Of a DNA stretch of 64,000 nt, positions 1 to 64,000 are shown piece by piece. A program made the position numbers and the translations under genes. Under the pieces are notes generated by a model, which was not told the DNA's origin, did not search any database, and saw nothing but the letters and a program-made list of their open reading frames with translations. How positions within the stretch are numbered: position 1 is the first letter of the stretch; each line of letters opens with the position of its first letter. The stretch covers positions 62,001 through 126,000 of the forward strand of contig NZ_AOCN01000022.1 in assembly GCF_000350525.1 (NCBI RefSeq). The letters are read 5' to 3'. The stretch is from Leucobacter salsicius M1-8 (GTDB taxonomy: Bacteria; Actinomycetota; Actinomycetes; Actinomycetales; Microbacteriaceae).

Positions 1-27
1 CAGTCCTTCCTTGACCGGTCTCAATCG

Positions 28-45
28 TGCCACACCGGTGTGGCA
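28..45. promoter_or_regulatory. 18-bp perfect palindrome, candidate operator
   Basis: TGCCACACC is followed directly by its exact reverse complement GGTGTGGCA. Such a gap-free dyad is typical of a dimeric regulator site (LacI, GntR or MarR type). It lies 130 bp before the first amidohydrolase and may serve that gene or one left of the window. No function is proven. Confidence 0.5.
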
Positions 46-87
46 TCTGTGGTTGTTGAACCGCTGTGACCAATGATCACGTCTTGG

Positions 88-122
88 CAACGCACTTGTC
101 AACTCGGTTGACAAGTGCGTTG
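88..122. promoter_or_regulatory. Perfect 16-bp inverted repeat upstream of the amidohydrolase-dpp operon
   Basis: Two perfect 16-nt arms (88-103 and 107-122) surround the 3-nt spacer TCG. The right arm contains TTGACA (108-113), a perfect -35 box; a weak -10 candidate TACGCT follows at 132-137 with an 18-bp spacer. The dyad ends 52 bp before the ATG at 175. A repressor bound here would block the promoter. There is no T-run after the stem, so a terminator is unlikely. Confidence 0.6.
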
Positions 123-174
123 CAAACTGGTTACGCTCGGCTCACCGCATTCAAAGAAGATGAGAGGCCCGACA

Positions 175-1836
175 ATGACCGTCGATCTGCTATTTACCGG
201 AGGCGCCGTATTTACGGGCTCTGGCGAACCCCTCACCGGCTATTCCGTCGCTGTAACGGGAGACCGCATCACTGCGCTCGTACCCGATGCCGAGGCAGAA
301 GCCTTGGCCGGTGAGCAGACCCGACGCGTCGAGTTGGAAGGGGCCCTGCTTTCTCCCGGGTTCCAAGACGCCCACGCGCACCCAATCAGCGCAGGCGTTG
401 AACTATTGCAGTGCAACCTCACCGAAACCGAGAGCGCCGAGGAAGCGGTCGCGGCCATCGCGGCCTACGCTGCTGCGAACCCCAACGAGCCCTGGATCCT
501 AGGTGCCGGCTGGTCCATGGACCACTACCCGGGAGGCGCCCCGACGCGGGAGCTCATCGACGCAGTGCTACCCGACCGCCCCGTGTACCTCTCGAGCCGA
601 GATCACCACAGCGGGTGGGCAAACACCGCCGCGATTCGGCTCGCGGGCCTCGACGCCACGACCCCCGATCCCGAAGACGGACGTATCGAGCGCGAAGCCG
701 ATGGCTTCCCCGCCGGAACCTTTCACGAGGGTGCAGGCGACCTGTTTGCTGACGTTCGGCCCGAGACCACGCCCGAACTCGCTTACCGCGGCCTCCTACG
801 CGCGCAGGATGAACTCCTGCCTCTCGGAATTACGGCCTGGCAGGACGCGTGGGTCGGCGACGGCGGCCCCGGCACGGGCGGCCGCGCGGCCTACCTGCGC
901 GCCGTCGAAGAGGGCACACTGAAGGTGCACGTCGTGGGCGCACAGTGGTGGGAACGCGATCGGGGCATCGAACAGCTCGACCGAATCCTTGAACTGCGCG
1001 AAGAGCGCCTCTCAAGCGGTTCGAATGATCGTTTCGAACTCGGCACCGTCAAGATCATGGTCGATGGTGTCGCCGAGAACTACACCGCCTCGATGATCGA
1101 ACCGTACCGCGACGCAGACGGCCACGACACCTGCAATCACGGCATCTCATTTCTCGATCGCGACACCATGTTCGAAGCGGTGAAGCGCCTCGACGCTGCC
1201 GGCATGCAGGTGCACTTCCACGCACTGGGCGACAAAGCGGTGCGCGACGCGCTCGACGCAGTCGAGGCCGCCCGCGCAGCCAATGGCCCGAGCAATGGAC
1301 GGCACCACCTCGCTCACCTGCAGGTCGTCACCGAAGCCGATGCGAAGCGATTCGTCGACGTGGATGCCACGGCGAACCTCCAGGCCCTGTGGGCCACGCA
1401 CGAGGACCAGCTTGACACCCTGACTCTGCCGTTCCTGCAGGAGGGCGCGGTGAACCGCCAGTACCCATTTGGTGACCTCCACGCCGCGGGCACTCGCCTC
1501 GCCGCCGGGAGCGACTGGCCCGTATCGAGTGCGGATCCGCTCGCCGCAATACACATTGCTGTCACCCGGGTCGCGCCGGGCTACGACGCTGAACCGCTTG
1601 GTGGCACCCACCAGCAACTCGACCTCGCCACCGCGTTCGCCGCTTACACCTCGGGTAGTGCGTACGTGAATCACCGGGATCACGACACCGGTCACATTCG
1701 TGAGGGCTACCTCGCCAACCTTGTCGTCGTGGAACCTAACCCCTTCGCTATCCCCTCAGACGAGATCCACCAGGCCCAGGTCACCTCGACCTGGATCGAG
1801 GGGGAGCCCGTCTACACCCGTCCCGAATCCGAATAG
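175..1836 (+). CDS. Amidohydrolase family 3 (YtcJ/NfdA-like) metal-dependent hydrolase
   Basis: The 553-residue protein has the order of a cytoplasmic Amidohydro_3 TIM-barrel enzyme: a beta-sandwich start, the metal motif DAHAH near residue 65, KIMVDG (position of the bridging lysine), HFHALGD, HLAHLQ and the C-terminal metal aspartate in AAGSDWP. Family members hydrolyse N-formyl, N-acyl or cyclic amides; the substrate here is unknown. The ATG at 175 is chosen over an in-frame start at 115 because GAGAGG stands 7 bp before it and homology begins at MTVDLLFTGG. It is followed after 12 bp by the solute-binding gene of an ABC importer, suggesting the importer feeds this enzyme. Two paralogues lie at 28.5 and 48.1 kb. 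Confidence 0.85.
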   Translation: MTVDLLFTGGAVFTGSGEPLTGYSVAVTGDRITALVPDAEAEALAGEQTRRVELEGALLSPGFQDAHAHPISAGVELLQCNLTETESAEEAVAAIAAYAAANPNEPWILGAGWSMDHYPGGAPTRELIDAVLPDRPVYLSSRDHHSGWANTAAIRLAGLDATTPDPEDGRIEREADGFPAGTFHEGAGDLFADVRPETTPELAYRGLLRAQDELLPLGITAWQDAWVGDGGPGTGGRAAYLRAVEEGTLKVHVVGAQWWERDRGIEQLDRILELREERLSSGSNDRFELGTVKIMVDGVAENYTASMIEPYRDADGHDTCNHGISFLDRDTMFEAVKRLDAAGMQVHFHALGDKAVRDALDAVEAARAANGPSNGRHHLAHLQVVTEADAKRFVDVDATANLQALWATHEDQLDTLTLPFLQEGAVNRQYPFGDLHAAGTRLAAGSDWPVSSADPLAAIHIAVTRVAPGYDAEPLGGTHQQLDLATAFAAYTSGSAYVNHRDHDTGHIREGYLANLVVVEPNPFAIPSDEIHQAQVTSTWIEGEPVYTRPESE

Positions 1837-1848
1837 GAGCACACAACA

Positions 1849-3501
1849 ATGTCTGTCTTCACGAAACGCACACTCCGCCGCAGCGGTGTAGCGATCGCCG
1901 CGGGCACTGCCGCCCTCGCGCTCGCGCTCACCGGCTGCTCGGCACAATCTGCCCCCGAGGCGAGTGCACCCTTTGAATGGAAGCTCACTGATCAGACGGC
2001 CGCGCCGTCGGGGGACATCGAATCTATTGACTGGGCGAGCTACGCTGAGCCCTTCTCCCTCGACTACGCCTACGCGTTCGACTACTCGGACAATCAGGTG
2101 CTCGCAAACATGTGTGAGTCGCTGCTGCGCCTCAACCCCGACTTCTCGCTGTCGCCCGGCCTCGCAGAATCGTTTACGAACCCTGAGCCGACGAAGTGGG
2201 TTTATCAGATTCGCGATGGCGTGAAGTTCCATGACGGGACCGTCATGACCGCAGACGATGTGGTCGCCTCGATGAGTCGCCACCTCGACCCCGAGGTTGG
2301 TTCGTCATGGTTCAGCGTGTACCAGAACGTGGCATCGATCGAAAAGACAGGCGACCTTGAGGTCACCGTAACGACGACGATCCCCGACTCGCAGTTCAAC
2401 CTTGGAATGGGCGGGGTCGCGGGTGTGGTCGAGTCAGCCGCAACCCTGACCGAGCTCGGAGCTGATTACGGTAACTCCTCGGGCGGTGTCAACTGCACCG
2501 GTCCGTTCGCATTTGACTCGTGGAAGTCGGGCGAAGCGCTCACGATGAAGCGCTTCGACGAGTACTGGGACAAAGATCTCGCCGCCAAGAGCGATACCTT
2601 CAAGTTCGTCTTCATGACCGACGCCAACGCGCGTATCAATGCCATCAAGGCCGGTGAGGTGGACGGTAGCTGGTTGCTGCCGATGGACGCCGTACGCAGC
2701 ATCGAAGCCGAGGCCCCGGGCGAAGTGTTGTTTGGTCTCAACACGTCGGTGGCCGACCTCATCGTCTCGAACCTGGACGGCCCACTCGGTGACGTGCGTG
2801 TCCGCCAGGCCCTGCTCATGGCAATCGACCGTCAGGGCATTCTTGACGCTGCCTACAGCGGCGTCGGTACCGTCTCTGACGTCCTGACCACCGACGCCGT
2901 GTGGCTCGACGCCGACCCGTCCGCGAAGGAAGCTGCGTTCAACGATATTCAGCAGTACGACTTCGACATCGAAGCCGCGAAGAAGCTCGTGGACGAAGCG
3001 GGTGTTGCCGGTGAAGAAATCACGATCGTCACCGCCCCCATCGGCCAAGAGTTTGCCGTGATCTCCCAGGCTACGGCTGCGGCCGCCAAGGCGATTGGAC
3101 TCGACGCCAAGATCGAGACCGTGACCCCCGCCGCGTACACGACGCTCTTCGCTGACCCGAGCGCACGAGAGGGCTCGGACCTGTTCTTTACGATCTGGTA
3201 CCTGTCGAGCCCCGACCCGCTCGAAATGTACAGCGTGCTGCGCACCGGTGAGTTCAGCAACTACGGAGAGTGGTCAAACCCAGAGTACGACGCACTCATC
3301 ACCGAAGCAGTGTCGACGATGGATCCGATCGAGCGCAGCAAGCTGACCGCTCAGGCGCAGCAGCTCACCAATGAAGAACTTCCCTGGTTGCCGCTGTTCG
3401 AGATTCCGAATGCGGCCTACATGAGCGACCGAGTGACGGGTATGTCGCCCTCGATCAACTTCATGTACTTCCCCTGGGCCGCTCAGCTCGGCGCCCGCTA
3501 A
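1849..3501 (+). CDS. Peptide/nickel-type ABC transporter solute-binding lipoprotein (SBP_bac_5)
   Basis: A 550-residue lipoprotein precursor. The signal peptide ends in the lipobox LTGC near residue 30, so the mature protein is anchored to the outer face of the membrane. The body has the family 5 layout, including DVVASMSRHLDP and the VRQALLMAIDR motif. GGAG straddles the preceding stop codon and gives the ribosome site. It captures the solute for the permeases and ATPase encoded directly downstream; family 5 proteins bind oligopeptides, opines, sugars or amides, so the ligand is open. The neighbouring amidohydrolase suggests an amide-containing substrate. Confidence 0.9.
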   Translation: MSVFTKRTLRRSGVAIAAGTAALALALTGCSAQSAPEASAPFEWKLTDQTAAPSGDIESIDWASYAEPFSLDYAYAFDYSDNQVLANMCESLLRLNPDFSLSPGLAESFTNPEPTKWVYQIRDGVKFHDGTVMTADDVVASMSRHLDPEVGSSWFSVYQNVASIEKTGDLEVTVTTTIPDSQFNLGMGGVAGVVESAATLTELGADYGNSSGGVNCTGPFAFDSWKSGEALTMKRFDEYWDKDLAAKSDTFKFVFMTDANARINAIKAGEVDGSWLLPMDAVRSIEAEAPGEVLFGLNTSVADLIVSNLDGPLGDVRVRQALLMAIDRQGILDAAYSGVGTVSDVLTTDAVWLDADPSAKEAAFNDIQQYDFDIEAAKKLVDEAGVAGEEITIVTAPIGQEFAVISQATAAAAKAIGLDAKIETVTPAAYTTLFADPSAREGSDLFFTIWYLSSPDPLEMYSVLRTGEFSNYGEWSNPEYDALITEAVSTMDPIERSKLTAQAQQLTNEELPWLPLFEIPNAAYMSDRVTGMSPSINFMYFPWAAQLGAR

Positions 3502-3511
3502 CCCCCCCTTT

Positions 3512-3541
3512 GAGGGGCCGGGTAAAGCTGCCCGGCCCCTC
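3512..3541 (+). terminator. Intercistronic hairpin after the solute-binding gene
   Basis: GAGGGGCCGGG and CCCGGCCCCTC form an 11-bp perfect stem with an 8-nt loop, starting 10 bp after the stop codon. There is no T-run, so it is more likely a processing/stability or partial-attenuation structure that keeps the binding-protein message more abundant than the permease message. Confidence 0.6.
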
Positions 3542-3562
3542 GCCTAACTCGGAGATCCGACG

Positions 3563-4519
3563 ATGACATACGCGCGACGCATTGCCTCGAAGCTCGGTGC
3601 GCTCTTTCTCACGCTGTTCCTCGCCTCACTGCTCGTCTTTTTCTCGCGCTTTATCGTTCCCGGTGATCCGGTCCGGTTCTTGCTGCGCGGACGTAAGCCG
3701 AGCGAAGGGGCCGTGGCCGCAGTGAAGGAGCAGTACGGACTCGACCTTCCGCCTTGGGAACAGTACTGGAACTGGATTATGGGCATCTTCCAGGGTGACC
3801 TGGGCCGCTCACTACAGTTTCGCCAGGATGTGGCTACCGTGATCGGTGACAGGCTCCCCGTGACTTTGGGCCTCGTGGTGATGGCCGGACTCATCATCGG
3901 TATTATCGGGCTGGCCTCGGGTGTCATAGCCGCCCTCAACCGCGGCAAGCTCGCGGACCGCGCGATCCTGATCTTCTTGACGATCCTGGGTGCAATTCCC
4001 TCATTCGTTGGCTCGATTGTGCTGATCGCAGTGTTCTCGGTGTCGCTCGGATGGTTCCCCACCTTCGGATCCGGCGACGGATTTTGGGACACGATTTACC
4101 ACCTCTTCCTCCCGTCCCTCGCCCTCGGCATCGTGTTCATCGTGCTCGTGGGCAAGGTGACCCGCTCCTCCATGGTCGAGCAGATCGGCCGGGAGCACGT
4201 CGAGGTCGCGACGAGCCGCGGGCTGCCGCGCGCAACCGTGATTCGCCGCCACGTGTTCCGCAACTCCATTAGCCCCATCGTGACGGTCTCGGGCGTGCTT
4301 GTCGCAGGACTGCTCGTCGCGAGCACCATCGTCGAGGCCGCGTTCGGCATTTCGGGGCTTGGCTCACTGCTCGTGCAGTCGGTCGACCGTCTCGACTTCC
4401 CGGTCGTGCAGGCCATCGTGCTGTTCGTCGTGGCAGCGTTCGTCGTAGTGAACGCGATCATCGACCTCTTCGAACCCTTGATTGACCCACGCGCAGCGGC
4501 AGGAGCTGAAGCACGATGA
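3563..4519 (+). CDS. ABC transporter permease, DppB-like
   Basis: This 318-residue integral membrane protein has about six hydrophobic segments and the binding-protein-dependent permease (BPD_transp_1) domain in its C-terminal two thirds. The EAA-type coupling stretch, HVEVATSRGLPRATVIRRHV, is the loop that contacts the ATPase. N-terminal SKLGALFLTLFLASLLVFF is typical of DppB. Its stop overlaps the next permease start by 4 bp (ATGA), indicating translational coupling. With DppC it forms the channel for the solute delivered by the lipoprotein encoded upstream. Confidence 0.9.
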   Translation: MTYARRIASKLGALFLTLFLASLLVFFSRFIVPGDPVRFLLRGRKPSEGAVAAVKEQYGLDLPPWEQYWNWIMGIFQGDLGRSLQFRQDVATVIGDRLPVTLGLVVMAGLIIGIIGLASGVIAALNRGKLADRAILIFLTILGAIPSFVGSIVLIAVFSVSLGWFPTFGSGDGFWDTIYHLFLPSLALGIVFIVLVGKVTRSSMVEQIGREHVEVATSRGLPRATVIRRHVFRNSISPIVTVSGVLVAGLLVASTIVEAAFGISGLGSLLVQSVDRLDFPVVQAIVLFVVAAFVVVNAIIDLFEPLIDPRAAAGAEAR

Positions 4520-5385
4520 CCTCTCTCACTACTCCCACTACCGCGGTGCGCGTTATGCGCGCCCCCCGCAAACGTCGCTCGAGCGTCCTGTTCACCATCA
4601 GCGTCGGAGTGCTGTTCGTCGTCGTGCTCGCTGCGGCACTCGCGCCGTGGATCGCACCCTACGACCCCGACGAGGTCGACTTTCTCGCCTTCAACGCCGG
4701 CCCCAGCGCCGCGCACTGGCTCGGAACCGACGGCCTCGGCCGTGACCTGCTGAGCCGCATGATCTTTGGCGCTCGCACCGCCCTCCTCGGGCCACTACTC
4801 GTGGTCGCCTCGTCGACCGTCTTTGGCATCCTGCTCGGCCTCCTCGCCGGCTGGCGGGGCGGATGGATCGACGCGATCCTGAGCCGCGTGTTCGACGTGA
4901 TCTTCTCGTTCCCCGCGCTGCTGATCGCCATCATGGCCGTCGCACTGTTTGGCAAGGGCCTCACCGCTCCGATCATCGCCATGAGCCTCGCCTACATCCC
5001 GTACGTGGCTCGTCTCACCCGGTCGCTCGTGGCGGCCGAGAAGACTCGCCCCTATGTTTCGGCCTACCGGGTACAGGGCTTCGGCGGACCGTGGATCGCC
5101 CTGCGCCGGGTACTCCCCAACATCGTGCCCATCGTGGGTGCGCAGTCGACTCTGAACTTCGGGTACGTGCTCGCCGAGCTCGCGGGCCTGTCGTTCCTGG
5201 GACTGGGCGTGCAGGCGCCCGCGTCTGACTGGGGTTCGATGATCAACCAGGCGCAGGCCGGCCTCGTGGGCGGGCATTTCCTCCCCGCCGTCGTGCCTGC
5301 CGTCGCAGTCGTGATCGTCGTGGTCGTCGTCAACATCATCGGTGAAGAACTCTCAGACCGCATTGGCGGAGGTGCATCAGCATGA
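4516..5385 (+). CDS. ABC transporter permease, DppC-like
   Basis: A 289-residue membrane protein of the DppC type: a first transmembrane segment, then LAPWIAPYDPDEVD and the HWLGTDGLGRDLLSRMIFGAR stretch characteristic of DppC/OppC N-termini, then the permease domain with the coupling loop VSAYRVQGFGGPWIALRRVL. It overlaps its neighbours on both sides by 4 bp, so the channel subunits and ATPase are translated as a coupled set. It pairs with the DppB-like subunit to make the transmembrane pore. Confidence 0.9.
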   Translation: MTSLTTPTTAVRVMRAPRKRRSSVLFTISVGVLFVVVLAAALAPWIAPYDPDEVDFLAFNAGPSAAHWLGTDGLGRDLLSRMIFGARTALLGPLLVVASSTVFGILLGLLAGWRGGWIDAILSRVFDVIFSFPALLIAIMAVALFGKGLTAPIIAMSLAYIPYVARLTRSLVAAEKTRPYVSAYRVQGFGGPWIALRRVLPNIVPIVGAQSTLNFGYVLAELAGLSFLGLGVQAPASDWGSMINQAQAGLVGGHFLPAVVPAVAVVIVVVVVNIIGEELSDRIGGGASA

Positions 5386-7025
5386 CCCTGCTCGATATCT
5401 CATCATTTACACTCGACCTGCCCACGGGCAAGCGACTTCTAGACGACATCACCATCAAGGTGGCCGCGGGCGAAACCGTGGGGCTCGTGGGGGAGTCCGG
5501 ATCCGGCAAATCCCTCACGGCCCGCTCCGTGCTCGGCCTGCTGCCCGATCGCGCCGAGGTCGACGGATCGGTACGCATCGCGGGTCAGGAAGTGCTCGGC
5601 GCGAGCAAGAGCGAGCTGCTGGGGATTCGCCGCACGCGCGCGTCGATGATCTTCCAGGATCCCCGCGCGGGCATCAACCCGATGCGCACAATCGGCGACC
5701 ACATGACCGAGTCGCTCAGGCTGTGCATGGGCGTACCGGCGGCGAAGGCCCGCGAGCAGGCCATCGAGCTGCTGCGCGCGGTGCGGCTGCCGCGGCCCGA
5801 GGATCACATGTCGCAGCACCCGCACGAGTTCTCGGGCGGCATGCTGCAGCGCGTCATGATCGCGAGCGCGCTCACGAGCTCGCCTGAGCTGCTCATCTGT
5901 GATGAGCCGACCACCGCGCTCGACGTGACCACCCAGGCCGAGATCATCCAGGTGCTCCAGGAGCAGCGCGAGGCGCGTCAGATGGGCATGCTGTTCATCA
6001 CGCACGACCTGCATCTGGCGGCATCGATCTGTGACCGCGTGTACGTCATGAGCGCGGGCCAGGTCGAGGAAGAGGGCACGGCCAGGCGCATCTTCCTGAG
6101 CCCGTCAACCGACTACACGAAGAAGCTCATTGCGGCCACGCCGAGCATCGACGTGTCGCCCGAGGAAGCCGCGGAGCTTGCGGCTGCTCGAGCAGCGGGC
6201 GGTATTGCGCCCGCTGACGCGCTGGCGGTGAACCCCGACGCGAAGCCCATGGTGTTCGTGAAGGAGCTGTCAAAGACCTATCACCCGCGCGGCCGCGAAT
6301 CCGTCAAGGCCGTGATCGGGGCCGATCTTGTGATCCCGCGCGGTGGTTCGCTCGGGGTCGTGGGCGAATCCGGATCGGGCAAGTCCACGCTCGCCCGCAT
6401 GATCGTGGGGCTCGAGCAGCCCGACGCGGGGGAGATCCTCATCGCGGGCGCCTCGCGAGTCGCTCCGCCCAAGAACCGAGCCGAGCGGATCGCGCGGGCA
6501 CGCAGCGTGCAAATGGTGTTCCAGGATCCGTACCTGTCACTGGACCCGCGCATCGCAGCGGGACGCACCGTCGAGGACGCGCTGCGTCTCCACACGAAGC
6601 TTGATCGCGATGGCGCGCGGCGCCGTGCGATCGAGATGCTGGAAGCAGTTGGGCTGCAGGAGGAGCACGCGCAGGCGCTGCCGCGCACCCTTTCGGGTGG
6701 GCAGCGCCAGCGCGTAGCACTCGCCCGCGCGATCGCGGTGGAGCCTGACCTGCTGGTCATGGACGAGGCGACGAGTGCGCTCGACGTGTCGGTTCAGGCG
6801 CAGGTGCTCGACCTCATCGACCGGGTGCGTGAGGAACGCGGTCCCACTATTCTGTTCATCAGCCATGACCTCGGTGTCGTGCGCCGCGTGTGTGACGAGA
6901 CGGTCGTGATGCGGCGCGGCGAGATCGTCGAAGCGGGGGAGACCGAGTCGCTGCTCGCCAATCCGCAGCACGAGTACACGCGCACGCTGATCGACTCGGT
7001 GCCCAAGCCCGCCTGGGTCGCATAG
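5382..7025 (+). CDS. Fused peptide-type ABC ATPase, two nucleotide-binding domains (DppD-DppF)
   Basis: Two complete ABC ATPases lie in one 547-residue chain. Domain 1 has Walker [10 protein letters not shown] near residue 40, signature SGGMLQR near 150 and Walker [13 protein letters not shown]. Domain 2 has Walker [10 protein letters not shown] near residue 330, signature LSGGQRQR near 435 and Walker [13 protein letters not shown]. Each carries the oligopeptide-type C-terminal extension. The fusion supplies both ATP sites of the importer from one gene. It is the last gene of the operon and is followed by a strong terminator. Confidence 0.92.
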
Positions 7026-7043
7026 CGGCAACAGAGTTACGCT

Positions 7044-7084
7044 AGAACGCCTCGGAGACCCCCTTCTCCGAGGCGTTCTTTTTT
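7044..7084 (+). terminator. Rho-independent terminator of the amidohydrolase-dpp operon
   Basis: A perfect 14-bp stem (7044-7057 with 7066-7079) and an 8-nt loop run directly into six T residues. It starts 18 bp after the stop of the ATPase gene. Confidence 0.93.
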
Positions 7085-7109
7085 GTGGCAGAACCCTCGC
7101 CCATACACA

Positions 7110-7145
7110 GCAAAATCCCCGGGGTGCGCATGCACCCCGGGGATT
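7110..7145 (-). terminator. Terminator of the leftward hpa operon
   Basis: A perfect 14-bp stem (7114-7127 with 7132-7145) with a 4-nt loop lies 36 bp after the hpaD stop. Read on the minus strand it is followed by TTTTGC. With the rightward terminator at 7044-7084 it insulates the two converging operons. Confidence 0.85.
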
Positions 7146-7181
7146 GATCCGGATCAGAAGCGGCCAGCAGCCGCCCGAGAC

Positions 7182-8324
7182 CTAGAGCGTGTTGCCGAGC
7201 TTGAAGCCCTTCTCGCCGTCTTCGTCACGCGTGTACGAGAAACCGTCGGCACCGATGGTCACGGCCATCTCGGAGTCGTGCTCGCGGGCGATGACGGGCT
7301 GCGGGTTACCGTCGAGGTCGAGCACGAGCGAGCCGTCCGTGTACCAAGAAGGAACGACGGGGTTGCCCCACCAGTCGCGGCGCTGGTTGTCGTGCACGTC
7401 CCAGGTGACGACCGGGTTGTCGGGGTCACCCGTGTAGTAGTCCTGGGTGTAAACCTCGACGCGGTGGCCGTCGGGATCGCGCAGGTACAGGTAGAACGCG
7501 TTCGAGACGCCGTGGCGGCCCGGGCCACGCTCGATGCTGTCGGAGCGGCGCAGTGCCCCCAGCTTGTCGCAGATCGCGAGAATGTTGTGCTTCTCGTGCG
7601 TCGCGAAGCAGACGTGGTGCATGCGCGGGCCGTCGCCGCCCGTCATGGCGGTGTCGTGCACGGTCGGCTTGCGGCGCATCCACGCGGCGTAGACGGTGCC
7701 CTCGTTGTCCTGAATGTCCTCGGTGACGCGGAAGCCCAGGTTCTGCATGTAGCCCACGGCGCGGGGCACATCGGGGGTGATCTGGTTGAAGTGATCGAGA
7801 CGCACGAGCTCGCCGGGGATGTGCAGGTCGTAGCGCCACGACATCCGCTCGGTGTGCTCCGTCTGGTAGAAGAACTCGTACGGGAAGCCGAGCGGGTCGA
7901 TGACGCGCACCGAGTCACCGATGCCCTTTACGAAGCCGTTCGGGTTGCGGCGTACCTCGCAGCCGAGCTCTTCGAAGAAGGCCACGGCCTTGTCGAGGTC
8001 CTCGGGGGTGCGCACACGGTACGAGAACACGGCGACGGCTGCGACCGGCCCCTTGCGCAGCACGAGATTGTGGTGGATGAACTCCTCGGTCGAGCGGAGG
8101 TAGATCGCCTCGTCGTCCTCGGTCGTGACGTACAGGCCGAGCACGTCGACGTAGAACTCACGCGATGCGGCGAGGTCGGTGACGATGAGCTCCATGTACG
8201 CGCAGCGCAGGATGTCGGGCGCCTCAGAGGTGGCCGTGGGGATCGGGTTGGGAGCCGAGATGGGGGCCTCCTTGGTGACCCAGAATCCTGACGACTGCTT
8301 GTCGCTTTCGTTGAGCTTTGACAT
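7182..8324 (-). CDS. hpaD: 3,4-dihydroxyphenylacetate 2,3-dioxygenase (homoprotocatechuate extradiol dioxygenase)
   Basis: It cleaves homoprotocatechuate with O2 to 5-carboxymethyl-2-hydroxymuconate semialdehyde in the cytoplasm. The 380-residue protein has two tandem VOC modules. Metal ligands are His178 (RLDHFNQ), His237 (MHHVCFAT) and Glu290 (HRVEVYTQ); second-sphere Trp215, His223, His271 and Tyr280 match the Brevibacterium fuscum enzyme with a constant offset of 23, so the active site is complete. The metal (Fe or Mn) cannot be told from sequence. The start at 8324 has AGGAAG upstream; a 58-residue in-frame extension is arginine-rich noise. Last gene of the hpa operon, 40 bp after hpaE. 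Confidence 0.95.
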   Translation of the reverse strand: MSKLNESDKQSSGFWVTKEAPISAPNPIPTATSEAPDILRCAYMELIVTDLAASREFYVDVLGLYVTTEDDEAIYLRSTEEFIHHNLVLRKGPVAAVAVFSYRVRTPEDLDKAVAFFEELGCEVRRNPNGFVKGIGDSVRVIDPLGFPYEFFYQTEHTERMSWRYDLHIPGELVRLDHFNQITPDVPRAVGYMQNLGFRVTEDIQDNEGTVYAAWMRRKPTVHDTAMTGGDGPRMHHVCFATHEKHNILAICDKLGALRRSDSIERGPGRHGVSNAFYLYLRDPDGHRVEVYTQDYYTGDPDNPVVTWDVHDNQRRDWWGNPVVPSWYTDGSLVLDLDGNPQPVIAREHDSEMAVTIGADGFSYTRDEDGEKGFKLGNTL

Positions 8325-8364
8325 AATTTCGCTTCCTTGCGTGTGGTGTCGTGTGTCTGTCGAG

Positions 8365-9867
8365 TTACTTGGCCGAGCCTGCGCCGAAGCGGGGCGAGTG
8401 GGCCTCGTTGAGCGTGATCTGGATCGACTGCTGCGTCGTGTAGAAGTCCACCGAGCGGTAGCCGCCCTCGCGGCCGAGACCCGAGGCCTTGACGCCACCG
8501 AACGGGGTGCGCAGGTCGCGCACGTTGTTCGAGTTCAGCCAGACCATGCCCGACTCGATGCCGTGCGCGAAGTTGTGCGCGCGCTTCAGGTTCGAAGTCC
8601 AGACGTAGGCTGCGAGGCCGTACTTCGTGTTGTTCGCGAGCTCGAGTGCCTCTTCGTCGGTGTCGAAGGGGGTGATCGCGACGACGGGGCCGAAGATCTC
8701 CTCCTGGAAGATACGGGCGTCGGGTGCGACGTCAGCGAAGACAGTCGGGGCGACGTAGTTGCCCTCGGGGAAGCCCTCGGGGCGGCCGCCGCCGGCGACG
8801 AGGCGACCCTCGCCCTTGCCGATCTCGACGTAGCTCATAACCTTCTCGAAGTGGCTCGGGTGCACGAGTGCGCCGACCTCGGTGGCCGGATCGCTGGGCA
8901 GGCCCACCACGATGTTCTTCGCGCGCTCGGCGTAGCGCTCGACAAAGTCGTCGTAGATGTCGCGGTGCACGAGCACGCGGCTGCCCGCGGTGCAGCGCTC
9001 GCCGTTCAGGCTGAACACGCTGAAGACGGTGGCGTCGAGCGCCTCCTCGAGATCGGCGTCGGCGAAGACGACCGAAGGGCTCTTGCCGCCGAGCTCGAGC
9101 GACAGGCTCTTGAGCTGGGGAGCGGCGTTTGTCGAGATCATCGCGCCGGTCGAGCTGTCGCCCGTGAACGAGATGAGGGGAACGTCGGGGTGCTTGACGA
9201 GAGCGTCGCCGGCGACGCCTCCTGAGCCGAGGATCAGGTTGAAGACGCCCTCGGGGAGGCCGGCCTCGCGGAAGATCTCGGGCCACAGAGCAGCTGAGAG
9301 CGGCGTGTAGCTGGCGGGCTTCATGACGACCGTGTTGCCGGTCGCGATGGCCGGAGCGAGCTTCCACGACTCCTGCATGAACGGCACGTTCCAGGGGGTG
9401 ATGAGGCCTGCAACGCCGATGGGCTTGCGGTTGACGTAGTTGATTTGGCGGCCGGGTACCTTGAACGTGTTGTCCTCCTGCGCGACGATCAGGTCGGCGA
9501 AGAAGCGGAAGTTCTCGGCGGCACGACGTGCCTGGCCCTTGGCTTGCGTGATCGGCAGGCCCGAGTCCCAGCTCTCGATGAGCGCGAGCTGCTCGTCGCG
9601 CGACTCGACGATGTCGGCGATCTTGTGCAGAATGCGCGAGCGCTCCCGGGGCAGCATCTTGGGCCAGGGGCCCTCGTCAAACGCGCGCTTAGCCGAAGCG
9701 ACGGCCAGATCGACGTCCTCCTTCTGCGCCGACGCCGACATGATGTAAACCTCGTTCGATACGGGCTCGATGACCTCAAACTCGGCGCCGCCGATCGAGT
9801 CGACGAACTTGCCGTCGATGAAGTGCTGGATCTTTTCGGGCAGGCCCTCGGGCTTGATGTGGGTCAT
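8365..9867 (-). CDS. hpaE: 5-carboxymethyl-2-hydroxymuconate semialdehyde dehydrogenase
   Basis: A 500-residue NAD(P)-dependent aldehyde dehydrogenase. Visible catalytic elements are Asn160 (PWN), Lys183 (VMKP), the general base Glu258 (LELGGK) and nucleophile Cys292 (GERCTAGSR). It would oxidise the ring-cleavage product made by HpaD to 5-carboxymethyl-2-hydroxymuconate. The call as HpaE rather than a generic dehydrogenase rests on its N-terminal pattern and on its place between the GntR gene and hpaD. The ATG at 9867 has GAAGGAG 6 bp upstream. Confidence 0.92.
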   Translation of the reverse strand: MTHIKPEGLPEKIQHFIDGKFVDSIGGAEFEVIEPVSNEVYIMSASAQKEDVDLAVASAKRAFDEGPWPKMLPRERSRILHKIADIVESRDEQLALIESWDSGLPITQAKGQARRAAENFRFFADLIVAQEDNTFKVPGRQINYVNRKPIGVAGLITPWNVPFMQESWKLAPAIATGNTVVMKPASYTPLSAALWPEIFREAGLPEGVFNLILGSGGVAGDALVKHPDVPLISFTGDSSTGAMISTNAAPQLKSLSLELGGKSPSVVFADADLEEALDATVFSVFSLNGERCTAGSRVLVHRDIYDDFVERYAERAKNIVVGLPSDPATEVGALVHPSHFEKVMSYVEIGKGEGRLVAGGGRPEGFPEGNYVAPTVFADVAPDARIFQEEIFGPVVAITPFDTDEEALELANNTKYGLAAYVWTSNLKRAHNFAHGIESGMVWLNSNNVRDLRTPFGGVKASGLGREGGYRSVDFYTTQQSIQITLNEAHSPRFGAGSAK

Positions 9868-9917
9868 GATGTCTCCTTCGTTGGAAAATGAATCGTGAAA
9901 GTATGAAAAGTTGTTGG

Positions 9918-10586
9918 CTAGTGTGGCGCGAACGCGTCTTGCTCGGCCTGGTGGGCGAGCACCGCGTCGAGCGTGGCGATGCGATGCTCGCGGGCCATGA
10001 GCTCGACCTCGAGCGGCTCGGCGCCCTGCTCAATGAGATCAAGCAGGCGGTCGTGTTCATTCACCGATTCGTTCGCGCGGCCTGGTACGAAGCTGAACGA
10101 GGAGTTTCGCAGCACCTTCATGCGGTTCCAGCCGCGGTGCACGAGATCGAGAATATGCGGGTTGGGGCATGTCTCGAAGAGCACGCTGTGAAACTCAAGG
10201 TTCAGGGCGGTGAATGACTGCGGGTCAAACGCGGTGAGTGACTCTCGCATGGTCTGATTGATCGCGCGGGCGCGACGAATCTGATCCGGCGTAATGTGCG
10301 GGGCGGCAAGCCCCGTCGCCGAGCCCTCCACGAGCGCGAGGGTCTGCATCGTGTGCAGGTACTCGGTCTCCTTGACCAGCGAGACCTGCGCCCCCACATT
10401 GCGTTCGAACGTTACGAACTGCTCGGCCTCGAGGCGACGAATCGCCTCGCGTACCGGCACGACCGACATGTCGAGCTCGGCCGCGATCGGGGCCAGCACG
10501 AGCCGATAGCCCGGCACGTACTGGCCGCTGTCGATGCGGCTCCGGATCAGGTTGTATGCCCGTTCCGACTTGGACTCGGCGGCCAT
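9918..10586 (-). CDS. GntR-family (FCD) transcriptional regulator of the hpa operon
   Basis: The 222-residue protein starts with a winged helix (SERAYNLIRSRI and the recognition region VVPVREAIRRLEAE) and continues with an all-helical FCD ligand/metal domain marked by LNLEFH, NEHDRLLDLI and REHRIATLDAV. It lies within the operon, 2 bp after the hpaG-like gene and 50 bp before hpaE. This suggests it is the pathway-specific regulator, replacing the MarR-type HpaR of enteric bacteria. Candidate sites are the dyads at 12127-12152 and 13849-13866. A longer frame runs upstream over the preceding gene, but MAAESKSERAYN is where homology begins. Confidence 0.88.
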   Translation of the reverse strand: MAAESKSERAYNLIRSRIDSGQYVPGYRLVLAPIAAELDMSVVPVREAIRRLEAEQFVTFERNVGAQVSLVKETEYLHTMQTLALVEGSATGLAAPHITPDQIRRARAINQTMRESLTAFDPQSFTALNLEFHSVLFETCPNPHILDLVHRGWNRMKVLRNSSFSFVPGRANESVNEHDRLLDLIEQGAEPLEVELMAREHRIATLDAVLAHQAEQDAFAPH

Positions 10587-10588
10587 GA

Positions 10589-12106
10589 TTAGCCCTGGCC
10601 TGCCTGAATTGCCTGTGCCGCGATGTCCGCGTCGTAGCGAGCGCGCCACCCGGCGTTCATAGGGAAGAGGCCATCGACGGCCTCGCCCTCGGCGACGCGG
10701 GCGGCGACCCACTCGTCCTGCTGCTCTTGCGCGGCGGCCTCGCGGGCCACCTCGTCGAGCAGGAACGGCGGGATCACGATGACGCCGTCGCGGTCGCCCA
10801 TGATGACGTCGCCCGGCTGTACCGCGGCGCCGCCACAGGCGATCGTGACGTCGGTCTCCCACGGCACGTGCTTGCGGCCGAGCACGCTCGGGTGGGCGCC
10901 CTGCGAGAACACGGGAATGTCGAACTCGGTGACGGCCGAGTAGTCGCGCACGCCGCCGTCGGTCACGATTCCGACCGCGCCGCGCACCTGAGCGCGCAGA
11001 GCGAGCACGTCGCCCACAGTGCCGGTGCCGCGCACGCCTCGCGCCTCGACGACGATGACCTCGCCGGGGTTGACCGTGTCGAACGCACGCTTCTGGGCGT
11101 TGAAGCCGCCCGCGTGGCTCTTGAAGAGGTCGGGGCGGAACGGGATCATGCGCAGCGTCTTGGCGACGCCGAGGATCTGGTCGCCCTCGTGGTTCGGGTG
11201 GACACCATCGATGAAGATATCGACGTAGCCGCGCTTGCGCAACGAAGCCGAAACAGTGGCGACCGCGACGTTCTTGAGTAGCGCGCGGATCTCGTCGTTC
11301 AGCGGGTGGGGCTCTTCGGCCGTGGCAGGCTCATCGAGCGGGTTGGCGCGGCCGGCTGCAACCGCCGCTGCGTGTTCGGCCTCGCTGCCCCACGCCTCGA
11401 TGCGCTGCAGGTCAGTGGCCTGGGGCTTGTTGCCAAAATCGCCGAATGCGTGGCTGCCCTGCGTGACGGTGGTCACGAGGCGGCCGGTCGTGGGAGCGCC
11501 GGGGGCGTTCGGGGCATCGACCTCGACCTCGACGACGTCGCCGGGGACGATTACGGAAGACCCCGCGGGGGTGCCGGTGAGAATCACATCGCCCGTCTCG
11601 AGCGTCATGTGCTGCGAGAGGTCTGCGACGAGCTGCCCGAACGTGAACTTGAGCGTGTCGGTGGTGTCGTCTTGGACGATATCGCCGTTGACCCAGGTGC
11701 GCACGCGCCAGTCGCCCTCGCCGATGCCTGCGGTGTCAATGGCCTTGGGGCCGATCGGGGTAAAGCCGTCGCCGCCCTTGTTGCGCACGTTTGAGCCCTT
11801 GTCGGCTGCGCGCAGGTCATAGAGGCCGAAGTCGTTGGCGGCGGTGACGCTGGCGACGTGCTTCCAGCCCTCGTCGGGGGAGACCCAGCGGGCCGGCTCG
11901 CCAATAACGAGAGCGATCTCACCCTCGAACGCGAGGAGTTCGGTGCCGGCGGGGCGCTCGATCGTGCCACCCGTGGGGGCGAGCGAGGACGCTGGCTTGA
12001 AGAAGTACGACGGGAACTCCGGCGTGCGCCCGCGCTGCTGAATGCGGGAAGGATAGTTGAGATGGACCGCAATAATCTTGCCGGGAGTCTCGATGCCGTA
12101 CGTCAT
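10589..12106 (-). CDS. HpaG-type FAH-domain isomerase/decarboxylase fused to an RraA/HMG-aldolase-like domain
   Basis: A two-domain 505-residue protein. Residues 1-245 are an FAH-fold domain with metal ligands Glu61 and Glu63 (FEGEIAL), Asp92 (ANDFGLYD) and the NKGGDGFTPIGP stretch of HpaG-type isomerase/decarboxylases. Residues about 268-490 are an RraA-like domain with VTDGGVRD, where Arg387 and Asp388 match the catalytic pair of HMG/CHA class II pyruvate aldolases, and IMGDRDGVIVIP. In Escherichia coli HpaG is two FAH repeats; here the second repeat is replaced. The FAH half should handle the isomerisation/decarboxylation step; the second domain's reaction (decarboxylase or aldolase) is unknown. 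Confidence 0.85.
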   Translation of the reverse strand: MTYGIETPGKIIAVHLNYPSRIQQRGRTPEFPSYFFKPASSLAPTGGTIERPAGTELLAFEGEIALVIGEPARWVSPDEGWKHVASVTAANDFGLYDLRAADKGSNVRNKGGDGFTPIGPKAIDTAGIGEGDWRVRTWVNGDIVQDDTTDTLKFTFGQLVADLSQHMTLETGDVILTGTPAGSSVIVPGDVVEVEVDAPNAPGAPTTGRLVTTVTQGSHAFGDFGNKPQATDLQRIEAWGSEAEHAAAVAAGRANPLDEPATAEEPHPLNDEIRALLKNVAVATVSASLRKRGYVDIFIDGVHPNHEGDQILGVAKTLRMIPFRPDLFKSHAGGFNAQKRAFDTVNPGEVIVVEARGVRGTGTVGDVLALRAQVRGAVGIVTDGGVRDYSAVTEFDIPVFSQGAHPSVLGRKHVPWETDVTIACGGAAVQPGDVIMGDRDGVIVIPPFLLDEVAREAAAQEQQDEWVAARVAEGEAVDGLFPMNAGWRARYDADIAAQAIQAGQG

Positions 12107-12126
12107 AGCTACCTCGCTTCGTCGTT

Positions 12127-12152
12127 GTATTTCAAATGATATACGATCTGAA
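12127..12152. promoter_or_regulatory. Candidate GntR operator upstream of the hpaG-rraA gene
   Basis: An imperfect 26-bp dyad with outer arms ATTTCA and TGAAAT and an inner core ATGATATACGAT. Ten of 13 positions per half-site match. The right half (TCAGATCGTA on the opposite strand) matches half-sites of the dyad before hpaH. It begins 21 bp before the start codon, so it probably overlaps an internal promoter in the 122-bp gap between hpaI and this gene. Confidence 0.6.
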
Positions 12153-12228
12153 ATTGTTTGTCACGCGCGCGCTGTGTCCGGTCGCCCGGGGTGACCGTGA
12201 GAAAAGAGGCGCAGGATCCAGCCGCCAG

Positions 12229-13050
12229 CTAGTAGCTGGCGCGGGGAGTGGCTGATCCGGAGCTGCCCAGGAAGCGATCGACGATCGCCTCCGTTTGGCG
12301 CGCAAGGATCGCAACATCGGCGCCGACCGCGACGAACGAGGCGCCGGCGACCAGATAGCGATCGGCATCCTCGTGCACGAACGTGTTGACGCCCACGGGC
12401 TTGCCCGCGTCGCGGCCCGCCTGGATGGCGCGCATCACGTTTGCGATGACATCGGGGTGATTCTGCTGGCCCAGCAAACCCATCGAGGCCGCGAGATCGG
12501 AGGGGCCGACGAAGATCGCGTCGATGCCCTCCGTGCCCACGATCGCCTCGACATTGCTCACGGCCTCGGCTGACTCGATCTGCACCGTGAGTGAGATCGT
12601 GTCGCGGGCCCGACCGAGGTAGCCCTCGACGCGGTTCCAGCGGGCCGAGCGTGCGAGCGCCGAGCCGACCCCGCGCACGCCGCCGCCCTGACCGTCGGGG
12701 TAGCGCACCGCGCGCGCGACCTGCACGGCCTGCTCAGCGGTGTCGACCATGGGAATCAGCAGATTCTGTGCGCCGATGTCGAGGTACTGCTTGATCGTGA
12801 CGGTGTCACCGAAGGGCGGGCGCACGACCGGTGCGACAGGGTAGGCAGCCATCGCGTGCAACTGCGCGAGGATCGACTCGAGGCCGTTGGGGGAGTGTTC
12901 GGCGTCGAGGAGCACCCAATCGCAGCCGCTGCCGGCCACGATCTCGGCGGTGACCGCGCTGCCAGCGCAGGCCCACAGGCCGACCAGCGGGCGGTCGCTC
13001 GCCTGGATCCGGTCGCGCAGCGTGGGGGGCAGGGTTAGATGAACCGGCAC
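12229..13050 (-). CDS. hpaI: 4-hydroxy-2-oxo-heptane-1,7-dioate aldolase
   Basis: A class II pyruvate aldolase of the HpcH/HpaI family, 273 residues from the GTG start. It splits the hydrated C7 intermediate to pyruvate and succinate semialdehyde. Catalytic His52 (LLDAEH), Arg77 (VVRPPF), and metal ligands Glu159 (QIES) and Asp185 (GPSDLAASMG) correspond to H45, R70, E149 and D175 of the E. coli enzyme. The GTG at 13050 is preferred because GGGAG lies 6 bp upstream; it overlaps the end of hpaH by 16 bp. A further 19 in-frame codons upstream are only the out-of-frame end of hpaH. Confidence 0.92.
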   Translation of the reverse strand: MPVHLTLPPTLRDRIQASDRPLVGLWACAGSAVTAEIVAGSGCDWVLLDAEHSPNGLESILAQLHAMAAYPVAPVVRPPFGDTVTIKQYLDIGAQNLLIPMVDTAEQAVQVARAVRYPDGQGGGVRGVGSALARSARWNRVEGYLGRARDTISLTVQIESAEAVSNVEAIVGTEGIDAIFVGPSDLAASMGLLGQQNHPDVIANVMRAIQAGRDAGKPVGVNTFVHEDADRYLVAGASFVAVGADVAILARQTEAIVDRFLGSSGSATPRASY

Positions 13051-13820
13051 GTGACGCTCCCGAACTCGTTGTAGTCGGCGTGTACGGTGTCGCCGCGCTC
13101 GACCCACATGGGCTTGGTGAACGAGCCCGCGAGGATGATCTCGCCCGCCTCGAGCGACTGGCCGTGCTGTGCAAGCTTGTTGGCGAGCCAGGCCACGCCG
13201 AGGGCGGGGTGGCCGAGGATTGCGCCCGCAACGCCCGAGTCCTCGATGGTCTCGTTGCGGTAGAGCAGCGCCTTGGCCCAGGTGAGGTCGACGTCGTTGA
13301 CCTTCATGGGGCGGCCGCCCACGACCATGGCGCCCATCGCGGCGTTGTCGCTGATCGTGTCGACAATCGTGCGGCCCTCGAGCTCGAGGTGCGAGTTCAG
13401 GATCTCGAGCGCGGGCACCACGTAGGCGGTGGCGTCGAGCACGTCGAACAGTGTCACGTTGGGGCCCGAGAGGGGCTTGGCGAGCACGAAGGCGAGCTCG
13501 ACCTCGATGCGAACGTTTGAGAAGCGATCGAATTCGAGCACCGCGCCCGATTCGTGCACCATGTCGTCATGGATTACGCCGTAGTCGGGCTCAGAAATGC
13601 CGGTCGCGACCTGCATCACCTTCGAGGTGAGACCGATCTTGTGGCCCACGAGGCGTGCACCGTTCGCGATGCGGCGATCTGACCACTCCTTCTGGATCGC
13701 GTACGAATCCTCGATCTGCATGTCGGGGTAGCGGGAGGTGAGCTTGGGGAGGATCGTGCGATCCTTGTCTGCCTGGACCAGTTCGTCGGCGATCGCGATG
13801 ATCTGTGATTGTTCGAGCAC
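13035..13820 (-). CDS. hpaH: 2-oxo-hept-4-ene-1,7-dioate hydratase
   Basis: A 261-residue FAH-superfamily hydratase that adds water to 2-hydroxyhepta-2,4-dienedioate before aldol cleavage by HpaI. Recognisable family stretches are LVGHKIGLTSK, PDYGVIHDDM, RIEVELAFVL and GAILGHPALGVAWLANKL; the metal-binding acidic residues lie in the IEVELAF segment. It starts with GTG at 13820, with GTGGAG 6 bp before it. It is the first gene of the leftward hpa operon, 252 bp from a divergent transporter operon, and the gap holds two candidate operators. Confidence 0.93.
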   Translation of the reverse strand: MLEQSQIIAIADELVQADKDRTILPKLTSRYPDMQIEDSYAIQKEWSDRRIANGARLVGHKIGLTSKVMQVATGISEPDYGVIHDDMVHESGAVLEFDRFSNVRIEVELAFVLAKPLSGPNVTLFDVLDATAYVVPALEILNSHLELEGRTIVDTISDNAAMGAMVVGGRPMKVNDVDLTWAKALLYRNETIEDSGVAGAILGHPALGVAWLANKLAQHGQSLEAGEIILAGSFTKPMWVERGDTVHADYNEFGSVTCRFI

Positions 13821-13848
13821 GTGTTCTCCACTTCGATGGGGGCGTGAT

Positions 13849-13866
13849 CAGATCGTATACGATTTG
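13849..13866. promoter_or_regulatory. Candidate GntR operator before hpaH
   Basis: CAGATCGTA joined to TACGATTTG is an 18-bp dyad with one mismatch and a perfect 12-bp core ATCGTATACGAT, centred 37 bp upstream of the hpaH start. The half-site CARATCGTA is shared with the dyad at 12127-12152. It probably controls the first promoter of the hpa operon. Confidence 0.68.
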
Positions 13867-13927
13867 GGGCTCGGGTGTCATCTTTCTTCGTTTCCGATTT
13901 GTTACGAAAAGCGGAGTTGTGCTTATT

Positions 13928-13943
13928 GTCAACATGCGTAGAA
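13928..13943. promoter_or_regulatory. TTCTAC-N4-GTTGAC operator copy (site 1)
   Basis: Read on the minus strand the site is TTCTACGCATGTTGAC, identical over all 16 bp to the copy at 49759-49774. On the plus strand the half-site supplies TAGAAT (13939-13944), a good -10 box for the divergent importer operon starting at 14073. It is one of six related sites, all in divergent promoter regions. Confidence 0.7.
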
Positions 13944-14072
13944 TGAAACGCGACGACACGTGGAAGTGCCGTCCATCTCGCACTCGAACAGCGATCGTTC
14001 GGCGCATGGTGGCACTGACACAACGGAGTCCTCTACCTACACCCCCATGTCCTGGAACCGAGAGAAGAAGAC

Positions 14073-15611
14073 ATGAAGAAAACACTTACGGGCCTCGCGG
14101 CACTCGCCGCGGCCGCGCTCGCTTTGACCGCCTGCTCGGGCGGAGGTGGAAACGCCGCGGGTGGCGAAGAAGCCACCTCGAGCGCAAAGCCACTCAGCAT
14201 CGGAAACTTCCTAGACGTCACGTCTTGGGACCCCTCGCTTGCTGACGTCGGATTCGACGGGCCCTACCTGTCGGCGATCTATGACCCGCTGCTCGCCATC
14301 GACGAGAAGGGCGAACCGCAGCCCGCCCTCGCAACCGACTGGGAGGTGTCAGACGACTTCAAGAAGATCACTATGAACCTGCGCACGGACGCGAAGTTCT
14401 CGGACGGGACGGCGTTCGACGCCGACGTAGCAGTCAAGAGCCTGGACTACCTCAAGGCCGGCGTGCGTTCGCAGGAGGCCTACCTCAATGTTGAGAGCTT
14501 CACTGCCACGGACGAAGACACCATCGAGATCAATCTCACCCAGCGCGACGACACGATCCTGTACTTCATGGCGCTCGGTCGCAGCTACATGATGGCGCCC
14601 GACGCGATCGCCGCGGGCACGCTCGCGGAGACCCCCGTGGGCTCGGGGCCGTACACGCTGGGCGACTCGTCGATTCCCGGTGCCGAGTACCACTTCGACA
14701 AGGTCGCCGACCACTGGGCTGCCGCAGACTTCCCGTTTGACCCGCTGACCGTCAGCCCGCTGTCTGACGCTACGGCCATGCTCAACGGCATGGAAAGCGG
14801 CCAGTTCCAGCTGATCTATGGCGACAAGACGGCTGCCGACATGGCACCAGACTACGACTGGAACGTCTCGAGCGGCCTGTCCATGTGGGTGGGGCTGCAG
14901 TTTGCGGATCGCGTCGGGCAGAGCGAAATGGGCAAGCCGATCGGCGACCTTAAGGTGCGCCAGGCGCTCAACTACGCGTTCAACGGCCAGGAAATGGTCG
15001 ACACGATCGCGCAGGGTGTGGGTGAAGGCACGAACCAGGTGTTCCCCATCGACACCCCGGGCTATGTCGCGTCGCTGACCGACCTGTACGCTCCGAACAT
15101 GGACAAGGCGAAGGCACTGCTCGCAGAAGCCGGATACGCCGATGGTTTTGACATCACCATGCCCATGTCGCCGCAGTTCCAGCCGTGGCAGGCCATCGTC
15201 GAGCAGACGCTCGCCGACCTGAAGATCAAGGTCACCTGGAAGGAAACCGACTTCATGCAGTACATGTCGGTCGCCCCCGAGTACCCGATGTTTGTCGGCG
15301 TGATTGCGATGGACTCGAACCCCATGGCCACGATCGAACGTCAGATCTCGAAGCCCCAGTGGTACAACCCGAACCCGGGCATCGAGGCCTTCCCTGACGT
15401 TGCCGCGCAGCTCGAGATCGTCAATACCGCGGCGCCGGGCGACGAGCAGACCAAAGCGATCGAGAAGCTCAACGAGCTGGTCACCCAGAACGCATTCTTC
15501 TCGGTGTGGTCGCAGTCAACCAACATGTACATCTCGACCGCTGACTTCACGGTCACACCGGTTACGGGCATGATGTTCCCGACGCTGCGCCAGGTCGAAC
15601 TGGCGAGCTAG
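14073..15611 (+). CDS. Peptide/nickel-type ABC transporter solute-binding lipoprotein
   Basis: The 512-residue precursor has a lipoprotein signal peptide ending LALTAC near residue 24, then a family 5 extracytoplasmic binding domain (WDPSLADVGFDGPYLSAIYDPL at the start; LKVRQALNYAFNGQEMV in the middle). It should deliver its ligand to the permeases encoded after the hairpin at 15617-15647. The divergent position to the hpa operon suggests an aromatic or aromatic-conjugate ligand, but this is inference. GAGAGAAGAAG precedes the ATG. Confidence 0.9.
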   Translation: MKKTLTGLAALAAAALALTACSGGGGNAAGGEEATSSAKPLSIGNFLDVTSWDPSLADVGFDGPYLSAIYDPLLAIDEKGEPQPALATDWEVSDDFKKITMNLRTDAKFSDGTAFDADVAVKSLDYLKAGVRSQEAYLNVESFTATDEDTIEINLTQRDDTILYFMALGRSYMMAPDAIAAGTLAETPVGSGPYTLGDSSIPGAEYHFDKVADHWAAADFPFDPLTVSPLSDATAMLNGMESGQFQLIYGDKTAADMAPDYDWNVSSGLSMWVGLQFADRVGQSEMGKPIGDLKVRQALNYAFNGQEMVDTIAQGVGEGTNQVFPIDTPGYVASLTDLYAPNMDKAKALLAEAGYADGFDITMPMSPQFQPWQAIVEQTLADLKIKVTWKETDFMQYMSVAPEYPMFVGVIAMDSNPMATIERQISKPQWYNPNPGIEAFPDVAAQLEIVNTAAPGDEQTKAIEKLNELVTQNAFFSVWSQSTNMYISTADFTVTPVTGMMFPTLRQVELAS

Positions 15612-15616
15612 TAGTA

Positions 15617-15647
15617 GTGGGGATCCCCGACTCTCGGGGATCCCCAC
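15617..15647 (+). terminator. Intercistronic hairpin after the second solute-binding gene
   Basis: A perfect 14-bp stem (15617-15630 with 15634-15647) with loop CTC starts 5 bp after the stop codon and is followed by TTCTTCATT. It mirrors the hairpin at 3512-3541 and probably raises binding-protein over permease expression by partial termination or 3'-end protection. Confidence 0.65.
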
Positions 15648-15684
15648 TTCTTCATTCCACCTCTGATCCGACACCGGAGTCTTG

Positions 15685-16626
15685 ATGATCACCTTCACCC
15701 TCAAACGGTTGCTCTCGGGAGTGATCCTGCTGTTCGTCGTGGCGACTGGCACGTTCTTCCTCGCGCACGCCGCGATCCCCGATCCTACCCTCGGTCTTCT
15801 GGGGAGCGCCGCGACTCCGGAGTCGCAGGCGCTACTTGCCCAGAAGATTGGCACCGACCGACCGATCCTTGTGCAGTTCGGCGAGTGGTTCATGAATTTG
15901 CTGCGGGGCGACTTCGGCGACTCGTGGAAGAACTTTCAGCCCGTGGGTAGTCAGCTTGCCCTGAAGCTCCCCGTGACGCTCTCCGTAGTGACCGTCGCGA
16001 TCCTGCTGTCGGCCCTGCTCGGTGCCGTGTTCGGGGTGGCAGCTGGCCTGCGCCCGGGCACCTGGATCGACAAGCTCGTGAAAGCGAGCTCGGTGATTCT
16101 CTTCGCACTGCCCGGGTTCTGGGTGGCACTCGTGCTCGTCATGACCTTTGCGGTGCAGCTGCGATGGTTTCCAGCCGTCGGATATGTTCCCCCCACCGAG
16201 TCCCTGGGCGGTTGGCTACAGTCCATCGCCCTCCCCGCCATCGCGCTGGCGCTCGGCGCCGTCGTGATGATCGCAGAACAGCTGCGCAACGCCATCATCC
16301 AAGCGGACAATCAGGACTACGTGCGCACACTGCGTAGCCGCGGGCTCCCCGCGCCTCGCATCGTGATGCACCTGCTGCGCAACGCCGCACCGGCCTCGCT
16401 CACGATTCTCGCGCTCATGTTCGTGGGGCTGCTCTCGGGCGCCATCATTGTTGAGCAGATCTTCGCGCTGCCCGGTATCGGCCCGATGACACAGTCTTCA
16501 TCGCAAAACGGCGATATTCCGATGCTGCTCGGGATCACCGTCATCACCGTGATCTTCGTCGTCATCATTAACTTCCTGCTCGACGTGTTGCTCGGCTGGA
16601 TCAACCCGAAGGCGCGTGTGAAATGA
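15685..16626 (+). CDS. ABC transporter permease, DppB-like
   Basis: A 313-residue inner-membrane subunit with about six membrane segments and the BPD_transp_1 domain; the ATPase-coupling loop is YVRTLRSRGLPAPRIVMHLL. The ATG at 15685 is preferred to the TTG one codon earlier because CCGGAG is 5 bp upstream of it. Its end overlaps the next gene by 4 bp. It forms half of the channel for the substrate bound by the preceding lipoprotein. Confidence 0.9.
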   Translation: MITFTLKRLLSGVILLFVVATGTFFLAHAAIPDPTLGLLGSAATPESQALLAQKIGTDRPILVQFGEWFMNLLRGDFGDSWKNFQPVGSQLALKLPVTLSVVTVAILLSALLGAVFGVAAGLRPGTWIDKLVKASSVILFALPGFWVALVLVMTFAVQLRWFPAVGYVPPTESLGGWLQSIALPAIALALGAVVMIAEQLRNAIIQADNQDYVRTLRSRGLPAPRIVMHLLRNAAPASLTILALMFVGLLSGAIIVEQIFALPGIGPMTQSSSQNGDIPMLLGITVITVIFVVIINFLLDVLLGWINPKARVK

Positions 16627-18452
16627 CCTCACCACTCACCGACAACATTGACTCTCGGGCCGTCAAGCGCGGCTCGCTGTTCGTTCGCCTGCTGCGCAAG
16701 CCCGCGGGAGCGATCTCGCTGGGAGTGCTGCTGCTCGTCGTGCTCGTGGGGGTCCTCGCCCCCTGGATTGCACCCTACGACCCCAACTTCGTCGACCTTG
16801 CCCTCACCCGGGCCGCACCCAGCGCTGAGCACTGGATGGGCGGCGACACGACCGGTCGCGACGTCGCCAGCCGCCTTATTTGGGGCGCTCAGATCACCCT
16901 CTGGGGTGCGCTCGTGGCGATCGTCACTTCGCTGGTGATCGGCGTCCCGTCGGGCCTCGCCGCCGGTTACTACGGAGGCAAGTTCGATCGCGTCGCCACC
17001 TGGGTGAGCGACGGGCTCCAGTCGATTCCCGGCATGATCATCCTGCTCATCGTGGGAGCGAACACCGGCAACGACTTCAACATTCTGATGGTGACGGTCG
17101 GTGTCTTCATGGCCCCCGGCTACTTCAGGCTCACCCGCTCGACCGTGCTTGCGGTGCGCGGCGAAGCCTACATCGACGCGGCACGCGTGTCGGGGCTCTC
17201 TGACGCGCGCATCATGACGCGCCACGTGATCAAGCAGGTCACCGCCCCCATCGTGATCCAGTCGGCCCTCACCGCCGGCATGGCCATGGGCATGCAGGCC
17301 GGCCTCCAGTTTCTCGGCATCGGCGGCGGCACCACCCCCGGTTGGGGCGCTGCCATGAACGAGGGCTTCCGCGTCATGCGCACGGACCCGCTGCTGCTGC
17401 TCTGGCCGTCGCTCGCGCTCGGCATCACGATCGCGGCGCTCGCGATCCTCGGTTCGACCCTCGCCGACGTGATCAGCGTCAAGACGGTTGCGCTGTCCCC
17501 GCGAGAGCGCCGCAACATCGCAAAGCAGAATGCGCAGAAGCTGCCCATCGGGGCGACCACGACCACGACGGGAACCATCTCGGTCGCCGCGGTCGACTCG
17601 GCAGTGCGGCTCGAGAATCTGCGCGTCAACTACGAAACCCCGGCGGGCCCGATCGAGGTCGTGCACGGCATTACGCTCGACGTGGCCCCCGGGGAGGTGT
17701 TGGGAATTGTAGGCGAATCCGGATCGGGTAAGTCGCAGACGGTGTTCTCGATGCTCGACCTGTTGCCCAAGTCGGGCTACTACACCGCTGACGCGATCTG
17801 GATCGGCGGTGAGGACGTGACGACCCTGTCGAAGCGGGACCGTGCCCAGCTCCTCGGTCACGAAATCGGCTACATTCCGCAGGAGCCGATGTCGAACCTC
17901 GACCCCTCGTACTCGATCGGCTACCAGCTGATTGAACCGCTGCGTGCCGTGCACGGCATGTCCAAGGCGGAGGCCCGCGAGCGAGCGCTCGCCATGCTGG
18001 ATCGGGTCGGCATCGTCGACCCCGAGCGCGTCATGAAGTCGTACCCGCACGAACTCTCGGGGGGCATGGCACAGCGCGTGCTGATCGCCGGTGCGATCGC
18101 AGGTAAGCCCTCGGTGCTCGTCGCCGACGAGCCCACGACCGCCCTCGACGTGACGGTGCAGGCCGAGGTGCTCGAACTGCTGCGCGAGCTGCAGACCGAG
18201 TACGAAATGGCGCTCATCATCGTCACCCACAACTTCGGCGTAGTGGCAGACATCTGCGACCGCGTCGTCGTGATGCGATCCGGATCGATCGTCGAGATTG
18301 ATGACGTCGGCCCAATCTTCGCGGACCCCGAGAACGATTACACCCGCGAGCTGATCGCGGCATCGCTCGATGGCGCGGCGAGCCGGGCCGAGCTCGACGC
18401 CGCAGCCGCACGCAACATCGCGGACGCCCGCGCGAAGGAGGAAGTCGCATGA
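16623..18452 (+). CDS. Fused ABC permease-ATPase (DppC-DppD)
   Basis: One 609-residue chain joins a complete DppC-type permease (residues 1 to about 295; APWIAPYDPNFVD, HWMGGDTTGRDVASRLIWG and coupling loop IDAARVSGLSDARIMTRHV) to a complete ABC ATPase (from about residue 325; Walker [10 protein letters not shown], signature LSGGMAQR, Walker [13 protein letters not shown]). The linker is short and threonine-rich. The fusion ties channel and one ATP site covalently. The start overlaps the DppB-like gene by 4 bp and the end overlaps the second ATPase by 4 bp, so stoichiometry is fixed by coupling. Confidence 0.92.
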   Translation: MTSPLTDNIDSRAVKRGSLFVRLLRKPAGAISLGVLLLVVLVGVLAPWIAPYDPNFVDLALTRAAPSAEHWMGGDTTGRDVASRLIWGAQITLWGALVAIVTSLVIGVPSGLAAGYYGGKFDRVATWVSDGLQSIPGMIILLIVGANTGNDFNILMVTVGVFMAPGYFRLTRSTVLAVRGEAYIDAARVSGLSDARIMTRHVIKQVTAPIVIQSALTAGMAMGMQAGLQFLGIGGGTTPGWGAAMNEGFRVMRTDPLLLLWPSLALGITIAALAILGSTLADVISVKTVALSPRERRNIAKQNAQKLPIGATTTTTGTISVAAVDSAVRLENLRVNYETPAGPIEVVHGITLDVAPGEVLGIVGESGSGKSQTVFSMLDLLPKSGYYTADAIWIGGEDVTTLSKRDRAQLLGHEIGYIPQEPMSNLDPSYSIGYQLIEPLRAVHGMSKAEARERALAMLDRVGIVDPERVMKSYPHELSGGMAQRVLIAGAIAGKPSVLVADEPTTALDVTVQAEVLELLRELQTEYEMALIIVTHNFGVVADICDRVVVMRSGSIVEIDDVGPIFADPENDYTRELIAASLDGAASRAELDAAAARNIADARAKEEVA

Positions 18453-19288
18453 CCGCGAACGAACCGCTGCTGCGGGCCGAGAACGTGATCGTCGAGTACG
18501 GCACGAAGCGTAATCCGAACCGTGTGCTGCACGAGGTGTCGCTCGAGGTGGGTGCCGGCGAGTGCGTCGGGCTGGTCGGGGAGTCCGGATCGGGCAAATC
18601 CACGCTCGGCAAGGCCGTGCTCGGCCTCGTGCCGGTCGCGGGCGGCAAGATCACGTTCGACGGGCGTGATATCACGCACCTGAAGGGCCAGGCGCGGCGG
18701 GATCTAGCGTCGGATATTCAGGTCGTGTTTCAGGACCCGTACGGCTCACTTAATCCAAAGATGACCGTGGGCGAGATCCTGTCGGAGCCGCTGTCGACCG
18801 CTGGGACCGACCGAGCCACGGCGCGCGGGATCGTGGGCGAGATGCTCGAGCGCGTGAGCATGCCCGCGAGTGTGATCGACCGGTACCCGAGCGAGTTTTC
18901 GGGCGGGCAGCGGCAGCGGATCGCGATCGCGCGGGCGCTCGTGCGCAAGCCTCGGCTCATCATCTGTGATGAGCCGGTGAGCGCGCTCGACCTCACGACG
19001 CAGGCCACGGTGCTTGACCTGCTGATCGACCTGCAGCGCGAGACGGGGGTGTCGTACCTGTTCGTGTCGCACGACCTGGGCGTGGTGCGCAGCATCTGCC
19101 ACCGCGTGGCCGTGATGTACCGCGGCAACCTGGTCGAGGTCGGAGATGGCGACGCGGTAACGCGTAGCCCGCAGCATCCGTACAGCCAGCGGCTGCTCGC
19201 GGCGTCGCCGGTGGCCGACCCGATCTTGCAGGCTGCGCGTCGTGACGAGTGGCTGGCGCTGCGGGAGCGGCAGGCTGCTTCGGCGTAG
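18449..19288 (+). CDS. Peptide-type ABC ATPase, DppF-like
   Basis: The 279-residue protein has Walker [10 protein letters not shown] near residue 45, Q-loop VVFQDPYGSLNPK, signature FSGGQRQR, Walker B LIICDEPVSALD and switch histidine FVSHDLG, followed by the oligopeptide C-terminal tail HPYSQRLLAASP. It provides the second ATP site, partnering the ATPase half of the upstream fusion. Last gene of the operon; the palindromic repeat at 19318-19390 follows and could terminate transcription. Confidence 0.92.
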   Translation: MTANEPLLRAENVIVEYGTKRNPNRVLHEVSLEVGAGECVGLVGESGSGKSTLGKAVLGLVPVAGGKITFDGRDITHLKGQARRDLASDIQVVFQDPYGSLNPKMTVGEILSEPLSTAGTDRATARGIVGEMLERVSMPASVIDRYPSEFSGGQRQRIAIARALVRKPRLIICDEPVSALDLTTQATVLDLLIDLQRETGVSYLFVSHDLGVVRSICHRVAVMYRGNLVEVGDGDAVTRSPQHPYSQRLLAASPVADPILQAARRDEWLALRERQAASA

Positions 19289-19317
19289 CCGGGGAGCTGG
19301 CTGCTGCTCGCATCGTG

Positions 19318-19390
19318 ACTAATGTCTATCTTTGATACGAATGTCTACGGTTTGGTCGCTCTGGTCAGCGGCCAGACCGTAGACATTCGT
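19318..19390. repeat. Dispersed palindromic repeat, copy A
   Basis: It starts with ACTAATGTCTATC (19318-19330), then a long hairpin: 15 perfect base pairs (19337-19351 with 19376-19390), extended to 24 by wobble pairs, with a 6-nt loop. The arms carry TCTACGGT and ACCGTAGA. Related copies are at 20656-20747 (reversed) and 50861-50938. It sits between converging genes, so it may act as a bidirectional terminator. Confidence 0.65.
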
Positions 19391-19452
19391 GCAACTCGTG
19401 GTCAATAGTGGCCTGGCCTGGCCTGGCCTGGCCGAAGCAGGGCAGCTTCAAT

Positions 19453-20553
19453 TTAGAGCCGCTGGAGGAGAAGCTGATTGACCCGATCATCGAGACCTGG
19501 AAGCGGTCGGCCCAGGTAGGGGATACTGAAATCGCGGCACATACGCGCAAATGATTCCCGAGATGAGGGCTCCATGGCTCCCCAGCGCACGCCTCGCGAT
19601 CTCGTCGATCCCTCGATCCACTCTTGCCGGCGTTTTTCGGCGTAGAGCACCTCTTCGACAGTTCGGTCACCGCGCATTTTCCTATCGGTGTATTTGACCC
19701 GGCCGTCACACTCGCCAAACATTCCAGCTGATGGAAACCAGAAGTCGACATACCACCACCGACCTTCGCGGCCCCGCACGCGCCATTGGGACTCGAACTC
19801 GACCCCTAACTGCAGCATGCGCAGTCTGCTCACTGACTCAAGTGGTGAGCTGGCCCCGGGGTCTGCGAATGCCAGGATCGCGCGCAGTGAGACGTTGCCC
19901 GGCGCTCGAGGAGCAGACTCGAGGGTTCCGTGTACCTGGGCGCGCCATTGTTGCACCGAAGCGACATCAACCTCATTGCCGACGGCGAACGCACGGTGCA
20001 AGAGCGCATCGACGCACGCGAGTGCGATTACAAATGGTTCGCTTCGGGCAAGATCCGCAGCGGTACGGGCCAGCGTGGTGCACGAGATTGCCGAGTGAGG
20101 GAGGAACACCGCAGGCACTGACAGTGCACGATGGCGCACAAGCGAGCGGGAGGTTGGAGCAGTGTTTGGGCTGGTTACGGAAATATGTGGCACGAGCGGA
20201 TCGGGGGAATTGTGGGTTCGTGGAGCCAGCTTGGAAGACTGAGCGCTTATCGCCAACCTCGCGAGCCACGACGACCATACCGGTGCCCCCAGGAGAGTCG
20301 CAGCACTTCGATGTGAGAACACCGGGGGACTGGACGCGGCAGTTTGAGCTGCGAGTATCGCAACGACGTGCTGTTGATCGATCCTCAGCTCGCGCCACTG
20401 GTCGCCCGCGACATAGTACCCCGGACGAATGCGTCGCAGGTCGCCCCGCTCGACCAGGGTGCGGAACGATCTGCGTGACACGCCCTCGGCCTGGACCTCG
20501 GCCGCAGTGAGTAGCAAACGTCGCGCCGCAGGGATGAAATCGTTGTTACCCAT
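19453..20553 (-). CDS. AbiEi-type winged-helix protein with PD-(D/E)XK-like (DUF559) C-terminal domain
   Basis: A 366-residue orphan. Residues 1-60 resemble the AbiEi/HTH start of type IV antitoxin-like proteins (RSFRTLVERGDLRRIRPGYYV). The C-terminal third shows a restriction-endonuclease-like core: Glu in SPLESVSRLRM, Asp in YVDFWFP and ECDGRVKY, as in DUF559 proteins common in actinobacteria. No cognate toxin gene is adjacent. Codon use seems less G/C-biased than neighbours (more A/T third positions), and repeat copies lie on both sides, so recent acquisition is possible. Function in defence or DNA repair is a guess. Confidence 0.65.
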   Translation of the reverse strand: MGNNDFIPAARRLLLTAAEVQAEGVSRRSFRTLVERGDLRRIRPGYYVAGDQWRELRIDQQHVVAILAAQTAASSPPVFSHRSAATLLGAPVWSSWLARLAISAQSSKLAPRTHNSPDPLVPHISVTSPNTAPTSRSLVRHRALSVPAVFLPHSAISCTTLARTAADLARSEPFVIALACVDALLHRAFAVGNEVDVASVQQWRAQVHGTLESAPRAPGNVSLRAILAFADPGASSPLESVSRLRMLQLGVEFESQWRVRGREGRWWYVDFWFPSAGMFGECDGRVKYTDRKMRGDRTVEEVLYAEKRRQEWIEGSTRSRGVRWGAMEPSSRESFARMCRDFSIPYLGRPLPGLDDRVNQLLLQRL

Positions 20554-20655
20554 ACCAACGAGTGTCGGTCGGCGGTGCGCAGAGTGGGGCAGTAAACGCG
20601 AATTTGTGGATACATCGGCGGCGAAGGTGTGAATTCAAGCCCTGTGGACGGCGCG

Positions 20656-20747
20656 ACTGGTGCCTATCCGCGGTACGGGTGGATACGGTTTGTCCCACTT
20701 TCTGAACGACCAAACCATATGCGCTTGTACGCGGGATAGACATCAGT
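20656..20747. repeat. Dispersed palindromic repeat, copy C (complete 92-bp element)
   Basis: The ends ACTGGTGCCTATCC (20656-20669) and, reversed, ACTGATGTCTATCC (20734-20747) match in 12 of 14 positions. Inside lie the arms ATACGGTTTG and CAAACCATAT. The right end is identical over 14 bp to copy B at 50861-50874. Together with copy A it brackets the nuclease-like gene in inverted orientation. Confidence 0.6.
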
Positions 20748-20788
20748 GCGGGCAGGGCGAGTGCCAGGTCAGGAGCCCAAACCAGAAA

Positions 20789-20823
20789 CGGCCGCGGCTC
20801 CCAGTGAGAGGGGGCCGCGGCCG
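20789..20823 (-). terminator. Terminator of the leftward aldehyde dehydrogenase operon
   Basis: A 14-bp stem with one mismatch (20789-20802 with 20810-20823) lies just after the stop of the NTF2-like gene. On the minus strand it is followed by TTTCTGGTTT. Confidence 0.75.
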
Positions 20824-20839
20824 AAGTCCGAGAGACTCA

Positions 20840-21190
20840 CTACACCGTGGTGAACACCTTGCTCGCGATGCGCCACACGCCATCGCGGCGCACGAGCCCG
20901 AAGTGGTTGCGGAAGTTCGCGCCCAGGAAGTTCTGCTCGTCGAGGATTGCGTGTGCAACCTCTCCGGTGACCTCGATGCCGTGGATCTCGGAGCCGTAGT
21001 CGGCGCCCGCGGGCTCGGCCGCCGCGATCACATTGGCGGCAAAATCTGCCCCCGACTGCGTCACGTAGGTCGGGCCGAGATAGCCCCACATGATCGCGTT
21101 CTCGTCGAACGCGTCGGCGACCACGGCAGCGTCAGCGGCCTTGCATCCGTCAACATACTTCTGCACGGCCGCGCGTACCTGATCTTGCAT
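20840..21190 (-). CDS. NTF2-like (SnoaL/DUF4440) small protein
   Basis: A 116-residue protein of the NTF2-like cone-shaped fold: an N-terminal helix pair (VRAAVQKYVDGCKAADAAVVADAF), then a curved sheet ending DGVWRIASKVF. Family members are small enzymes (isomerases, cyclases, dehydratases) or binding proteins; no catalytic pair can be assigned here. It is the last gene of a leftward operon of oxidoreductases and esterases, so a helper or isomerase role in the same catabolic route is likely. AAAGGAACC precedes the ATG. Confidence 0.75.
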   Translation of the reverse strand: MQDQVRAAVQKYVDGCKAADAAVVADAFDENAIMWGYLGPTYVTQSGADFAANVIAAAEPAGADYGSEIHGIEVTGEVAHAILDEQNFLGANFRNHFGLVRRDGVWRIASKVFTTV

Positions 21191-21212
21191 AGTGGGTTCC
21201 TTTCGAGTGTGG

Positions 21213-21242
21213 ATCCTGCGACTCGCTCCGCTCGCGCAGGAT
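21213..21242. repeat. Small intergenic hairpin (REP-like)
   Basis: ATCCTGCG and CGCAGGAT form an 8-bp stem around a 14-nt loop between the aldehyde dehydrogenase stop and the NTF2-like gene. The look is that of a short REP element; it may modulate read-through. Confidence 0.45.
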
Positions 21243-21269
21243 GACGAGGGGGTGCAGCCTTTGTGCGTG

Positions 21270-22682
21270 CTAGCCGCTGATGACCTGCGGCTCGGCGACG
21301 GATTTGAGGCCCATCACGCCAAACTCGCGGCCGTACCCCGACTGCTTCGCGCCGCCGAAGGGGATCATCGGGTGGAGGCCACCGTGCGAGTTGATCCACA
21401 CGGTGCCAGCCTCGAGGCGGGCCGCGACCTTGCGGGCGGCGTCGCGATCCGCGGACCACACCGACGCACCGAGGCCGACCTCGAGTGCATTCGCGAGGCG
21501 CACGGCCTCATCGACGTCCGTGTAGCGAATGATCGGCAGAGCGGGGCCAAACTGCTCCTCGAGCACCAGATCCTGCTGCGGGTCGATATCGGCGACCAGC
21601 GTGGTGGGGTAGAAATTGCCTGCGGCTTCGCGATCCGGATCGCCACCGAGCACGACCCGGGCACCCGAGGCCTTAGCCGACTCGACGAGCCGGTCGACGA
21701 TGTCGAACTGGGGCCGGTTCTGCAGCGGGCCGAGCACGTTCTGCTCCTCGAGGCCCACACCCATCGGCACCGCAGCCGCGACCTTGGCAAGCTCCGAGAC
21801 CACGGCGTCGTAGACCGAATCGTGCACGTAGAGGCGCTTGAGCGCCGCGCAGGTCTGGCCCGTGTTGATGAATGCGCCCCAGAACAGGTCCTCGGCGATC
21901 GCGGCGGGGTCGACGTCGGGCAGCACGATGCCGGCGTCATTGCCGCCGAGCTCGAGCGTAAGACGCGTGACGTTGGGTGCCGAGGCCTCGATGATGCGCT
22001 TGCCCACGGGGGTTGAACCCGTGAACATGATCTTCGAGATCTTGGGGCTACGCGTGAGCGCGTCGCCCACGGTGCTGCCGGGGCCGGGCACGATGTTGAG
22101 CACGCCCTCGGGGAGCACCTCGTTCATAACGGCCACGAGTGCGAGCACCGACAGCGTGGTGGTCTCTGCGGGCTTGATGACGACGGTGTTGCCCATGCGC
22201 AGCGACGGCGCAATCTGCCAGATCGAGATCATCATGGGCCAGTTCCACGGCGAGATCGCGCCGACCACGCCGAGCGGGCGGTAGTGCATCTCGGCGTAAC
22301 CCGACTCGTCGTCGACGATTACCTCGACGGGCAGCGGGGTGTCTGCGGCGGCCCGCGTCCAAGCGACGCATCCGCCCACCTCGAAGCGGGCGTTGGGGCC
22401 GTTGAGCGGCTTGCCCTGCTCGCGCGAGAGCAGCTCGGCGAGCGGCTCAGCCGCAGCCTCAATCGCGTCTGCGGCCTTGTGCAGGTACGCGATGCGCTCC
22501 TCATCGGAGAGCGCGGCCCACGAAGGCTGCGTCGCCTCGGCCTTGTCGATTGCGGCCTCGAGCGTCGCGACGTCGTTGACCGGGGCCTCGGCAATGAGCT
22601 CGCCCGTGGCCGGATCGAAGACCTCGCGGGTCTCGCCGCTCTGCGCCGAAACTGTGGCCAGCAAGCTGTCGTATGTATTCAT
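21270..22682 (-). CDS. NAD(P)-dependent aldehyde dehydrogenase
   Basis: A 470-residue cytoplasmic enzyme with the full ALDH set: Asn147 (PWNWP), Lys170 (VIKPAE), Glu244 (LELGGN) and nucleophile Cys278 (NTGQTCAALKR). It belongs to the broad-substrate group and cannot be assigned a substrate. Its operon also has an alcohol dehydrogenase and an aldo/keto reductase, so a path alcohol to aldehyde to acid is plausible. It could also oxidise the aldehyde made by the amine oxidase encoded at 45.7 kb. The ATG at 22682 has GGAGGAACC directly upstream; a longer arginine-rich reading frame was rejected. Confidence 0.9.
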   Translation of the reverse strand: MNTYDSLLATVSAQSGETREVFDPATGELIAEAPVNDVATLEAAIDKAEATQPSWAALSDEERIAYLHKAADAIEAAAEPLAELLSREQGKPLNGPNARFEVGGCVAWTRAAADTPLPVEVIVDDESGYAEMHYRPLGVVGAISPWNWPMMISIWQIAPSLRMGNTVVIKPAETTTLSVLALVAVMNEVLPEGVLNIVPGPGSTVGDALTRSPKISKIMFTGSTPVGKRIIEASAPNVTRLTLELGGNDAGIVLPDVDPAAIAEDLFWGAFINTGQTCAALKRLYVHDSVYDAVVSELAKVAAAVPMGVGLEEQNVLGPLQNRPQFDIVDRLVESAKASGARVVLGGDPDREAAGNFYPTTLVADIDPQQDLVLEEQFGPALPIIRYTDVDEAVRLANALEVGLGASVWSADRDAARKVAARLEAGTVWINSHGGLHPMIPFGGAKQSGYGREFGVMGLKSVAEPQVISG

Positions 22683-22749
22683 GGTTCCTCCACTTTGAGA
22701 CCGGTCAGTGTCTTCAGCGTAAACCGGTCGGGGCGATTGGGGGTTGTCT

Positions 22750-24099
22750 TCAGGGGACCTGCGTTTGCGTTTGCGTGACCGTTTCGGTGCGCACTGCGCT
22801 GGACACTGTGCTCGACGCTGCGCTTGGCGCGGCACTCTGCGCGGCGAGCTGGCGCGGCAGTACGCGCCGGATCGCGAAGATCGCGATGCACGCGGCCAGG
22901 GTCGCTCCGGCCGCGATCGTGCTCGCCATGGTGAGCGTGGATGTTCCAAACCCGGCCGAGACGAGGGGCGCGGCCACGGCCCCGGCCGTGAACATACCCA
23001 TGCCGAGCAAAGCCGAGGCCGTTCCCGCACGGGAACCGTGCGCCCCAAGGGCGAGGGTCGTGCCGTTGGGGCCGCCGAGCCCGGCCGCTCCGATAAAGAT
23101 TGCCAGCAGCGCGATGAACGCGATCGTGTGGGCGCCCAGCAGCGTAGCGACGAGCAGCAGGATCGCGGCGATGGCGCCCGCGATCTGCCCGGTCATATAC
23201 ATGCGTGCGGTGCCGAGGCGCCGCACGAACAGCCGGCTCAGCTGCGCGCCACCGAGTTGCGCGAGCGCGTTCATCGCGAAAATGAGGCTGAACAGCTGCG
23301 GGGTGAGCCCCAACTGATCCTGCAGCACGAAGCTCGACATCGACAGGTAGGAGAAGAACGCGACGCCGCCCAGGCACGACGCGGTCATGAACGCGACGAA
23401 CAGCGGGTCGCGCATGACTGTGCCAATGTGACCGGCGGTGGTGCGCACCACACCACCCGAATGCCGCCCGTCGTGCAGCGTTTCTCGGAGCCCGAGCGTG
23501 GCCACCGGCACGAGCACCGCTCCCACTCCGGCGAGCACGAAGAAGATGCCGCGCCAGTCCATGAATCGAGCGAGCTGCCCGCCGATCACGGGCGCAATGA
23601 TCGGCGTAAGCGAGGTCACCAGCGCGAGCAGCGAGAGCATGCGCGAGAGCTCGACGCCCTCAAACAGGTCGCGCGCGACGGCCATGCTGATGACGACTCC
23701 CGCCGCACCGGCGAGGCCCTGGAAGAATCGGGCCACCAGTAACACCTCGATCGTGGGCGCCATCGCGCACGCGGCAGACAGCACCGCGAACAGCACCACC
23801 CCGGTCACGAGCGGCTTTTTGCACCCATACCGATCGGACAGCGGCCCCGCGATGAGCTGCCCGACGCCCAGCCCGATCATGCACACCGACATCGTCGCCT
23901 GCGCGAGCGCGTCAGTGGTGCCGAGCGTACGCGCGAGCTGTGGCAGCTGCGGCAAGTACAGGTCCATCGATAGCGGCCCGAAGGCCTCGAGCAGCCCGAG
24001 CACGAGCGTGATGCGCAGGAGGCCCATGGGGCGCGCGGATCCGGATCCGGGCCGCACTGCACCGGCTGCCCGGCGCGTGCGCCCGCGACGGACGCTCAC
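22750..24099 (-). CDS. MFS transporter, Bcr/CflA drug-resistance type (DHA1)
   Basis: About twelve membrane segments. Segment 1 shows LEAFGPLSMDLYLPQLPQL, the Bcr/CflA hallmark, and the loop after segment 2 has GPLSDRYGCKKPL (MFS motif A); RFFQGLAGAAGVVISMAVARDL is motif C-like. Such proteins export drugs, amino acids or sulfonamides by proton antiport. The GTG at 24099 overlaps the upstream stop (GTGA) and is preferred; an ATG at 24027 just before segment 1 is also possible. In this operon it may expel toxic aldehydes, acids or pathway overflow. Confidence 0.8.
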   Translation of the reverse strand: MSVRRGRTRRAAGAVRPGSGSARPMGLLRITLVLGLLEAFGPLSMDLYLPQLPQLARTLGTTDALAQATMSVCMIGLGVGQLIAGPLSDRYGCKKPLVTGVVLFAVLSAACAMAPTIEVLLVARFFQGLAGAAGVVISMAVARDLFEGVELSRMLSLLALVTSLTPIIAPVIGGQLARFMDWRGIFFVLAGVGAVLVPVATLGLRETLHDGRHSGGVVRTTAGHIGTVMRDPLFVAFMTASCLGGVAFFSYLSMSSFVLQDQLGLTPQLFSLIFAMNALAQLGGAQLSRLFVRRLGTARMYMTGQIAGAIAAILLLVATLLGAHTIAFIALLAIFIGAAGLGGPNGTTLALGAHGSRAGTASALLGMGMFTAGAVAAPLVSAGFGTSTLTMASTIAAGATLAACIAIFAIRRVLPRQLAAQSAAPSAASSTVSSAVRTETVTQTQTQVP

Positions 24100-25124
24100 A
24101 GCGCGAGGATCCGGCGCCACCGGCTGTCGCGCGCAGTGTTTGCGGCCTGTGACACGACAGCGTCGGGGGAGAAGCCGTTGAACCCGTGATAGCCGCCAGC
24201 CCAGACGTGCAGCTCGGCTGATCCGCCCGCCGCCCAGATGCGGCTCGCATACGCTACGGTCTCGTCGCGAAACACGTCAGCGGCCCCCACCTCGAAGTAT
24301 GCGGGGGCGAGCCCCGCAAGGTCGGTCGCATGGATCGGCGCTTGGTTGGCGGTGACCCGGTCGGTGCCGCGGTCGGCGCCGACGTATGCGTCCCAACCGG
24401 TGTCGTTGTTGTTGCGGTCCCAGGCCCCGATCCCGTCGTACTGCCACGCCGAAACCGTGTCGTTGCGGTCGTTGATCATGGGGCAGACGACGAGCTGGCC
24501 GGCGAGCGGGACCTCGCCCCGGTCTCGGGCCATGAGCGCCACCGCGGCCGAGAGTCCGCCGCCCGCTGAAGCTCCCGTGACCACGAGGCGCGCTGGGTCG
24601 ATGCCCAGCTCTGCGGCGTGCTCGGCCATCCACACGAGCGCCGCGTAGCAGTCCTCGGCAGCGGCCGGGGCCCGGTGCTCGGGCGCGAGACGGTACTCGA
24701 CCGCGACGCCCACGACCCCGTAGCGTTCAGCGAGATCGATCAGGTCGCCGGTCGCAAAAAACCTGGTGCCGAGCACGTAACCGCCGCCGTGAATGCTGAG
24801 CACGCCCGGGGCCTGCGGTTTCTGATCCGGATCAAAGCTCGCGGGCCGCACGATCGTGATCTCGACCTCGGGAGCGCCCGCGGGCCCCGGGATCACGCGG
24901 TGTTCCCAGGTTACGGCGCGACCGGCCGCCTGCGCCTCCATGGGCGGAATGACGGTGAGAAAGTGGGCGCGATTCTCGAGAATCGTGTGCTCCCGCAGCG
25001 GGATGCGCTCGACGAGATCCATGAAGAAGGCGAGGCCCGCTTCGAGCTCGGAGTCGTAGGGCACGGGGGTCGGCCGCGGCTCGGGGGCCACGGGGCGGAA
25101 CGGGGTGATGGCCTGATCAGGCAT
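24096..25124 (-). CDS. Alpha/beta hydrolase, hormone-sensitive-lipase family (esterase 1)
   Basis: This 342-residue enzyme carries the HSL oxyanion motif HGGGYV, the nucleophile elbow GASAGG and C-terminal catalytic His in GYHGFN, with acid in the AADVFRDE region. It should cleave short-chain carboxyl esters in the cytoplasm. It overlaps the paralogous esterase gene upstream by 8 bp and the MFS gene downstream by 4 bp, showing tight coupling. The tandem probably arose by duplication; the two have diverged outside the catalytic motifs. Confidence 0.88.
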   Translation of the reverse strand: MPDQAITPFRPVAPEPRPTPVPYDSELEAGLAFFMDLVERIPLREHTILENRAHFLTVIPPMEAQAAGRAVTWEHRVIPGPAGAPEVEITIVRPASFDPDQKPQAPGVLSIHGGGYVLGTRFFATGDLIDLAERYGVVGVAVEYRLAPEHRAPAAAEDCYAALVWMAEHAAELGIDPARLVVTGASAGGGLSAAVALMARDRGEVPLAGQLVVCPMINDRNDTVSAWQYDGIGAWDRNNNDTGWDAYVGADRGTDRVTANQAPIHATDLAGLAPAYFEVGAADVFRDETVAYASRIWAAGGSAELHVWAGGYHGFNGFSPDAVVSQAANTARDSRWRRILAL

Positions 25125-26184
25125 GCTGGAGCTCGCTTTCCGTGGGGCTGGTCACGACCGTGCCGACGACGCGGCGCAGCCAAGAGTCGCGGCTGGCGAG
25201 CGCGGCCCGCGCGATCTCGCTCTCGGGGGCGTACATGTCGAAGCCGTGACACCCGCCCGACCAGACGTGCAGCTCGGCCTGGCCGCCGGTCGCCCAGATG
25301 CGGCTGGCGTAGTCGGTGTTTTCGTCGCGGAACATCTCGGCCGCGCCGACCTCGATGAGGGCGGGCGGGAGACCCGACAGGTCGGTGGCGCGCGACGGTG
25401 CCGCGTAGGCGGGCGCCTGCTCCGAGAACGCGAGGTCCTCGCCGAGCACGCACCGCCACGCGAGCAGGTTTGCGTCGCGCGGCCAGGTGCCGATGCCGTC
25501 GTACTGCAGGCTCGACGGCGTGGAGTTGGTGTTGTCGATCATGGGGCACAGCAGCAGTTGCCCCGCGATGCGCGGGCCGCCGCGGTCGCGCGCCATGAGT
25601 GACACCGCGGCCGCGAACCCGCCACCGGCGCTGCCGCCCATAACGATGAGGCGATCCGGATCGCCGCCCAGCTGGGCCGCGTGCTGCGCGACCCAGCTGG
25701 TGGCGGCGTAGTTGTCCTCGACGCCCGCGGGGAAGGGATCCTCAGGGGCGAGCCGGTACTCAACGTTGATGCCGATGACGGTGTGGCGAGCGACGAGGTC
25801 GGCCACGCGCGCGTGCTCCCACGAGCGGTGGCCCACGATCATGCCGCCGCCGTGGAAATTCACGAGGATGGGAAGGAGCTGTTGCTCAGCGGGCGTCTCC
25901 GTACCGGGGGCGCGACCGGTGGGCGTGAACACCGTAATCTCCAGCTCCGGGGCGCCGGCGGGCCCCGCGATCGTGAGCTCCTCGTATGACACAGTGAACT
26001 GCGCGGCTACCTCGGCGGCACCCGGAAAAGCCGGGCCCGCGCCGCGCATGTGCGGCAGCGTCTCGAGGCTCATGGGTGGCTGCGGATTGGCCGCCATGGC
26101 CTCCAGCACGGGTGCGATCTCGGGATCGAACGGCACGGGTGCCAGCTGCGGGCTGCCCGCCGCAAGGGGGGTCTGGTTCGTCAC
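25117..26184 (-). CDS. Alpha/beta hydrolase, hormone-sensitive-lipase family (esterase 2)
   Basis: A 355-residue paralogue of the following gene: oxyanion HGGGMI, elbow GGSAGGG, acid near AAEMFRDE and His in GCHGFD. The N-terminal cap (PLAAGSPQLAPVPFDPEIAPVL) differs from its partner, hinting at different acyl or alcohol specificity. It starts 2 bp after the aldo/keto reductase gene, so the whole block is one transcript. Predicted role is release of alcohol or acid from ester conjugates. Confidence 0.88.
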   Translation of the reverse strand: MTNQTPLAAGSPQLAPVPFDPEIAPVLEAMAANPQPPMSLETLPHMRGAGPAFPGAAEVAAQFTVSYEELTIAGPAGAPELEITVFTPTGRAPGTETPAEQQLLPILVNFHGGGMIVGHRSWEHARVADLVARHTVIGINVEYRLAPEDPFPAGVEDNYAATSWVAQHAAQLGGDPDRLIVMGGSAGGGFAAAVSLMARDRGGPRIAGQLLLCPMIDNTNSTPSSLQYDGIGTWPRDANLLAWRCVLGEDLAFSEQAPAYAAPSRATDLSGLPPALIEVGAAEMFRDENTDYASRIWATGGQAELHVWSGGCHGFDMYAPESEIARAALASRDSWLRRVVGTVVTSPTESELQHA

Positions 26185-26186
26185 GA

Positions 26187-27155
26187 TTACGGCCCTTCGG
26201 GGTTGACGACGTCGCGGTCGGCCCAGAACGGGGTCACGAGCTCGCGAATGGTGGCGGCGCCCGAGCGCTCGAGCAGCTTCAGGCTGTCGAGGTTCGCCTC
26301 AAGCTGGGCCACGCTTGACGCACCGAAGAGGGTGTTCGCGGTCACCTCGTGGGTCAGCGTGAACGCGATCGCGAGCTGGGCGGGCGTTGCACCGAGCTGC
26401 TCAGCGACCCGCACGAAGCCGGGCACGTCATTGATGATGCGCTGGCGAATGCCGCCCGGGTCGCGGCCGACCTCGCGGTCGGTCGCGACCTTGCCTGCCA
26501 GGTAGCCGCCCTCCATCACATCTGACGCCTGCATCGCGAGCCCCTGATCCCAGAGCTTCTGGAACGGGGCACCGTCGGGAATGGAACGTCGCGAGACGCT
26601 GTACTTGAGCTGCGCCATGCAGGGGGCGTCGACGCCCTCGGCAGCGGCGATGTCGATGAGCTGCTGCACGTTCGAAGCCGACCAGTTGTTGACGCCCCAG
26701 GCGCGAATCAGGCCGTCGCGCTGGAGCTCAGCGAGGCTGAGCACGAGGTCGCGCAGCTCGAGGTCGTCGCGGCGCAGGTCGCCGAGCACGACGAGGTCGG
26801 CGTGCTCGCTGCCCACGCGAAAGAGCGCGCCCTCAAGCTGAGGGCGGAAGCCGTGCTCGGGGTCGAAGCCCTCGAGCCAGAGCTTGGCTGAAAGCAGGTA
26901 GTCGTCGCGCTTGATCTGCGCGGCGCGGACCGCGGCCGAAAAGATGATGTCTGTGAACGCAGGCGGGAAGCCGGGGGCGCTGTAAACGCCCACGTCGAAC
27001 AGATTGATGCCGCGGTCGACGGCGGTGCGCAGCAGCTGCACGGTGTCCTCGAAGTGCATGCGATCGTAGACGTGCCAGGAGCCGAGCGCGAAGAGCGAGG
27101 TTTCGAGGCCGCTCGTGCCGAGCTTGCGGCGGGGGATCTGGGCGGTGGGGGTCAT
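26187..27155 (-). CDS. Aldo/keto reductase-fold oxidoreductase, atypical active site (AKR 1)
   Basis: A 322-residue TIM-barrel protein. The catalytic Asp and Tyr are visible in LFDVGVYS and Lys in SAKLWLEGF, but the usual histidine (LIHW in the family) is replaced: the strand reads LVVLGDLRRDD. The C-terminal GxSS cofactor segment (LFGASSVAQLEANL) is kept, so NADP binding is likely. The same substitution occurs in the paralogue at 31.2 kb, so it is a subfamily trait, not decay. Reaction unknown; sits between the zinc dehydrogenase and esterase genes. Confidence 0.82.
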   Translation of the reverse strand: MTPTAQIPRRKLGTSGLETSLFALGSWHVYDRMHFEDTVQLLRTAVDRGINLFDVGVYSAPGFPPAFTDIIFSAAVRAAQIKRDDYLLSAKLWLEGFDPEHGFRPQLEGALFRVGSEHADLVVLGDLRRDDLELRDLVLSLAELQRDGLIRAWGVNNWSASNVQQLIDIAAAEGVDAPCMAQLKYSVSRRSIPDGAPFQKLWDQGLAMQASDVMEGGYLAGKVATDREVGRDPGGIRQRIINDVPGFVRVAEQLGATPAQLAIAFTLTHEVTANTLFGASSVAQLEANLDSLKLLERSGAATIRELVTPFWADRDVVNPEGP

Positions 27156-27199
27156 CGTTGTCCTCTCACGGGGTGGAATGGTTGGGGTGAGTCAGCTGG

Positions 27200-28318
27200 C
27201 TAACCGGCGGCGTCAATACGCGGGTCGATGACTGCCTTGACCTCGCCGAGCTCGTGCATGTTTGCGATGCGCGCGGAGGCGTGGGCGAGCCCGCAGGGGG
27301 CCGAGAACAGCTCATCCCAGGGGAAGCGATCAGCGAACGACTTGAAGAACTCGATCGAACGGAAATAGTCAGACACGTCCCCGTTGAGCGAACCGACGAC
27401 GGTGAGTTCCTTGCCCATGATCGCCGACAGCGGGAACGCATCGCCGACGGGGCCGGTCGAGCCCACGACAGCGAAGGTGGCGCGCTGGGCCGCAATCGCG
27501 ACGGCCTCCGGGCCGATGGAGGGGGCGCCCGCGAAATCGAGCACCAGGTCGGCGCCGTGCCCCCCAGTGAGTTCCATCACCCGAGCGATCGTCGCTTCAG
27601 ATCCGGCAGCGATGTCGACGACCGCGTCGGCCCCGAAGCGCTTGGCAAGCTCGAGGCGGGCCGCGGGGGCGCCAACCGTGATGACCTGGGCCGCGCCCGA
27701 AATGCTGGCGACCGCCGTCGCGAAGATGCCCAGAGCGCCCGACCCCTGCACGACGACGCGCGATCCGGCACGAACGCCGCCCGCGCGATCGAAGGCGCGC
27801 AGCACGGTCTTGGCCGCGCAGCCTGCGGCCGAGGCCCAGGTGTCCTTGACCTCGGCGGGCAGCTTGAGTTTCTGCGCACCAGGCACGACGTAGGCGTACT
27901 CCGCGAGGCCGGCTGTCGCGAACGGGGCGGCGTCCGAGCGCTGGAGAAATCCGTAGCCGCGTTTGGCGCAGGCGACGGGCTGGCGCAGCACGGTGCAGCC
28001 GTAGCACTCGCCGCAGACCGACTCCGACCAGCCGATGCGGTCACCGACATGCAGCGGCTCGCCGAGCGCATCGACGGTGCCGTCGCCGACCGCGATGACC
28101 TCGCCGACCATCTCGTGGCCGAGCACCATGGGGAGCATGCCGGGGAAGGTCATCTTGCCCGCCCAGATTTCGATGTCGGTACCGCAGAGCGTGGTGCAGG
28201 TGATCTGTACGAGGGCGGCTCCGGGCTCGATGGCCTCGGGGAGGGGCAGGGTTTGCATGGTCAGCGGGGCGCCGTGCTCGGTGAGAACGGCTGCGCGGGT
28301 GGACGTGGGAATCGTCAT
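27200..28318 (-). CDS. Zinc-binding medium-chain alcohol dehydrogenase
   Basis: A 372-residue MDR enzyme. Catalytic-zinc residues are Cys in TTLCGTDIEIW and the His-Glu pair in LGHEMVG; the structural-zinc cysteines are in VCGECYGCTVLRQPVACAKRG-like spacing C-x2-C-x2-C-x7-C. The nucleotide fold shows GSGALG. It would oxidise an alcohol (or reduce an aldehyde) with NAD(P). It is the first gene of the seven-gene leftward operon that runs to 20840. ATG at 28318 has GGAG 7 bp upstream; the in-frame extension to 28375 crosses the operator and is rejected. Confidence 0.88.
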   Translation of the reverse strand: MTIPTSTRAAVLTEHGAPLTMQTLPLPEAIEPGAALVQITCTTLCGTDIEIWAGKMTFPGMLPMVLGHEMVGEVIAVGDGTVDALGEPLHVGDRIGWSESVCGECYGCTVLRQPVACAKRGYGFLQRSDAAPFATAGLAEYAYVVPGAQKLKLPAEVKDTWASAAGCAAKTVLRAFDRAGGVRAGSRVVVQGSGALGIFATAVASISGAAQVITVGAPAARLELAKRFGADAVVDIAAGSEATIARVMELTGGHGADLVLDFAGAPSIGPEAVAIAAQRATFAVVGSTGPVGDAFPLSAIMGKELTVVGSLNGDVSDYFRSIEFFKSFADRFPWDELFSAPCGLAHASARIANMHELGEVKAVIDPRIDAAG

Positions 28319-28384
28319 CGAGTGCTCCAAATTCGTCTGTCGTCGACATGGCGCCTTTGCTCGCATGCCGATCATGTGGTTTTA

Positions 28385-28400
28385 TTCTACATACGTTGAA
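28385..28400. promoter_or_regulatory. TTCTAC-N4-GTTGAA operator copy (site 2)
   Basis: TTCTAC ATAC GTTGAA, flanked by GTTTTA on the left and CTTAAC on the right, lies between the divergent alcohol dehydrogenase operon (start 28318) and the amidohydrolase at 28486. On the minus strand the left half reads GTAGAATAA, a good -10 box for the leftward operon. Confidence 0.7.
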
Positions 28401-28485
28401 CTTAACGGGAAGCCCAAAGTTGGGTGTCCCGAATAAAGGCCGCACGTTGGCCATAACGCAGCCGAAGATGGCTGCAGGAGGAGCG

Positions 28486-29916
28486 ATGACGCGAATGGAC
28501 GCTGCAGAAAGCACGGGCAATGCTGATCTGGTGATGCGTGGAGGTGCCGTGCTCGTCATGGATGCGGCGGCGAGTCGGGCCAGTTCCGTCGCCGTGCGCG
28601 CTGGTCACATTATTGCCGTCGGCTCAGACGCCGAGGTCGATCACCTGGTGGGCGAAACGACGCGCGTCATTGACCTTGCCGGTCGGGCCGTGCTGCCCGG
28701 TATTAATGACTCGCACCTGCATGGATCCTGGCTCGGAGCGCGCTGGCCGCACACCTTCTTTGGTGGTGACCCGGCGGTCGAGCAGCCGACGGGCGCGCTC
28801 GTGTCGACCCGTGCCGAGCGCCGCGCCGCGATTGGGAAGGCGGGCCAGCTGCTGACCGAGCTCGGCATCACGAGCTACACCGAGCCCGGGATTGGCCCCG
28901 GCGAGGACAGTGGCGAGACCGGTTGCTTCCACAGCGAAGTGATCGACATTTACCGAGAGCTCGCTGATGCGGGCAAACTGAGCCAGCGCGTCACCCTGCT
29001 CGCGCTGTACGGCGTGCTCGACGGACCCAGCGATGTGGATGTCGTCGTGGATGGGATCCGGTCGTGCGTGGCGCAGGGCGAGGAGCGCGACCCCCGGTGG
29101 TTTGCCATTCCCGGAGTAAAGATCTTTGGCGATCTCATTCCACTCTCGCGTCAGGCCTGGACCTCGCACGCATACGATGACGGCACCCACGGCACCCTGC
29201 TTGTGAACGGCGACTCGATCGAAGAAAGGGCCGAGGGGCTAGCGGCGATGGTGCGCGAGGCGCATCTCGCCGGCCTGCAAGTGGGGCTCCATGCGACCGG
29301 CGACCTCACGATCGACCTCGCACTCGATGCGATTGCGGTGGCCGAGCGGGAGCCCGGGGCACCCGCGGCCCGAGACCTCGGGCACGTCATTATTCACGGT
29401 GACCTCGTCACCCCCGCGCAGCTCAAGCGCATGGCCGAACTGGGCGTGTGGCTCAATACGCAGGCGGGCATCGCTGCGCAGACCAACGGTTGGCTCGCGG
29501 GCATGCTGGGCGAGCAGGTCGCGGCCCAGGCCTGGCCGCTCGCCGCCGCGATCGATGCGGGCGTGCTCGTGCTCTCCTCGGACTCCCCGGTGCTCGGGTT
29601 CGACTGGCGCGTGGGTGTCGCCGACGCCGATGCAAGGATTCTTGCGACGCAGGCTGGTTCTGGTGGCGGTGAGGAGGGATCCGGATCGGGTCCCACGGGC
29701 GACGCGGATGCGCGGCTGCACGCCCTGCTGCGCGCCTACACCGCGGTACCCGCGGCGCAGGATCGTGCCGACGCCTGGAAGGGCACGGTTGAGGTGGGCA
29801 AGGTTGCCGACCTCGTGGTGCTTGAGCGGGATCCCTTCGATGTGGGCGCGGCCGGCCTGCCCGGTGTTGCAGTGGACATGACGGTGCTCGACGGTCGGGT
29901 GGTGTTTGAGCGGTAG
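28486..29916 (+). CDS. Amidohydrolase family 3 (YtcJ-like) hydrolase
   Basis: A 476-residue paralogue of the hydrolase at the left end. Metal-site elements are NDSHLHGSW, GVKIFGDLIP, GLHATGD, VIIHGDLV and LSSDSP; here the first motif is HLH instead of HAH. A glycine/serine-rich low-complexity insert (SGGGEEGSGSG) follows the last motif. The substrate is unknown, probably an amide, carbamate or cyclic imide. The ATG at 28486 is chosen because GGAGG stands 4-5 bp before it; upstream in-frame codons overlap the promoter. Monocistronic. Confidence 0.85.
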   Translation: MTRMDAAESTGNADLVMRGGAVLVMDAAASRASSVAVRAGHIIAVGSDAEVDHLVGETTRVIDLAGRAVLPGINDSHLHGSWLGARWPHTFFGGDPAVEQPTGALVSTRAERRAAIGKAGQLLTELGITSYTEPGIGPGEDSGETGCFHSEVIDIYRELADAGKLSQRVTLLALYGVLDGPSDVDVVVDGIRSCVAQGEERDPRWFAIPGVKIFGDLIPLSRQAWTSHAYDDGTHGTLLVNGDSIEERAEGLAAMVREAHLAGLQVGLHATGDLTIDLALDAIAVAEREPGAPAARDLGHVIIHGDLVTPAQLKRMAELGVWLNTQAGIAAQTNGWLAGMLGEQVAAQAWPLAAAIDAGVLVLSSDSPVLGFDWRVGVADADARILATQAGSGGGEEGSGSGPTGDADARLHALLRAYTAVPAAQDRADAWKGTVEVGKVADLVVLERDPFDVGAAGLPGVAVDMTVLDGRVVFER

Positions 29917-29959
29917 TCGTGGGCGGGTTGGCGCCCACCCGCGCCCATTCGCGTCCGTG

Positions 29960-29993
29960 TCTACCTGTGTTTACGGTCTACCTGTGTTTACGG
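29960..29993. repeat. 17-bp direct tandem repeat, two copies
   Basis: TCTACCTGTGTTTACGG occurs twice back to back (29960-29976 and 29977-29993) with no mismatch. The wording TGTCTAC and TTACGGT recalls the arms of the dispersed palindromic repeat, so it may be a decayed fragment of that family. Confidence 0.6.
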
Positions 29994-30196
29994 TTGCCTG
30001 GCTTCGGCTGGGCCTGAACGGCGGTGGCGCAACGCCCTGAACCCGACGCGACCGAAGCGTGACGAACCTCTATGGATGGGACGACGGCCTAGGGGATGGT
30101 CGCCCATCGAGGCGCGCAATTCGTAGCGCCTGGTGCCAAACCTAGGCCTTCGTCACTGCGACCCGGGGCGGGCAGCGCGCACGGCCGCCACCCTGC

Positions 30197-30227
30197 CCCA
30201 ATCGCCCAATCGCCCAATCGCCCAACG
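30197..30227. repeat. 8-bp tandem repeat
   Basis: CCCAATCG is repeated three times, followed by a partial copy CCCAACG. Simple slippage-type repeat; no function apparent. Confidence 0.6.
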
Positions 30228-30276
30228 CGCGACGTGGCGGGGACCGGCGCCCCCGCGCCCACGCCCCGCAAAAGCG

Positions 30277-31014
30277 CTACGTCAGCAGCTGACCCCCATC
30301 GACGGCCAAGCTCACCCCCGTGATGTGCGAGGCGCCCGCGAGAAACACGACGGCCGGGGCGATGTCCGAGATCTTGGCGAGGTCGCCGAGGGGGATCCGG
30401 CTCGACCAGGCCTCGCGTGCGGGTGATCCCTCGGGCATGCCCATCTCGAGCATCGGGGTAAGCACGGGTCCCGGGGCGACCGCGTTGACACGGATACCGT
30501 GGGCGGCAAGCTCGATGGCTGACCAGCGGGTGACGGAGTCGACGGCCGCCTTGCTCGACTCGTAGGCACCCATCCCGGGGGTGGGCTGGCGGCCACCGAT
30601 CGACGAGATGTTGACGATGGCCCCGCCCCCGCCCGCGGCGATCCGGTGCCGCGCGAAGGCCTGGGTCACGGTGAAGGTGCCGACCACATTGACGTCGAGG
30701 ATTGAGCGGTACGCCTCGGGGGTGAGCTCGGTGACGGCACCGTGCACCGAGAGGATGCCCGCGTTGTTGACGAGCACGTCGACGCCGCTTGGCTCGGAGA
30801 GCGATGAGAACGCACTAGCGACCGCGGCGGCATCAGTGATGTCGAGGGGGAGCGGGGTCGCCCCCAGCTCTGAGGCGGCGGAAGTCACGGCGTCCGCGTC
30901 GCGATCCGCGAGCACAACGTGATCGCCCGCTGCGATGAAGGCGCGGGCGATGCCCTGGCCAATACCGCCGGCGCCGCCCGTGATGAGCACTGTGCGAGGG
31001 GTGGGTGAAGACAT
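30277..31014 (-). CDS. Short-chain dehydrogenase/reductase (SDR 1)
   Basis: A 245-residue classical SDR: cofactor motif TGGAGGIGQG at the N-terminus with Asp in LADRDAD (NAD preference), NNAG, catalytic Ser in NISSIGG and Tyr-x3-Lys in AYESSK. It would interconvert an alcohol and a ketone; the substrate is unknown. It is transcribed leftward alone from a divergent promoter shared with the second aldo/keto reductase. AAGGAG lies 5 bp before the ATG. Confidence 0.9.
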   Translation of the reverse strand: MSSPTPRTVLITGGAGGIGQGIARAFIAAGDHVVLADRDADAVTSAASELGATPLPLDITDAAAVASAFSSLSEPSGVDVLVNNAGILSVHGAVTELTPEAYRSILDVNVVGTFTVTQAFARHRIAAGGGGAIVNISSIGGRQPTPGMGAYESSKAAVDSVTRWSAIELAAHGIRVNAVAPGPVLTPMLEMGMPEGSPAREAWSSRIPLGDLAKISDIAPAVVFLAGASHITGVSLAVDGGQLLT

Positions 31015-31097
31015 GGGACTCCTTTGTCGAGGTTGTCAAGAATTGCCAAGGATTGCCGACCGCTGCCAGGGGTGTGATGGCGGCCACCGTGTTTATA

Positions 31098-31113
31098 TTA
31101 TACGATCGTAGAA
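31098..31113. promoter_or_regulatory. TTATAC-N4-GTAGAA operator copy (site 3)
   Basis: TTATAC GATC GTAGAA, flanked by GTTTATA and AATAACG, lies midway between the SDR (start 31014) and the aldo/keto reductase (start 31162). The outer bases GTT and AAC extend the dyad. One arm base differs from the consensus TTCTAC. Confidence 0.65.
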
Positions 31114-31161
31114 AATAACGGGAGTGCGAACTCGTACCCCGCGTGCTGCAAGGAGGCGGTT

Positions 31162-32160
31162 GTGGAGTTTGACGGCAAGGTACCCACGCGAACACTTGGC
31201 CCGGGCGGCCCTGAAGTTCCGGTATTCGCACTCGGATCGTGGAACATCTGGGACCGCATGGACGCTGGCGGGCGTCGCGCGCTCATGTCGCGCGCGGTCG
31301 AGGCGGGGGCCGCGTTCTTTGATGTCGCCTACTACAACATGGGTCCGCACGCGGAGGCATCGCGCACCGACCTGCTCTTTGGTGAGACGCTGCGCGAGCT
31401 GAGCCTGGCGCGCTCCGACTATCAGCTCTGCGGCAAGCTGTGGCTCTGGGAGTATCCGGCCACAGGGTTTGCGGCACAAATGGACGAGTCGCTTGCGCGC
31501 ATCGGTGCGGGTGCTGGTGGGCCCGAATCGTTCGACACGGTCGTTGTCGGAGACTTCTTTGGCGACATCGACATCGCCCAGGTGGTGCGAGACGTGCAGG
31601 CCGAGATTGCGCGCGGCAGCTTCGCCAGCTGGGGGGTCAACAACTGGCCAGCCGAGGCGCTGCAGCTCGCGCTCGACACCGCCCGGGTTGAGGGGCTCAC
31701 GCCGCCCAGCTTTGCGCAGCTCAAGTACGGTCTCGTGCGACGGAGTATGGCCGAGGGAAATTACTATGGCCGCTGGTTTGGTGAGGGCACGTTGGCGCTG
31801 CAGGCCTCGGACGCATTCGAGGGCGGCATCCTCGTCGGCAAGCTCAACCCGAAGCGCAAGATCGGTGCCGACGTCGGTGGGATCCGCGAGCGCATCGTAG
31901 GAGCCTACCCCGAAGTGCTGCGCATCGCAGAGTCCTTCGGCGCCACCCCCGCGCAGCTGGGGCTCGCATTTTGCCTCGCCAACCCGGCGACCGCAAACGT
32001 GTTGTTCGGTGCCTCGAGTGAGGCGCAGCTGAACGACAACCTGGGTGCGATTACTCTGCTCGAGTCCGACGGGGCCGATGCGATCCGCGAGGCCACCGCC
32101 GAGCTGTGGCTCGACCGCGAGGTGCGGGCGGACGGCCTGTGGGAGTCGCCGGCTGCTTAG
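31162..32160 (+). CDS. Aldo/keto reductase-fold oxidoreductase, atypical active site (AKR 2)
   Basis: A 332-residue paralogue of the protein at 26.2-27.2 kb. Asp and Tyr are in FFDVAYYN, Lys in CGKLWLWEY, but the family histidine is again absent (TVVVGDFFGDID). The C-terminal GASSEAQLNDNL segment suggests a nucleotide site. The start is GTG at 31162 with AAGGAGG 6 bp upstream. It is divergent from an SDR gene, and both presumably act on the same class of carbonyl compound. Whether it reduces a ketone or is a lyase/dehydratase-like variant cannot be told. Confidence 0.8.
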   Translation: MEFDGKVPTRTLGPGGPEVPVFALGSWNIWDRMDAGGRRALMSRAVEAGAAFFDVAYYNMGPHAEASRTDLLFGETLRELSLARSDYQLCGKLWLWEYPATGFAAQMDESLARIGAGAGGPESFDTVVVGDFFGDIDIAQVVRDVQAEIARGSFASWGVNNWPAEALQLALDTARVEGLTPPSFAQLKYGLVRRSMAEGNYYGRWFGEGTLALQASDAFEGGILVGKLNPKRKIGADVGGIRERIVGAYPEVLRIAESFGATPAQLGLAFCLANPATANVLFGASSEAQLNDNLGAITLLESDGADAIREATAELWLDREVRADGLWESPAA

Positions 32161-32186
32161 GGGTGCGTCTCTGAGTGTGGAGAGCA

Positions 32187-32231
32187 GTGGGCACGTGCGG
32201 CGGCTGTTGTTGAGTCGCGGCACGTGCCCAC
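32187..32231. terminator. Hairpin between converging genes
   Basis: GTGGGCACGTGC and GCACGTGCCCAC form a perfect 12-bp stem around a 21-nt loop, between the ends of the aldo/keto reductase and the leftward hydrolase gene. No T-run; a bidirectional transcript-end structure is likely. Confidence 0.5.
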
Positions 32232-32274
32232 AGTGTGGTTGCCCCGGGCCGTGGCCCGGGGTGATGATCCGGAT

Positions 32275-32997
32275 CTATTGGGCGAGGAACTCGAGCGCCG
32301 CTGCTCGAAACTCCGGGCTGTCCAGGGCGCCGCGGTGGTCGCCGGGCACTCGGGTGAGTGTGGCCTGTGGTAGTGCCTCCACGAGAGATTCGATGCCCTG
32401 AGTCATGTGGTCCTCGGAGCCCGCCACGAGCAGTGTGGGCACCTCGGGGCCGCCGGTTGCGGGGGTGAAGGGCTCCGAGGCAAGTCCGGGGATCAGCTGC
32501 GCGAGCGAGGCGGTATCGCGGCCGGGCGCCGAAATCATGCCGGCCATTATGCCGACGAGCGGATTGCCGGGGGCTGCACCGCTCAGTGCTGCCGAAAGCT
32601 CTGCGGGGTCAACCGCGGCGAATGGTTCGAAGGGGCTCGTGCCTCCGAGCACCACGCGCCGCACGCGCGCGTCTGCGCCGGGCAGCTCCCAGCCCAGGCG
32701 TCCGCCCAGGGAGTAGCCGATGACGTCGAGTTCGCCCGCGGGGAACTCGGCCGCCGCGGCACTCAGGATGGCTGCGATCACGGCGGACGCGGTGGCGTTA
32801 GCGGCACTCGCGATCGCCGGGCTGTCGCCGTGGCCGGGGAGGTCGACGGCAATTGCCGTACGTCCGGCTGCGGCGAGCGCCTCGCCCCAGCCCGTGTTGA
32901 TGAAGTCTTCGGCGGCGCTCGAGGCAAAGCCGTGGATGAGCACGATTGGGGGGAGCATGGACTGTTCGGTTCCGAGGTGGTGCGTTGCGAGGGGCAT
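32275..32997 (-). CDS. Alpha/beta hydrolase (MenH/BioH-like small hydrolase)
   Basis: A 240-residue alpha/beta-fold hydrolase. The oxyanion region is VLIHGFASS, the nucleophile elbow GYSLGG, the acid in VAGSEDHMT and the His in GDHRGAL, so a complete Ser-Asp-His triad is present. It resembles small esterases and C-C hydrolases; meta-cleavage C-C hydrolase activity is possible but not shown by sequence. The gene is divergent from the methyltransferase-like gene, with an operator copy in between. Confidence 0.82.
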   Translation of the reverse strand: MPLATHHLGTEQSMLPPIVLIHGFASSAAEDFINTGWGEALAAAGRTAIAVDLPGHGDSPAIASAANATASAVIAAILSAAAAEFPAGELDVIGYSLGGRLGWELPGADARVRRVVLGGTSPFEPFAAVDPAELSAALSGAAPGNPLVGIMAGMISAPGRDTASLAQLIPGLASEPFTPATGGPEVPTLLVAGSEDHMTQGIESLVEALPQATLTRVPGDHRGALDSPEFRAAALEFLAQ

Positions 32998-33032
32998 GGA
33001 GCGGTACCTTTCGACGATGAAGCGGTTTGTTT

Positions 33033-33048
33033 TTCTATGCTAGTAGAA
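33033..33048. promoter_or_regulatory. TTCTAT-N4-GTAGAA operator copy (site 4)
   Basis: TTTTCTA and TAGAAAA form perfect 7-bp arms (33031-33050) with a 6-nt centre; the right flank AATAAGC is shared with site 1. It lies between the leftward alpha/beta hydrolase (start 32997) and the rightward methyltransferase-like gene (start 33165). Confidence 0.7.
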
Positions 33049-33164
33049 AATAAGCCAGTTACTCGCTGGACATTATCTGTCTACGCTTGTAGAGTTTCCC
33101 GCAGACCAACTCTTGGACACCGCTGTCCCGCCCGTCGGCAGGACCTGACACGCAAGGAATCCTC

Positions 33165-34139
33165 ATGACCGCTACACCCGAACGCATCGTTGATATCGCC
33201 ATTGGTTTCATGAGCGCTAAGCAGCTCGACGCTGCCAGTCGCATCGGCCTGTTCAAGGCGCTGGCCGACGGTGAGAAAAACGTGGCCGAGATCGCTCAGA
33301 AAACGAAGCGTTCGGAGCGCCAGGTGCGCACGCTCGCTGACTCCATGAGCTCGCTGGGCCTGCTTGAGCGCACCGCGGGTCAGTACTCCCTCGCCGCAGA
33401 CTCCGCGAAGTACCTCTCGGGACAGGGTGAGATCGACCTGACCCCATTCATTGGGTTCCTCGGCGACATCAGCTACAAGCAGTGGCTCGGCTACGACCAC
33501 ACGGTCGACACCGATGAGGCCGGCACGCTGGACCTCGACGAGGCAGGGTGGGGCGAGTTCATGAACGGCGTAATGACGTACAACGCGCTGCATGCCGAGC
33601 AGTTCGGTGAGGCCTTCGATTTCTCGGGCTACCGCAATGCGCTCGACTTTGGCGGCCTGGCGGCGGGATTCTCCGTGGTCGCCATGGCGCAGAACCCCGA
33701 GCTCACCACCCGGTTCGTGTACGCCCCCGGCTTTACCGACGGCATCGTCGAGGCCGCGCAGGCCGCAGGCGTCGAGGGGCGCATCACGGTAGAAGAGGGC
33801 GATACTGAGACCACCAAACCCGGGGGAGAGCACGACCTGCTCCTGCTCCCCCACGTGCTCCATCGCTTCTCGGCCGAGCAGAACGAGTCGATCCTGCAGG
33901 CTGCCCGCGACGCCGCCGCTGACGGCGCCACCCTAATGCTGCTCGACTTCTTCCTGGACCAGGATGCTACGCAGCGCTCGATCGACGCGCTGCACGCGGG
34001 CGAGTACTTCAACATCGATGGCACGCTCGTGTACCCCATCGAGCAGGTCACCGAGTGGCTCGCCGCTTCGGGCTGGAAGTTTGATCGCCTCGTCGCGCTT
34101 CCCGGCAGCCCCCGCGTGCTCGTCGCCACCGCGGTCTAA
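33165..34139 (+). CDS. O-methyltransferase family 2-like protein with degenerate SAM site
   Basis: The 324-residue protein has the layout of plant/actinobacterial family 2 O-methyltransferases: a winged-helix dimerisation domain (ASRIGLFKALADGEKNVAEIAQKT; VRTLADSMSSLGLLER) and a Rossmann-like domain. However motif I reads DFGGLAAG instead of DxGGGxG, and the ribose-binding Asp after strand 2 is replaced (FVYAPGF). LLPHVLHRF keeps the family histidine. SAM methylation may therefore be lost or altered; the RdmB hydroxylase is a known precedent for such drift. First gene of an operon with two phosphotriesterase-family genes. AAGGAA precedes the ATG. Confidence 0.75.
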   Translation: MTATPERIVDIAIGFMSAKQLDAASRIGLFKALADGEKNVAEIAQKTKRSERQVRTLADSMSSLGLLERTAGQYSLAADSAKYLSGQGEIDLTPFIGFLGDISYKQWLGYDHTVDTDEAGTLDLDEAGWGEFMNGVMTYNALHAEQFGEAFDFSGYRNALDFGGLAAGFSVVAMAQNPELTTRFVYAPGFTDGIVEAAQAAGVEGRITVEEGDTETTKPGGEHDLLLLPHVLHRFSAEQNESILQAARDAAADGATLMLLDFFLDQDATQRSIDALHAGEYFNIDGTLVYPIEQVTEWLAASGWKFDRLVALPGSPRVLVATAV

Positions 34140-34157
34140 CCGCCGAGCCCACCGCCC

Positions 34158-34200
34158 CGGGCCGGCGATCACGCACCACCGCTGCGTGATCGCTGGCCCG
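34158..34200 (+). terminator. Intercistronic hairpin
   Basis: An 18-bp stem with one wobble pair (34158-34175 with 34183-34200) and a 7-nt loop lies between the methyltransferase-like gene and the phosphotriesterase-like pair. Without a T-run it may only attenuate or stabilise. Confidence 0.55.
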
Positions 34201-34219
34201 AACCCTGTGAGGAGCGAAT

Positions 34220-35317
34220 TTGACCCCCAAAATGATGACGGTGAGTGGCCCGGTCGACCCTGCAACGCTTGACCTTGTTCTCGCTGCGGAAACCCTGCTG
34301 TGTGCGCCGCCACGCAGGCCTGGCAACGCAGGCCTGCCCGCAACGGAGGCCGCGTTTGAACGAGCTTTGGTCACGATGGGTTCCCTGGGTAAGTTGCTCA
34401 TGGGGGCTCCGAATCGAGACGACGAGACGCTCGATCCCATCGATGCGGAGGTGGCGCTCGATGCGCTGGCCGCACTCTGTGTGACGCGGTCGGCAGCGGC
34501 ATCTCCCGCTATCGCGGTGACGGCGCTGGCCGGGCTGGGTTCGCAGGCCACGCCCGATCAGCTCGGTGCGCTCAGCGCGGCCAGCGGCGTTTCGATCGTG
34601 CGCGGCACGAACGGTCGGGGGCGTGCTGTGCGGCGCGATCCGGATCTCGGTTCTCGCCTCGCGCCGGAAGAATTTGCCGCAGCCATCTCGGCAGAGCTGG
34701 CGTGCGCGGATCACCCCGCGGGAATCGTCGGCTTCGTGGACTTGCCCCGCGATGCCGCGGCAGCGGCAGCGGTCGAGGCGGCAGCTCACGCCGCCCGCAC
34801 CCACGGTGCGGCACTGGTGCTTGCGCCAGCCGAGCGCCTCGGAGAATTGCACGCCGGGCTCGCCGCGGTTGACCGCGCGGGGCTCGACCGTTCCCGGGTG
34901 ATCGTGACGGGGGCCGCTGCGCTCATCGGGGCGCGGCAGTCAAACGGACACCCTGGAGCGGGCGTCGACGCGGCACGGGTGAGCAAGCTCGAGGACCTCG
35001 GCACCGCGATCTGCTTTGACGATCTGGGCCGGATCCCCAACACCTCCACCGTCGTGTCCGATCACGATGTCGCCGTTTCCATTCTGGGACTGGTCGAGCA
35101 AGGGGCCGGGGCGCGCGTGATCGTCAGTAGCGGGATCCGGAACAAACATCGGCTCGCGAGCCATGGCGGCAACGGGCTGCATTTCCTGCCGCAGCAATTC
35201 GTGCCCTACCTGCGGATGCTGGGGGCGAACGAGGAGACGCTACGCGCGATCGCAGGGGGCAACGCGGCCCGGATCATTGCGCGCCACCCCGCCGCGGTCG
35301 AGGAGCCCGCCCGATGA
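34220..35317 (+). CDS. Phosphotriesterase-family paralogue lacking the metal site (probable partner subunit)
   Basis: A 365-residue protein that resembles the gene after it mainly in the C-terminal part: SSGIRNKHRLASHGGNGLHFL and AGGNAARIIARHP parallel the partner's GGDVCQRVQLRRYGGHGYGYI and IDNPARVLAF. The MHEH start motif, bridging Glu/Lys, metal histidines and GGD aspartate are missing, so catalysis by the usual mechanism is not expected. The TTG at 34220 is preferred since AGGAG lies 6 bp upstream; an ATG at 34232 is too far. The 4-bp overlap (ATGA) with the active paralogue suggests a hetero-oligomer. Alternatively it evolved a metal-free function. Confidence 0.6.
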   Translation: MTPKMMTVSGPVDPATLDLVLAAETLLCAPPRRPGNAGLPATEAAFERALVTMGSLGKLLMGAPNRDDETLDPIDAEVALDALAALCVTRSAAASPAIAVTALAGLGSQATPDQLGALSAASGVSIVRGTNGRGRAVRRDPDLGSRLAPEEFAAAISAELACADHPAGIVGFVDLPRDAAAAAAVEAAAHAARTHGAALVLAPAERLGELHAGLAAVDRAGLDRSRVIVTGAAALIGARQSNGHPGAGVDAARVSKLEDLGTAICFDDLGRIPNTSTVVSDHDVAVSILGLVEQGAGARVIVSSGIRNKHRLASHGGNGLHFLPQQFVPYLRMLGANEETLRAIAGGNAARIIARHPAAVEEPAR

Positions 35318-36402
35318 ATGACGACCTGTTTGTTCCCAATCGCGAGGGGCTCGTGCAGACCGTGCTGGGGCTCGTACGCCCCGAGCTGCTTGGGCGCACG
35401 CTCATGCACGAACACATCTTTCTCGACATCCCCCGGCCGCTGCACTCCGCCGGCCCGCGTCCCGGGGAATGGGACAAAGCGGCCGAGCGCCCGCTCGCGC
35501 TCGAGAACCTCGCCGCCGTGCGCCAGGGGATGCCGGCTGCGGACAACGACGTGCTCGGTGACTTTGACGAAATGCTCGGTGAGGTCGGCGATTTTGTGAA
35601 GCAGGGCGGTGGCACGATGGTCGAGGTGACGCCGCGCGGCGTGGGCCGCGACCCGCGTGGGCTCTCGCAGCTCAGCCGCGCGGCCGGGCTGAACGTGGTG
35701 ATGGGTGCCGGTTGGTACCAGAAGGATCTGCACCCGGTCGACTTTGCGACCACCTCGCTCGAGGCGCTCACCGAGATCATCGTGCGCGACGTGGTGACGG
35801 GCGTTTCGGTGGGCCCGGGCCAGCGAGTGCGCGCGGGAATTATCGGTGAGGTGGGGGCCGAAGGCGACCCCGTGCACCCCGAGGAGATGCGCAGCGTGCG
35901 GGCCGCCGGTCGCGCTTCAGCACTGACCGGAGCGCCCATCACACTGCACATGGGCGGCTTCGGCGAGGCGAAGCTACGCGTGCTCGACGCGATCGAAGAG
36001 GAGGGGGGAGACCCCCGCTCGGTGGTGTTCGGCCACGCGGGTACGATCGCCGACGACATGTCGCTTGCCCGTAGGCTGCTCGCTCGGGGCGTCACCGTTG
36101 AGGCCGATTTTCTCGGCACGACGGGGAGCCCGTGGGGCACCCTATTTCCGTTCACCGACCGCGGAGTCGCGCGCGGCTTCGCGGAGCTGGTCGCCGACGG
36201 CTGGGGCGCCCAACTCGTGCTCGGAGGCGATGTGTGTCAAAGGGTGCAGCTGCGCCGTTACGGCGGGCACGGGTACGGCTATATTGAGGAGCACTTTCTG
36301 CCGACGCTCGCCGAGTTCGGGGTGAGCGAGGCGGCGCTTGACGCGATGATGATCGACAACCCGGCACGAGTGCTCGCGTTTCGGGCGCCGAAGCGGGGAT
36401 AG
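35314..36402 (+). CDS. Phosphotriesterase-family metal-dependent hydrolase
   Basis: A 362-residue TIM-barrel hydrolase with intact binuclear site: LMHEHIFLD (His-x-His), Glu in GIIGEVGAEGD in the place of the carboxylated lysine (as in E. coli PHP), LHMGG, FGHAG and GGDVCQR (catalytic Asp). Family members act as lactonases, phosphotriesterases or aryldialkyl esterases; a lactonase role fits a catabolic island better than organophosphate hydrolysis. It is translationally coupled to the degenerate paralogue upstream and converges with the TetR gene. Confidence 0.85.
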   Translation: MNDDLFVPNREGLVQTVLGLVRPELLGRTLMHEHIFLDIPRPLHSAGPRPGEWDKAAERPLALENLAAVRQGMPAADNDVLGDFDEMLGEVGDFVKQGGGTMVEVTPRGVGRDPRGLSQLSRAAGLNVVMGAGWYQKDLHPVDFATTSLEALTEIIVRDVVTGVSVGPGQRVRAGIIGEVGAEGDPVHPEEMRSVRAAGRASALTGAPITLHMGGFGEAKLRVLDAIEEEGGDPRSVVFGHAGTIADDMSLARRLLARGVTVEADFLGTTGSPWGTLFPFTDRGVARGFAELVADGWGAQLVLGGDVCQRVQLRRYGGHGYGYIEEHFLPTLAEFGVSEAALDAMMIDNPARVLAFRAPKRG

Positions 36403-36445
36403 CCGGCCCCGCTCGCCGCCCCGCCCCGCTCGCCTCCCGGCCCCG

Positions 36446-37042
36446 CTAGTCGCGGCGGCGCAGCCGCGCGATGAAGTCGGTGACTTGGGCTTCCAGCCCG
36501 GGAACGTGGATCCGTTCGGGGCTCACCACGCGGATCACGGTGGCGCCGATATTCATCATGATGACCTCGTCGGCGAGCTGGGAGTCCGGGGTGGAGGTGA
36601 CAATGTCGCCGTCCTCGCGGCCCTCTGCGAGGTAGCGCAGGCACCCCGCCTTCCAGCTGTCGAGGTGTGCGTCGTAGCCGCCTCGAACCTCGGGGCTGAA
36701 GGCGCAGCGCTCCCAGAACGACAACAGCACCCGCGCTGCCGTCGCATCCTCCTGCTCGACCGGCAGCGTGAAGCGCATAAACATCTCGAGCGCCTCAATC
36801 CCGCGCTTCCCCTCGACGTGCGCTTCCACTCGGGCTCCGAGGCTCGTGAGCGAACGCTCGTATGCGCCCTCGACGATCGCGTCCTTGCCCGAGAAATAGT
36901 GCTTGAGTGCCCCGTTGGCAAAGCCGGCACGGGTGGCGATCTCGCGCATCGTGGCGGCTTCGATCCCGCCCTCGACGATGAGCTGCCAGGTGACGTCGAC
37001 GATTTCCTTGCGCCGCTGATCGTGGTCGATGATTTTTGGCAT
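36446..37042 (-). CDS. TetR/BetI-like transcriptional regulator, candidate master repressor of the island
   Basis: A 198-residue TetR protein: helix-turn-helix near residues 25-47 (ATMREIATRAGFANGALKHYF), then an all-helical ligand domain with BetI-like features. It is transcribed divergently from the GMC oxidoreductase gene, and the shared gap holds a weak copy (site 5) of the dyad found before five other operons, which fits autoregulation. It is therefore the best in-window candidate for the TTCTAC-N4-GTWGAA sites. The inducer is unknown. AAGGA lies 4 bp before the ATG. Confidence 0.87.
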   Translation of the reverse strand: MPKIIDHDQRRKEIVDVTWQLIVEGGIEAATMREIATRAGFANGALKHYFSGKDAIVEGAYERSLTSLGARVEAHVEGKRGIEALEMFMRFTLPVEQEDATAARVLLSFWERCAFSPEVRGGYDAHLDSWKAGCLRYLAEGREDGDIVTSTPDSQLADEVIMMNIGATVIRVVSPERIHVPGLEAQVTDFIARLRRRD

Positions 37043-37119
37043 GGCGTCCTTGCTGGCTTGGCGTCACTGGCATGCCGCGGTGGGTGCGGCCCAGAGGGCA
37101 CGCGCCAGCGGCGTGTTTT

Positions 37120-37135
37120 ATCCTCCATTGTAGAC
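37120..37135. promoter_or_regulatory. Weak TTCTAC-N4-GTAGAC operator copy (site 5)
   Basis: ATCCTC CATT GTAGAC with flanks GTTTT and GAAAAAC. The right half and the outer flanks match the consensus; the left half matches only 3 of 6. It lies 78 bp before the TetR start, where an autoregulatory site is expected. Confidence 0.45.
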
Positions 37136-37306
37136 GAAAAACCTGGCGCGCCGAAAGGGTCCCGCGAGAACCTGGCCGGTTGACCCGTGCGGTAAACGTC
37201 TTGACTGTGAGAGCACTCCTGCGCGCCCGGGCTCGTCAAACGCCGCTCAACCTGAAACGCTCAGTGGAGCGGGCGGCGATGGAGCCGCGCAAGGAAAGGA
37301 ACGACC

Positions 37307-38896
37307 ATGGCGGTCTCAGAATTTGAACAGGCACCTCGTAGCGTCATTGTGGTGGGGGCTGGCTCTGCCGGCTCGGTAGTGGCCCGACGCCTCGCTGACG
37401 CGGGCGTGCAGGTGACGGTGCTCGAGGGGGGCGGCGAGGACACGAACCCCGCGATTCACGACCCGAGCCGCATGGGGGAGCTGTGGCACAGCGCAGACGA
37501 CTGGGACTACTACACGGTGCCCCAGCGTGGCGCCGCTGACCGTCGGCTCCACCTGCCCCGCGGCAAGGTGCTTGGCGGTTCTCACTCGCTCAACGCCATG
37601 ATTTGGGTGCGCTGCGTGCCGCAGGACTTCGACCACTGGGCTGCCCTTGGTAACGACGGCTGGGCCTGGGATGACGTGCTGCCCGTCTACCGCGCGATCG
37701 AGAACTTCCACGGTGCGGGCGACCCCGAGCTGCACGGCGAGGACGGCCTGCTCGACGTTACGAGCGAGTACGAGCTCGCCCCGATTCAGCAGGCAATCAT
37801 CGATGCTGCCGTGGAAGAGGGGCTCGCGCACAACCTCGACTACAACGGTGCCGAGATCGAGGGTGTCTCGCAGCAGCAGGTCAACGTGCGGGACGGCGCG
37901 CGCTTCAACACGTACATGGCGTACCTCAAGCCCGTGCGCGATCGCGTGCGGGTGGAGGTCGGCTGCCATGTGCACGAGCTGATCTTTGCCGACGAGGCCG
38001 CGCACGCTGGTGCCGGATCGGTGGCGGGCGACGCCGATCGCCCGCGGGTCATCGGCGTGCGATACGAGCAGGACGGCGAGCTGCGTGAGCTGCTCGCGGA
38101 CGAGGTGATTCTCGCGGCGGGCGCCATTGACTCACCGCGTGTGCTGCTGCGATCCGGCATCGGCCCCGCCGATGAGCTCGCCGAGCACGGCATCGCCTCG
38201 CGCGTCGACTTGCCCGGGGTGGGCAAGAATCTGCACGACCACGTGCTTGCGCCCGTGATCTTCGAAACCGAGACTCCCGTGGGCCCGCCGCTGCCCGGCG
38301 CCTCCGTCACCCAGACGCACCTGTTTTGGAAGAGTCGGGAGGAGCTGGATCGGCCCGATACCCAGCCGATCAATTTCTCGGTGCCGATGTACGGGGAATC
38401 ACTCGAGCCGCGCTCAGGCGATGGCTTCTCGCTCATGGCCGGGCTCGTGACGCCGCAGGCGCGCGGCTCAATCAAGCTGTCGGGGCCCGCCGCCACCGAC
38501 CCGCTGCTCGTCGATATCGATGCGCTGGGTCATGATGACGACGTTGCCTCGCTCGTGGCGTCGGTGCAGCAGTGTCGCCGCATCGGCCAGCAGCCGGCCC
38601 TGGCAGGGCAGTGGGGCGCGACCGAGGTCTACCCCGGACCGGAAGTCGGCGATGGTGACGACCTGGTCGAGTACGTGCGCGACACTGTGGCGACGTACCA
38701 CCACCAGGTCGGCACCTGCAAGATGGGCGTCGACGACCTCGCAGTGGTCTCGCCGAGGCTCGCGGTGCACGGCGTCGACGGGCTCCGAGTGATCGACGCT
38801 TCGGTGATGCCGCGCGTGACCACAGGTAATACAAACGCGCCGGCCGTGCTCATTGGAGAGCTGGGCGCGAAGCTTGTGCTTGCGGGGGAGCGCTAG
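37307..38896 (+). CDS. GMC-family FAD-dependent oxidoreductase (choline dehydrogenase-like)
   Basis: A 529-residue flavoprotein: the N-terminal dinucleotide motif VVGAGSAGSVVARRL, GMC signature 1 (LPRGKVLGGSHSLNAMIWVR), signature 2 (AAGAIDSPRVLLRSGIGP), and the C-terminal active-site pair in TYHHQVGTCKMG and TTGNTNAPAVLIGE. It oxidises an alcohol to the aldehyde or ketone with FAD. The position of the catalytic His (YHHQVGTCK) and the final Asn (NTNAP) are kept, so it should be active. Substrate unknown; the divergent TetR and operator place it in the same regulon. A GAAAGGAACG ribosome site precedes the ATG. Confidence 0.9.
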   Translation: MAVSEFEQAPRSVIVVGAGSAGSVVARRLADAGVQVTVLEGGGEDTNPAIHDPSRMGELWHSADDWDYYTVPQRGAADRRLHLPRGKVLGGSHSLNAMIWVRCVPQDFDHWAALGNDGWAWDDVLPVYRAIENFHGAGDPELHGEDGLLDVTSEYELAPIQQAIIDAAVEEGLAHNLDYNGAEIEGVSQQQVNVRDGARFNTYMAYLKPVRDRVRVEVGCHVHELIFADEAAHAGAGSVAGDADRPRVIGVRYEQDGELRELLADEVILAAGAIDSPRVLLRSGIGPADELAEHGIASRVDLPGVGKNLHDHVLAPVIFETETPVGPPLPGASVTQTHLFWKSREELDRPDTQPINFSVPMYGESLEPRSGDGFSLMAGLVTPQARGSIKLSGPAATDPLLVDIDALGHDDDVASLVASVQQCRRIGQQPALAGQWGATEVYPGPEVGDGDDLVEYVRDTVATYHHQVGTCKMGVDDLAVVSPRLAVHGVDGLRVIDASVMPRVTTGNTNAPAVLIGELGAKLVLAGER

Positions 38897-38917
38897 CCGA
38901 TCGCGAGGGTTCATGGA

Positions 38918-38956
38918 AAGTGCGAGGTGACTGCGCTACGCGGTCACCTCGCACTT
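38918..38956. terminator. Bidirectional hairpin between GMC and TetR genes
   Basis: AAGTGCGAGGTGAC and GTCACCTCGCACTT form a perfect 14-bp stem with an 11-nt loop between the ends of the two converging genes. Confidence 0.65.
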
Positions 38957-39006
38957 CCGCGATTAGCGAGTGGGATTCACGAGACACGCGCTTTCGTGGG
39001 GGCTGC

Positions 39007-39624
39007 CTAACCCGTGGCCTGCATGCGAGAGCGCTCGGTGCCGAGCCCGGCGATCATTGCGTCCAGACTGCTGGATAGGTCATCGTCTGATGCGGCGTCG
39101 GGGACGAGAACCGCAAGCATTTGCCACCCGGCGTTGTACACGGACACTCGGTTGACTGCCTCCTCAGTGTCAACGCCCGAGTGGAGTTCGCCATCGGCCC
39201 GCGCCTCCTCGATGAAGCGGCGAATGAGGCCGCGGCGGCGCGTGATGTTGGCATCGTGCACGTCCCAGAGCCCAGCGTCCTGTGCCGCACGGTCCCAGAA
39301 TGACAGGACCAGGCGAGATTTGTCGGCCCCGATGTCTTCAAAGGGAAGCAGCTCGCGTGACAAAATGCGCAGCGCAGCGAGGCCACGGAGACTGCCTACG
39401 CGCGTGATGATGCGCTCGTGTGAGGCATTGAAGACCTGCAAAAATGCGGCGGTCAACAGGCTTTGTTTGTCTGGAAAGTATCGGGCGATCGCGCCGTGGG
39501 CGTACCCGGCCTCGGCTGCGATACCGCGCATCGTGACGCGGTCGAAGCCGTCGCGCACAATGATCTGCGTAACGGCGTCGGCAATATGCGCACGGCGCTC
39601 TTCGTGGTCGACAATTTTTGGCAT
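39007..39624 (-). CDS. TetR-family regulator of the sulfate-ester operon
   Basis: A 205-residue TetR protein with start MPKIVDHEERR, very like the other TetR at 36.4 kb (MPKIIDHDQRR), and helix-turn-helix VTMRGIAAEAGYAHGAIARYF. The ligand domain differs. It is divergent from the ABC-sulfatase operon; the 199-bp gap has three copies of TCACC-N4-GGTGA, likely its binding sites. Those sites are unrelated to the TTCTAC dyad, so the two TetR proteins appear to have separate regulons. AAGGGAGCCC precedes the ATG. Confidence 0.88.
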   Translation of the reverse strand: MPKIVDHEERRAHIADAVTQIIVRDGFDRVTMRGIAAEAGYAHGAIARYFPDKQSLLTAAFLQVFNASHERIITRVGSLRGLAALRILSRELLPFEDIGADKSRLVLSFWDRAAQDAGLWDVHDANITRRRGLIRRFIEEARADGELHSGVDTEEAVNRVSVYNAGWQMLAVLVPDAASDDDLSSSLDAMIAGLGTERSRMQATG

Positions 39625-39683
39625 ATGGGCTCCCTTGCTCCCTCAATCCTAGGGATTGGACTACCAGAATCGAGACTTTCCGG

Positions 39684-39711
39684 CGTTTCGTCACCAGTTG
39701 GTGACGAAACG
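39684..39711. promoter_or_regulatory. Operator O1 of the sulfate-ester operon: perfect 12-bp inverted repeat
   Basis: CGTTTCGTCACC and GGTGACGAAACG surround AGTT. The inner part TCACC-N4-GGTGA recurs twice downstream. It lies 60 bp from the TetR start codon, suited to autoregulation and repression of the divergent operon. Confidence 0.75.
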
Positions 39712-39732
39712 TTATCGGCATGTTATCTTTGA

Positions 39733-39746
39733 TCACCAGTTGGAGA
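39733..39746. promoter_or_regulatory. Operator O2 (TCACC-AGTT-GGAGA)
   Basis: Second copy of the dyad with one mismatch, centred 42 bp from O1. A possible extended -10 (TGTTATCTT, 39721-39729) lies just upstream. Confidence 0.6.
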
Positions 39747-39759
39747 TTAACCTTGTTAA

Positions 39760-39773
39760 TCACCGGACGGTGA
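39760..39773. promoter_or_regulatory. Operator O3 (TCACC-GGAC-GGTGA)
   Basis: Third copy with perfect 5-bp arms, centred 27 bp from O2 and about 57 bp before the binding-protein start. Confidence 0.65.
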
Positions 39774-39823
39774 CGCAAATCTTCACCTGGTACTGAATGC
39801 ATACGACGACGAAGGAGTCGCTC

Positions 39824-40828
39824 ATGAAGAAAACTAACCGCCTAATCGCAGCGCTCGCGCTGATCCCCGCCGCGGCGCTTGTGCTCAGCGCCTGTTCATC
39901 AGGATCCGGTGGCGAGACCTCGAACGGTGACGGGGGAGGACTCACGACGCTCTCGGTCGCGACCATCGGCCTTACCTCTGACGGGTCGCTGCTCACCGGA
40001 ATCGAGCAGGGCTTCTTCGAGGATGAGGGTCTTGAGATCAAGACCTCTATCGTCGCAAACCCACCCGCCGGCCTTGCCGCTGCCCAGAGCGGCCAGGTCG
40101 ACATCGCCTACTCGCCCAGCATCCCGCTGCTCAATGCGCTTAGCCAGGGCGTGCCGCTCAAAGTGATCGGTGCCGCTGACGGCTACCCCGAGGTCTCGGT
40201 GAGCGCGGAAGACCCCGCGGCATTCGATGACACCGGTTTCTTCGCCAGCTCGCAAAGCGGCATCACCTCGATCGACCAGCTCGAGGGCAAAACCATTGCG
40301 GTCCCCGCCCGCAAGGCGCAGCTTGAGGTGGTGATCGCCGAGGCCCTGAAGAAGGAAGGCATCGACCCCGCGACGGGTGTCAACTGGGTCGTCCTCGACT
40401 TCACCTCGGCTGTGGCCGGGCTGAAGAGCGGCACCGTAGACGCGGCGGCGCTCGTAAGCCCCTTCACATCGGAGGCGCTCGAAGTGGGAGCCGTACAGCT
40501 CTCGGCCCCCTCCATCGCGTTCTTTGAAACCGGCGCCACGGGCCTGTGGACCGCGGGTGTGAGCACCATCGAAAAGAAGGGTGACGCGATCGCGGCGTTC
40601 CAGCGTGCCATCGTGAAGTCGAACGAGTACGCCACGGAAAACCCCGAGGTCGCCATCCAGGCCGGTCTTGACTACACGAAGTCGACCCTCACCGTCGACG
40701 AGGTGAAGGTGCCAGTCTGGCCCACCGTCGTCAACCTGGAAGACCTCGAGCGCCCGAACGAGAAGATGGTCAAGCTCGGGTTCCTGGCAGAGTCCGTCAA
40801 GCTCGACGGCGTCATCCTCTCCAACTAG
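39824..40828 (+). CDS. ABC transporter solute-binding lipoprotein, SsuA/TauA/AtsR-like
   Basis: The 334-residue precursor has a lipoprotein signal ending VLSAC near residue 24, followed by an NMT1/SsuA-type periplasmic fold (GIEQGFFEDEGLEIK, AAAQSGQVDIAYSP). Members bind sulfonates, taurine, nitrate or sulfate esters. The sulfatase at the end of the operon points to sulfate esters, as in the AtsRBC system of Pseudomonas putida. The ATG at 39824 is preferred (GAAGGAG upstream) over an in-frame ATG at 39797. Confidence 0.88.
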   Translation: MKKTNRLIAALALIPAAALVLSACSSGSGGETSNGDGGGLTTLSVATIGLTSDGSLLTGIEQGFFEDEGLEIKTSIVANPPAGLAAAQSGQVDIAYSPSIPLLNALSQGVPLKVIGAADGYPEVSVSAEDPAAFDDTGFFASSQSGITSIDQLEGKTIAVPARKAQLEVVIAEALKKEGIDPATGVNWVVLDFTSAVAGLKSGTVDAAALVSPFTSEALEVGAVQLSAPSIAFFETGATGLWTAGVSTIEKKGDAIAAFQRAIVKSNEYATENPEVAIQAGLDYTKSTLTVDEVKVPVWPTVVNLEDLERPNEKMVKLGFLAESVKLDGVILSN

Positions 40829-40830
40829 CC

Positions 40831-41610
40831 ATGACTGAATCACGACTCCTTCGAACCGGCGTAGGCCTTGTCGGCGCCGCGGCCACGCTGGGGATCTGGC
40901 AGGTCGCGGCGTCGGTGGGGCCCCTCGCCGAGTCGCCGTTGCCGACCGCGGGTGAAGCGATCTCCTCGCTGGTCACGCTGCTGGGCACCTCTGAAATGTG
41001 GCAGGCCACCGGCGACACCGTGGTCATGGCGATGACTGGACTCATTCTCGCCGCCGTCGTCGGTGTCGTGGTTGGCGTCGGCATCGGTGTCTCCCCACTC
41101 GCGATGCACGCCACCCGCGTGCCCCTCGAGTTCCTCAAGCCCATCCCTCCCATCGTGATCCTGCCGATCGTTGCCCTTGTGCTTGGGCCGACGATGAACA
41201 TGGGAATCTTCCTGGTGTTCTTCGGCTGTTTCGTGGCGATCGCAGTGCAGACCTCGGCCGGCGTCTTCGACACGGACCCGGTCGCCAGTGCGACCGGACG
41301 ATCCTACGGAATGGTACGCGGCGAGATTCTCATGAACATCGTGCTGCCGAGCTCCCTGCCGTACATCGGCACCGCGATCCGGGTGGCGGCCCCGACCTCG
41401 CTCATTGTGGCGGTCGTGGCGGGCCTCTTGGGCGGCGGCCCGGGCCTCGGCCAGAGCCTCCAGCTGGCCCAGATCTCGGGAAACCAGAACGACCTGTTTG
41501 CCTACGTGCTGATTCTTGGCATCCTGGGGCTCATCATCCAGGGGCTGAGCCAGTGGGGTGAGCAGCGTCTGCTGCACTGGCACCCGCAATACCGAAAGGC
41601 GGCCCTCTAA
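40831..41610 (+). CDS. ABC transporter permease, SsuC/TauC-like (1)
   Basis: A 259-residue membrane protein with about six segments and the permease coupling stretch SATGRSYGMVRGEILMNIVLPSSLPYI. It starts 2 bp after the binding-protein gene and its stop overlaps the second permease by one base (TAATG). Two different permease genes imply a heterodimeric channel rather than the homodimer of SsuC. Confidence 0.88.
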   Translation: MTESRLLRTGVGLVGAAATLGIWQVAASVGPLAESPLPTAGEAISSLVTLLGTSEMWQATGDTVVMAMTGLILAAVVGVVVGVGIGVSPLAMHATRVPLEFLKPIPPIVILPIVALVLGPTMNMGIFLVFFGCFVAIAVQTSAGVFDTDPVASATGRSYGMVRGEILMNIVLPSSLPYIGTAIRVAAPTSLIVAVVAGLLGGGPGLGQSLQLAQISGNQNDLFAYVLILGILGLIIQGLSQWGEQRLLHWHPQYRKAAL

Positions 41611-42446
41611 TGGCGTTTACCTCCTCCATTCAGGTGCGCACGCGCGTTGCCCGCAAGCAGCGCCGCAGTAGCCTGCCTCGCTGGGCGCTCATCAGCGTCG
41701 AAGCCGCAGTGCCGGTATTGCTACTCGCCGCTTGGTGGGTCGCCTCAGCCGGGTCCACCAATACGTTCTTCCCGCCGCTGCAGCGCATCCTCGCTCGCCT
41801 GGGCCAACTGGCAGCAACGCCGGTGTTCTGGACGAACGTGGGGCTCTCAGCCGGCAACCTGCTGCTCTCGTTCGTGCTCGCCTGCGTGATTGGCGTGTTC
41901 CTGGGAGCCGCCCTCGGCCTCATCCGGCCGCTGTCGTGGCTCGTCGAGCCGACGATCCACTTCTTCCGTGCGATCCCGCCCGTCGCCCTCGTGCCGATCT
42001 TCGTGTCACTCATCGGGTTCGGCAACGAGACCCGCATCCTGTCGATCACGATCGCCTCCGTGTTTCCCGTACTGATCTCGACGATGGACGGCATCCGAGG
42101 GTCGGAGCCGACCCTCGAAATGGTCAGCCGCGTGTACCGCATCGGTGGCGTCGATCGACTGTTCTCGATCACACTGCCCGCAGCCAGCCCCCGCATCCTG
42201 TCGGGCATGCAGGTCAGCCTCATCACCGCGTTCGTCGTGATGATCGCGAGCGAGATGCTCGGTTCGTCCAACGGCCTCGGCGCCATGACCCTGCTCGCGC
42301 AGCAGTCGTTCGCCATCGATGACATGTGGGCCGGCGTGCTCACCCTTGGGGTGCTCGGCTATGCAACCACCGCCCTCTTCGTACTCTTCCGGCGCCGCGT
42401 GCTGCGCTGGTACATCGCCTCGCAACAGCAGGAGAAGAAATCATGA
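41610..42446 (+). CDS. ABC transporter permease, SsuC/TauC-like (2)
   Basis: The 278-residue second channel subunit has a basic N-terminus (RTRVARKQRRSS), about six membrane segments, the family stretch IHFFRAIPPVALVPIF and coupling loop LEMVSRVYRIGGVDRLFSITLPAASPRI. It overlaps the ATPase gene by 4 bp (ATGA). It should pair with the preceding permease in uptake of a sulfonate or sulfate ester. Confidence 0.88.
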   Translation: MAFTSSIQVRTRVARKQRRSSLPRWALISVEAAVPVLLLAAWWVASAGSTNTFFPPLQRILARLGQLAATPVFWTNVGLSAGNLLLSFVLACVIGVFLGAALGLIRPLSWLVEPTIHFFRAIPPVALVPIFVSLIGFGNETRILSITIASVFPVLISTMDGIRGSEPTLEMVSRVYRIGGVDRLFSITLPAASPRILSGMQVSLITAFVVMIASEMLGSSNGLGAMTLLAQQSFAIDDMWAGVLTLGVLGYATTALFVLFRRRVLRWYIASQQQEKKS

Positions 42447-43246
42447 CCCGTTCCACCCCCGCGCACCTCGTGGACGCGCCCGTGCGCCTGAGCGTGCAGG
42501 GCCTCGCCAAGACCTACGAGACGAAGAAGGGCGCCGTCCCGGTCATCGCCGACCTCACCTTCGACGTCCGCGTCGGCGAGATCGCCTGCATCGTGGGCCC
42601 CTCGGGCATCGGCAAGACGACGCTCCTCAAATGCCTCACGGGCCTGCAGTCAGTGACGTCGGGTGCGGCGCGCATTGACGGCAACCTGATTGACGGCCCG
42701 CCCGAGGAGATGGCGCTCGTTTTCCAGGAGTACACGCGCTCGCTCATGCCGTGGCTCACGGTCGAGAAGAACGTGCGCCTCCCACTGAAGCACCTGCGCC
42801 TCCCCGTGGCGGAGCGCGAGGAGCGGATCGCCTCGGCGCTTGCCGCCGTTGGGCTCTCGGGGGCCGAAACGAAGTACCCGTGGCAGCTCTCGGGCGGCAT
42901 GCAGCAGCGCGTCGCCATTGCTCGCGCCATCGCTTACCGCCCCGAGGTGCTCGTGATGGACGAGCCGTTTGCCTCTGTCGATGCGCAGACGCGATTCGAA
43001 CTCGAGGACCTCTGCCTCAAGATTCGCGAAGAGTTCGGCATGACGATCGTGATCGTCACACACGACATCGATGAGGCCGTGTACCTGTCAGACACCGTTG
43101 TTGTACTGGGTGAACGGCCCGCCCGCGTCACCGAGATCATCGACATCGACTTCGGTGCCCCGCGCGACCAGCTGCGCACCCGTGTCATGCCCGAGTTCGC
43201 CGAGCTGCGTACCGAGATCCTCGGGCTCATCAGAAAGGCCGGTTAG
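42443..43246 (+). CDS. ABC transporter ATPase, SsuB/TauB/AtsC-like
   Basis: The 267-residue ATPase has Walker A GPSGIGKTT, Q-loop FQEYTRSLMPW, signature LSGGMQQR, Walker B VLVMDEPFASVD and switch His in VTHDIDEA, the pattern of the nitrate/sulfonate/taurine group. It energises the two permeases. The start overlaps the previous stop; the sulfatase GTG follows one base after its stop codon, so uptake and hydrolysis are coupled in expression. Confidence 0.9.
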   Translation: MTRSTPAHLVDAPVRLSVQGLAKTYETKKGAVPVIADLTFDVRVGEIACIVGPSGIGKTTLLKCLTGLQSVTSGAARIDGNLIDGPPEEMALVFQEYTRSLMPWLTVEKNVRLPLKHLRLPVAEREERIASALAAVGLSGAETKYPWQLSGGMQQRVAIARAIAYRPEVLVMDEPFASVDAQTRFELEDLCLKIREEFGMTIVIVTHDIDEAVYLSDTVVVLGERPARVTEIIDIDFGAPRDQLRTRVMPEFAELRTEILGLIRKAG

Positions 43247-43247
43247 C

Positions 43248-45554
43248 GTGACCACGCGGGGGTATGAGGGGTTCGGGGGGATCGCGCGCGAGTTCACCTC
43301 TGATTCCACGCCTTGGTGGCCCGAAGCCCAGCGGGCTCACGCCGAGGCACCCAACGTCGTCGTCATGCTCGTGGACGACCTGGGGTTCAGTGACCTCGGG
43401 CCGTTTGGTAGTGAGATCCCCACCCCGCATATCGACCGGATCGCGGGCGACGGCTGGGTATTCACGAACTACCGCACGGCGCCCATGTGCTCGCCCGCGC
43501 GGGCCGCGCTCCTGACCGGGCTCAACCCGCACCGAGCGGGCTTCGGGTTCGTCGCACACACTGACCCGGGGTACCCCGGGTTCACGTGCGAGCTGCCGCG
43601 CGACTCGGCGACGCTCGCCGAGTCGCTGCGGGCAGGGGGCTACGCAACCTTCATGGTCGGCAAGTGGCACCTCACCGGCGAATCGCGGCTGCACGACGCG
43701 GCCGACAAGTCGAGCTGGCCGCTGCAGCGCGGCTTCGATCGCTACTTCGGCAGCATGGATGGCTTCACGTCACTGCACCACCCGCACCGCCTCGTACGTG
43801 ACAACTCGGTCGTCGACGTACAGGAGTTCGCCGATGGCTACTTCCTCACCGATGAGCTCACTGGCGAAGCGATCGCGATGATTGACGAGCTTCGGGTGAA
43901 CGATGCGACCAAGCCGTTTCTGCTCTACTACGCTCACACCTCCGTGCACGGGCCGATTCAGGCCAAGGAGGCCGACATCGAGCGGCACCGCGGCCGCTAC
44001 GAGGCCGGCTGGAACGCGATGCGCGAGGCGCGGTTCGCGCGCCAGCGCGAGCTCGGCATTGTGCCGGATCACGCGGAGCTCCCGGCCGACGCCATCGCGG
44101 ACGGAGACAAGATCCCCGAATGGGCGGGGCTCAGCGACGCCGATCGCGCGCTGTTCGCCCGGCACATGGAGGTCTACGCGGCCGCGGTCCAGTCGATCGA
44201 TGACAGCGTCGGCAAGCTGACCGCGCGGCTCGACCGGCTCGGTGAACTCGACAACACCATCATCGTGCTCGCGAGCGACAATGGCGGCACCGCCGAGGGC
44301 GGCCCGAGCGGCACCCGCAGCTACTTTGCCCAGTTCGGCACGAGCGGGGAGCTCCCCGCAGATTGGGTGCGCGATGTGCCCCGCGACGTCGCGGACATCG
44401 GCGGCCCGAAGCTGTTCAGCCAGTACCCCACGGGCTGGGCGCGCGTCTCGAACACCCCCTTCCGCTCTTTCAAGTCGACGACCTACGAGGGTGGCGTGCA
44501 CGCGCCGCTCATCGTGTCATGGCCGGCGGCCCCCGTGAGCGGGCGCGGTTTGCGCGACCAATTTGTGTTCGTCTCGGACCTCACCCCGACCCTCCTGGAC
44601 CTTGCGGGCGTGACGCCGCTGGCAGAGTTGGCGGGGCGCCCCACCCAACTGCCCGATGGTCGCAGCGTCGTCGACGTGCTCGGTGATCCCGAGGCCGAGG
44701 GGCGCGAGGCGCAGTACTTCGAAGTGATTGGGCGACGGGCCTTGGTCGAGGGGGAGTGGAAGGCGCTGTCTGCGGTGCCCCCCACGAAAGCAGAGGGGGC
44801 CGCGGGCGGAGACTGGGAGCTGTACCACCTGGCAAGCGACCCCACAGAGACCCGCGACCTCGCGCGCGAACACCCCGCGCGTATAGCCGAGCTCGCCGAG
44901 AAGTGGCGCACTGCGGCCTGGCAGAACACGGTGTTCCCGCTCGATGACGACGGCTCGCTGCACGCAAACCGGCCCGAAACCGAGGGCATGCTGGCCGACC
45001 CCGTCACGCTCGTCCCGTTTCGCCCGCCGCTCGAGCGCTACCGCGCTGCGCAGCTGACGGTGCTGAAATCATTCACGGTCGAGGCCGAGATCTTCACGGA
45101 GGGACACGCCGCCGGTGTGATCGTGGCCCACGGCGACCAGGGGGGCGGGTACCTCGTCGCTCTCGACGACGGCGCCCCGCTGCTCTCGTACAACGCATAC
45201 GGCGACATGCATCGCGCCCGCGGGGCCCAGCTCGAGCACGGGTTGCACAAGTGGGTGCTGCGGGTCGACGAGTTGCCCGAGCTGCGGTGGCGGTTGCGGC
45301 TCGAGATCGATGGCGTGACCGTCGCCGAGATTGCGCAGGTGCCCATGCTGCTCGGCATGGCCCCGTTCACCGGGATTAGCGTCGGGTACGACTACGGCGG
45401 CCCGGTCGATTGGGAGCTGCACGAGGCGCATCGCAGCTACCGGTTCACGGGCGGCGAGATCGCACGCCTGTGTTACGTGCCCGGCGCCAGATCGCAACAT
45501 GATCACACGGTGCTGCGCCGGATCGGCGAAGCCGTCGCGGCCATCGCCGACTAG
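43248..45554 (+). CDS. Type I arylsulfatase (AtsD-like, large actinobacterial form)
   Basis: A 768-residue sulfatase beginning at GTG 43248. The active-site signature CSPARAALLTG has Cys81, which must be converted to formylglycine; metal Asp43-Asp44 are in LVDDLGFSDLG, and HTSVHGP, ASDNGG and KSTTYEGG complete the site. It hydrolyses aryl or alkyl sulfate esters. No signal peptide is seen, so it acts inside the cell on substrate imported by the ABC system. The length matches large mycobacterial sulfatases; the last 200 residues form a beta-rich domain with no assigned role. No formylglycine-generating enzyme gene is in the window. Confidence 0.92.
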   Translation: MTTRGYEGFGGIAREFTSDSTPWWPEAQRAHAEAPNVVVMLVDDLGFSDLGPFGSEIPTPHIDRIAGDGWVFTNYRTAPMCSPARAALLTGLNPHRAGFGFVAHTDPGYPGFTCELPRDSATLAESLRAGGYATFMVGKWHLTGESRLHDAADKSSWPLQRGFDRYFGSMDGFTSLHHPHRLVRDNSVVDVQEFADGYFLTDELTGEAIAMIDELRVNDATKPFLLYYAHTSVHGPIQAKEADIERHRGRYEAGWNAMREARFARQRELGIVPDHAELPADAIADGDKIPEWAGLSDADRALFARHMEVYAAAVQSIDDSVGKLTARLDRLGELDNTIIVLASDNGGTAEGGPSGTRSYFAQFGTSGELPADWVRDVPRDVADIGGPKLFSQYPTGWARVSNTPFRSFKSTTYEGGVHAPLIVSWPAAPVSGRGLRDQFVFVSDLTPTLLDLAGVTPLAELAGRPTQLPDGRSVVDVLGDPEAEGREAQYFEVIGRRALVEGEWKALSAVPPTKAEGAAGGDWELYHLASDPTETRDLAREHPARIAELAEKWRTAAWQNTVFPLDDDGSLHANRPETEGMLADPVTLVPFRPPLERYRAAQLTVLKSFTVEAEIFTEGHAAGVIVAHGDQGGGYLVALDDGAPLLSYNAYGDMHRARGAQLEHGLHKWVLRVDELPELRWRLRLEIDGVTVAEIAQVPMLLGMAPFTGISVGYDYGGPVDWELHEAHRSYRFTGGEIARLCYVPGARSQHDHTVLRRIGEAVAAIAD

Positions 45555-45593
45555 CCTGAGCACGCTTGCAGGGCGCAGGCGGTGCGCAAACTG

Positions 45594-45631
45594 AAGTGGG
45601 TGGCTACTCCGAAAGGAGTGGCCACCCACTT
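45594..45631. terminator. Bidirectional terminator between sulfatase and amine oxidase genes
   Basis: A 17-bp stem with one wobble pair (45594-45610 with 45615-45631) and GAAA tetraloop. T-rich sequence follows (TTGCATTT), and on the minus strand the stem is followed by CAGTTT. It serves both converging genes. Confidence 0.8.
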
Positions 45632-45654
45632 TGCATTTGGGCGTTGCGTGAGGG

Positions 45655-47703
45655 CTACTTACCGCAGGCGCAGCCGGGGTTGCCGCAGCGGCAGGCGTCG
45701 CCCGCGCAGCAGCCACAGCCGCCGCCCGCGCAGCACGCGCCCGTCATGCCGTCGCGCGACACAGCACCGTCGGGCAGGTTCATCGCGGGGTTCTCGTCGA
45801 GGAATCCGTGGGGCTTGAACAGGAACCCCGAGTAGTCGACGGGCATGATGGGCCAGTCCTCGGGGCGCGGCACGTGGGTCGGGCCAAACACGTGCCAGAG
45901 CACGATGTCCTCGCCGTCGAGTGAGCGGTTCGCTTGTGTCCAGGCCGGCAGCCCCGCGCCGCCCGGGTTGGCGTTCGGAAAGTCGCCGGCGGGAAACCGC
46001 TCGTGTGCCGCGTACTGTGTGGCCCACAGATGCTCGGTCGCAAACTCGGCGCGGCTGTGCACGGTCGATTCGGGCTGCGCCATGAGCGTGGGCTGGCCCT
46101 GGGGCAGTAGGCGGAACGCGGTGGGGTGGCCGAGCCTGTTCGTGCGTTCAGCGCTGCGCACCTCCCAGACACGGCCGGCCGCGGGGTTGGCCCGGCGCCG
46201 CGCCTCGGACTCGCTCGTGAGCTGGCGCGAGTTCCAGGTGAAGGCGTTGCCGTGCGGGTTCTCGGGTCCGATCGGAATCCCGGCGACCTCGACCTCGTGC
46301 AGCGTGTTCGCCTCGCCGTCGAGCGCGGTGTCGAGGCGCGCGCAGAAGAGGTGTTGGTGCACCGGCGCGAAGATGCCGGGAGCGATCTCGGGCGCGTGAG
46401 GGTTGGCCGATCCGGGCATCCCCGCGCTCGCAAACACGATTCCCGTGGCCTTCGCCTCGAGCTGGATCGTGCCATCGAGATAGAAGTACCAGAAGAATCC
46501 GTAATCGTAGTTGCCGATGGTCGAGAAGTACGAGACCACGAGGCGGCGCGACCGGCGCACCTCGGTGTGACCGTCGAGATCCGTGTGCTTCCACAGGATC
46601 CCGTAGTCCTCCTCGTGCATGCAGACGACCTGCGGAATCTTGACGGGGTGGCCGTGATCGTCGGGCACGAAGCCATCGAAGTAGTGGATCACCCCGAGGC
46701 AGTCGCAGCCGAGGCTGAGCGTGTTGGCATTCTTGCCGAGCAGGTACTCGCCCGCGTCGAAGTAGCTGATCCAGAATCGGCCCGGGGCAGTATCGCCGTA
46801 GGGCACGACCATCTCGGGGACGCTGGCGCGGTGCAGCACCTCGCGCTCCTCATCGCCATCGCGAAAGCTGACCTGGTTGAGCACGAGCCCCTCGCGCTGG
46901 TTGAACCCGACACGAAAGCTCCAGTTCTCCCACGTCACAAGCGATCCGTCGACCTCGAAACTCGGGCCCTCGGGCTGTGTGATCTCGATGGGTTTGAGGC
47001 TCGTGCGGGCGGGGCCCTGGGCCGCGGCTGAGTAGTTTCCGTGGCCTTTGGGCACTGGCACGTCGCCCTCGTCCTCGACTCGGATTACGGTGCCGCTCGA
47101 GAGGTCGATGTGCACAATTAGCCCCTCGACCGGGTGCGCCCACGGGCTATCGCTCGGGTCGTCGCGCAAGAAGGTGAGGGAACGCACGACGCGTTTGTTG
47201 GCCTCGTCTGCGCGGCCAAAGAAGCCGGGCGCCAGGGGTGCGCAGAACGCGAGCTCCATGCGGTCGGCGAGCCCGCGGCGGTGCATGGCGGCCTGCCAGC
47301 CCTCGGAGGCCTTCGCGATGCTCGCGGCCCGGTCGTACTCCTCGAAGATGTACTGCGGTTGGCCCTCGACCGCGGTGTCGATGTCGCGGATGCTCTCGAC
47401 CTCCCCAGCTCCGTGCACGGCGACCACGGCGACCCGGGAGGTGCCGTCGGACGTGTCGAGCAGCACGATCTCGAGGCGGCGTTCGATCGGGTCCTCGGGC
47501 GCCCACTGGGCGAGCCATTCCTTACTGGGATCGAGCGGCAGCAGCTGAGCCACGCGCACAGCTTCGCCCATGTGGCCTGCACCGACGAGGAGCTCCCGGG
47601 CGCGCGCGATCTCGCTGGCGATCAGCGGATCGAGCGGGTGCGCCACGAAGGTCGGCTCGGTGACCCGTTGGCCGTGGGTATGACTAGTGCGATCGGATGA
47701 CAT
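45655..47703 (-). CDS. Copper-containing primary-amine oxidase with cysteine-rich C-terminal tail
   Basis: A 682-residue quinoprotein. Tyr399 in TIGNYDYG becomes the topaquinone cofactor, Asp316 (SYFDAGEY) is the catalytic base, and His449, His451 (VHQHLF) and His610 (GPTHVPR) bind copper. It converts a primary amine such as tyramine, dopamine or phenylethylamine to an aldehyde, ammonia and H2O2. No signal peptide is seen, so it is probably cytoplasmic, as in Arthrobacter. Residues 654-682 are an unusual glycine-rich tail with nine cysteines (657, 658, 663, 665, 666, 671, 673, 678, 680), resembling a metallothionein. The ATG at 47703 follows AAGGGAGCC. Confidence 0.93.
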   Translation of the reverse strand: MSSDRTSHTHGQRVTEPTFVAHPLDPLIASEIARARELLVGAGHMGEAVRVAQLLPLDPSKEWLAQWAPEDPIERRLEIVLLDTSDGTSRVAVVAVHGAGEVESIRDIDTAVEGQPQYIFEEYDRAASIAKASEGWQAAMHRRGLADRMELAFCAPLAPGFFGRADEANKRVVRSLTFLRDDPSDSPWAHPVEGLIVHIDLSSGTVIRVEDEGDVPVPKGHGNYSAAAQGPARTSLKPIEITQPEGPSFEVDGSLVTWENWSFRVGFNQREGLVLNQVSFRDGDEEREVLHRASVPEMVVPYGDTAPGRFWISYFDAGEYLLGKNANTLSLGCDCLGVIHYFDGFVPDDHGHPVKIPQVVCMHEEDYGILWKHTDLDGHTEVRRSRRLVVSYFSTIGNYDYGFFWYFYLDGTIQLEAKATGIVFASAGMPGSANPHAPEIAPGIFAPVHQHLFCARLDTALDGEANTLHEVEVAGIPIGPENPHGNAFTWNSRQLTSESEARRRANPAAGRVWEVRSAERTNRLGHPTAFRLLPQGQPTLMAQPESTVHSRAEFATEHLWATQYAAHERFPAGDFPNANPGGAGLPAWTQANRSLDGEDIVLWHVFGPTHVPRPEDWPIMPVDYSGFLFKPHGFLDENPAMNLPDGAVSRDGMTGACCAGGGCGCCAGDACRCGNPGCACGK

Positions 47704-47775
47704 GGTGGCTCCCTTGCCCCTCGAAGTGTGACCGTGCGGTGTGTTCCTCACGGTAGGTGATTGTGTCGTCGAACG

Positions 47776-48084
47776 CTACAGCGGCAGCCGCTCCACGGGG
47801 AACGTGACCACGGTCGCCCCGCCCGTCGCATAGTTCGGCACATCAGCCTCGACGGCCTGGCCCTCGGGCGACGACATCGCGGCGCCAAGCGCCGCCTCGT
47901 CGGCAAACGTCGCCTCAAACACCGCAAAGAACGGGGCAGCGCCGGGCGCCCCGATCCCGATCGAGAACGAAATGCCTTGCACGCCGGGCAGCTTCGCGCA
48001 CAGCGGGAGGTGCGTCTCGCGGTAGTACGCCTCGAACACGGTGCGATCGGTGGGCTCGGGGTAGAGCACGATGAGCTTGTGCAT
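47776..48084 (-). CDS. EthD-family small protein
   Basis: A 102-residue ferredoxin-like alpha+beta barrel protein: MHKLIVLYPEPTDRTVFEAYYRETHLPL is the EthD pattern, including the Y-x3-HLPL region. EthD proteins accompany ring- and ether-degrading oxygenases; many act as small isomerases or lyases in dimers. It lies 11 bp after the amidohydrolase stop, so the two are cotranscribed, and 72 bp upstream of the amine oxidase, probably in the same operon. AAGGAAGG precedes the ATG. Confidence 0.82.
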   Translation of the reverse strand: MHKLIVLYPEPTDRTVFEAYYRETHLPLCAKLPGVQGISFSIGIGAPGAAPFFAVFEATFADEAALGAAMSSPEGQAVEADVPNYATGGATVVTFPVERLPL

Positions 48085-48095
48085 GCTGGCCTTCC

Positions 48096-49712
48096 TTATG
48101 CCTCAGGTGAATCATTGCGGGTGAACACGCAGCGGCCCGCAAACCAGGTCTCGTCGACTTGGGTTTGCACGAGTTCGTTTGCGGGGTGTGCGAACGGGTC
48201 GCGGTCGAGCACGACAAAGTCGGCGGACTTGCCTGCCTTGAGCGAGCCGGTTTCGTCGGCCAGGCCGATCGCCTCGGCGCCGCGAATGGTGAACGCCGCG
48301 ATGGCTTCTTCGAGGGTGATGGCCTGCTCAGGCCACAGGGTGCCCGGGTACTGGCCGCTCGGATCCTCGCGGGTGACGAGGCCGTGGATGCCCTCCCACG
48401 CGTTGGGGGAGGGGGAAACGGGCCAGTCCGAGCCGCCCGCCACGATCGCACCCGCGTCGATGAGTGCGCGGTTGGGCTGCATCTGATCGGCGCGCTCGCG
48501 CGGCAGCACCTCGCGGATCGCTTCGACGATGGGGCCGGGCACCCAGATGAAGGGTGAGATGTCTGCCGCGACGCCGAGCGGACCGAAGCGTGCGATGTCG
48601 TCGGGGTGCACGAACTGGCCGTGGGCGACCTGGTACCGCGGGGCGGTGAAGCCCTCGCCGCGAATCACCTCGACCGCGTTGAGCACCTCGTGCACTGACG
48701 CATCACCCGTGCAGTGGATCTTGGCCGAGAGTCCAGCCTGCGCCGTGCGACGCAGCCAGTCCACCAGCTCTTCGTGGGCCAGCAGGGTCGAGCCGTGAAA
48801 GTGATCACCGTGGACGTCATCGGGCAGATACGGTTCGAGAAACGCGCCGGTGCGCGTGGGCGGCACCCCGTCGAGGAAGATCTTCACGAAGTCGGGGCGG
48901 TGATGTGCGGTGCGAAAGCGCTCGCCGCCGAACACGAGGTCCTCGCCGATCTCGGAGAAGCCGAAGATCTCGTCGTTGATGAGCATTGAACTGACCACCC
49001 AGGCGTTCAAGCCCGTCGACTCGTCAACCGAACGCAGCGCTTCGAGGATGTGGGTGGAGACGCCGGCATCTTGAAACGCGGTAATGCCAAACGAGTTGAG
49101 GATCTCGACGCCGCGGCGGGCGGCGGCGCGCTCCTGGTCGGGGCTGAGAGCCGAGGCTGCGTCGCCGACGGCGGCAACGGGCAGACCCGCGGCTTCGAAG
49201 AGCACGCCGGTGGGGTGGTCGACGCCCGCGAGCTGCATGGCGCGGGTGGATGCCCAGCGGTTGTGGTGGGAATCGTCGATGAGCATGACGGGGCGCCCGC
49301 CCGCAGCCTCGTCGAGCCGCGCGAGCGCCTCGGGGGTATCGATGTCGCCCAGGCGGTCACTCATCCACGGCCCGCCTACCACCCATGCGTCTGCGGGGAG
49401 TCCCGCGGCGTAGCCGGTGACGGCCTCGATGATGCCGTCGAGCGTTGCGCCGATCGGCACCCGCAGCTCAAACAAGTCTTCCTTGCCCGCGAGGAAGTGG
49501 TGGTTGTGCACATCGACGAGGCCGGGCATCACGAACGCGCCATCGAGGTCTCGGATCACGGTGCCGGGGCCCGCGCCCGCCGATACCTCGGCGAACGTTC
49601 CGACTGCGGTGATGCGCCCGGATCGGGCCGCGAGCGCCTCGGCCCAGGGCTGCTCCGGATCGAGGGTGTAGATACGTGCGTTCGTGAGAATGATCTCGGG
49701 GTGGGTGGTCAA
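48096..49712 (-). CDS. Amidohydrolase family 3 (YtcJ-like) hydrolase
   Basis: The 538-residue third paralogue of the island. Motifs: LVDVHNHHF (metal histidines), FVKIFLDGVPPTRTGAF (bridging Lys), KIHCTGDASVHEVL, VAHGQFVHPDD and VAGGSDWPVSPSPNAWEGIHG. This is closer to canonical YtcJ/NfdA than the one at 28.5 kb. It heads the leftward operon amidohydrolase, EthD-like, amine oxidase, so it may release an amine from an N-acyl or N-formyl amide that is then oxidised; this is inference. The ATG is 46 bp from operator site 6. Confidence 0.87.
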   Translation of the reverse strand: MTTHPEIILTNARIYTLDPEQPWAEALAARSGRITAVGTFAEVSAGAGPGTVIRDLDGAFVMPGLVDVHNHHFLAGKEDLFELRVPIGATLDGIIEAVTGYAAGLPADAWVVGGPWMSDRLGDIDTPEALARLDEAAGGRPVMLIDDSHHNRWASTRAMQLAGVDHPTGVLFEAAGLPVAAVGDAASALSPDQERAAARRGVEILNSFGITAFQDAGVSTHILEALRSVDESTGLNAWVVSSMLINDEIFGFSEIGEDLVFGGERFRTAHHRPDFVKIFLDGVPPTRTGAFLEPYLPDDVHGDHFHGSTLLAHEELVDWLRRTAQAGLSAKIHCTGDASVHEVLNAVEVIRGEGFTAPRYQVAHGQFVHPDDIARFGPLGVAADISPFIWVPGPIVEAIREVLPRERADQMQPNRALIDAGAIVAGGSDWPVSPSPNAWEGIHGLVTREDPSGQYPGTLWPEQAITLEEAIAAFTIRGAEAIGLADETGSLKAGKSADFVVLDRDPFAHPANELVQTQVDETWFAGRCVFTRNDSPEA

Positions 49713-49758
49713 CGTTGACTCCGTTCGCTGGGCCGGGGTGTGTACCCCGCTCGTGTTA

Positions 49759-49774
49759 TTCTACGCATGTTGAC
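49759..49774. promoter_or_regulatory. TTCTAC-N4-GTTGAC operator copy (site 6)
   Basis: TTCTACGCATGTTGAC is identical to site 1 over 16 bp. On the minus strand it gives TAGAAT, a -10 candidate for the amidohydrolase-amine oxidase operon. It lies in the 230-bp gap to the divergent SDR gene. Confidence 0.7.
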
Positions 49775-49942
49775 CAACTCTGCAGAGTAGTTCGTCGCGC
49801 GTCCCAGTCCCATTCTCGCTCGGTGGCGTTGACTCTGCGTGAACACCGCTGGGCTCAGAGCGCCCGGTTGCCGCCGTGCCGGGGAATGGGCGAAAAGATG
49901 GTGCATATCGGCGCACCTGTCGCCCGCGAGTGAGGACACCAC

Positions 49943-50785
49943 ATGACCCAGTACGAACACCAGCAAGGCAACGACGTTGCCGACCGCGTCGTCGTGATTA
50001 CCGGCGGCGGCACCGGTATTGGTGCGGCCATCGCCGAACGCTACGCCTCCGAGGGGGCGCGCGTGGTGGTGCTGGGTCGGCGCCTCGCGCCGCTTGAGGA
50101 AACCGCCGCCCGCACCGGGGCATGGCCCATCGTCGCCGACGCGGCCGACGGTGCATCGGCGCGTGCTGCCGTGGCCCAGGTCGTCGAGAAGTACGGCCGC
50201 ATCGACGTGGTCGTCGCTAACGCGGGTGGGCACGGCTTCGCGTCGGTGGGGGAGACGAGTGACACCGACTGGGATGCGGCGATTCGCGCGAACCTGTCGA
50301 CCGCGTTCGTCTTGACGCGCGAGGCGCTGCCAGTGCTTGAGCGCACCGCCGCGCAGCACGGCACGGCCCAGATCGTGATCGTGTCCTCCCTCGCCGGGCT
50401 CTACTCGGGCCCCTCGGTCGCGGGATACACCGTCGGCAAGCACGCCCTCATCGGGCTCACGCGCAGCCTCGCCCGCGACTACTCGCGGCGCGGGGTGCGC
50501 ACCAACGCCGTATGCCCCGGCTGGGTGCGGACGCCCATGGCCGACGCTGAGATGGACGAATTCGCGTCGCACGCGGCCGAGATCGAGGGCCGCGAGGCGG
50601 GCTATGCCGCGGTCACCGCCGACGTGCCGATCGGACGCCCGGCGGAACCCGCCGAGATTGCGTCGATCGTGCGATTCCTGGGGTCGAGCCAGTCGTCGTA
50701 CATTACGGGGGCCGTCATTGTGGCCGACGGTGGCGCCCACATCGTCGACCTGCCCACGCTGGCGTTCGAGCACGCGGGGATGTAG
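49943..50785 (+). CDS. Short-chain dehydrogenase/reductase (SDR 2)
   Basis: A 280-residue classical SDR: TGGGTGIGAAIAERY cofactor motif with Arg in LGRRLAP (NADP preference), ANAGG, catalytic Ser in VSSLAGL and Tyr-x3-Lys in YTVGKHALIG. The C-terminus VADGGAHIVDLP is standard. It could oxidise a benzylic hydroxyl such as that of octopamine- or noradrenaline-derived compounds, but this is speculation from context. Monocistronic; GAGGACACC precedes the ATG. Confidence 0.9.
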   Translation: MTQYEHQQGNDVADRVVVITGGGTGIGAAIAERYASEGARVVVLGRRLAPLEETAARTGAWPIVADAADGASARAAVAQVVEKYGRIDVVVANAGGHGFASVGETSDTDWDAAIRANLSTAFVLTREALPVLERTAAQHGTAQIVIVSSLAGLYSGPSVAGYTVGKHALIGLTRSLARDYSRRGVRTNAVCPGWVRTPMADAEMDEFASHAAEIEGREAGYAAVTADVPIGRPAEPAEIASIVRFLGSSQSSYITGAVIVADGGAHIVDLPTLAFEHAGM

Positions 50786-50860
50786 CCAGCGGGGTGGCCG
50801 GGTGGCCCCGGGCCAACCCCGCCTTCCCAGATCCGGCCCGGACTGGACCCGGGCCTGCCG

Positions 50861-50938
50861 ACTGATGTCTATCCAAAGCACGAGTGCCTACGGTTTCGCA
50901 CGCATCTAGCGCGGCCAAACCGTAGGCACTCGTGCTTT
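50861..50938. repeat. Dispersed palindromic repeat, copy B
   Basis: ACTGATGTCTATCC (50861-50874) leads into a perfect 22-bp inverted repeat (50875-50896 with 50917-50938) with a 20-nt spacer, ending in TTTTC. The 14-bp lead is identical to copy C at 20734-20747 (reversed). It lies between the converging SDR and LivF genes and could terminate both. Confidence 0.7.
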
Positions 50939-51015
50939 TCGGAGACGCGAGTCGAGCCCACCCGCGGGCCCGGGCGCCGCTGGAGGGCCAGGGCCACAGT
51001 CGGCGGCGCCCCGGG

Positions 51016-51711
51016 CTACCCGCCGAGGTAGGCGCGGCGCAGCAGCTCCGCGTCCTCCGCGAGCCGAGCAGCGGGCCCCTGCGGTTCGCTCACTCGTCCG
51101 CTCGCGACCACCATCGCCTCGTCAGCGAGGCCGAGCGCGAGATGCGTGAACTGCTCGACGAGGAGCACGCCCACCCCCGACGCGGCGATCTGCTGAATCA
51201 GCGGCAGCAATCGCATGAACACGACGGGTGCGAGTCCGAGCGACATCTCGTCGATCAGCAGAAAGCGCGGCTTCGAAGCGAAGGCCCGGGCGAGCACCAC
51301 CATCTGCTGCTCGCCCCCCGACAGCAGCACCGACAGCGAGTCGATGCGCTTCTCAAGCTCGGGGAACGAAACGAGCACCTCTTCGAGCGCCCGCGGCGTC
51401 TTCGCGGTGAGCATGATGTTCTCGCGCACGGTGAGCGACGGGAAGATCGCGCGCCCCTGCTCGATGTGAGCGATGCCGAGCCGGGAACGCTGCACCCGGT
51501 TGCGGTTGCCGATCGAGACCCCGTCGACGAGCATGTCGCCCGCAGCGTGTTCGATGACCCCCGAGACCGATTCGAGGAGGCTCGTCTTGCCCGCCCCGTT
51601 CGGGCCGACCAGCGCGAGCACCTCGCCCGACCGCAGCGTGAGGTCCACGTCTGAGATGACGGGGCCAGCCCCGCGTCGCACCGTAACCCCGGTGAGCTGC
51701 AATTCGCTCAT
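51016..51711 (-). CDS. livF: Branched-chain-type ABC ATPase, LivF
   Basis: The 231-residue ATPase has Walker A GPNGAGKTS, signature LSGGEQQM, Walker B FLLIDEMSLGLAP and the LivF ending LLRRAYLGG. It forms the ATP-hydrolysing dimer with the LivG half of the gene before it, overlapping that gene by 4 bp. Importers of this class carry branched-chain amino acids, amides or aromatic acids. Last gene of the operon. Confidence 0.9.
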   Translation of the reverse strand: MSELQLTGVTVRRGAGPVISDVDLTLRSGEVLALVGPNGAGKTSLLESVSGVIEHAAGDMLVDGVSIGNRNRVQRSRLGIAHIEQGRAIFPSLTVRENIMLTAKTPRALEEVLVSFPELEKRIDSLSVLLSGGEQQMVVLARAFASKPRFLLIDEMSLGLAPVVFMRLLPLIQQIAASGVGVLLVEQFTHLALGLADEAMVVASGRVSEPQGPAARLAEDAELLRRAYLGG

Positions 51712-53462
51712 GATGTGACCTCCGCATCTCCCATGTAGGCCGCGATCACGGCCGGATCCTCCAACACCCGCGTGGCCTCGCCCTGCGCGAGCACACGGCC
51801 GAAATCGAGCACGGTCAGCTCGGTGCAGACGCTGCGCACCAGGTCGAGGTCGTGCTCAATGATCACGATCGCGGTGTCGAACCGTGACGGGATACGAGTG
51901 AGTCGGTGCCCAAACTGGATGTGCTCCTCGTGCGAGAGGCCGGCGGCGGGCTCGTCGAGAATCAGCACCTGGGGGCCCGAGAGCACCGCGGCTGCGACTT
52001 CGATGAGGCGGCGCGTGCCAACGTCGACGTTCGATAGCTTCTCCTCGGGTGGCGGGCACCCCATGAACGCGAGTGCGTCACGCAACTCCTCAATATCGAG
52101 GCGCTTGCGTGCGACAAAGCGCACGTACGCCTCGACGGTGAGCTGCGGCGGCACCCGATCCTGCTGGAACGTGCGCCTGAGCCCCTTGCGTGCGCGAGCC
52201 ACCGGATCGAGCCGCGTGATATCCACGCCGTCGAGCGACACCGTGCCGGTGTGCTGGGGCAGAAAGCCGCTCACCGCGTCCACGAACGTGGACTTGCCCG
52301 CGCCGTTGGGTCCGATCAACCCCATGATCGAGCGGGGCTTCACCTCGAACGACACATCATCGAGCGCCTTGAGCGCGCCAAACTGCACGCCGAGGCCCTG
52401 CACCTTGAGCACGGGCGGGGCGTCCACCGGGATCGGCTCTGAAGCCTCGGGCACCGCGAACACGTCGAGCACGCTCGTCGACACGTCGCCCGCGGTGGCG
52501 GGCAGGGTGCGACGCGCAAATCGCTTGCTGATCAGGCTCCGGATCGCCTCGCCCAGGTTCGAACCACTCGTGAGCGCCTGAATGCCGAGCACGCCGAACA
52601 CGACGAAGCCCCAATCCTGAGGCACGCCCCAGCGCTTCAAGAGCTCGGGGACGAGTACCCAGAGGATGCCACCGAAGATGGCCATATCGATGAGGTACGC
52701 GCCGCTCATGACGGCGAGAATGTAGAGCGCGAGCGACTGGATGGGCGTGAAGCTCGAAGCGTAGGGGATGCCCACCTGGCCCGCGAGCAGTCCGCCTGCG
52801 ACGCCACCGAGCGCGGCGCTCACGGCAAACGCCGAAAGCTTTGCGAGGCGTACGCTCTGCCCCACCGCGGCGGTGCCGCGCTCAGAGAATGCGACGGCCT
52901 TCCAGCTGCTGCCCACGCGGCTGCGTTGCAGCAAGAACACGCCGTAGGCGCAGACGGCGAGCACGATTATCGCGAAGAAGAAGTACTCGCGATCGCTCGA
53001 AAACATCTCGGGGCGGGCGACCGAGAGCCCGTCCTTCTGCCCGGGAAACTGGGTCTGCACGATGAGCACATCGAGTGCAGCGGCAAACCCGAGGGTGACG
53101 ACGGCGAGGTTGACGCCGCGAAGCCTCAGCGCGGGCAGCCCGATGATGACACCGGCGATGCTCGCGGCGACACCGCCCGCGATGAGCCAGACGATGAACC
53201 CGCCCGGCGCCTCATTCGCATTCATCCAGGTCACGACCCAGGCGCCAATAGCGCCAAATGACAACTGGCAGAGCGCGATGATGCCCGCAGAACCGGTGAC
53301 GATGCCGAGGCCGAGAATTGCGATCGACGCGGTGATCATGCTGATGGCGAGGTAGACGACGTAGCCCGAGAGCCCGATGCTCAGCGCGAATCCGATGGCG
53401 ACAGACGCGACGGCGATGGCGAGGGGGAGTACCACCTTGAGACGTGAATTAGCGCGCAGCAT
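51708..53462 (-). CDS. Fused branched-chain-type permease-ATPase (LivM-LivG)
   Basis: A 584-residue fusion. Residues 1 to about 315 are a LivM permease with around nine membrane segments (GYVVYLAISMITASIAILGLG at the start, RLRGVNLAVVTLGFA in the middle). A linker leads to a LivG ATPase (Walker A GPNGAGKST, Q-loop RRTFQQDRV, Walker B VLILDEPAAGLSHEE). In the ATPase signature region the text is VDVGTRRLIEVAAA, weaker than LSxGQ, as often in LivG. It overlaps LivH by 14 bp and LivF by 4 bp. Such fusions are frequent in actinobacteria. Confidence 0.9.
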   Translation of the reverse strand: MLRANSRLKVVLPLAIAVASVAIGFALSIGLSGYVVYLAISMITASIAILGLGIVTGSAGIIALCQLSFGAIGAWVVTWMNANEAPGGFIVWLIAGGVAASIAGVIIGLPALRLRGVNLAVVTLGFAAALDVLIVQTQFPGQKDGLSVARPEMFSSDREYFFFAIIVLAVCAYGVFLLQRSRVGSSWKAVAFSERGTAAVGQSVRLAKLSAFAVSAALGGVAGGLLAGQVGIPYASSFTPIQSLALYILAVMSGAYLIDMAIFGGILWVLVPELLKRWGVPQDWGFVVFGVLGIQALTSGSNLGEAIRSLISKRFARRTLPATAGDVSTSVLDVFAVPEASEPIPVDAPPVLKVQGLGVQFGALKALDDVSFEVKPRSIMGLIGPNGAGKSTFVDAVSGFLPQHTGTVSLDGVDITRLDPVARARKGLRRTFQQDRVPPQLTVEAYVRFVARKRLDIEELRDALAFMGCPPPEEKLSNVDVGTRRLIEVAAAVLSGPQVLILDEPAAGLSHEEHIQFGHRLTRIPSRFDTAIVIIEHDLDLVRSVCTELTVLDFGRVLAQGEATRVLEDPAVIAAYMGDAEVTS

Positions 53463-54324
53463 CCCACACTTCCTTTCGCTGCGACCAGAGCAGCAGCACG
53501 ACGATGAACACGAGCGGTACGAAACTGCGCACGAGCGCCAACTCGGGCACCTGTGCGACCATGCCGCCGATGAGCCCGAGCAGGAGCCCGCCCACGACGG
53601 CCAGGTCGAGGCGCTTGAATCCGCCCAGGAGTGCGGCCGCGGCCGCGGGGATGATGAGCATTGACAGGCTCACAGCGTCGTTCGACTGGGTCGGCGCAAT
53701 GATGAGAATCGTGACGGCGCTGATGGCGCCGGTGACGGCCCACACGCCAATGGAGAGCGGCCGCGACGCGATGCCGATGAGCTCGGCCGTCGTCGGGCGG
53801 TCGGACAGCGCCCGCAGCTTCGTGCCGATGGTGGTCTTGCGCAACACGATGGCCGCAGCGATCGCCACGAGTGTTGCGAGCGAGACCGTGATAATCGTGA
53901 CCCAGCTCACCACCACCCCCGCGACCTCGAAAGCGGGCCCGTTGAGGAGTGGGGCGAAGGGCTGCGGCTTGTTGCCAAAGAGAATGTACGACAGCGACAT
54001 GAGCAGCAGCAACGGCGCCACGGTCATGGCCGAGCGCTTGGAAAGGTCGGCCTCGGCGAGCCAGACGGCCGCGATCCAGCCGATCAGCGCGCTCAGCAGG
54101 GCGCCAACGATGACGCCGGCGATGGTCGCGAGCCACACGGGGAGTCCGAGCTTGTCGGCGAGCCACACGGCCGTAAACGCGGCGAACATGCCGGTGGCGG
54201 CCTGGGCAAAGTTAACGACGCGCACGAGACGCGACATGAGGGTGAGCGTGACCGCGAGCACCGCGTACACGCCTCCGGCGGCCAGGCCCGAAAGGGCGCC
54301 CTGGAGCAGGGCACCGCCGTTCAC
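53449..54324 (-). CDS. livH: Branched-chain-type ABC permease, LivH
   Basis: The 291-residue permease has about eight membrane segments and the LivH start GALSGLAAGGVYAVLAVTLTLMSRLVRVVNFAQ. It pairs with the LivM half of the downstream fusion. It begins 125 bp after the binding-protein gene, and a hairpin at 54400-54430 stands in that gap. Confidence 0.9.
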   Translation of the reverse strand: MNGGALLQGALSGLAAGGVYAVLAVTLTLMSRLVRVVNFAQAATGMFAAFTAVWLADKLGLPVWLATIAGVIVGALLSALIGWIAAVWLAEADLSKRSAMTVAPLLLLMSLSYILFGNKPQPFAPLLNGPAFEVAGVVVSWVTIITVSLATLVAIAAAIVLRKTTIGTKLRALSDRPTTAELIGIASRPLSIGVWAVTGAISAVTILIIAPTQSNDAVSLSMLIIPAAAAALLGGFKRLDLAVVGGLLLGLIGGMVAQVPELALVRSFVPLVFIVVLLLWSQRKEVWDAAR

Positions 54325-54399
54325 GCCTGCCCCCGGAGCGAGGTGGGGGTTGTGTAGTTCATGAGGATCCTTCAGATCTTCGGGGAGAAAACGGGGGAC

Positions 54400-54430
54400 C
54401 CGGTGCAGCAGGAATGTGCTGCCGCACCGG
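54400..54430 (-). terminator. Intercistronic hairpin after the Liv binding-protein gene
   Basis: CCGGTGC and GCACCGG pair outside AGCA/TGCT, with a 3-nt bulge and a 6-nt loop; on the minus strand the text GTTTTC follows some bases later. As in the two Dpp operons, it probably limits read-through from binding protein to permeases. Confidence 0.5.
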
Positions 54431-54449
54431 ATCGAATTCGTGAGCGCGA

Positions 54450-55637
54450 TTAGCTCGCGGGGATGAGGAGCCAGTCCTCGGCCGACTTCTCCCAGGCATT
54501 CGTGCCCGACTTCAGCACGACGGGCCAGCCGCCGGGCTCGAAGTCCTGAGCCGCCACCTTGGAGAACTCGTAGGGGTACGCGATCATGTCATTGTCGATC
54601 GGAGCCATGTTCGCGAGGGCCTCGTTGACGCTGTCGCGTGTGACGTCGCCCTCGATGCCCTCCAGCACCTCGACCATGAACGTGGCGGCGAGGTAGCCGC
54701 CCTGGCTGAACGAAGTCAGCGTGATGTCGTTCTCGGACATCAGCGACTTCCAGTCGGCGTTGATGTCGCTGTCCTCGGTGAAGGGGTAGAACTCGGCGGG
54801 TACGAATACGCCCGCGGCCGAGTTGTCGACGGCTGCAGCGAAGCTCTCGCTGTATGTCGAGGTGAGGAACAGGAAGGAGACGTCGTCCCAACCCTGCTGG
54901 TTGGCGGCCTTGATCTGGCCGATGCCATCGGGCTCGACCGCGTTTGAGACGATCGCATCGCAGCCGGCCTTCTTGGCCTTCACGATGTAGGGCGTGTAGT
55001 CGGCGCCACCGTAGGGCACGGTGTCGTCCACGAGCAGGGGCTTCTTGCCGGTGATGTCGCTCCAGCGGTCGATTGCGGCCTGGTATGCGGGGCCGGTCGA
55101 GCCGATGACGCTCGTGAACACGCAGAGGTTCTCGAGCCCGAGCTCCTCTGACCCGTAGAGCATGGTGAGGGTGGTGTCATTGAACGGGCCGATGTTGACG
55201 GGCGCGATGTTGCTCGAGCTAAAGCAGCCAGGGTCAACACCGATGCCGGGTACGGAGCTGATGCCCTCCTGCTCGTAATACTTCGCGTTGATCTCGCAGT
55301 CGAGCAGTGAGGCACTGCCCACGAGTGCGACGACCTCGTCGCTGCCGACCAGCTCGCGAGCTGATGCCGTCGCGGTGGCGGGGTCGGCCTTGTCGTCGGT
55401 GGCCTTGTACTCGATCATGTGACCGTTGATGCCGCCTGCGGCGTTGACCTTGTCGAACACGGCAGCCGCGGCCGCAGACGCCTCGGGGAAGGTCGCCGGG
55501 CCGCTGATCGTGTTGACGGAGCCGAGCTTGATGGGGGAACCTTCGCCACCGCCTCCTTCGCCACCGCCAGCGCAGCCGCTGAGCGCGAGCGCCGCGACCG
55601 CGGTGAGTGCGGCAGCACTGAGAATTCGTTTCTTCAT
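54450..55637 (-). CDS. Branched-chain-type ABC substrate-binding lipoprotein (Peripla_BP_6)
   Basis: The 395-residue precursor has a signal with lipobox ALSGC near residue 22 and a glycine-rich linker, then a type I periplasmic fold (IKLGSVNTISGPATFPEA; DDKADPATATASARELV). Family 6 proteins bind amino acids, amides, urea or aromatic acids. The linkage to MoaF- and AraC-type genes suggests an amine-derived or aromatic ligand. The ATG at 55637 with GAAAGGAC upstream is certain; a long upstream extension is out of character. Confidence 0.9.
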   Translation of the reverse strand: MKKRILSAAALTAVAALALSGCAGGGEGGGGEGSPIKLGSVNTISGPATFPEASAAAAAVFDKVNAAGGINGHMIEYKATDDKADPATATASARELVGSDEVVALVGSASLLDCEINAKYYEQEGISSVPGIGVDPGCFSSSNIAPVNIGPFNDTTLTMLYGSEELGLENLCVFTSVIGSTGPAYQAAIDRWSDITGKKPLLVDDTVPYGGADYTPYIVKAKKAGCDAIVSNAVEPDGIGQIKAANQQGWDDVSFLFLTSTYSESFAAAVDNSAAGVFVPAEFYPFTEDSDINADWKSLMSENDITLTSFSQGGYLAATFMVEVLEGIEGDVTRDSVNEALANMAPIDNDMIAYPYEFSKVAAQDFEPGGWPVVLKSGTNAWEKSAEDWLLIPAS

Positions 55638-55677
55638 GGTGTGTCCTTTCACATTCCTACGTGTGGAGTGAGCTGGG

Positions 55678-56541
55678 TTAAACAGGTTGAACGTCGGGGT
55701 ACTCAAGCCCGCCGCCCGGGTAGATGTGGCCGCCGGCGCGCGAGTGTTCGGCTTGGCCGTTCGCCGCAATGCCGAGGAAAACTCCCGTGGTGCGCAGCTG
55801 GTAGCCGAGGTCGTGCAGCCAGACACTCGCCACGGAGATACGAAATTCGCGGAAGCAGAACAGGTAGAGGCCGTCTGCGAACTTCCACACCGTCGACATG
55901 TCAACATCGCCGTGGCCGCGCTGCACGCCCTGCACGCACTGCCAGGCGTAGCGCTCGCTCGACAGGTATACGTGCTCGTACAGGTGATGGGGGCTGTAGC
56001 GGTAGAGGTTGCGCTTGCCGACAAGGTAGCGCGACGGCCCGGGAACCTCGCCGGTGGCCTCGCCTCGGTCGGTGGTGCCAGCCCAGAAGGTCTGGCCGAC
56101 GCGAGGCTCGCCGTCGACGTCTTCCTCTCCGATCACCGAGCGGGTGACGAGCGCGCGGTGCGTGGATTCGGAGAAGACGACCGTGATCTGCTCGCGCTCA
56201 CGCGATTCGATGGGCAGATTCACGAACACGACGTCCTCGCGCACGCGCACGGCATCGTAGGGGTCGCTCAGCTCGCCGACCGTTGCGAACGTGCCAGTGG
56301 CGGTCCACTGCACTCGATCGGTGCCAAATGCCAGTGCGATGGTGCCGCCATCGTCGAGAGCGACGGCAAGTGTGGTCCCCTCGAGGGTGACACCGGGCAG
56401 TCGGTACGTGTCGATGCCCGCCGCAAACTCATCGTAGCTGCGCCACTCGTTGGCGTCGGCGGCGAGTGAATCAGGTGCGACCTTGATGTCCTGAAATGGC
56501 CGGGGCACCTGTTGCGTGGGGGCCGGGGCTGCGCTGGTCAT
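55678..56541 (-). CDS. MoaF-family protein (lipocalin-like, amine-regulon type)
   Basis: A 287-residue protein with the MoaF two-domain pattern: an N-terminal beta-barrel (GVTLEGTTLAVALDDGG) and a C-terminal barrel with HLYEHVYLSSERYAWQCVQG, FADGLYLFCFREFRI and LRTTGVFLGI. The family name comes from a monoamine-regulated Klebsiella gene; its biochemical role is unclear and despite database names it is not shown to make molybdenum cofactor. Placement before a Liv importer and an AraC regulator supports a role in amine or aromatic-acid uptake. ATG at 56541 with GGAGCGGATCC-like purine stretch upstream. Confidence 0.75.
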   Translation of the reverse strand: MTSAAPAPTQQVPRPFQDIKVAPDSLAADANEWRSYDEFAAGIDTYRLPGVTLEGTTLAVALDDGGTIALAFGTDRVQWTATGTFATVGELSDPYDAVRVREDVVFVNLPIESREREQITVVFSESTHRALVTRSVIGEEDVDGEPRVGQTFWAGTTDRGEATGEVPGPSRYLVGKRNLYRYSPHHLYEHVYLSSERYAWQCVQGVQRGHGDVDMSTVWKFADGLYLFCFREFRISVASVWLHDLGYQLRTTGVFLGIAANGQAEHSRAGGHIYPGGGLEYPDVQPV

Positions 56542-56754
56542 GACTGGATCCGCTCCTTTGCGTGACGTGAAAACACGAGCGCGGACCCTCGACCGAAGGC
56601 CACAGTGCCCGCTGATCCTCACTGTACGCAGCGGATAGTGCAAACGGATCGCCTCAAACGCGGCTGTGCACGACGAGTCAACGGCCGGGCGCGCACAGGC
56701 AAAGAAGGTCACAGCACGATCACAGCAGGCGGACCGCGCGTGGAATAAACTGCG

Positions 56755-57717
56755 TTAGCTGAAGCGCAGCTCGCTCGGGGTGACCCCGTAAGCGGACTTG
56801 AACACGCGGCTAAAGTGGGCCGCGTCGGTGAACCCCCAGCTCATGGCAATGGCTGCCACCGGGCGGTCGGACAAGACCGGGTCAAGTAAATCTTGACGAC
56901 ACCGCTCGAGGCGGCGTTCGCGGATCCAGGTCGACACCGTGGTGTCGACCTGTCGAAACAGGGAGTGCAGGTGTCGGGTGGACACGTAGTGTGCGTGGGC
57001 GATCGTGCCCGGGGAGAGTTCGGGCGAGGCCAGGTTGTCGTCGATATAGGCGTAGATGCGCTGCAGCAACAACTGGTGCGGGTCGCGGCCCGCCGCATCG
57101 GAGTCGAGGATGCTCGAGAACAGGGTCGCAATCAGGTCGAGGCTCGTGTGCGCGAGCTTGGCGCGAATCCGTTCGGGGAGCGGGGCGAGCTGGGCCGGAA
57201 ACTGCGACAAGAATGCCGAGATGACCGGGGCGAGACCGCTGTGTTCTTTGCTGAGGGAGACGGCCGTGAGCTGCTCGGTAACGGGCACGGGGAGGTCGAG
57301 GCGGTTCTTCGGAAACATCATGATGAGGTTGCGAATATCTTCGCCGAAGAGGAGCGAGTACGGGCGCGAGGTGTCGTACACCGACAGGTCGCCCGGCTGC
57401 ATGACCACCTCGCGCCCGTCCTGCACCAGGATGCTCGACCCCGCAAGCAGCAGGCTCACCTTGTAGTAGCCGCTGCCCCCGTCTGCGATGAGCTCGGGGG
57501 TGCGTTCGACCAGGTGAGGCTTGGCAACCACCTCGGTGAAGATCACATCGTCGGCATCGGCGGTGCTGAGTTTGCCAGCGAATGGACCGCTGCCCTCGGC
57601 CGTGATGCGCAACGGGACGAATGAGTTGGACGCGATTGAGCTAAAGCTGCCGAGGCTGTCAGCCCGAGATGAAGCGGTGACATGCCCGCGTGAGGGCGTC
57701 TCAGGTGTTTTCTCCAC
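56755..57717 (-). CDS. AraC-family transcriptional regulator (FeaR-like)
   Basis: A 320-residue regulator: residues about 60-210 form an AraC_binding_2 domain (YKVSLLLAGSSILVQDGREVVMQPGDLSVYD), and the last 100 residues carry two helix-turn-helix motifs (IAHAHYVSTRHLHSLFRQV; VAAIAMSWGFTDAAHFSRVFKSAYGVTPSELR). The same arrangement is found in FeaR, which activates tyramine oxidase and aldehyde dehydrogenase genes in E. coli. It probably activates the moaF-liv operon starting 213 bp downstream and may act on the amine oxidase operon. GTG start at 57717, GAGGTG upstream. Confidence 0.85.
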   Translation of the reverse strand: MEKTPETPSRGHVTASSRADSLGSFSSIASNSFVPLRITAEGSGPFAGKLSTADADDVIFTEVVAKPHLVERTPELIADGGSGYYKVSLLLAGSSILVQDGREVVMQPGDLSVYDTSRPYSLLFGEDIRNLIMMFPKNRLDLPVPVTEQLTAVSLSKEHSGLAPVISAFLSQFPAQLAPLPERIRAKLAHTSLDLIATLFSSILDSDAAGRDPHQLLLQRIYAYIDDNLASPELSPGTIAHAHYVSTRHLHSLFRQVDTTVSTWIRERRLERCRQDLLDPVLSDRPVAAIAMSWGFTDAAHFSRVFKSAYGVTPSELRFS

Positions 57718-57785
57718 TCGACAGTCACCTCATTGCGTCTTCGGAATCAGTGGCATTGACAATTATCGCAGCCGATGCCGAGAGA

Positions 57786-59069
57786 CTACACCGAAACCTC
57801 TTGAAGTGCAGATTCGAGCGCGTCGAGCAGGATCGGTAGCTCGGCGCCGCTGAATGCGAGGGGCGGTCGCACCTTAAGGACACTCTCGTCGCGCCCGATG
57901 CGTGAGATGAGCACCTTCTTGGACTTCATGGACTCGACCACCTGCTTCGCGATCTGGGGAGCGGGAGTGCCGTCGATGGCAAAGTCGAGCCCGAGGAACA
58001 GCCCGGTGCCCTTCGCGGCGCGCACGAACTCATGGGATCCCGCGAATTCCTGAAAACGCGCCAGGGCCGCAGCGCCGAGCTGGCTCGCGCGATCCATGAG
58101 GCCCTCTTCGGCCATTTCGGTGAGCACAGCCTCGCCCACCGCGGCGGAGACCGGGTTGCCCGCAAACGTGTTGAAGTACTCATTGCGGGAGCCGAAGTCG
58201 TTGAGCACGCGTTCACTGGTGACCACCGCCGACATGGGGTGGCCGTTGCCCATGGGCTTGCCCATCGTGACGAGATCGGGGTCGAGCCCCGCATAGTCGT
58301 GGCCCCACATGTGGCTGCCAGTGCGACCAAACCCACTCTGCACTTCGTCGGCGATGACCATTCCGCCAGCGCGCCGCACCCGCCCTGCGATGCCGGCGAC
58401 GAGGCCCGCGGGCACGCGCGGCATGCCCTCGGTCGAGAACAGCGGGTCGAACAGGCATGCCGCGAGACCGAAGCCCGCCTCCTGCAGCGAGGCGATCGCG
58501 GCATCAAGTTCGGCAAGCGTGGTGGCGAGGACCTCCGCCGCGGGGCGCGGGTCGGTATCGAGATCCGGGATCCGGAGTGTGCGCACGTGAGCACCGAGCG
58601 GCTCGCGTGTCGTGAGGCCCGTGGTCATTTCGGCGAGCGTGATTGTGGTGCCGTGGTAGCTGTAATCAGAAACGATCATGCCGGTGCTGCCCGTGAGCTG
58701 GCGTGCGATCCGGATCGCGAGTTCGTTGGCCTCAGATCCCGAATTGCCAAACAGTACCCGGTCGAGCTCGGGCCTGAACGTGGCGAGAAGGCGTTCGGAA
58801 TAATCGACGACGCGGTTGTTGAGGTACCGCGTGTGGATGTTGAGCGTTGCCGCCTGCTCAGCGAGCGCGCGCACGACCCGATCGTTGCAGTGGCCGACGT
58901 GCGGCACGTTGTTGTAGCCATCGAGGTAGCGGTCGCCCGAAGCCTCGGTAAACCACACGCCCTTCGCCGAGACAAACTGCAGCGGTTCGTTGTAGAACAG
59001 GGGGGAGTAGGGGCCGATCGTGCGATTGCGGCGCTCAATGAGGGCGGCGGTGGCGGGAGTCGTGTTCAT
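57786..59069 (-). CDS. PLP-dependent class III enzyme, ethanolamine-phosphate phospho-lyase-like
   Basis: A 427-residue class III aminotransferase-fold protein. The N-terminal part (NNVPHVGHCNDRVVRAL, LNIHTRYLNNRVVDYSERL, FGNSGSEANELAIRIAR) matches the human ETNPPL/PHYKPL phospho-lyases more than true transaminases. PLP Lys is in VTMGKPMGNG and the phosphate-pocket stretch is YHGTTITLAEM. Such enzymes eliminate phosphate and ammonia from phosphorylated amino alcohols to give aldehydes. The gene follows a kinase gene by 34 bp, completing a kinase-lyase pair. An ordinary aminotransferase role cannot be excluded. Confidence 0.8.
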   Translation of the reverse strand: MNTTPATAALIERRNRTIGPYSPLFYNEPLQFVSAKGVWFTEASGDRYLDGYNNVPHVGHCNDRVVRALAEQAATLNIHTRYLNNRVVDYSERLLATFRPELDRVLFGNSGSEANELAIRIARQLTGSTGMIVSDYSYHGTTITLAEMTTGLTTREPLGAHVRTLRIPDLDTDPRPAAEVLATTLAELDAAIASLQEAGFGLAACLFDPLFSTEGMPRVPAGLVAGIAGRVRRAGGMVIADEVQSGFGRTGSHMWGHDYAGLDPDLVTMGKPMGNGHPMSAVVTSERVLNDFGSRNEYFNTFAGNPVSAAVGEAVLTEMAEEGLMDRASQLGAAALARFQEFAGSHEFVRAAKGTGLFLGLDFAIDGTPAPQIAKQVVESMKSKKVLISRIGRDESVLKVRPPLAFSGAELPILLDALESALQEVSV

Positions 59070-59103
59070 GTGTGCGCGGGTTCCTGTCGAAGCGTGTGGA
59101 GGG

Positions 59104-60159
59104 TTACTGAACGAGTTCGCGGGCGAGCTGCACCACGTGGGGTAGCACGGTGACGGCGTGCCATTCGGCGGTGGGCTCGCCGCGGCGATCTGCGGCCCAG
59201 CCCAGGTAGGTCAGGCCGCGCGCGAGCAGCATGGCCGGGAACGCGGTGTGGTCCGCGGGGTCGAGCGGGCGTACCGATTCGTACCCGGCGAAGAGGGCCG
59301 CGCGGTACTCGGCGTACCGGGGATGCGGGGTGTAGAAGTAGAGCGCCGTGGCGAGATCGAACAGGTGCCACCCGGCCGCGAAGTCGTCGAAGTCGATGAG
59401 CACGAGCCCGCCGTCGGTGCGCAGGACATTCTCGGGAGTGAGGTCGGCGTGGATCGCGCCGAAGCGGCCGGTGGGTGTGCCATAGGCACCGAGCACGTCG
59501 CGGATGCGGGAGATAGCGGTAACAACGGCGGCGCGGTCGCTCCCCGCAAGCTCGGTGAGGCGCAATGGGTCGCCCCAGGCGGGGGTCTCTCCGACGAGGC
59601 CATCGAGATCCCAGTCGTCGCGGGGTACGACCATCTCGTAGCCCGAGCGCTCCGTGGCGTCGTGGACCTGAGCGATGAGACGGCCCAGCGCCTCGAACTC
59701 GCCCGGCTCGAGCGCTGCGGTGCCGGCGACGCCCGTGCGTTCATCGCCAAAGTTTCCGAGGTTCGCGATGAGGCGCTGCAGGTCAACCTGGTGGCGGCCG
59801 GCCTGGTGGCTGTCACCGACCACGCAAAACCCGCGCCCGTCGGGTGCCTCCACAAAATTGGGCACCGCGACGCCCTCGACCTGTAGCGCCCGCACGAAGT
59901 CGAGCTCGCAGGCCAGCTCGGCATCGCTGTGGTACCCCTGGCGGTGCACGCGCAACACATAGTCGCTGTCGCCGTGGCGCAGCGCAAACACGACGTTCTC
60001 GCGCTGCTTGAGCAGGGTGAGTTCGGCCGTGGGGGCGAACCCGAACTGGCCGAGGGCCTCCCGCGCGAGCTCGGTAGCGTCGGCGAGGCTCAGCACAGCA
60101 TCAGTTGAATCAGCCGGGTCGCGCAAGTCTTGTGGGGAATCGATAGCCACCGTTGGCAT
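59104..60159 (-). CDS. APH-fold small-molecule kinase, probable amino-alcohol kinase
   Basis: The 351-residue kinase has catalytic loop HADLTPENVL (Asp and Asn) and Mg-binding IDFDDFAAGWHLFDLA, plus an N-terminal lobe with FALRHGDSDYVLRVHR. It resembles hydroxylysine kinase (HYKK/AGPHD1) and choline/ethanolamine-type kinases rather than antibiotic resistance enzymes. With the phospho-lyase it would convert an amino alcohol to an aldehyde in two steps. The ATG at 60159 directly abuts GAAAGG; a GTG three codons later (60150) has better spacing and may be the true start. Confidence 0.78.
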   Translation of the reverse strand: MPTVAIDSPQDLRDPADSTDAVLSLADATELAREALGQFGFAPTAELTLLKQRENVVFALRHGDSDYVLRVHRQGYHSDAELACELDFVRALQVEGVAVPNFVEAPDGRGFCVVGDSHQAGRHQVDLQRLIANLGNFGDERTGVAGTAALEPGEFEALGRLIAQVHDATERSGYEMVVPRDDWDLDGLVGETPAWGDPLRLTELAGSDRAAVVTAISRIRDVLGAYGTPTGRFGAIHADLTPENVLRTDGGLVLIDFDDFAAGWHLFDLATALYFYTPHPRYAEYRAALFAGYESVRPLDPADHTAFPAMLLARGLTYLGWAADRRGEPTAEWHAVTVLPHVVQLARELVQ

Positions 60160-60208
60160 CCTTTCGAGGGGGCGTGCGATTGCGTGGGAGCACGACCGCA
60201 AACATAAA

Positions 60209-60227
60209 CCTATACGCAGAGTATAGG
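60209..60227. promoter_or_regulatory. Candidate TetR operator of the kinase-lyase operon
   Basis: CCTATAC and GTATAGG form perfect 7-bp arms around GCAGA, between the divergent kinase (start 60159) and TetR (start 60279) genes. The A/T-rich text GGAATTATATTT beside it could hold a -10 box. Confidence 0.7.
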
Positions 60228-60278
60228 AATTATATTTCACGTACACAAGCGGGAGCTATTGCTCCTAGACTGGTGAGC

Positions 60279-60896
60279 ATGACCGAGCAAGCCCCCGCCC
60301 CCACGAGCCTGCGACAGCGCCGCCAGCAGCAGACCCGCGCCGATCTCGTGGCAGCCGTGCTGGCCGTGATCGGTGAAGATGGGGTAGCCGGTGCCACTAT
60401 CGATCAGGTGTCTGCGGCCTCGGGAATCTCGCGCGGCACGGTGTACGCCTACTTCCCGGGCGGGCGCGACGAACTGCTGCGGGCGGCGTATGCGCAGCTC
60501 GGCCACGACCTCGTCGCGCGGACGCGCGCCGCGCTTTCGGTCGAGTCTGGGTGGGAGGGGCAGCTCTCGGCGCTCGCGCAGGCGATGTTCGAGCTCGCCA
60601 GCGACGAACGCGTCGGCCACTTCTACAACGTGTCTGGCCCCGCATTGATCTCGGTGGGGGACGAGCGCGGCATCGGATCGGGGGCAAGCGTCGAGATGAT
60701 CCGTGACGCGTTCGAACTCGCCGCCGCTCGCGGTGACGTGGAAAGCGACATTGACGCCGAGGTGATCGCGCTGTTGCTCGTAGGGGCGCTGCGCGAGGCC
60801 GCGACCGAAGTGGCCGCCGGGGCACTGGATCCGGATCGTGCCGTGCGTGCGTTCGCTCGCCTGGCACGGGGCCTCGCGGGGGCGCGCGCCGCCTGA
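60279..60896 (+). CDS. TetR-family regulator
   Basis: A 205-residue TetR protein with helix-turn-helix ATIDQVSAASGISRGTVYAYF and a helical C-terminal ligand domain (AQAMFELASDERVGHFYNV). It is divergent from the kinase-lyase operon and probably represses it through the dyad at 60209-60227. The ATG at 60279 gives MTEQAPAPTSLRQRR; no good ribosome site precedes it, so it may be leaderless or use a weak site. An in-frame extension to 60153 crosses the operator and is rejected. Confidence 0.82.
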   Translation: MTEQAPAPTSLRQRRQQQTRADLVAAVLAVIGEDGVAGATIDQVSAASGISRGTVYAYFPGGRDELLRAAYAQLGHDLVARTRAALSVESGWEGQLSALAQAMFELASDERVGHFYNVSGPALISVGDERGIGSGASVEMIRDAFELAAARGDVESDIDAEVIALLLVGALREAATEVAAGALDPDRAVRAFARLARGLAGARAA

Positions 60897-60912
60897 CCGC
60901 GGCCGCACTCAG

Positions 60913-61086
60913 CTACTTGAGGGCGTGGCGCAGCACGAAGAAGTAGATCAGAGCGAAGACCGCAACGATCGATATGTTCGTGGCGAGACGAGCCCAAAAC
61001 TGGTCGCGCAGAAACAACACCTCAACGGTGACGATGAGCCCGCCCATGATCACGAGGTACGCGGTGATGATGAGATCTTGCTGCAT
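60913..61086 (-). CDS. Small membrane protein, 57 residues, two predicted membrane segments
   Basis: A short gene not resembling a known family to me. It reads MQQDLIITAYLVIMGG, then LIVTVEVLFL, a basic/aromatic turn (RDQFWARLA), a second hydrophobic segment (NISIVAVFALIYFFVL) and the tail RHALK. Two membrane helices with the tail on the positive (cytoplasmic) side are likely. GGGAG lies 7 bp before the ATG, and the codon choice is G/C-biased like neighbours, supporting a real gene. It converges with the TetR gene and lies downstream of the ThDP-enzyme gene, beyond its terminator, so it has its own promoter. Confidence 0.7.
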   Translation of the reverse strand: MQQDLIITAYLVIMGGLIVTVEVLFLRDQFWARLATNISIVAVFALIYFFVLRHALK

Positions 61087-61192
61087 GGGTTGCTCCCGCG
61101 ATCAGCGCATCACCTGAGCGAGGGGGCTGCGTCATTGCTGCTCCCGCGGGTGATCGTGCGCTCATTCTACGCTCGCGCGTGAGGCAACACGA

Positions 61193-61233
61193 GGTACGGC
61201 CGTTGCCCCACGCGTTGAGGCAACGGCCGAACC
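61193..61233 (-). terminator. Terminator-like hairpin after the ThDP-enzyme gene
   Basis: A stem of 11 perfect pairs (61197-61207 with 61219-61229) extended by GGT/ACC across one mismatch, with an 11-nt loop, 18 bp after the stop codon. No long T-run on the minus strand. Confidence 0.65.
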
Positions 61234-61250
61234 GTGAACGATAGGCGGGC

Positions 61251-63104
61251 CTAGACGTTGAGCCCGTTGACGCGCTGAATCTCGCGCTGATACTCGGCGA
61301 CCACGCTCCGCGAGACCCGGCAATCGAGCAGGATCGTGCCACGTGCGCCGCTCGTCACCCACGAGGCAAGCGCGTCGAGGTCGGAGAGCTGCGAGACGCG
61401 CACGCCCTGCGCTCCCAGCGCCGAGGCGACCCCCGCAAAGTCGACATCGGGGATCAGCATGGGGCCCTGATCGAGCCCCATTTCGCCATACAGGTGCACT
61501 TCGGCGCCGTAGGCGGCGTCATTCCAGACCACGATCACGCTGCTGGCGGAGGTGCGGATGGCGGTCTCGAGATCTGCAAGCGCCATCAGCCCGCCACCGT
61601 CTCCGGTGGTGAGCACCGTCGTGGTGCCCGGTGCGGCGGTCGCAACACCGGCTACGGTCGAGAACCCGAGCCCGATCGTCTGGAACGCCGTTCCCACCAT
61701 CACCATACGCTCGGGCGACGCGACCGGCCAATACATGTTGGCCCATCCCAGAAAGTGCCCGCCGTCGGAGGTCACATGTCGGTCCTGCGGCAACATCTCG
61801 CCGATGCGCTGGGCCACGGCGCGCGGGTCGAGGCGGCCGTCGGCGCAGATCTCGGCGCCGCCGTCGCGCACGCGGAGTGCGCCGCCAGGCTCGAGCCCAG
61901 TGATTGTCTCGCGCCACGGGGTCGTGCCGCGCGGGAGCGCCCAGTCCCCGTGCCGTTCATGCTCCAACTGGGCGCGTGCCCGATCGCGCTCGATCACGTG
62001 CGCCAGCGATGCCACGATTTCTCGGGCATCGCCCTGCAGTAGTTGATGCGTGATGGGCTGCTTGGTCTTCGGCGCTGAGACCTGTTCAGTGTCGATCCGG
62101 ATCACGGTGGTGCCCGGGCCCAGGAGATCCCCGAACCGCATGGTGAACTGGTTGAGGCTCGCGCCGACCACGACGACCACGTCGGCCTGCGCCACGATCT
62201 CCATTGCGGCGGCCTGGCCAAACCCGCCCGTGATGCCGAGATCGTACTGGCCGTTCGGGAAGATGCCGCGGCCGAGGGCGGTCGTCGACGTGAGCGCGCC
62301 GAGGCAACCTGCAAGCGCCCCCAATTGCGCACTCGCCCCCGAGAGGTGGGCGCCGTGGCCCGCAATAATGAGCGGCCGTTCCGCATCCATGAGCAGGTGG
62401 GCCGCGGACTCGATCTGGTGTGCCAGGGCGGCGTTGACCGGGGCGAGGGTGTCGGCCGAGGGGGCGGGCTCCTGCTGCGCCACCGAAGCGGTGAGAGCCG
62501 CGAGCACTTCGGGATCCGACAGGTCGATGCCCTCGGGCTTGGGTGCAGGGGCGACCGGTGGTACCGCCGTGGCGCTTACGATGTCATACGGAATCGCGAG
62601 CACCACTGGGCGACGCAGCCGAGCGGCGTACGAGGCAGCGCGCTCGACCGTGCGCTCGATATTGGTCACCGAGAGCGAGTGGGTGCGCACGCCCATGGCT
62701 GCCGCAAGCATCTCCTGATCGACGTCCCACGGGCGAAGGCCCGTGCTGGGGGCATCGCCGACGACGACGAGCATGGGGGTGCGGGCCTGGGCGGCCTCGG
62801 CGAGAGCGGTGAGGGTATTGGTGAACCCGGCACCGTACGTCGTGGTTGCGATGGCGATCTTGCCGCACACGCGAGTGTAGGCATCGGCCGCTGCGACGGT
62901 GCCGGCTTCGTGGCGCACTGCCGTGAAGCTGACGCCCTCGGCGGCGAGGTCTTCGATGAGATGGGCGTTACCGTTGCCCATCAGGCCGAAGCTTGCCGAG
63001 GCGTGCACTGCAAGGGCGCGAGCCAGCGCGCGGGTGAGCGTCACCGCTGGAGCCGAAGATGGTTCCGAAGTGGGAAGGGGTGACGTGGAGGTATCGAGGG
63101 ACAT
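61251..63104 (-). CDS. Thiamine-diphosphate-dependent enzyme (acetolactate synthase/benzoylformate decarboxylase superfamily)
   Basis: A 617-residue ThDP enzyme. The N-terminal domain has catalytic Glu66 (AVRHEAGTVAAADAYTR), the central domain IIAGHGAHLSGA, and the C-terminal domain the ThDP/Mg motif from TTGDGGGLMALADLE to VVWNDAAYGAE. No FAD-binding or regulatory subunit gene is nearby, so biosynthetic acetolactate synthase is unlikely; a 2-oxo-acid decarboxylase or carboligase in catabolism is more probable. The ATG at 63104 (MSLDTSTS) has AAAGG 8 bp upstream; longer frames are rejected. The IclR gene upstream is on the same strand and is the likely regulator. Confidence 0.85.
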   Translation of the reverse strand: MSLDTSTSPLPTSEPSSAPAVTLTRALARALAVHASASFGLMGNGNAHLIEDLAAEGVSFTAVRHEAGTVAAADAYTRVCGKIAIATTTYGAGFTNTLTALAEAAQARTPMLVVVGDAPSTGLRPWDVDQEMLAAAMGVRTHSLSVTNIERTVERAASYAARLRRPVVLAIPYDIVSATAVPPVAPAPKPEGIDLSDPEVLAALTASVAQQEPAPSADTLAPVNAALAHQIESAAHLLMDAERPLIIAGHGAHLSGASAQLGALAGCLGALTSTTALGRGIFPNGQYDLGITGGFGQAAAMEIVAQADVVVVVGASLNQFTMRFGDLLGPGTTVIRIDTEQVSAPKTKQPITHQLLQGDAREIVASLAHVIERDRARAQLEHERHGDWALPRGTTPWRETITGLEPGGALRVRDGGAEICADGRLDPRAVAQRIGEMLPQDRHVTSDGGHFLGWANMYWPVASPERMVMVGTAFQTIGLGFSTVAGVATAAPGTTTVLTTGDGGGLMALADLETAIRTSASSVIVVWNDAAYGAEVHLYGEMGLDQGPMLIPDVDFAGVASALGAQGVRVSQLSDLDALASWVTSGARGTILLDCRVSRSVVAEYQREIQRVNGLNV

Positions 63105-63273
63105 CACAGTGCCTTTCGCGAAATAAGCGAGGTGAAGGGTGACCGTGTATGTCTCGCCGGGAGGGGCGACGATGGCGCACCCGGCAGCAGCGCCCCTTTT
63201 TCGAGCGCCTTGCCGGCCGGGCCGAATGGTGACCGGGCTGGACAGTGAAAGCATATCGGTTGTGTGAAGAGGT

Positions 63274-63293
63274 TTTGTTCTCGACATAACAAA
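63274..63293. promoter_or_regulatory. Candidate IclR-type operator
   Basis: TTTGTT and AACAAA arms flank an 8-bp spacer in the 266-bp gap between the IclR stop and the ThDP-enzyme start, in an A/T-rich patch. The size fits IclR dyads; the link is by position only. Confidence 0.45.
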
Positions 63294-63370
63294 TAAACGC
63301 TGAAACGGTCGAGTGGCTGGTCGATCAGTACAGTCCGGCGGTCCCCAGGGCCAGCGCGAGTGGCCCGGTG

Positions 63371-64000
63371 CTAGCGGTAGTTGCGGGCTACGCGCTCGGC
63401 CGTTTGCTGCAGCTCGGCCACAACCCCGGACAGTTGATCCGGCATTCGGAAGTGCACGACCGCGATGGCTGCGGGAGCCTCCCCGGCCACGCGAAGGGGC
63501 ACCGCAATCGAGGTGACGCCATCGATGACTTCGCTCTCGCTGATTGCGTAACCGCACTCGGCCGCAATGATGGACTCGGGGGTGGATGCTGACAACCCCA
63601 GCAGGGAGATGCGTTCGGCGGGGCCGAGTGATGCTTCGATCGCGTGACCCGGGGCTCCGAGGTTCCACGCGTGCCGGTCGCCGGGGCGCCGGGCAATCGC
63701 GGCGGCCACACCGACCGGCTCGACCGACGTGAGGGTGATGATGTCTTCGCCGTCGAGCACGGTGAGAAACGCGGTCATGCCGGTTTGCTGAGCGAGCCGA
63801 GTGAGTTCGGGGGTGGCTGAGGTCATGAGGCCCGGTGCCACGCCGCGGGCGAGGGCAGCCATGCGCGGTCCGAGTCGGATCAGGCCCGCGTCGTCGCGCA
63901 GGGCAAAACGGTGTTCCTCGAGAGTGCGCAGGAGCCGGTATGCGTTCGAGCGGTGCACCCCAAGCTGCTCCGCGAGCTGGGCAATTGAGATCGGCTGCTT
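63371..64000 (-). CDS. IclR-family transcriptional regulator (5' end outside the window)
   Basis: The visible 209 codons run off the right edge. The first visible residues form the recognition part of the winged helix (ISIAQLAEQLGVHRSNAYRLLRTL), then the wing (DAGLIRLGPRMAALAR), followed by the IclR effector domain (GMTAFLTVLDGEDIITLTSVEP; NLGAPGHAIEASL; IAAECGYAISESEVIDGVTSIAVPLR). An internal GTG at 63958 lies inside the DNA-binding helix and is not the start. Likely regulator of the ThDP-enzyme gene; the effector is unknown, typically an aromatic or keto acid. Confidence 0.9.
   Translation of the reverse strand, partial: KQPISIAQLAEQLGVHRSNAYRLLRTLEEHRFALRDDAGLIRLGPRMAALARGVAPGLMTSATPELTRLAQQTGMTAFLTVLDGEDIITLTSVEPVGVAAAIARRPGDRHAWNLGAPGHAIEASLGPAERISLLGLSASTPESIIAAECGYAISESEVIDGVTSIAVPLRVAGEAPAAIAVVHFRMPDQLSGVVAELQQTAERVARNYR

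Follow-up and report, generated by a model that had tools for sequence, protein, structure and literature searches.

Occlusion is the usual mode of action of TetR-family regulators. One of them, AmtR of Corynebacterium, is a nitrogen regulator whose operators have a CTAT-type dyad between a T-rich and an A-rich flank, and homoprotocatechuate genes are controlled by a member of a different regulator family, the MarR-type HpaR. The window analyzed here, a stretch of 64,000 nucleotides from Leucobacter salsicius M1-8, encodes enzymes of the same ring-cleavage pathway as that under HpaR, together with a TetR-family protein, TetR1, which has the TetR_N and TetR_C_6 architecture and the size common to BetI-like regulators (PF00440, 49.2 bits with a cutoff of 24; PF13977, 37.8 bits with a cutoff of 27) and, like them, appears to act locally and to have a site in the region of its own promoter. 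By sequence alone, TetR1 displays the family trait of a palindromic operator shared by its own promoter and the promoters of its neighbors. It scores below the NCBIfam cutoffs for BetI (61.7 versus 118 and 58.7 versus 201.3) and is not assigned to that group. The likeness to AmtR concerns the operators, the spacing of which is two bases narrower here, and the targets look catabolic instead of nitrogen-related.

The operator family in the window was confirmed. All six 16-bp dyads listed in an earlier note are at the coordinates given; the note had also been correct that sites 1 and 6 are the same 16-mer, that TAGAAT can be read in sites 1, 2, and 6, and that the site upstream of tetR1 is weak, in keeping with its four mismatches. 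That list was incomplete, as a seventh site (operator 4b) had been missed. According to the open reading frame calls every site lies between divergent genes, as claimed, provided that for operator 2 a later start of the amidohydrolase is adopted; the first in-frame ATG of this gene is at 28348, and the probable start is 28486 because GGAGGAGCG precedes it. The features are collected in Table 1.

Table 1. Operators, candidate target genes, and regulators in the window
Feature	Position	Strand	Mismatches to TTCTACNNNNGTWGAA	Content, setting, or basis
Homoprotocatechuate meta-cleavage (hpa) operon	7182..13820	-		hpaD, hpaE, GntR-FCD regulator, hpaG-, hpaI-, and hpaH-like genes
GntR-FCD protein	about 9918-10700			Inside hpa operon
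Operator 1	13921..13950 (16-mer 13928-13943)	-	1	hpaH-like gene (minus)/importer binding protein (plus); TAGAAT on plus strand from 13939
ABC importer operon	14073..19288	+		Binding protein, permease, permease-ATPase fusion, ATPase; SBP_bac_5, BPD_transp_1, ABC_tran
Dehydrogenase operon	20840..28375	-		Operon by orientation and spacing
Operator 2	28378..28407 (16-mer 28385-28400)	+	0	Dehydrogenase operon (minus)/amidohydrolase (plus); TAGAAT facing dehydrogenase
Amidohydro_3 protein	28486..29916	+		Start chosen by ribosome-binding site
SDR1	30277..31014	-		Domain search
Operator 3	31091..31120 (16-mer 31098-31113)	+	1	SDR1 (minus)/aldo/keto reductase 2 (plus); perfect TATAAT on minus strand, facing SDR1
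Aldo/keto reductase 2	31162..32160	+		AKR6D1 is the one solved relative listed
Alpha/beta hydrolase	32275..32997	-		
Operator 4a	33026..33055 (16-mer 33033-33048)	+	1	Alpha/beta hydrolase (minus)/methyltransferase-like gene (plus)
Operator 4b	33072..33101 (16-mer 33079-33094)	+	2	Same intergenic region as operator 4a; 46 bp from the 33033 site
Methyltransferase-like gene and two phosphotriesterase-family genes	33165..36402	+		
TetR1, proposed repressor	36446..37042	-		TetR_N and TetR_C_6 above Pfam cutoffs
Operator 5 (weak)	37113..37142 (16-mer 37120-37135)	+	4 (model score 15.2)	tetR1 (minus)/GMC oxidoreductase (plus); TACAAT facing tetR1
GMC oxidoreductase	37307..38896	+		
TetR2, TetR1 paralogue	39007..39624	-		Contrast case with a different dyad
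Three TCACC-N4-GGTGA-type dyads	39691..39773 (39691, 39733, 39760)	.		Upstream of TetR2; second imperfect
Amidohydro_3, EthD, copper amine oxidase operon	45655..49712	-		Phenylethylamine oxidases are solved relatives listed
Operator 6	49752..49781 (16-mer 49759-49774)	+	1	Amidohydrolase/EthD/amine oxidase operon (minus)/SDR2 (plus); TAGAAT facing amidohydrolase
SDR2	49943..50785	+		
FeaR-like protein	56755-57717			AraC-type domains

Positional conservation was followed in 10 Leucobacter relatives and eight added loci, picked for tetR1 and not for the sites. One of these loci (L070) had no gene pair that qualified in any class, and another (L066) had none for the zinc alcohol dehydrogenase (ADH)/amidohydrolase class. 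A site is found in the promoter region between aldo/keto reductase 2 and SDR1 in 17/17 tetR1-bearing relatives and in the ADH/amidohydrolase region in 16/16, and the region between the methyltransferase-like and hydrolase genes contains at least one site in 17/17 and two in 14/17. A -10-like hexamer overlapping a half-site is likewise kept toward SDR1 (17/17) and toward ADH (16/16). In the 383,598 bases around tetR1 from the 10 relatives there are 41 sites scoring at least 20; with 200 column-permuted matrices the count averages 0.2 and never exceeds 12. Operator 1 has the same gene context in 16 relatives' stretches, which were fetched because the model matched there, and also in G018 and G051. 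Upstream of tetR1 itself, TCTAC is present in 26/26 same-genus loci and the full GTCTACANTGGAGGA in 16/26; the conservation of this imperfect dyad may partly reflect the -10 box. No site scoring at least 18 occurs in the 20 kb of Leucobacter sp. cx-328, and Klugiella, with a 54% identical homologue, has a single site with a score of 18.6. The single regulon proposed in the earlier note is favored by the positional conservation and by the co-occurrence with tetR1 described below, but not at operator 6 of the amine oxidase operon, which is not conserved at that place in six Leucobacter relatives.

With tetR1 orthologues defined by at least 49% identity and one genome (G049) left out of the counts, model matches (E ≤ 0.3) were present, among the matches listed, in 26/26 same-genus genomes that carry tetR1, among them the window's own, and in 2/25 of the other same-genus genomes listed (Fisher p = 1.5e-12, ignoring relatedness). 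In the two exceptions (G038 and G050) the sites stand next to regulon genes, on contigs 9,819 and 3,118 bases long, and tetR1 may therefore lie in an assembly gap. Among the matches listed, four genomes have tetR1 as their single TetR match together with model matches (G013, G014, G037, and G044, weak ones in the last). Outside the genus the matches listed include five genomes with model matches, three with a weaker TetR homologue (G070, G072, and G129) and two with none listed (G092 and G140); five others have a homologue and, among the matches listed, no model match at E ≤ 0.3 (G062, G071, G094, G112, and G113), and in two of these a near dyad lies upstream of the homologue (L033 in G094 and L034 in G112). 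Loci with tetR1 homologues (80 of 373 candidates, all 80 carrying FANGALK, one of two search patterns; one examination covered 27 of the 80) include 64 outside Leucobacter, which were reduced to 48 non-redundant ones by collapsing similar upstreams. The commonest four-base dyad in these 48 upstreams is exact CTAC-N4-GTAG (21/48), with a runner-up dyad at 8 and a maximum of 7 over 100 shuffles. TCTAC-N4-GTAGA occurs within two mismatches in 38/48 (shuffled mean 1.1, maximum 5), the other 10 having no such site, and with exact five-base half-sites it is CTGGT-N6 (6/48) and not TCTAC that leads. Conservation, co-occurrence, and the dyad in homologue promoters thus strongly support TetR1 as the likely repressor, as the earlier note had suggested, and the combined evidence supports one operator family forming a putative single regulon with TetR1 as its candidate regulator. 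Many related bacteria appear to keep the same pairing of repressor and site.

It is improbable that another regulator, either TetR2, the GntR-FCD protein, or the FeaR-like protein, binds the dyad and that tetR1 is merely one of its targets. All three are encoded nearby, the GntR-FCD protein within the hpa operon itself, but the dyad precedes tetR1 homologues in other genera. TetR2 as the binder is ruled out by its own dyad, CACC-N4-GGTG, found in 7/7 intergenic regions, and by G022, which has a TetR2-type gene (helix YAHGAIAR), no tetR1, and, among the matches listed, no model match. The GntR-FCD and FeaR-like proteins may add further control.

From the sites, their conservation, the co-occurrence with tetR1, and the dyad in homologue promoters, all of which are read from the DNA itself, we infer binding, repression, a steric mode, and an inducer. 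TetR1 is very probably a dimeric repressor that acts on the extended dyad by blocking RNA polymerase, is released by a pathway compound, and limits its own synthesis. The dimer would bind (T-rich flank)-TCTAC-N4-GTAGA-(A-rich flank) in the intergenic regions common to divergent genes, with a half-site over the -10 box (TAGAAT, TATAAT, or TACAAT), where it would block the polymerase. Release by a substrate or an intermediate of the pathway, in all probability an aromatic compound of the phenylethylamine or hydroxyphenylacetate type, would turn on the importer together with the side-chain enzymes and the operon for homoprotocatechuate ring cleavage, and the weaker site at 37120 would allow TetR1 to curb its own synthesis. 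Steric repression by TetR1 is likely, given the -10-like hexamers that several of the operators overlap. That TetR1 binds these sites and activates or tunes transcription instead of simply repressing it is very unlikely; a good -35 box is not seen by eye before most of the -10-like hexamers, which speaks for such a mode, but the overlap of half-sites with these hexamers is kept in relatives and fits occlusion.

At one mismatch or fewer the dyad occurs at seven places in the 3,185,418-base genome, five of them inside these 36 kb (p ~4e-9 under uniform placement, for a region picked because of its sites). A check of site density against chance, proposed in the earlier note, gives clustering at this stringency, but no excess at up to two mismatches in the genome, where the dyad is rarer than a reversed control pattern (33 + 38 versus 92 + 99), or at up to three in the window (22 observed versus 19.7 expected). 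The proposed whole-genome scan, run with a model 30 positions long built on the six stronger sites, returned those six alone at E ≤ 10; they match by construction, and the informative result is the lack of further genome matches. Clustering by chance in the A+T-rich intergenic DNA of a G+C-rich genome, with which the lack of enrichment at two or three mismatches would agree, has a negligible probability and is rejected for operators 1–4 on their conservation, as operators 2, 3, and 4 recur in 16/16 or 17/17 relatives and permuted matrices fall short.

The apparent targets of TetR1 include the homoprotocatechuate ring-cleavage operon, the ABC importer, and a number of genes for dehydrogenases and hydrolases. 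HpaD (430.7, cutoff 321.4) and HpaE (641.5, cutoff 638.35) score above curated cutoffs, whereas HpaH (349.1 versus 351.5) and HpaI (288.5 versus 368.8) are best or near-best matches below theirs. The dehydrogenase operon comprises the zinc ADH, aldo/keto reductase 1, two Abhydrolase_3 esterases, an MFS protein, an aldehyde dehydrogenase, and a lumazine-binding-like protein. The GMC oxidoreductase beside tetR1 is below the choline dehydrogenase cutoffs. The solved relatives suggest an amine oxidase of the phenylethylamine type, a methyltransferase fold, and AKR6D1, and do not fix the substrate. The putative regulon links enzymes of unknown role (methyltransferase-like, phosphotriesterase-family, and amidohydrolase) to homoprotocatechuate cleavage, and scattered genes for uptake and breakdown of aromatic compounds appear to be switched jointly through one repressor and a repeated site.

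A wider reading, to which we give slightly less than an even chance, is that TetR1 and TetR2 are members of one family of TetR paralogues, spread across Actinobacteria, with a fixed operator layout, in which the recognition helix sets the half-site as a natural recognition code and tetR1 governs a widely shared aromatic-compound regulon. The layout consists of five-base half-sites, a four-base spacer, and A+T-rich flanks, and by exact dyad counts the helix ANG..K pairs with CTAC, AHG..A with CACC, and AHS..A with GACC. The non-TetR1 classes are small (six and four non-redundant members, mostly same-genus); the count excludes L177 and any class with fewer than three members. A first ranking gave preference to dyads with T in first place, C in fifth, and flanks rich in A+T; the exact-dyad count did not. 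The same layout with different half-sites in paralogues makes TetR-DNA specificity directly testable.

A narrow literature search found no text pairing "tetr" with the literal dyad string, and among the matches listed, titles and the beginnings of abstracts contained nothing pointing to this regulon. For Leucobacter and homoprotocatechuate, titles and abstract beginnings yielded work on house fly larvae alone. TetR1, not found described in this search, gains a probable operator and target set common to many Actinobacteria. The FeaR/MoaF systems of monoamine catabolism resemble the window in having an amine oxidase, MoaF, and an AraC-type FeaR-like protein, the last scoring below the NCBIfam FeaR cutoff here (161.5 versus 199) with AraC-type domains present; the element linking the genes in the window is instead a TetR-type dyad, and the proposed TetR1 system is an addition to the known TetR-controlled catabolic regulons.

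The six dyads proposed in the earlier note as operators of one TetR-type repressor all lie at the positions given for them in the window, which has a G+C content of 66.4%, and a seventh copy missing from that list (operator 4b) was found beside operator 4a. ORF calls place each of the six between divergent genes, as had been claimed, provided that the amidohydrolase starts near 28486; this start was adopted in preference to the first ATG, and divergence at operator 2 depends on the choice. The described overlap with a -10 box is likewise seen, with TAGAAT present in operators 1, 2 and 6, and is joined by TATAAT in operator 3 and TACAAT in the tetR1 site. As read from their sequences, all 17 relatives compared retain the TATAAT directed at SDR1, and all 16 compared retain the TAGAAT directed at ADH. 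A TetR dimer bound at these dyads would probably occlude the -10 region.

Coordinates of the operators, genes and other features discussed (window positions; first base where one number is given)
Feature	Position	Strand	Remark
Operator 1	13928		importer/hpaH-like region
Operator 2	28385		ADH/amidohydrolase region
Operator 3	31098		AKR2/SDR1 region
Operator 4a	33033		methyltransferase-like/hydrolase region
Operator 4b	33079-33094		methyltransferase-like/hydrolase region
Operator 5	37120		weak
Operator 6	49759		
tetR1	36446-37042	-	proposed repressor TetR1
TetR2 gene	39007-39624	-	neighbouring paralogue
Three TCACC-N4-GGTGA-type dyads	39691-39773		upstream of TetR2; dyad also in relatives
Operon with HpaD, HpaE, HpaH and HpaI	7182-13820		
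MoaF and AraC-type FeaR-like protein	55678-57717		
Methyltransferase-like protein	33165-34136		
ORF with AbiEi-type domain	19453-20553		
Inverted repeat	19339-19388		downstream of importer operon
Inverted repeat	50878-50935		between SDR2 and ABC ATPase gene
Two tandem copies of 17-base repeat	29959-29992		after amidohydrolase gene

An equal density of such sites elsewhere in the genome would speak against a regulon, and here the result depends on stringency. At up to three mismatches the dyad occurs 22 times in the window against 19.7 expected, showing no enrichment, and at up to two mismatches it is rarer genome-wide than the reversed control pattern. At no more than one mismatch, however, it occurs at only seven places in the 3,185,418 bases scanned (the window being bases 62001-126000 of one contig), and five of these seven cluster inside the 36 kb region. 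The signal resides in strict matches, not loose ones. In a genome scan of the kind that the earlier note proposed, a 30-position model built from the six stronger sites, each in both orientations, recovered at E <= 10 only its own six input sites.

Conservation was followed in 10 Leucobacter relatives that were picked for carrying tetR1, not for sites. Their 383,598 examined bases contain 41 sites scoring at least 20, whereas 200 permuted matrices averaged 0.2 such sites, the highest count being 12. When 8 further loci were added to the 10 relatives and counts were made by promoter region, a site was present in 17/17 relatives at AKR2/SDR1, in 16/16 at ADH/amidohydrolase and in 17/17 at methyltransferase-like/hydrolase. 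For operator 1 the comparison covered 16 stretches fetched because the model matched there; every one of them has the site upstream of the importer gene, 14 have an hpaH-like gene on its opposite side, and this importer context is also present in two further genomes (G018 and G051). Operator 6, next to the amine oxidase operon, is present in the window, but none was found at the corresponding position in the 6 relatives examined, three of which have weak remnants (score 7.4 to 9.2). The amine oxidase gene itself was seen in 2 of the 10 tetR1-bearing relatives. Because a site of score 23 lies about 140 bases before an amine oxidase gene of Agromyces italicus, the operon may be a regulon target elsewhere.

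The earlier note named TetR1 as the likely repressor, and comparative evidence points the same way, including the dyad preceding tetR1 homologues and the co-occurrence of motif and tetR1 in the genus. TCTAC is found upstream of tetR1 in all 26 same-genus loci and the full GTCTACANTGGAGGA in 16 of them; these sites, mostly with T-rich and A-rich flanks, are the counterpart of the weak operator 5. TTCTATAGTTGTAGAG stands upstream of two tetR1 homologues from another family, L033 (40% identical) and L034 (39%). Outside Leucobacter, 64 listed homologue loci were collapsed to 48 non-redundant upstreams, in which exact dyads with four-base halves were counted without the window's matrix. CTAC-N4-GTAG is the commonest (21/48), followed by a dyad found in 8, with a shuffle maximum of 7; with five-base halves the leading dyad is CTGGT-N6 (6/48). 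TCTAC-N4-GTAGA occurs within 2 mismatches in 38 of the 48 upstreams and is absent at that threshold from 10, belonging to Rothia, Specibacter, Klugiella, an actinomycete bin, four Actinokineospora, a Bifidobacteriaceae bin and Microbacterium mangrovi; for several of them, sites occur at other positions in the locus. Within the genus, motif presence follows tetR1: all 26 genomes with the gene have model matches, compared with 2 of the 25 listed without it. The relation is looser outside the genus, where at least five genomes have model matches, two of them without a listed TetR match.

TetR2 is 31% identical to TetR1, and CACC-N4-GGTG dyads are present in 7 of 7 TetR2 intergenic regions, including that of the window. 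One genome (G022) has a TetR2-type gene, lacks tetR1 and has no motif match. When homologues were grouped by recognition-helix residues, the leading dyad was CTAC for class ANG..K (26/93 non-redundant), CACC for AHG..A (4/6 non-redundant) and GACC for AHS..A (3/4, tied with GAGA-N8). As a lead, the dyad would thus differ by recognition-helix class, the AHG..A and AHS..A classes being small and mostly from the same genus. Other TetR paralogues in relatives, with helix AHS or THS (loci L164-L166, L169, L170 and L175) have TCTAC/GGAGA or GACC-N4-GGTC dyads upstream.

Several further features of the window were observed. Both inverted repeats are terminator-like and contain CTACGGTTT, the tandemly repeated unit after the amidohydrolase gene is GTCTACCTGTGTTTACG, and the AbiEi-antitoxin type domain (PF13338) is N-terminal in its ORF. 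In the alignment of the methyltransferase-like protein the SAM-binding glycine motif seems altered, so the product may not be a methyltransferase.

With respect to function, the regulon more likely than not supports the import and degradation of a compound of the phenylethylamine or hydroxyphenylacetate type. HpaD and HpaE exceed their curated cutoffs and the scores of HpaH and HpaI, encoded in the same operon, fall below theirs. The amine oxidase exceeds the cutoff for primary-amine oxidases, and the solved relatives listed for it are phenylethylamine oxidases.
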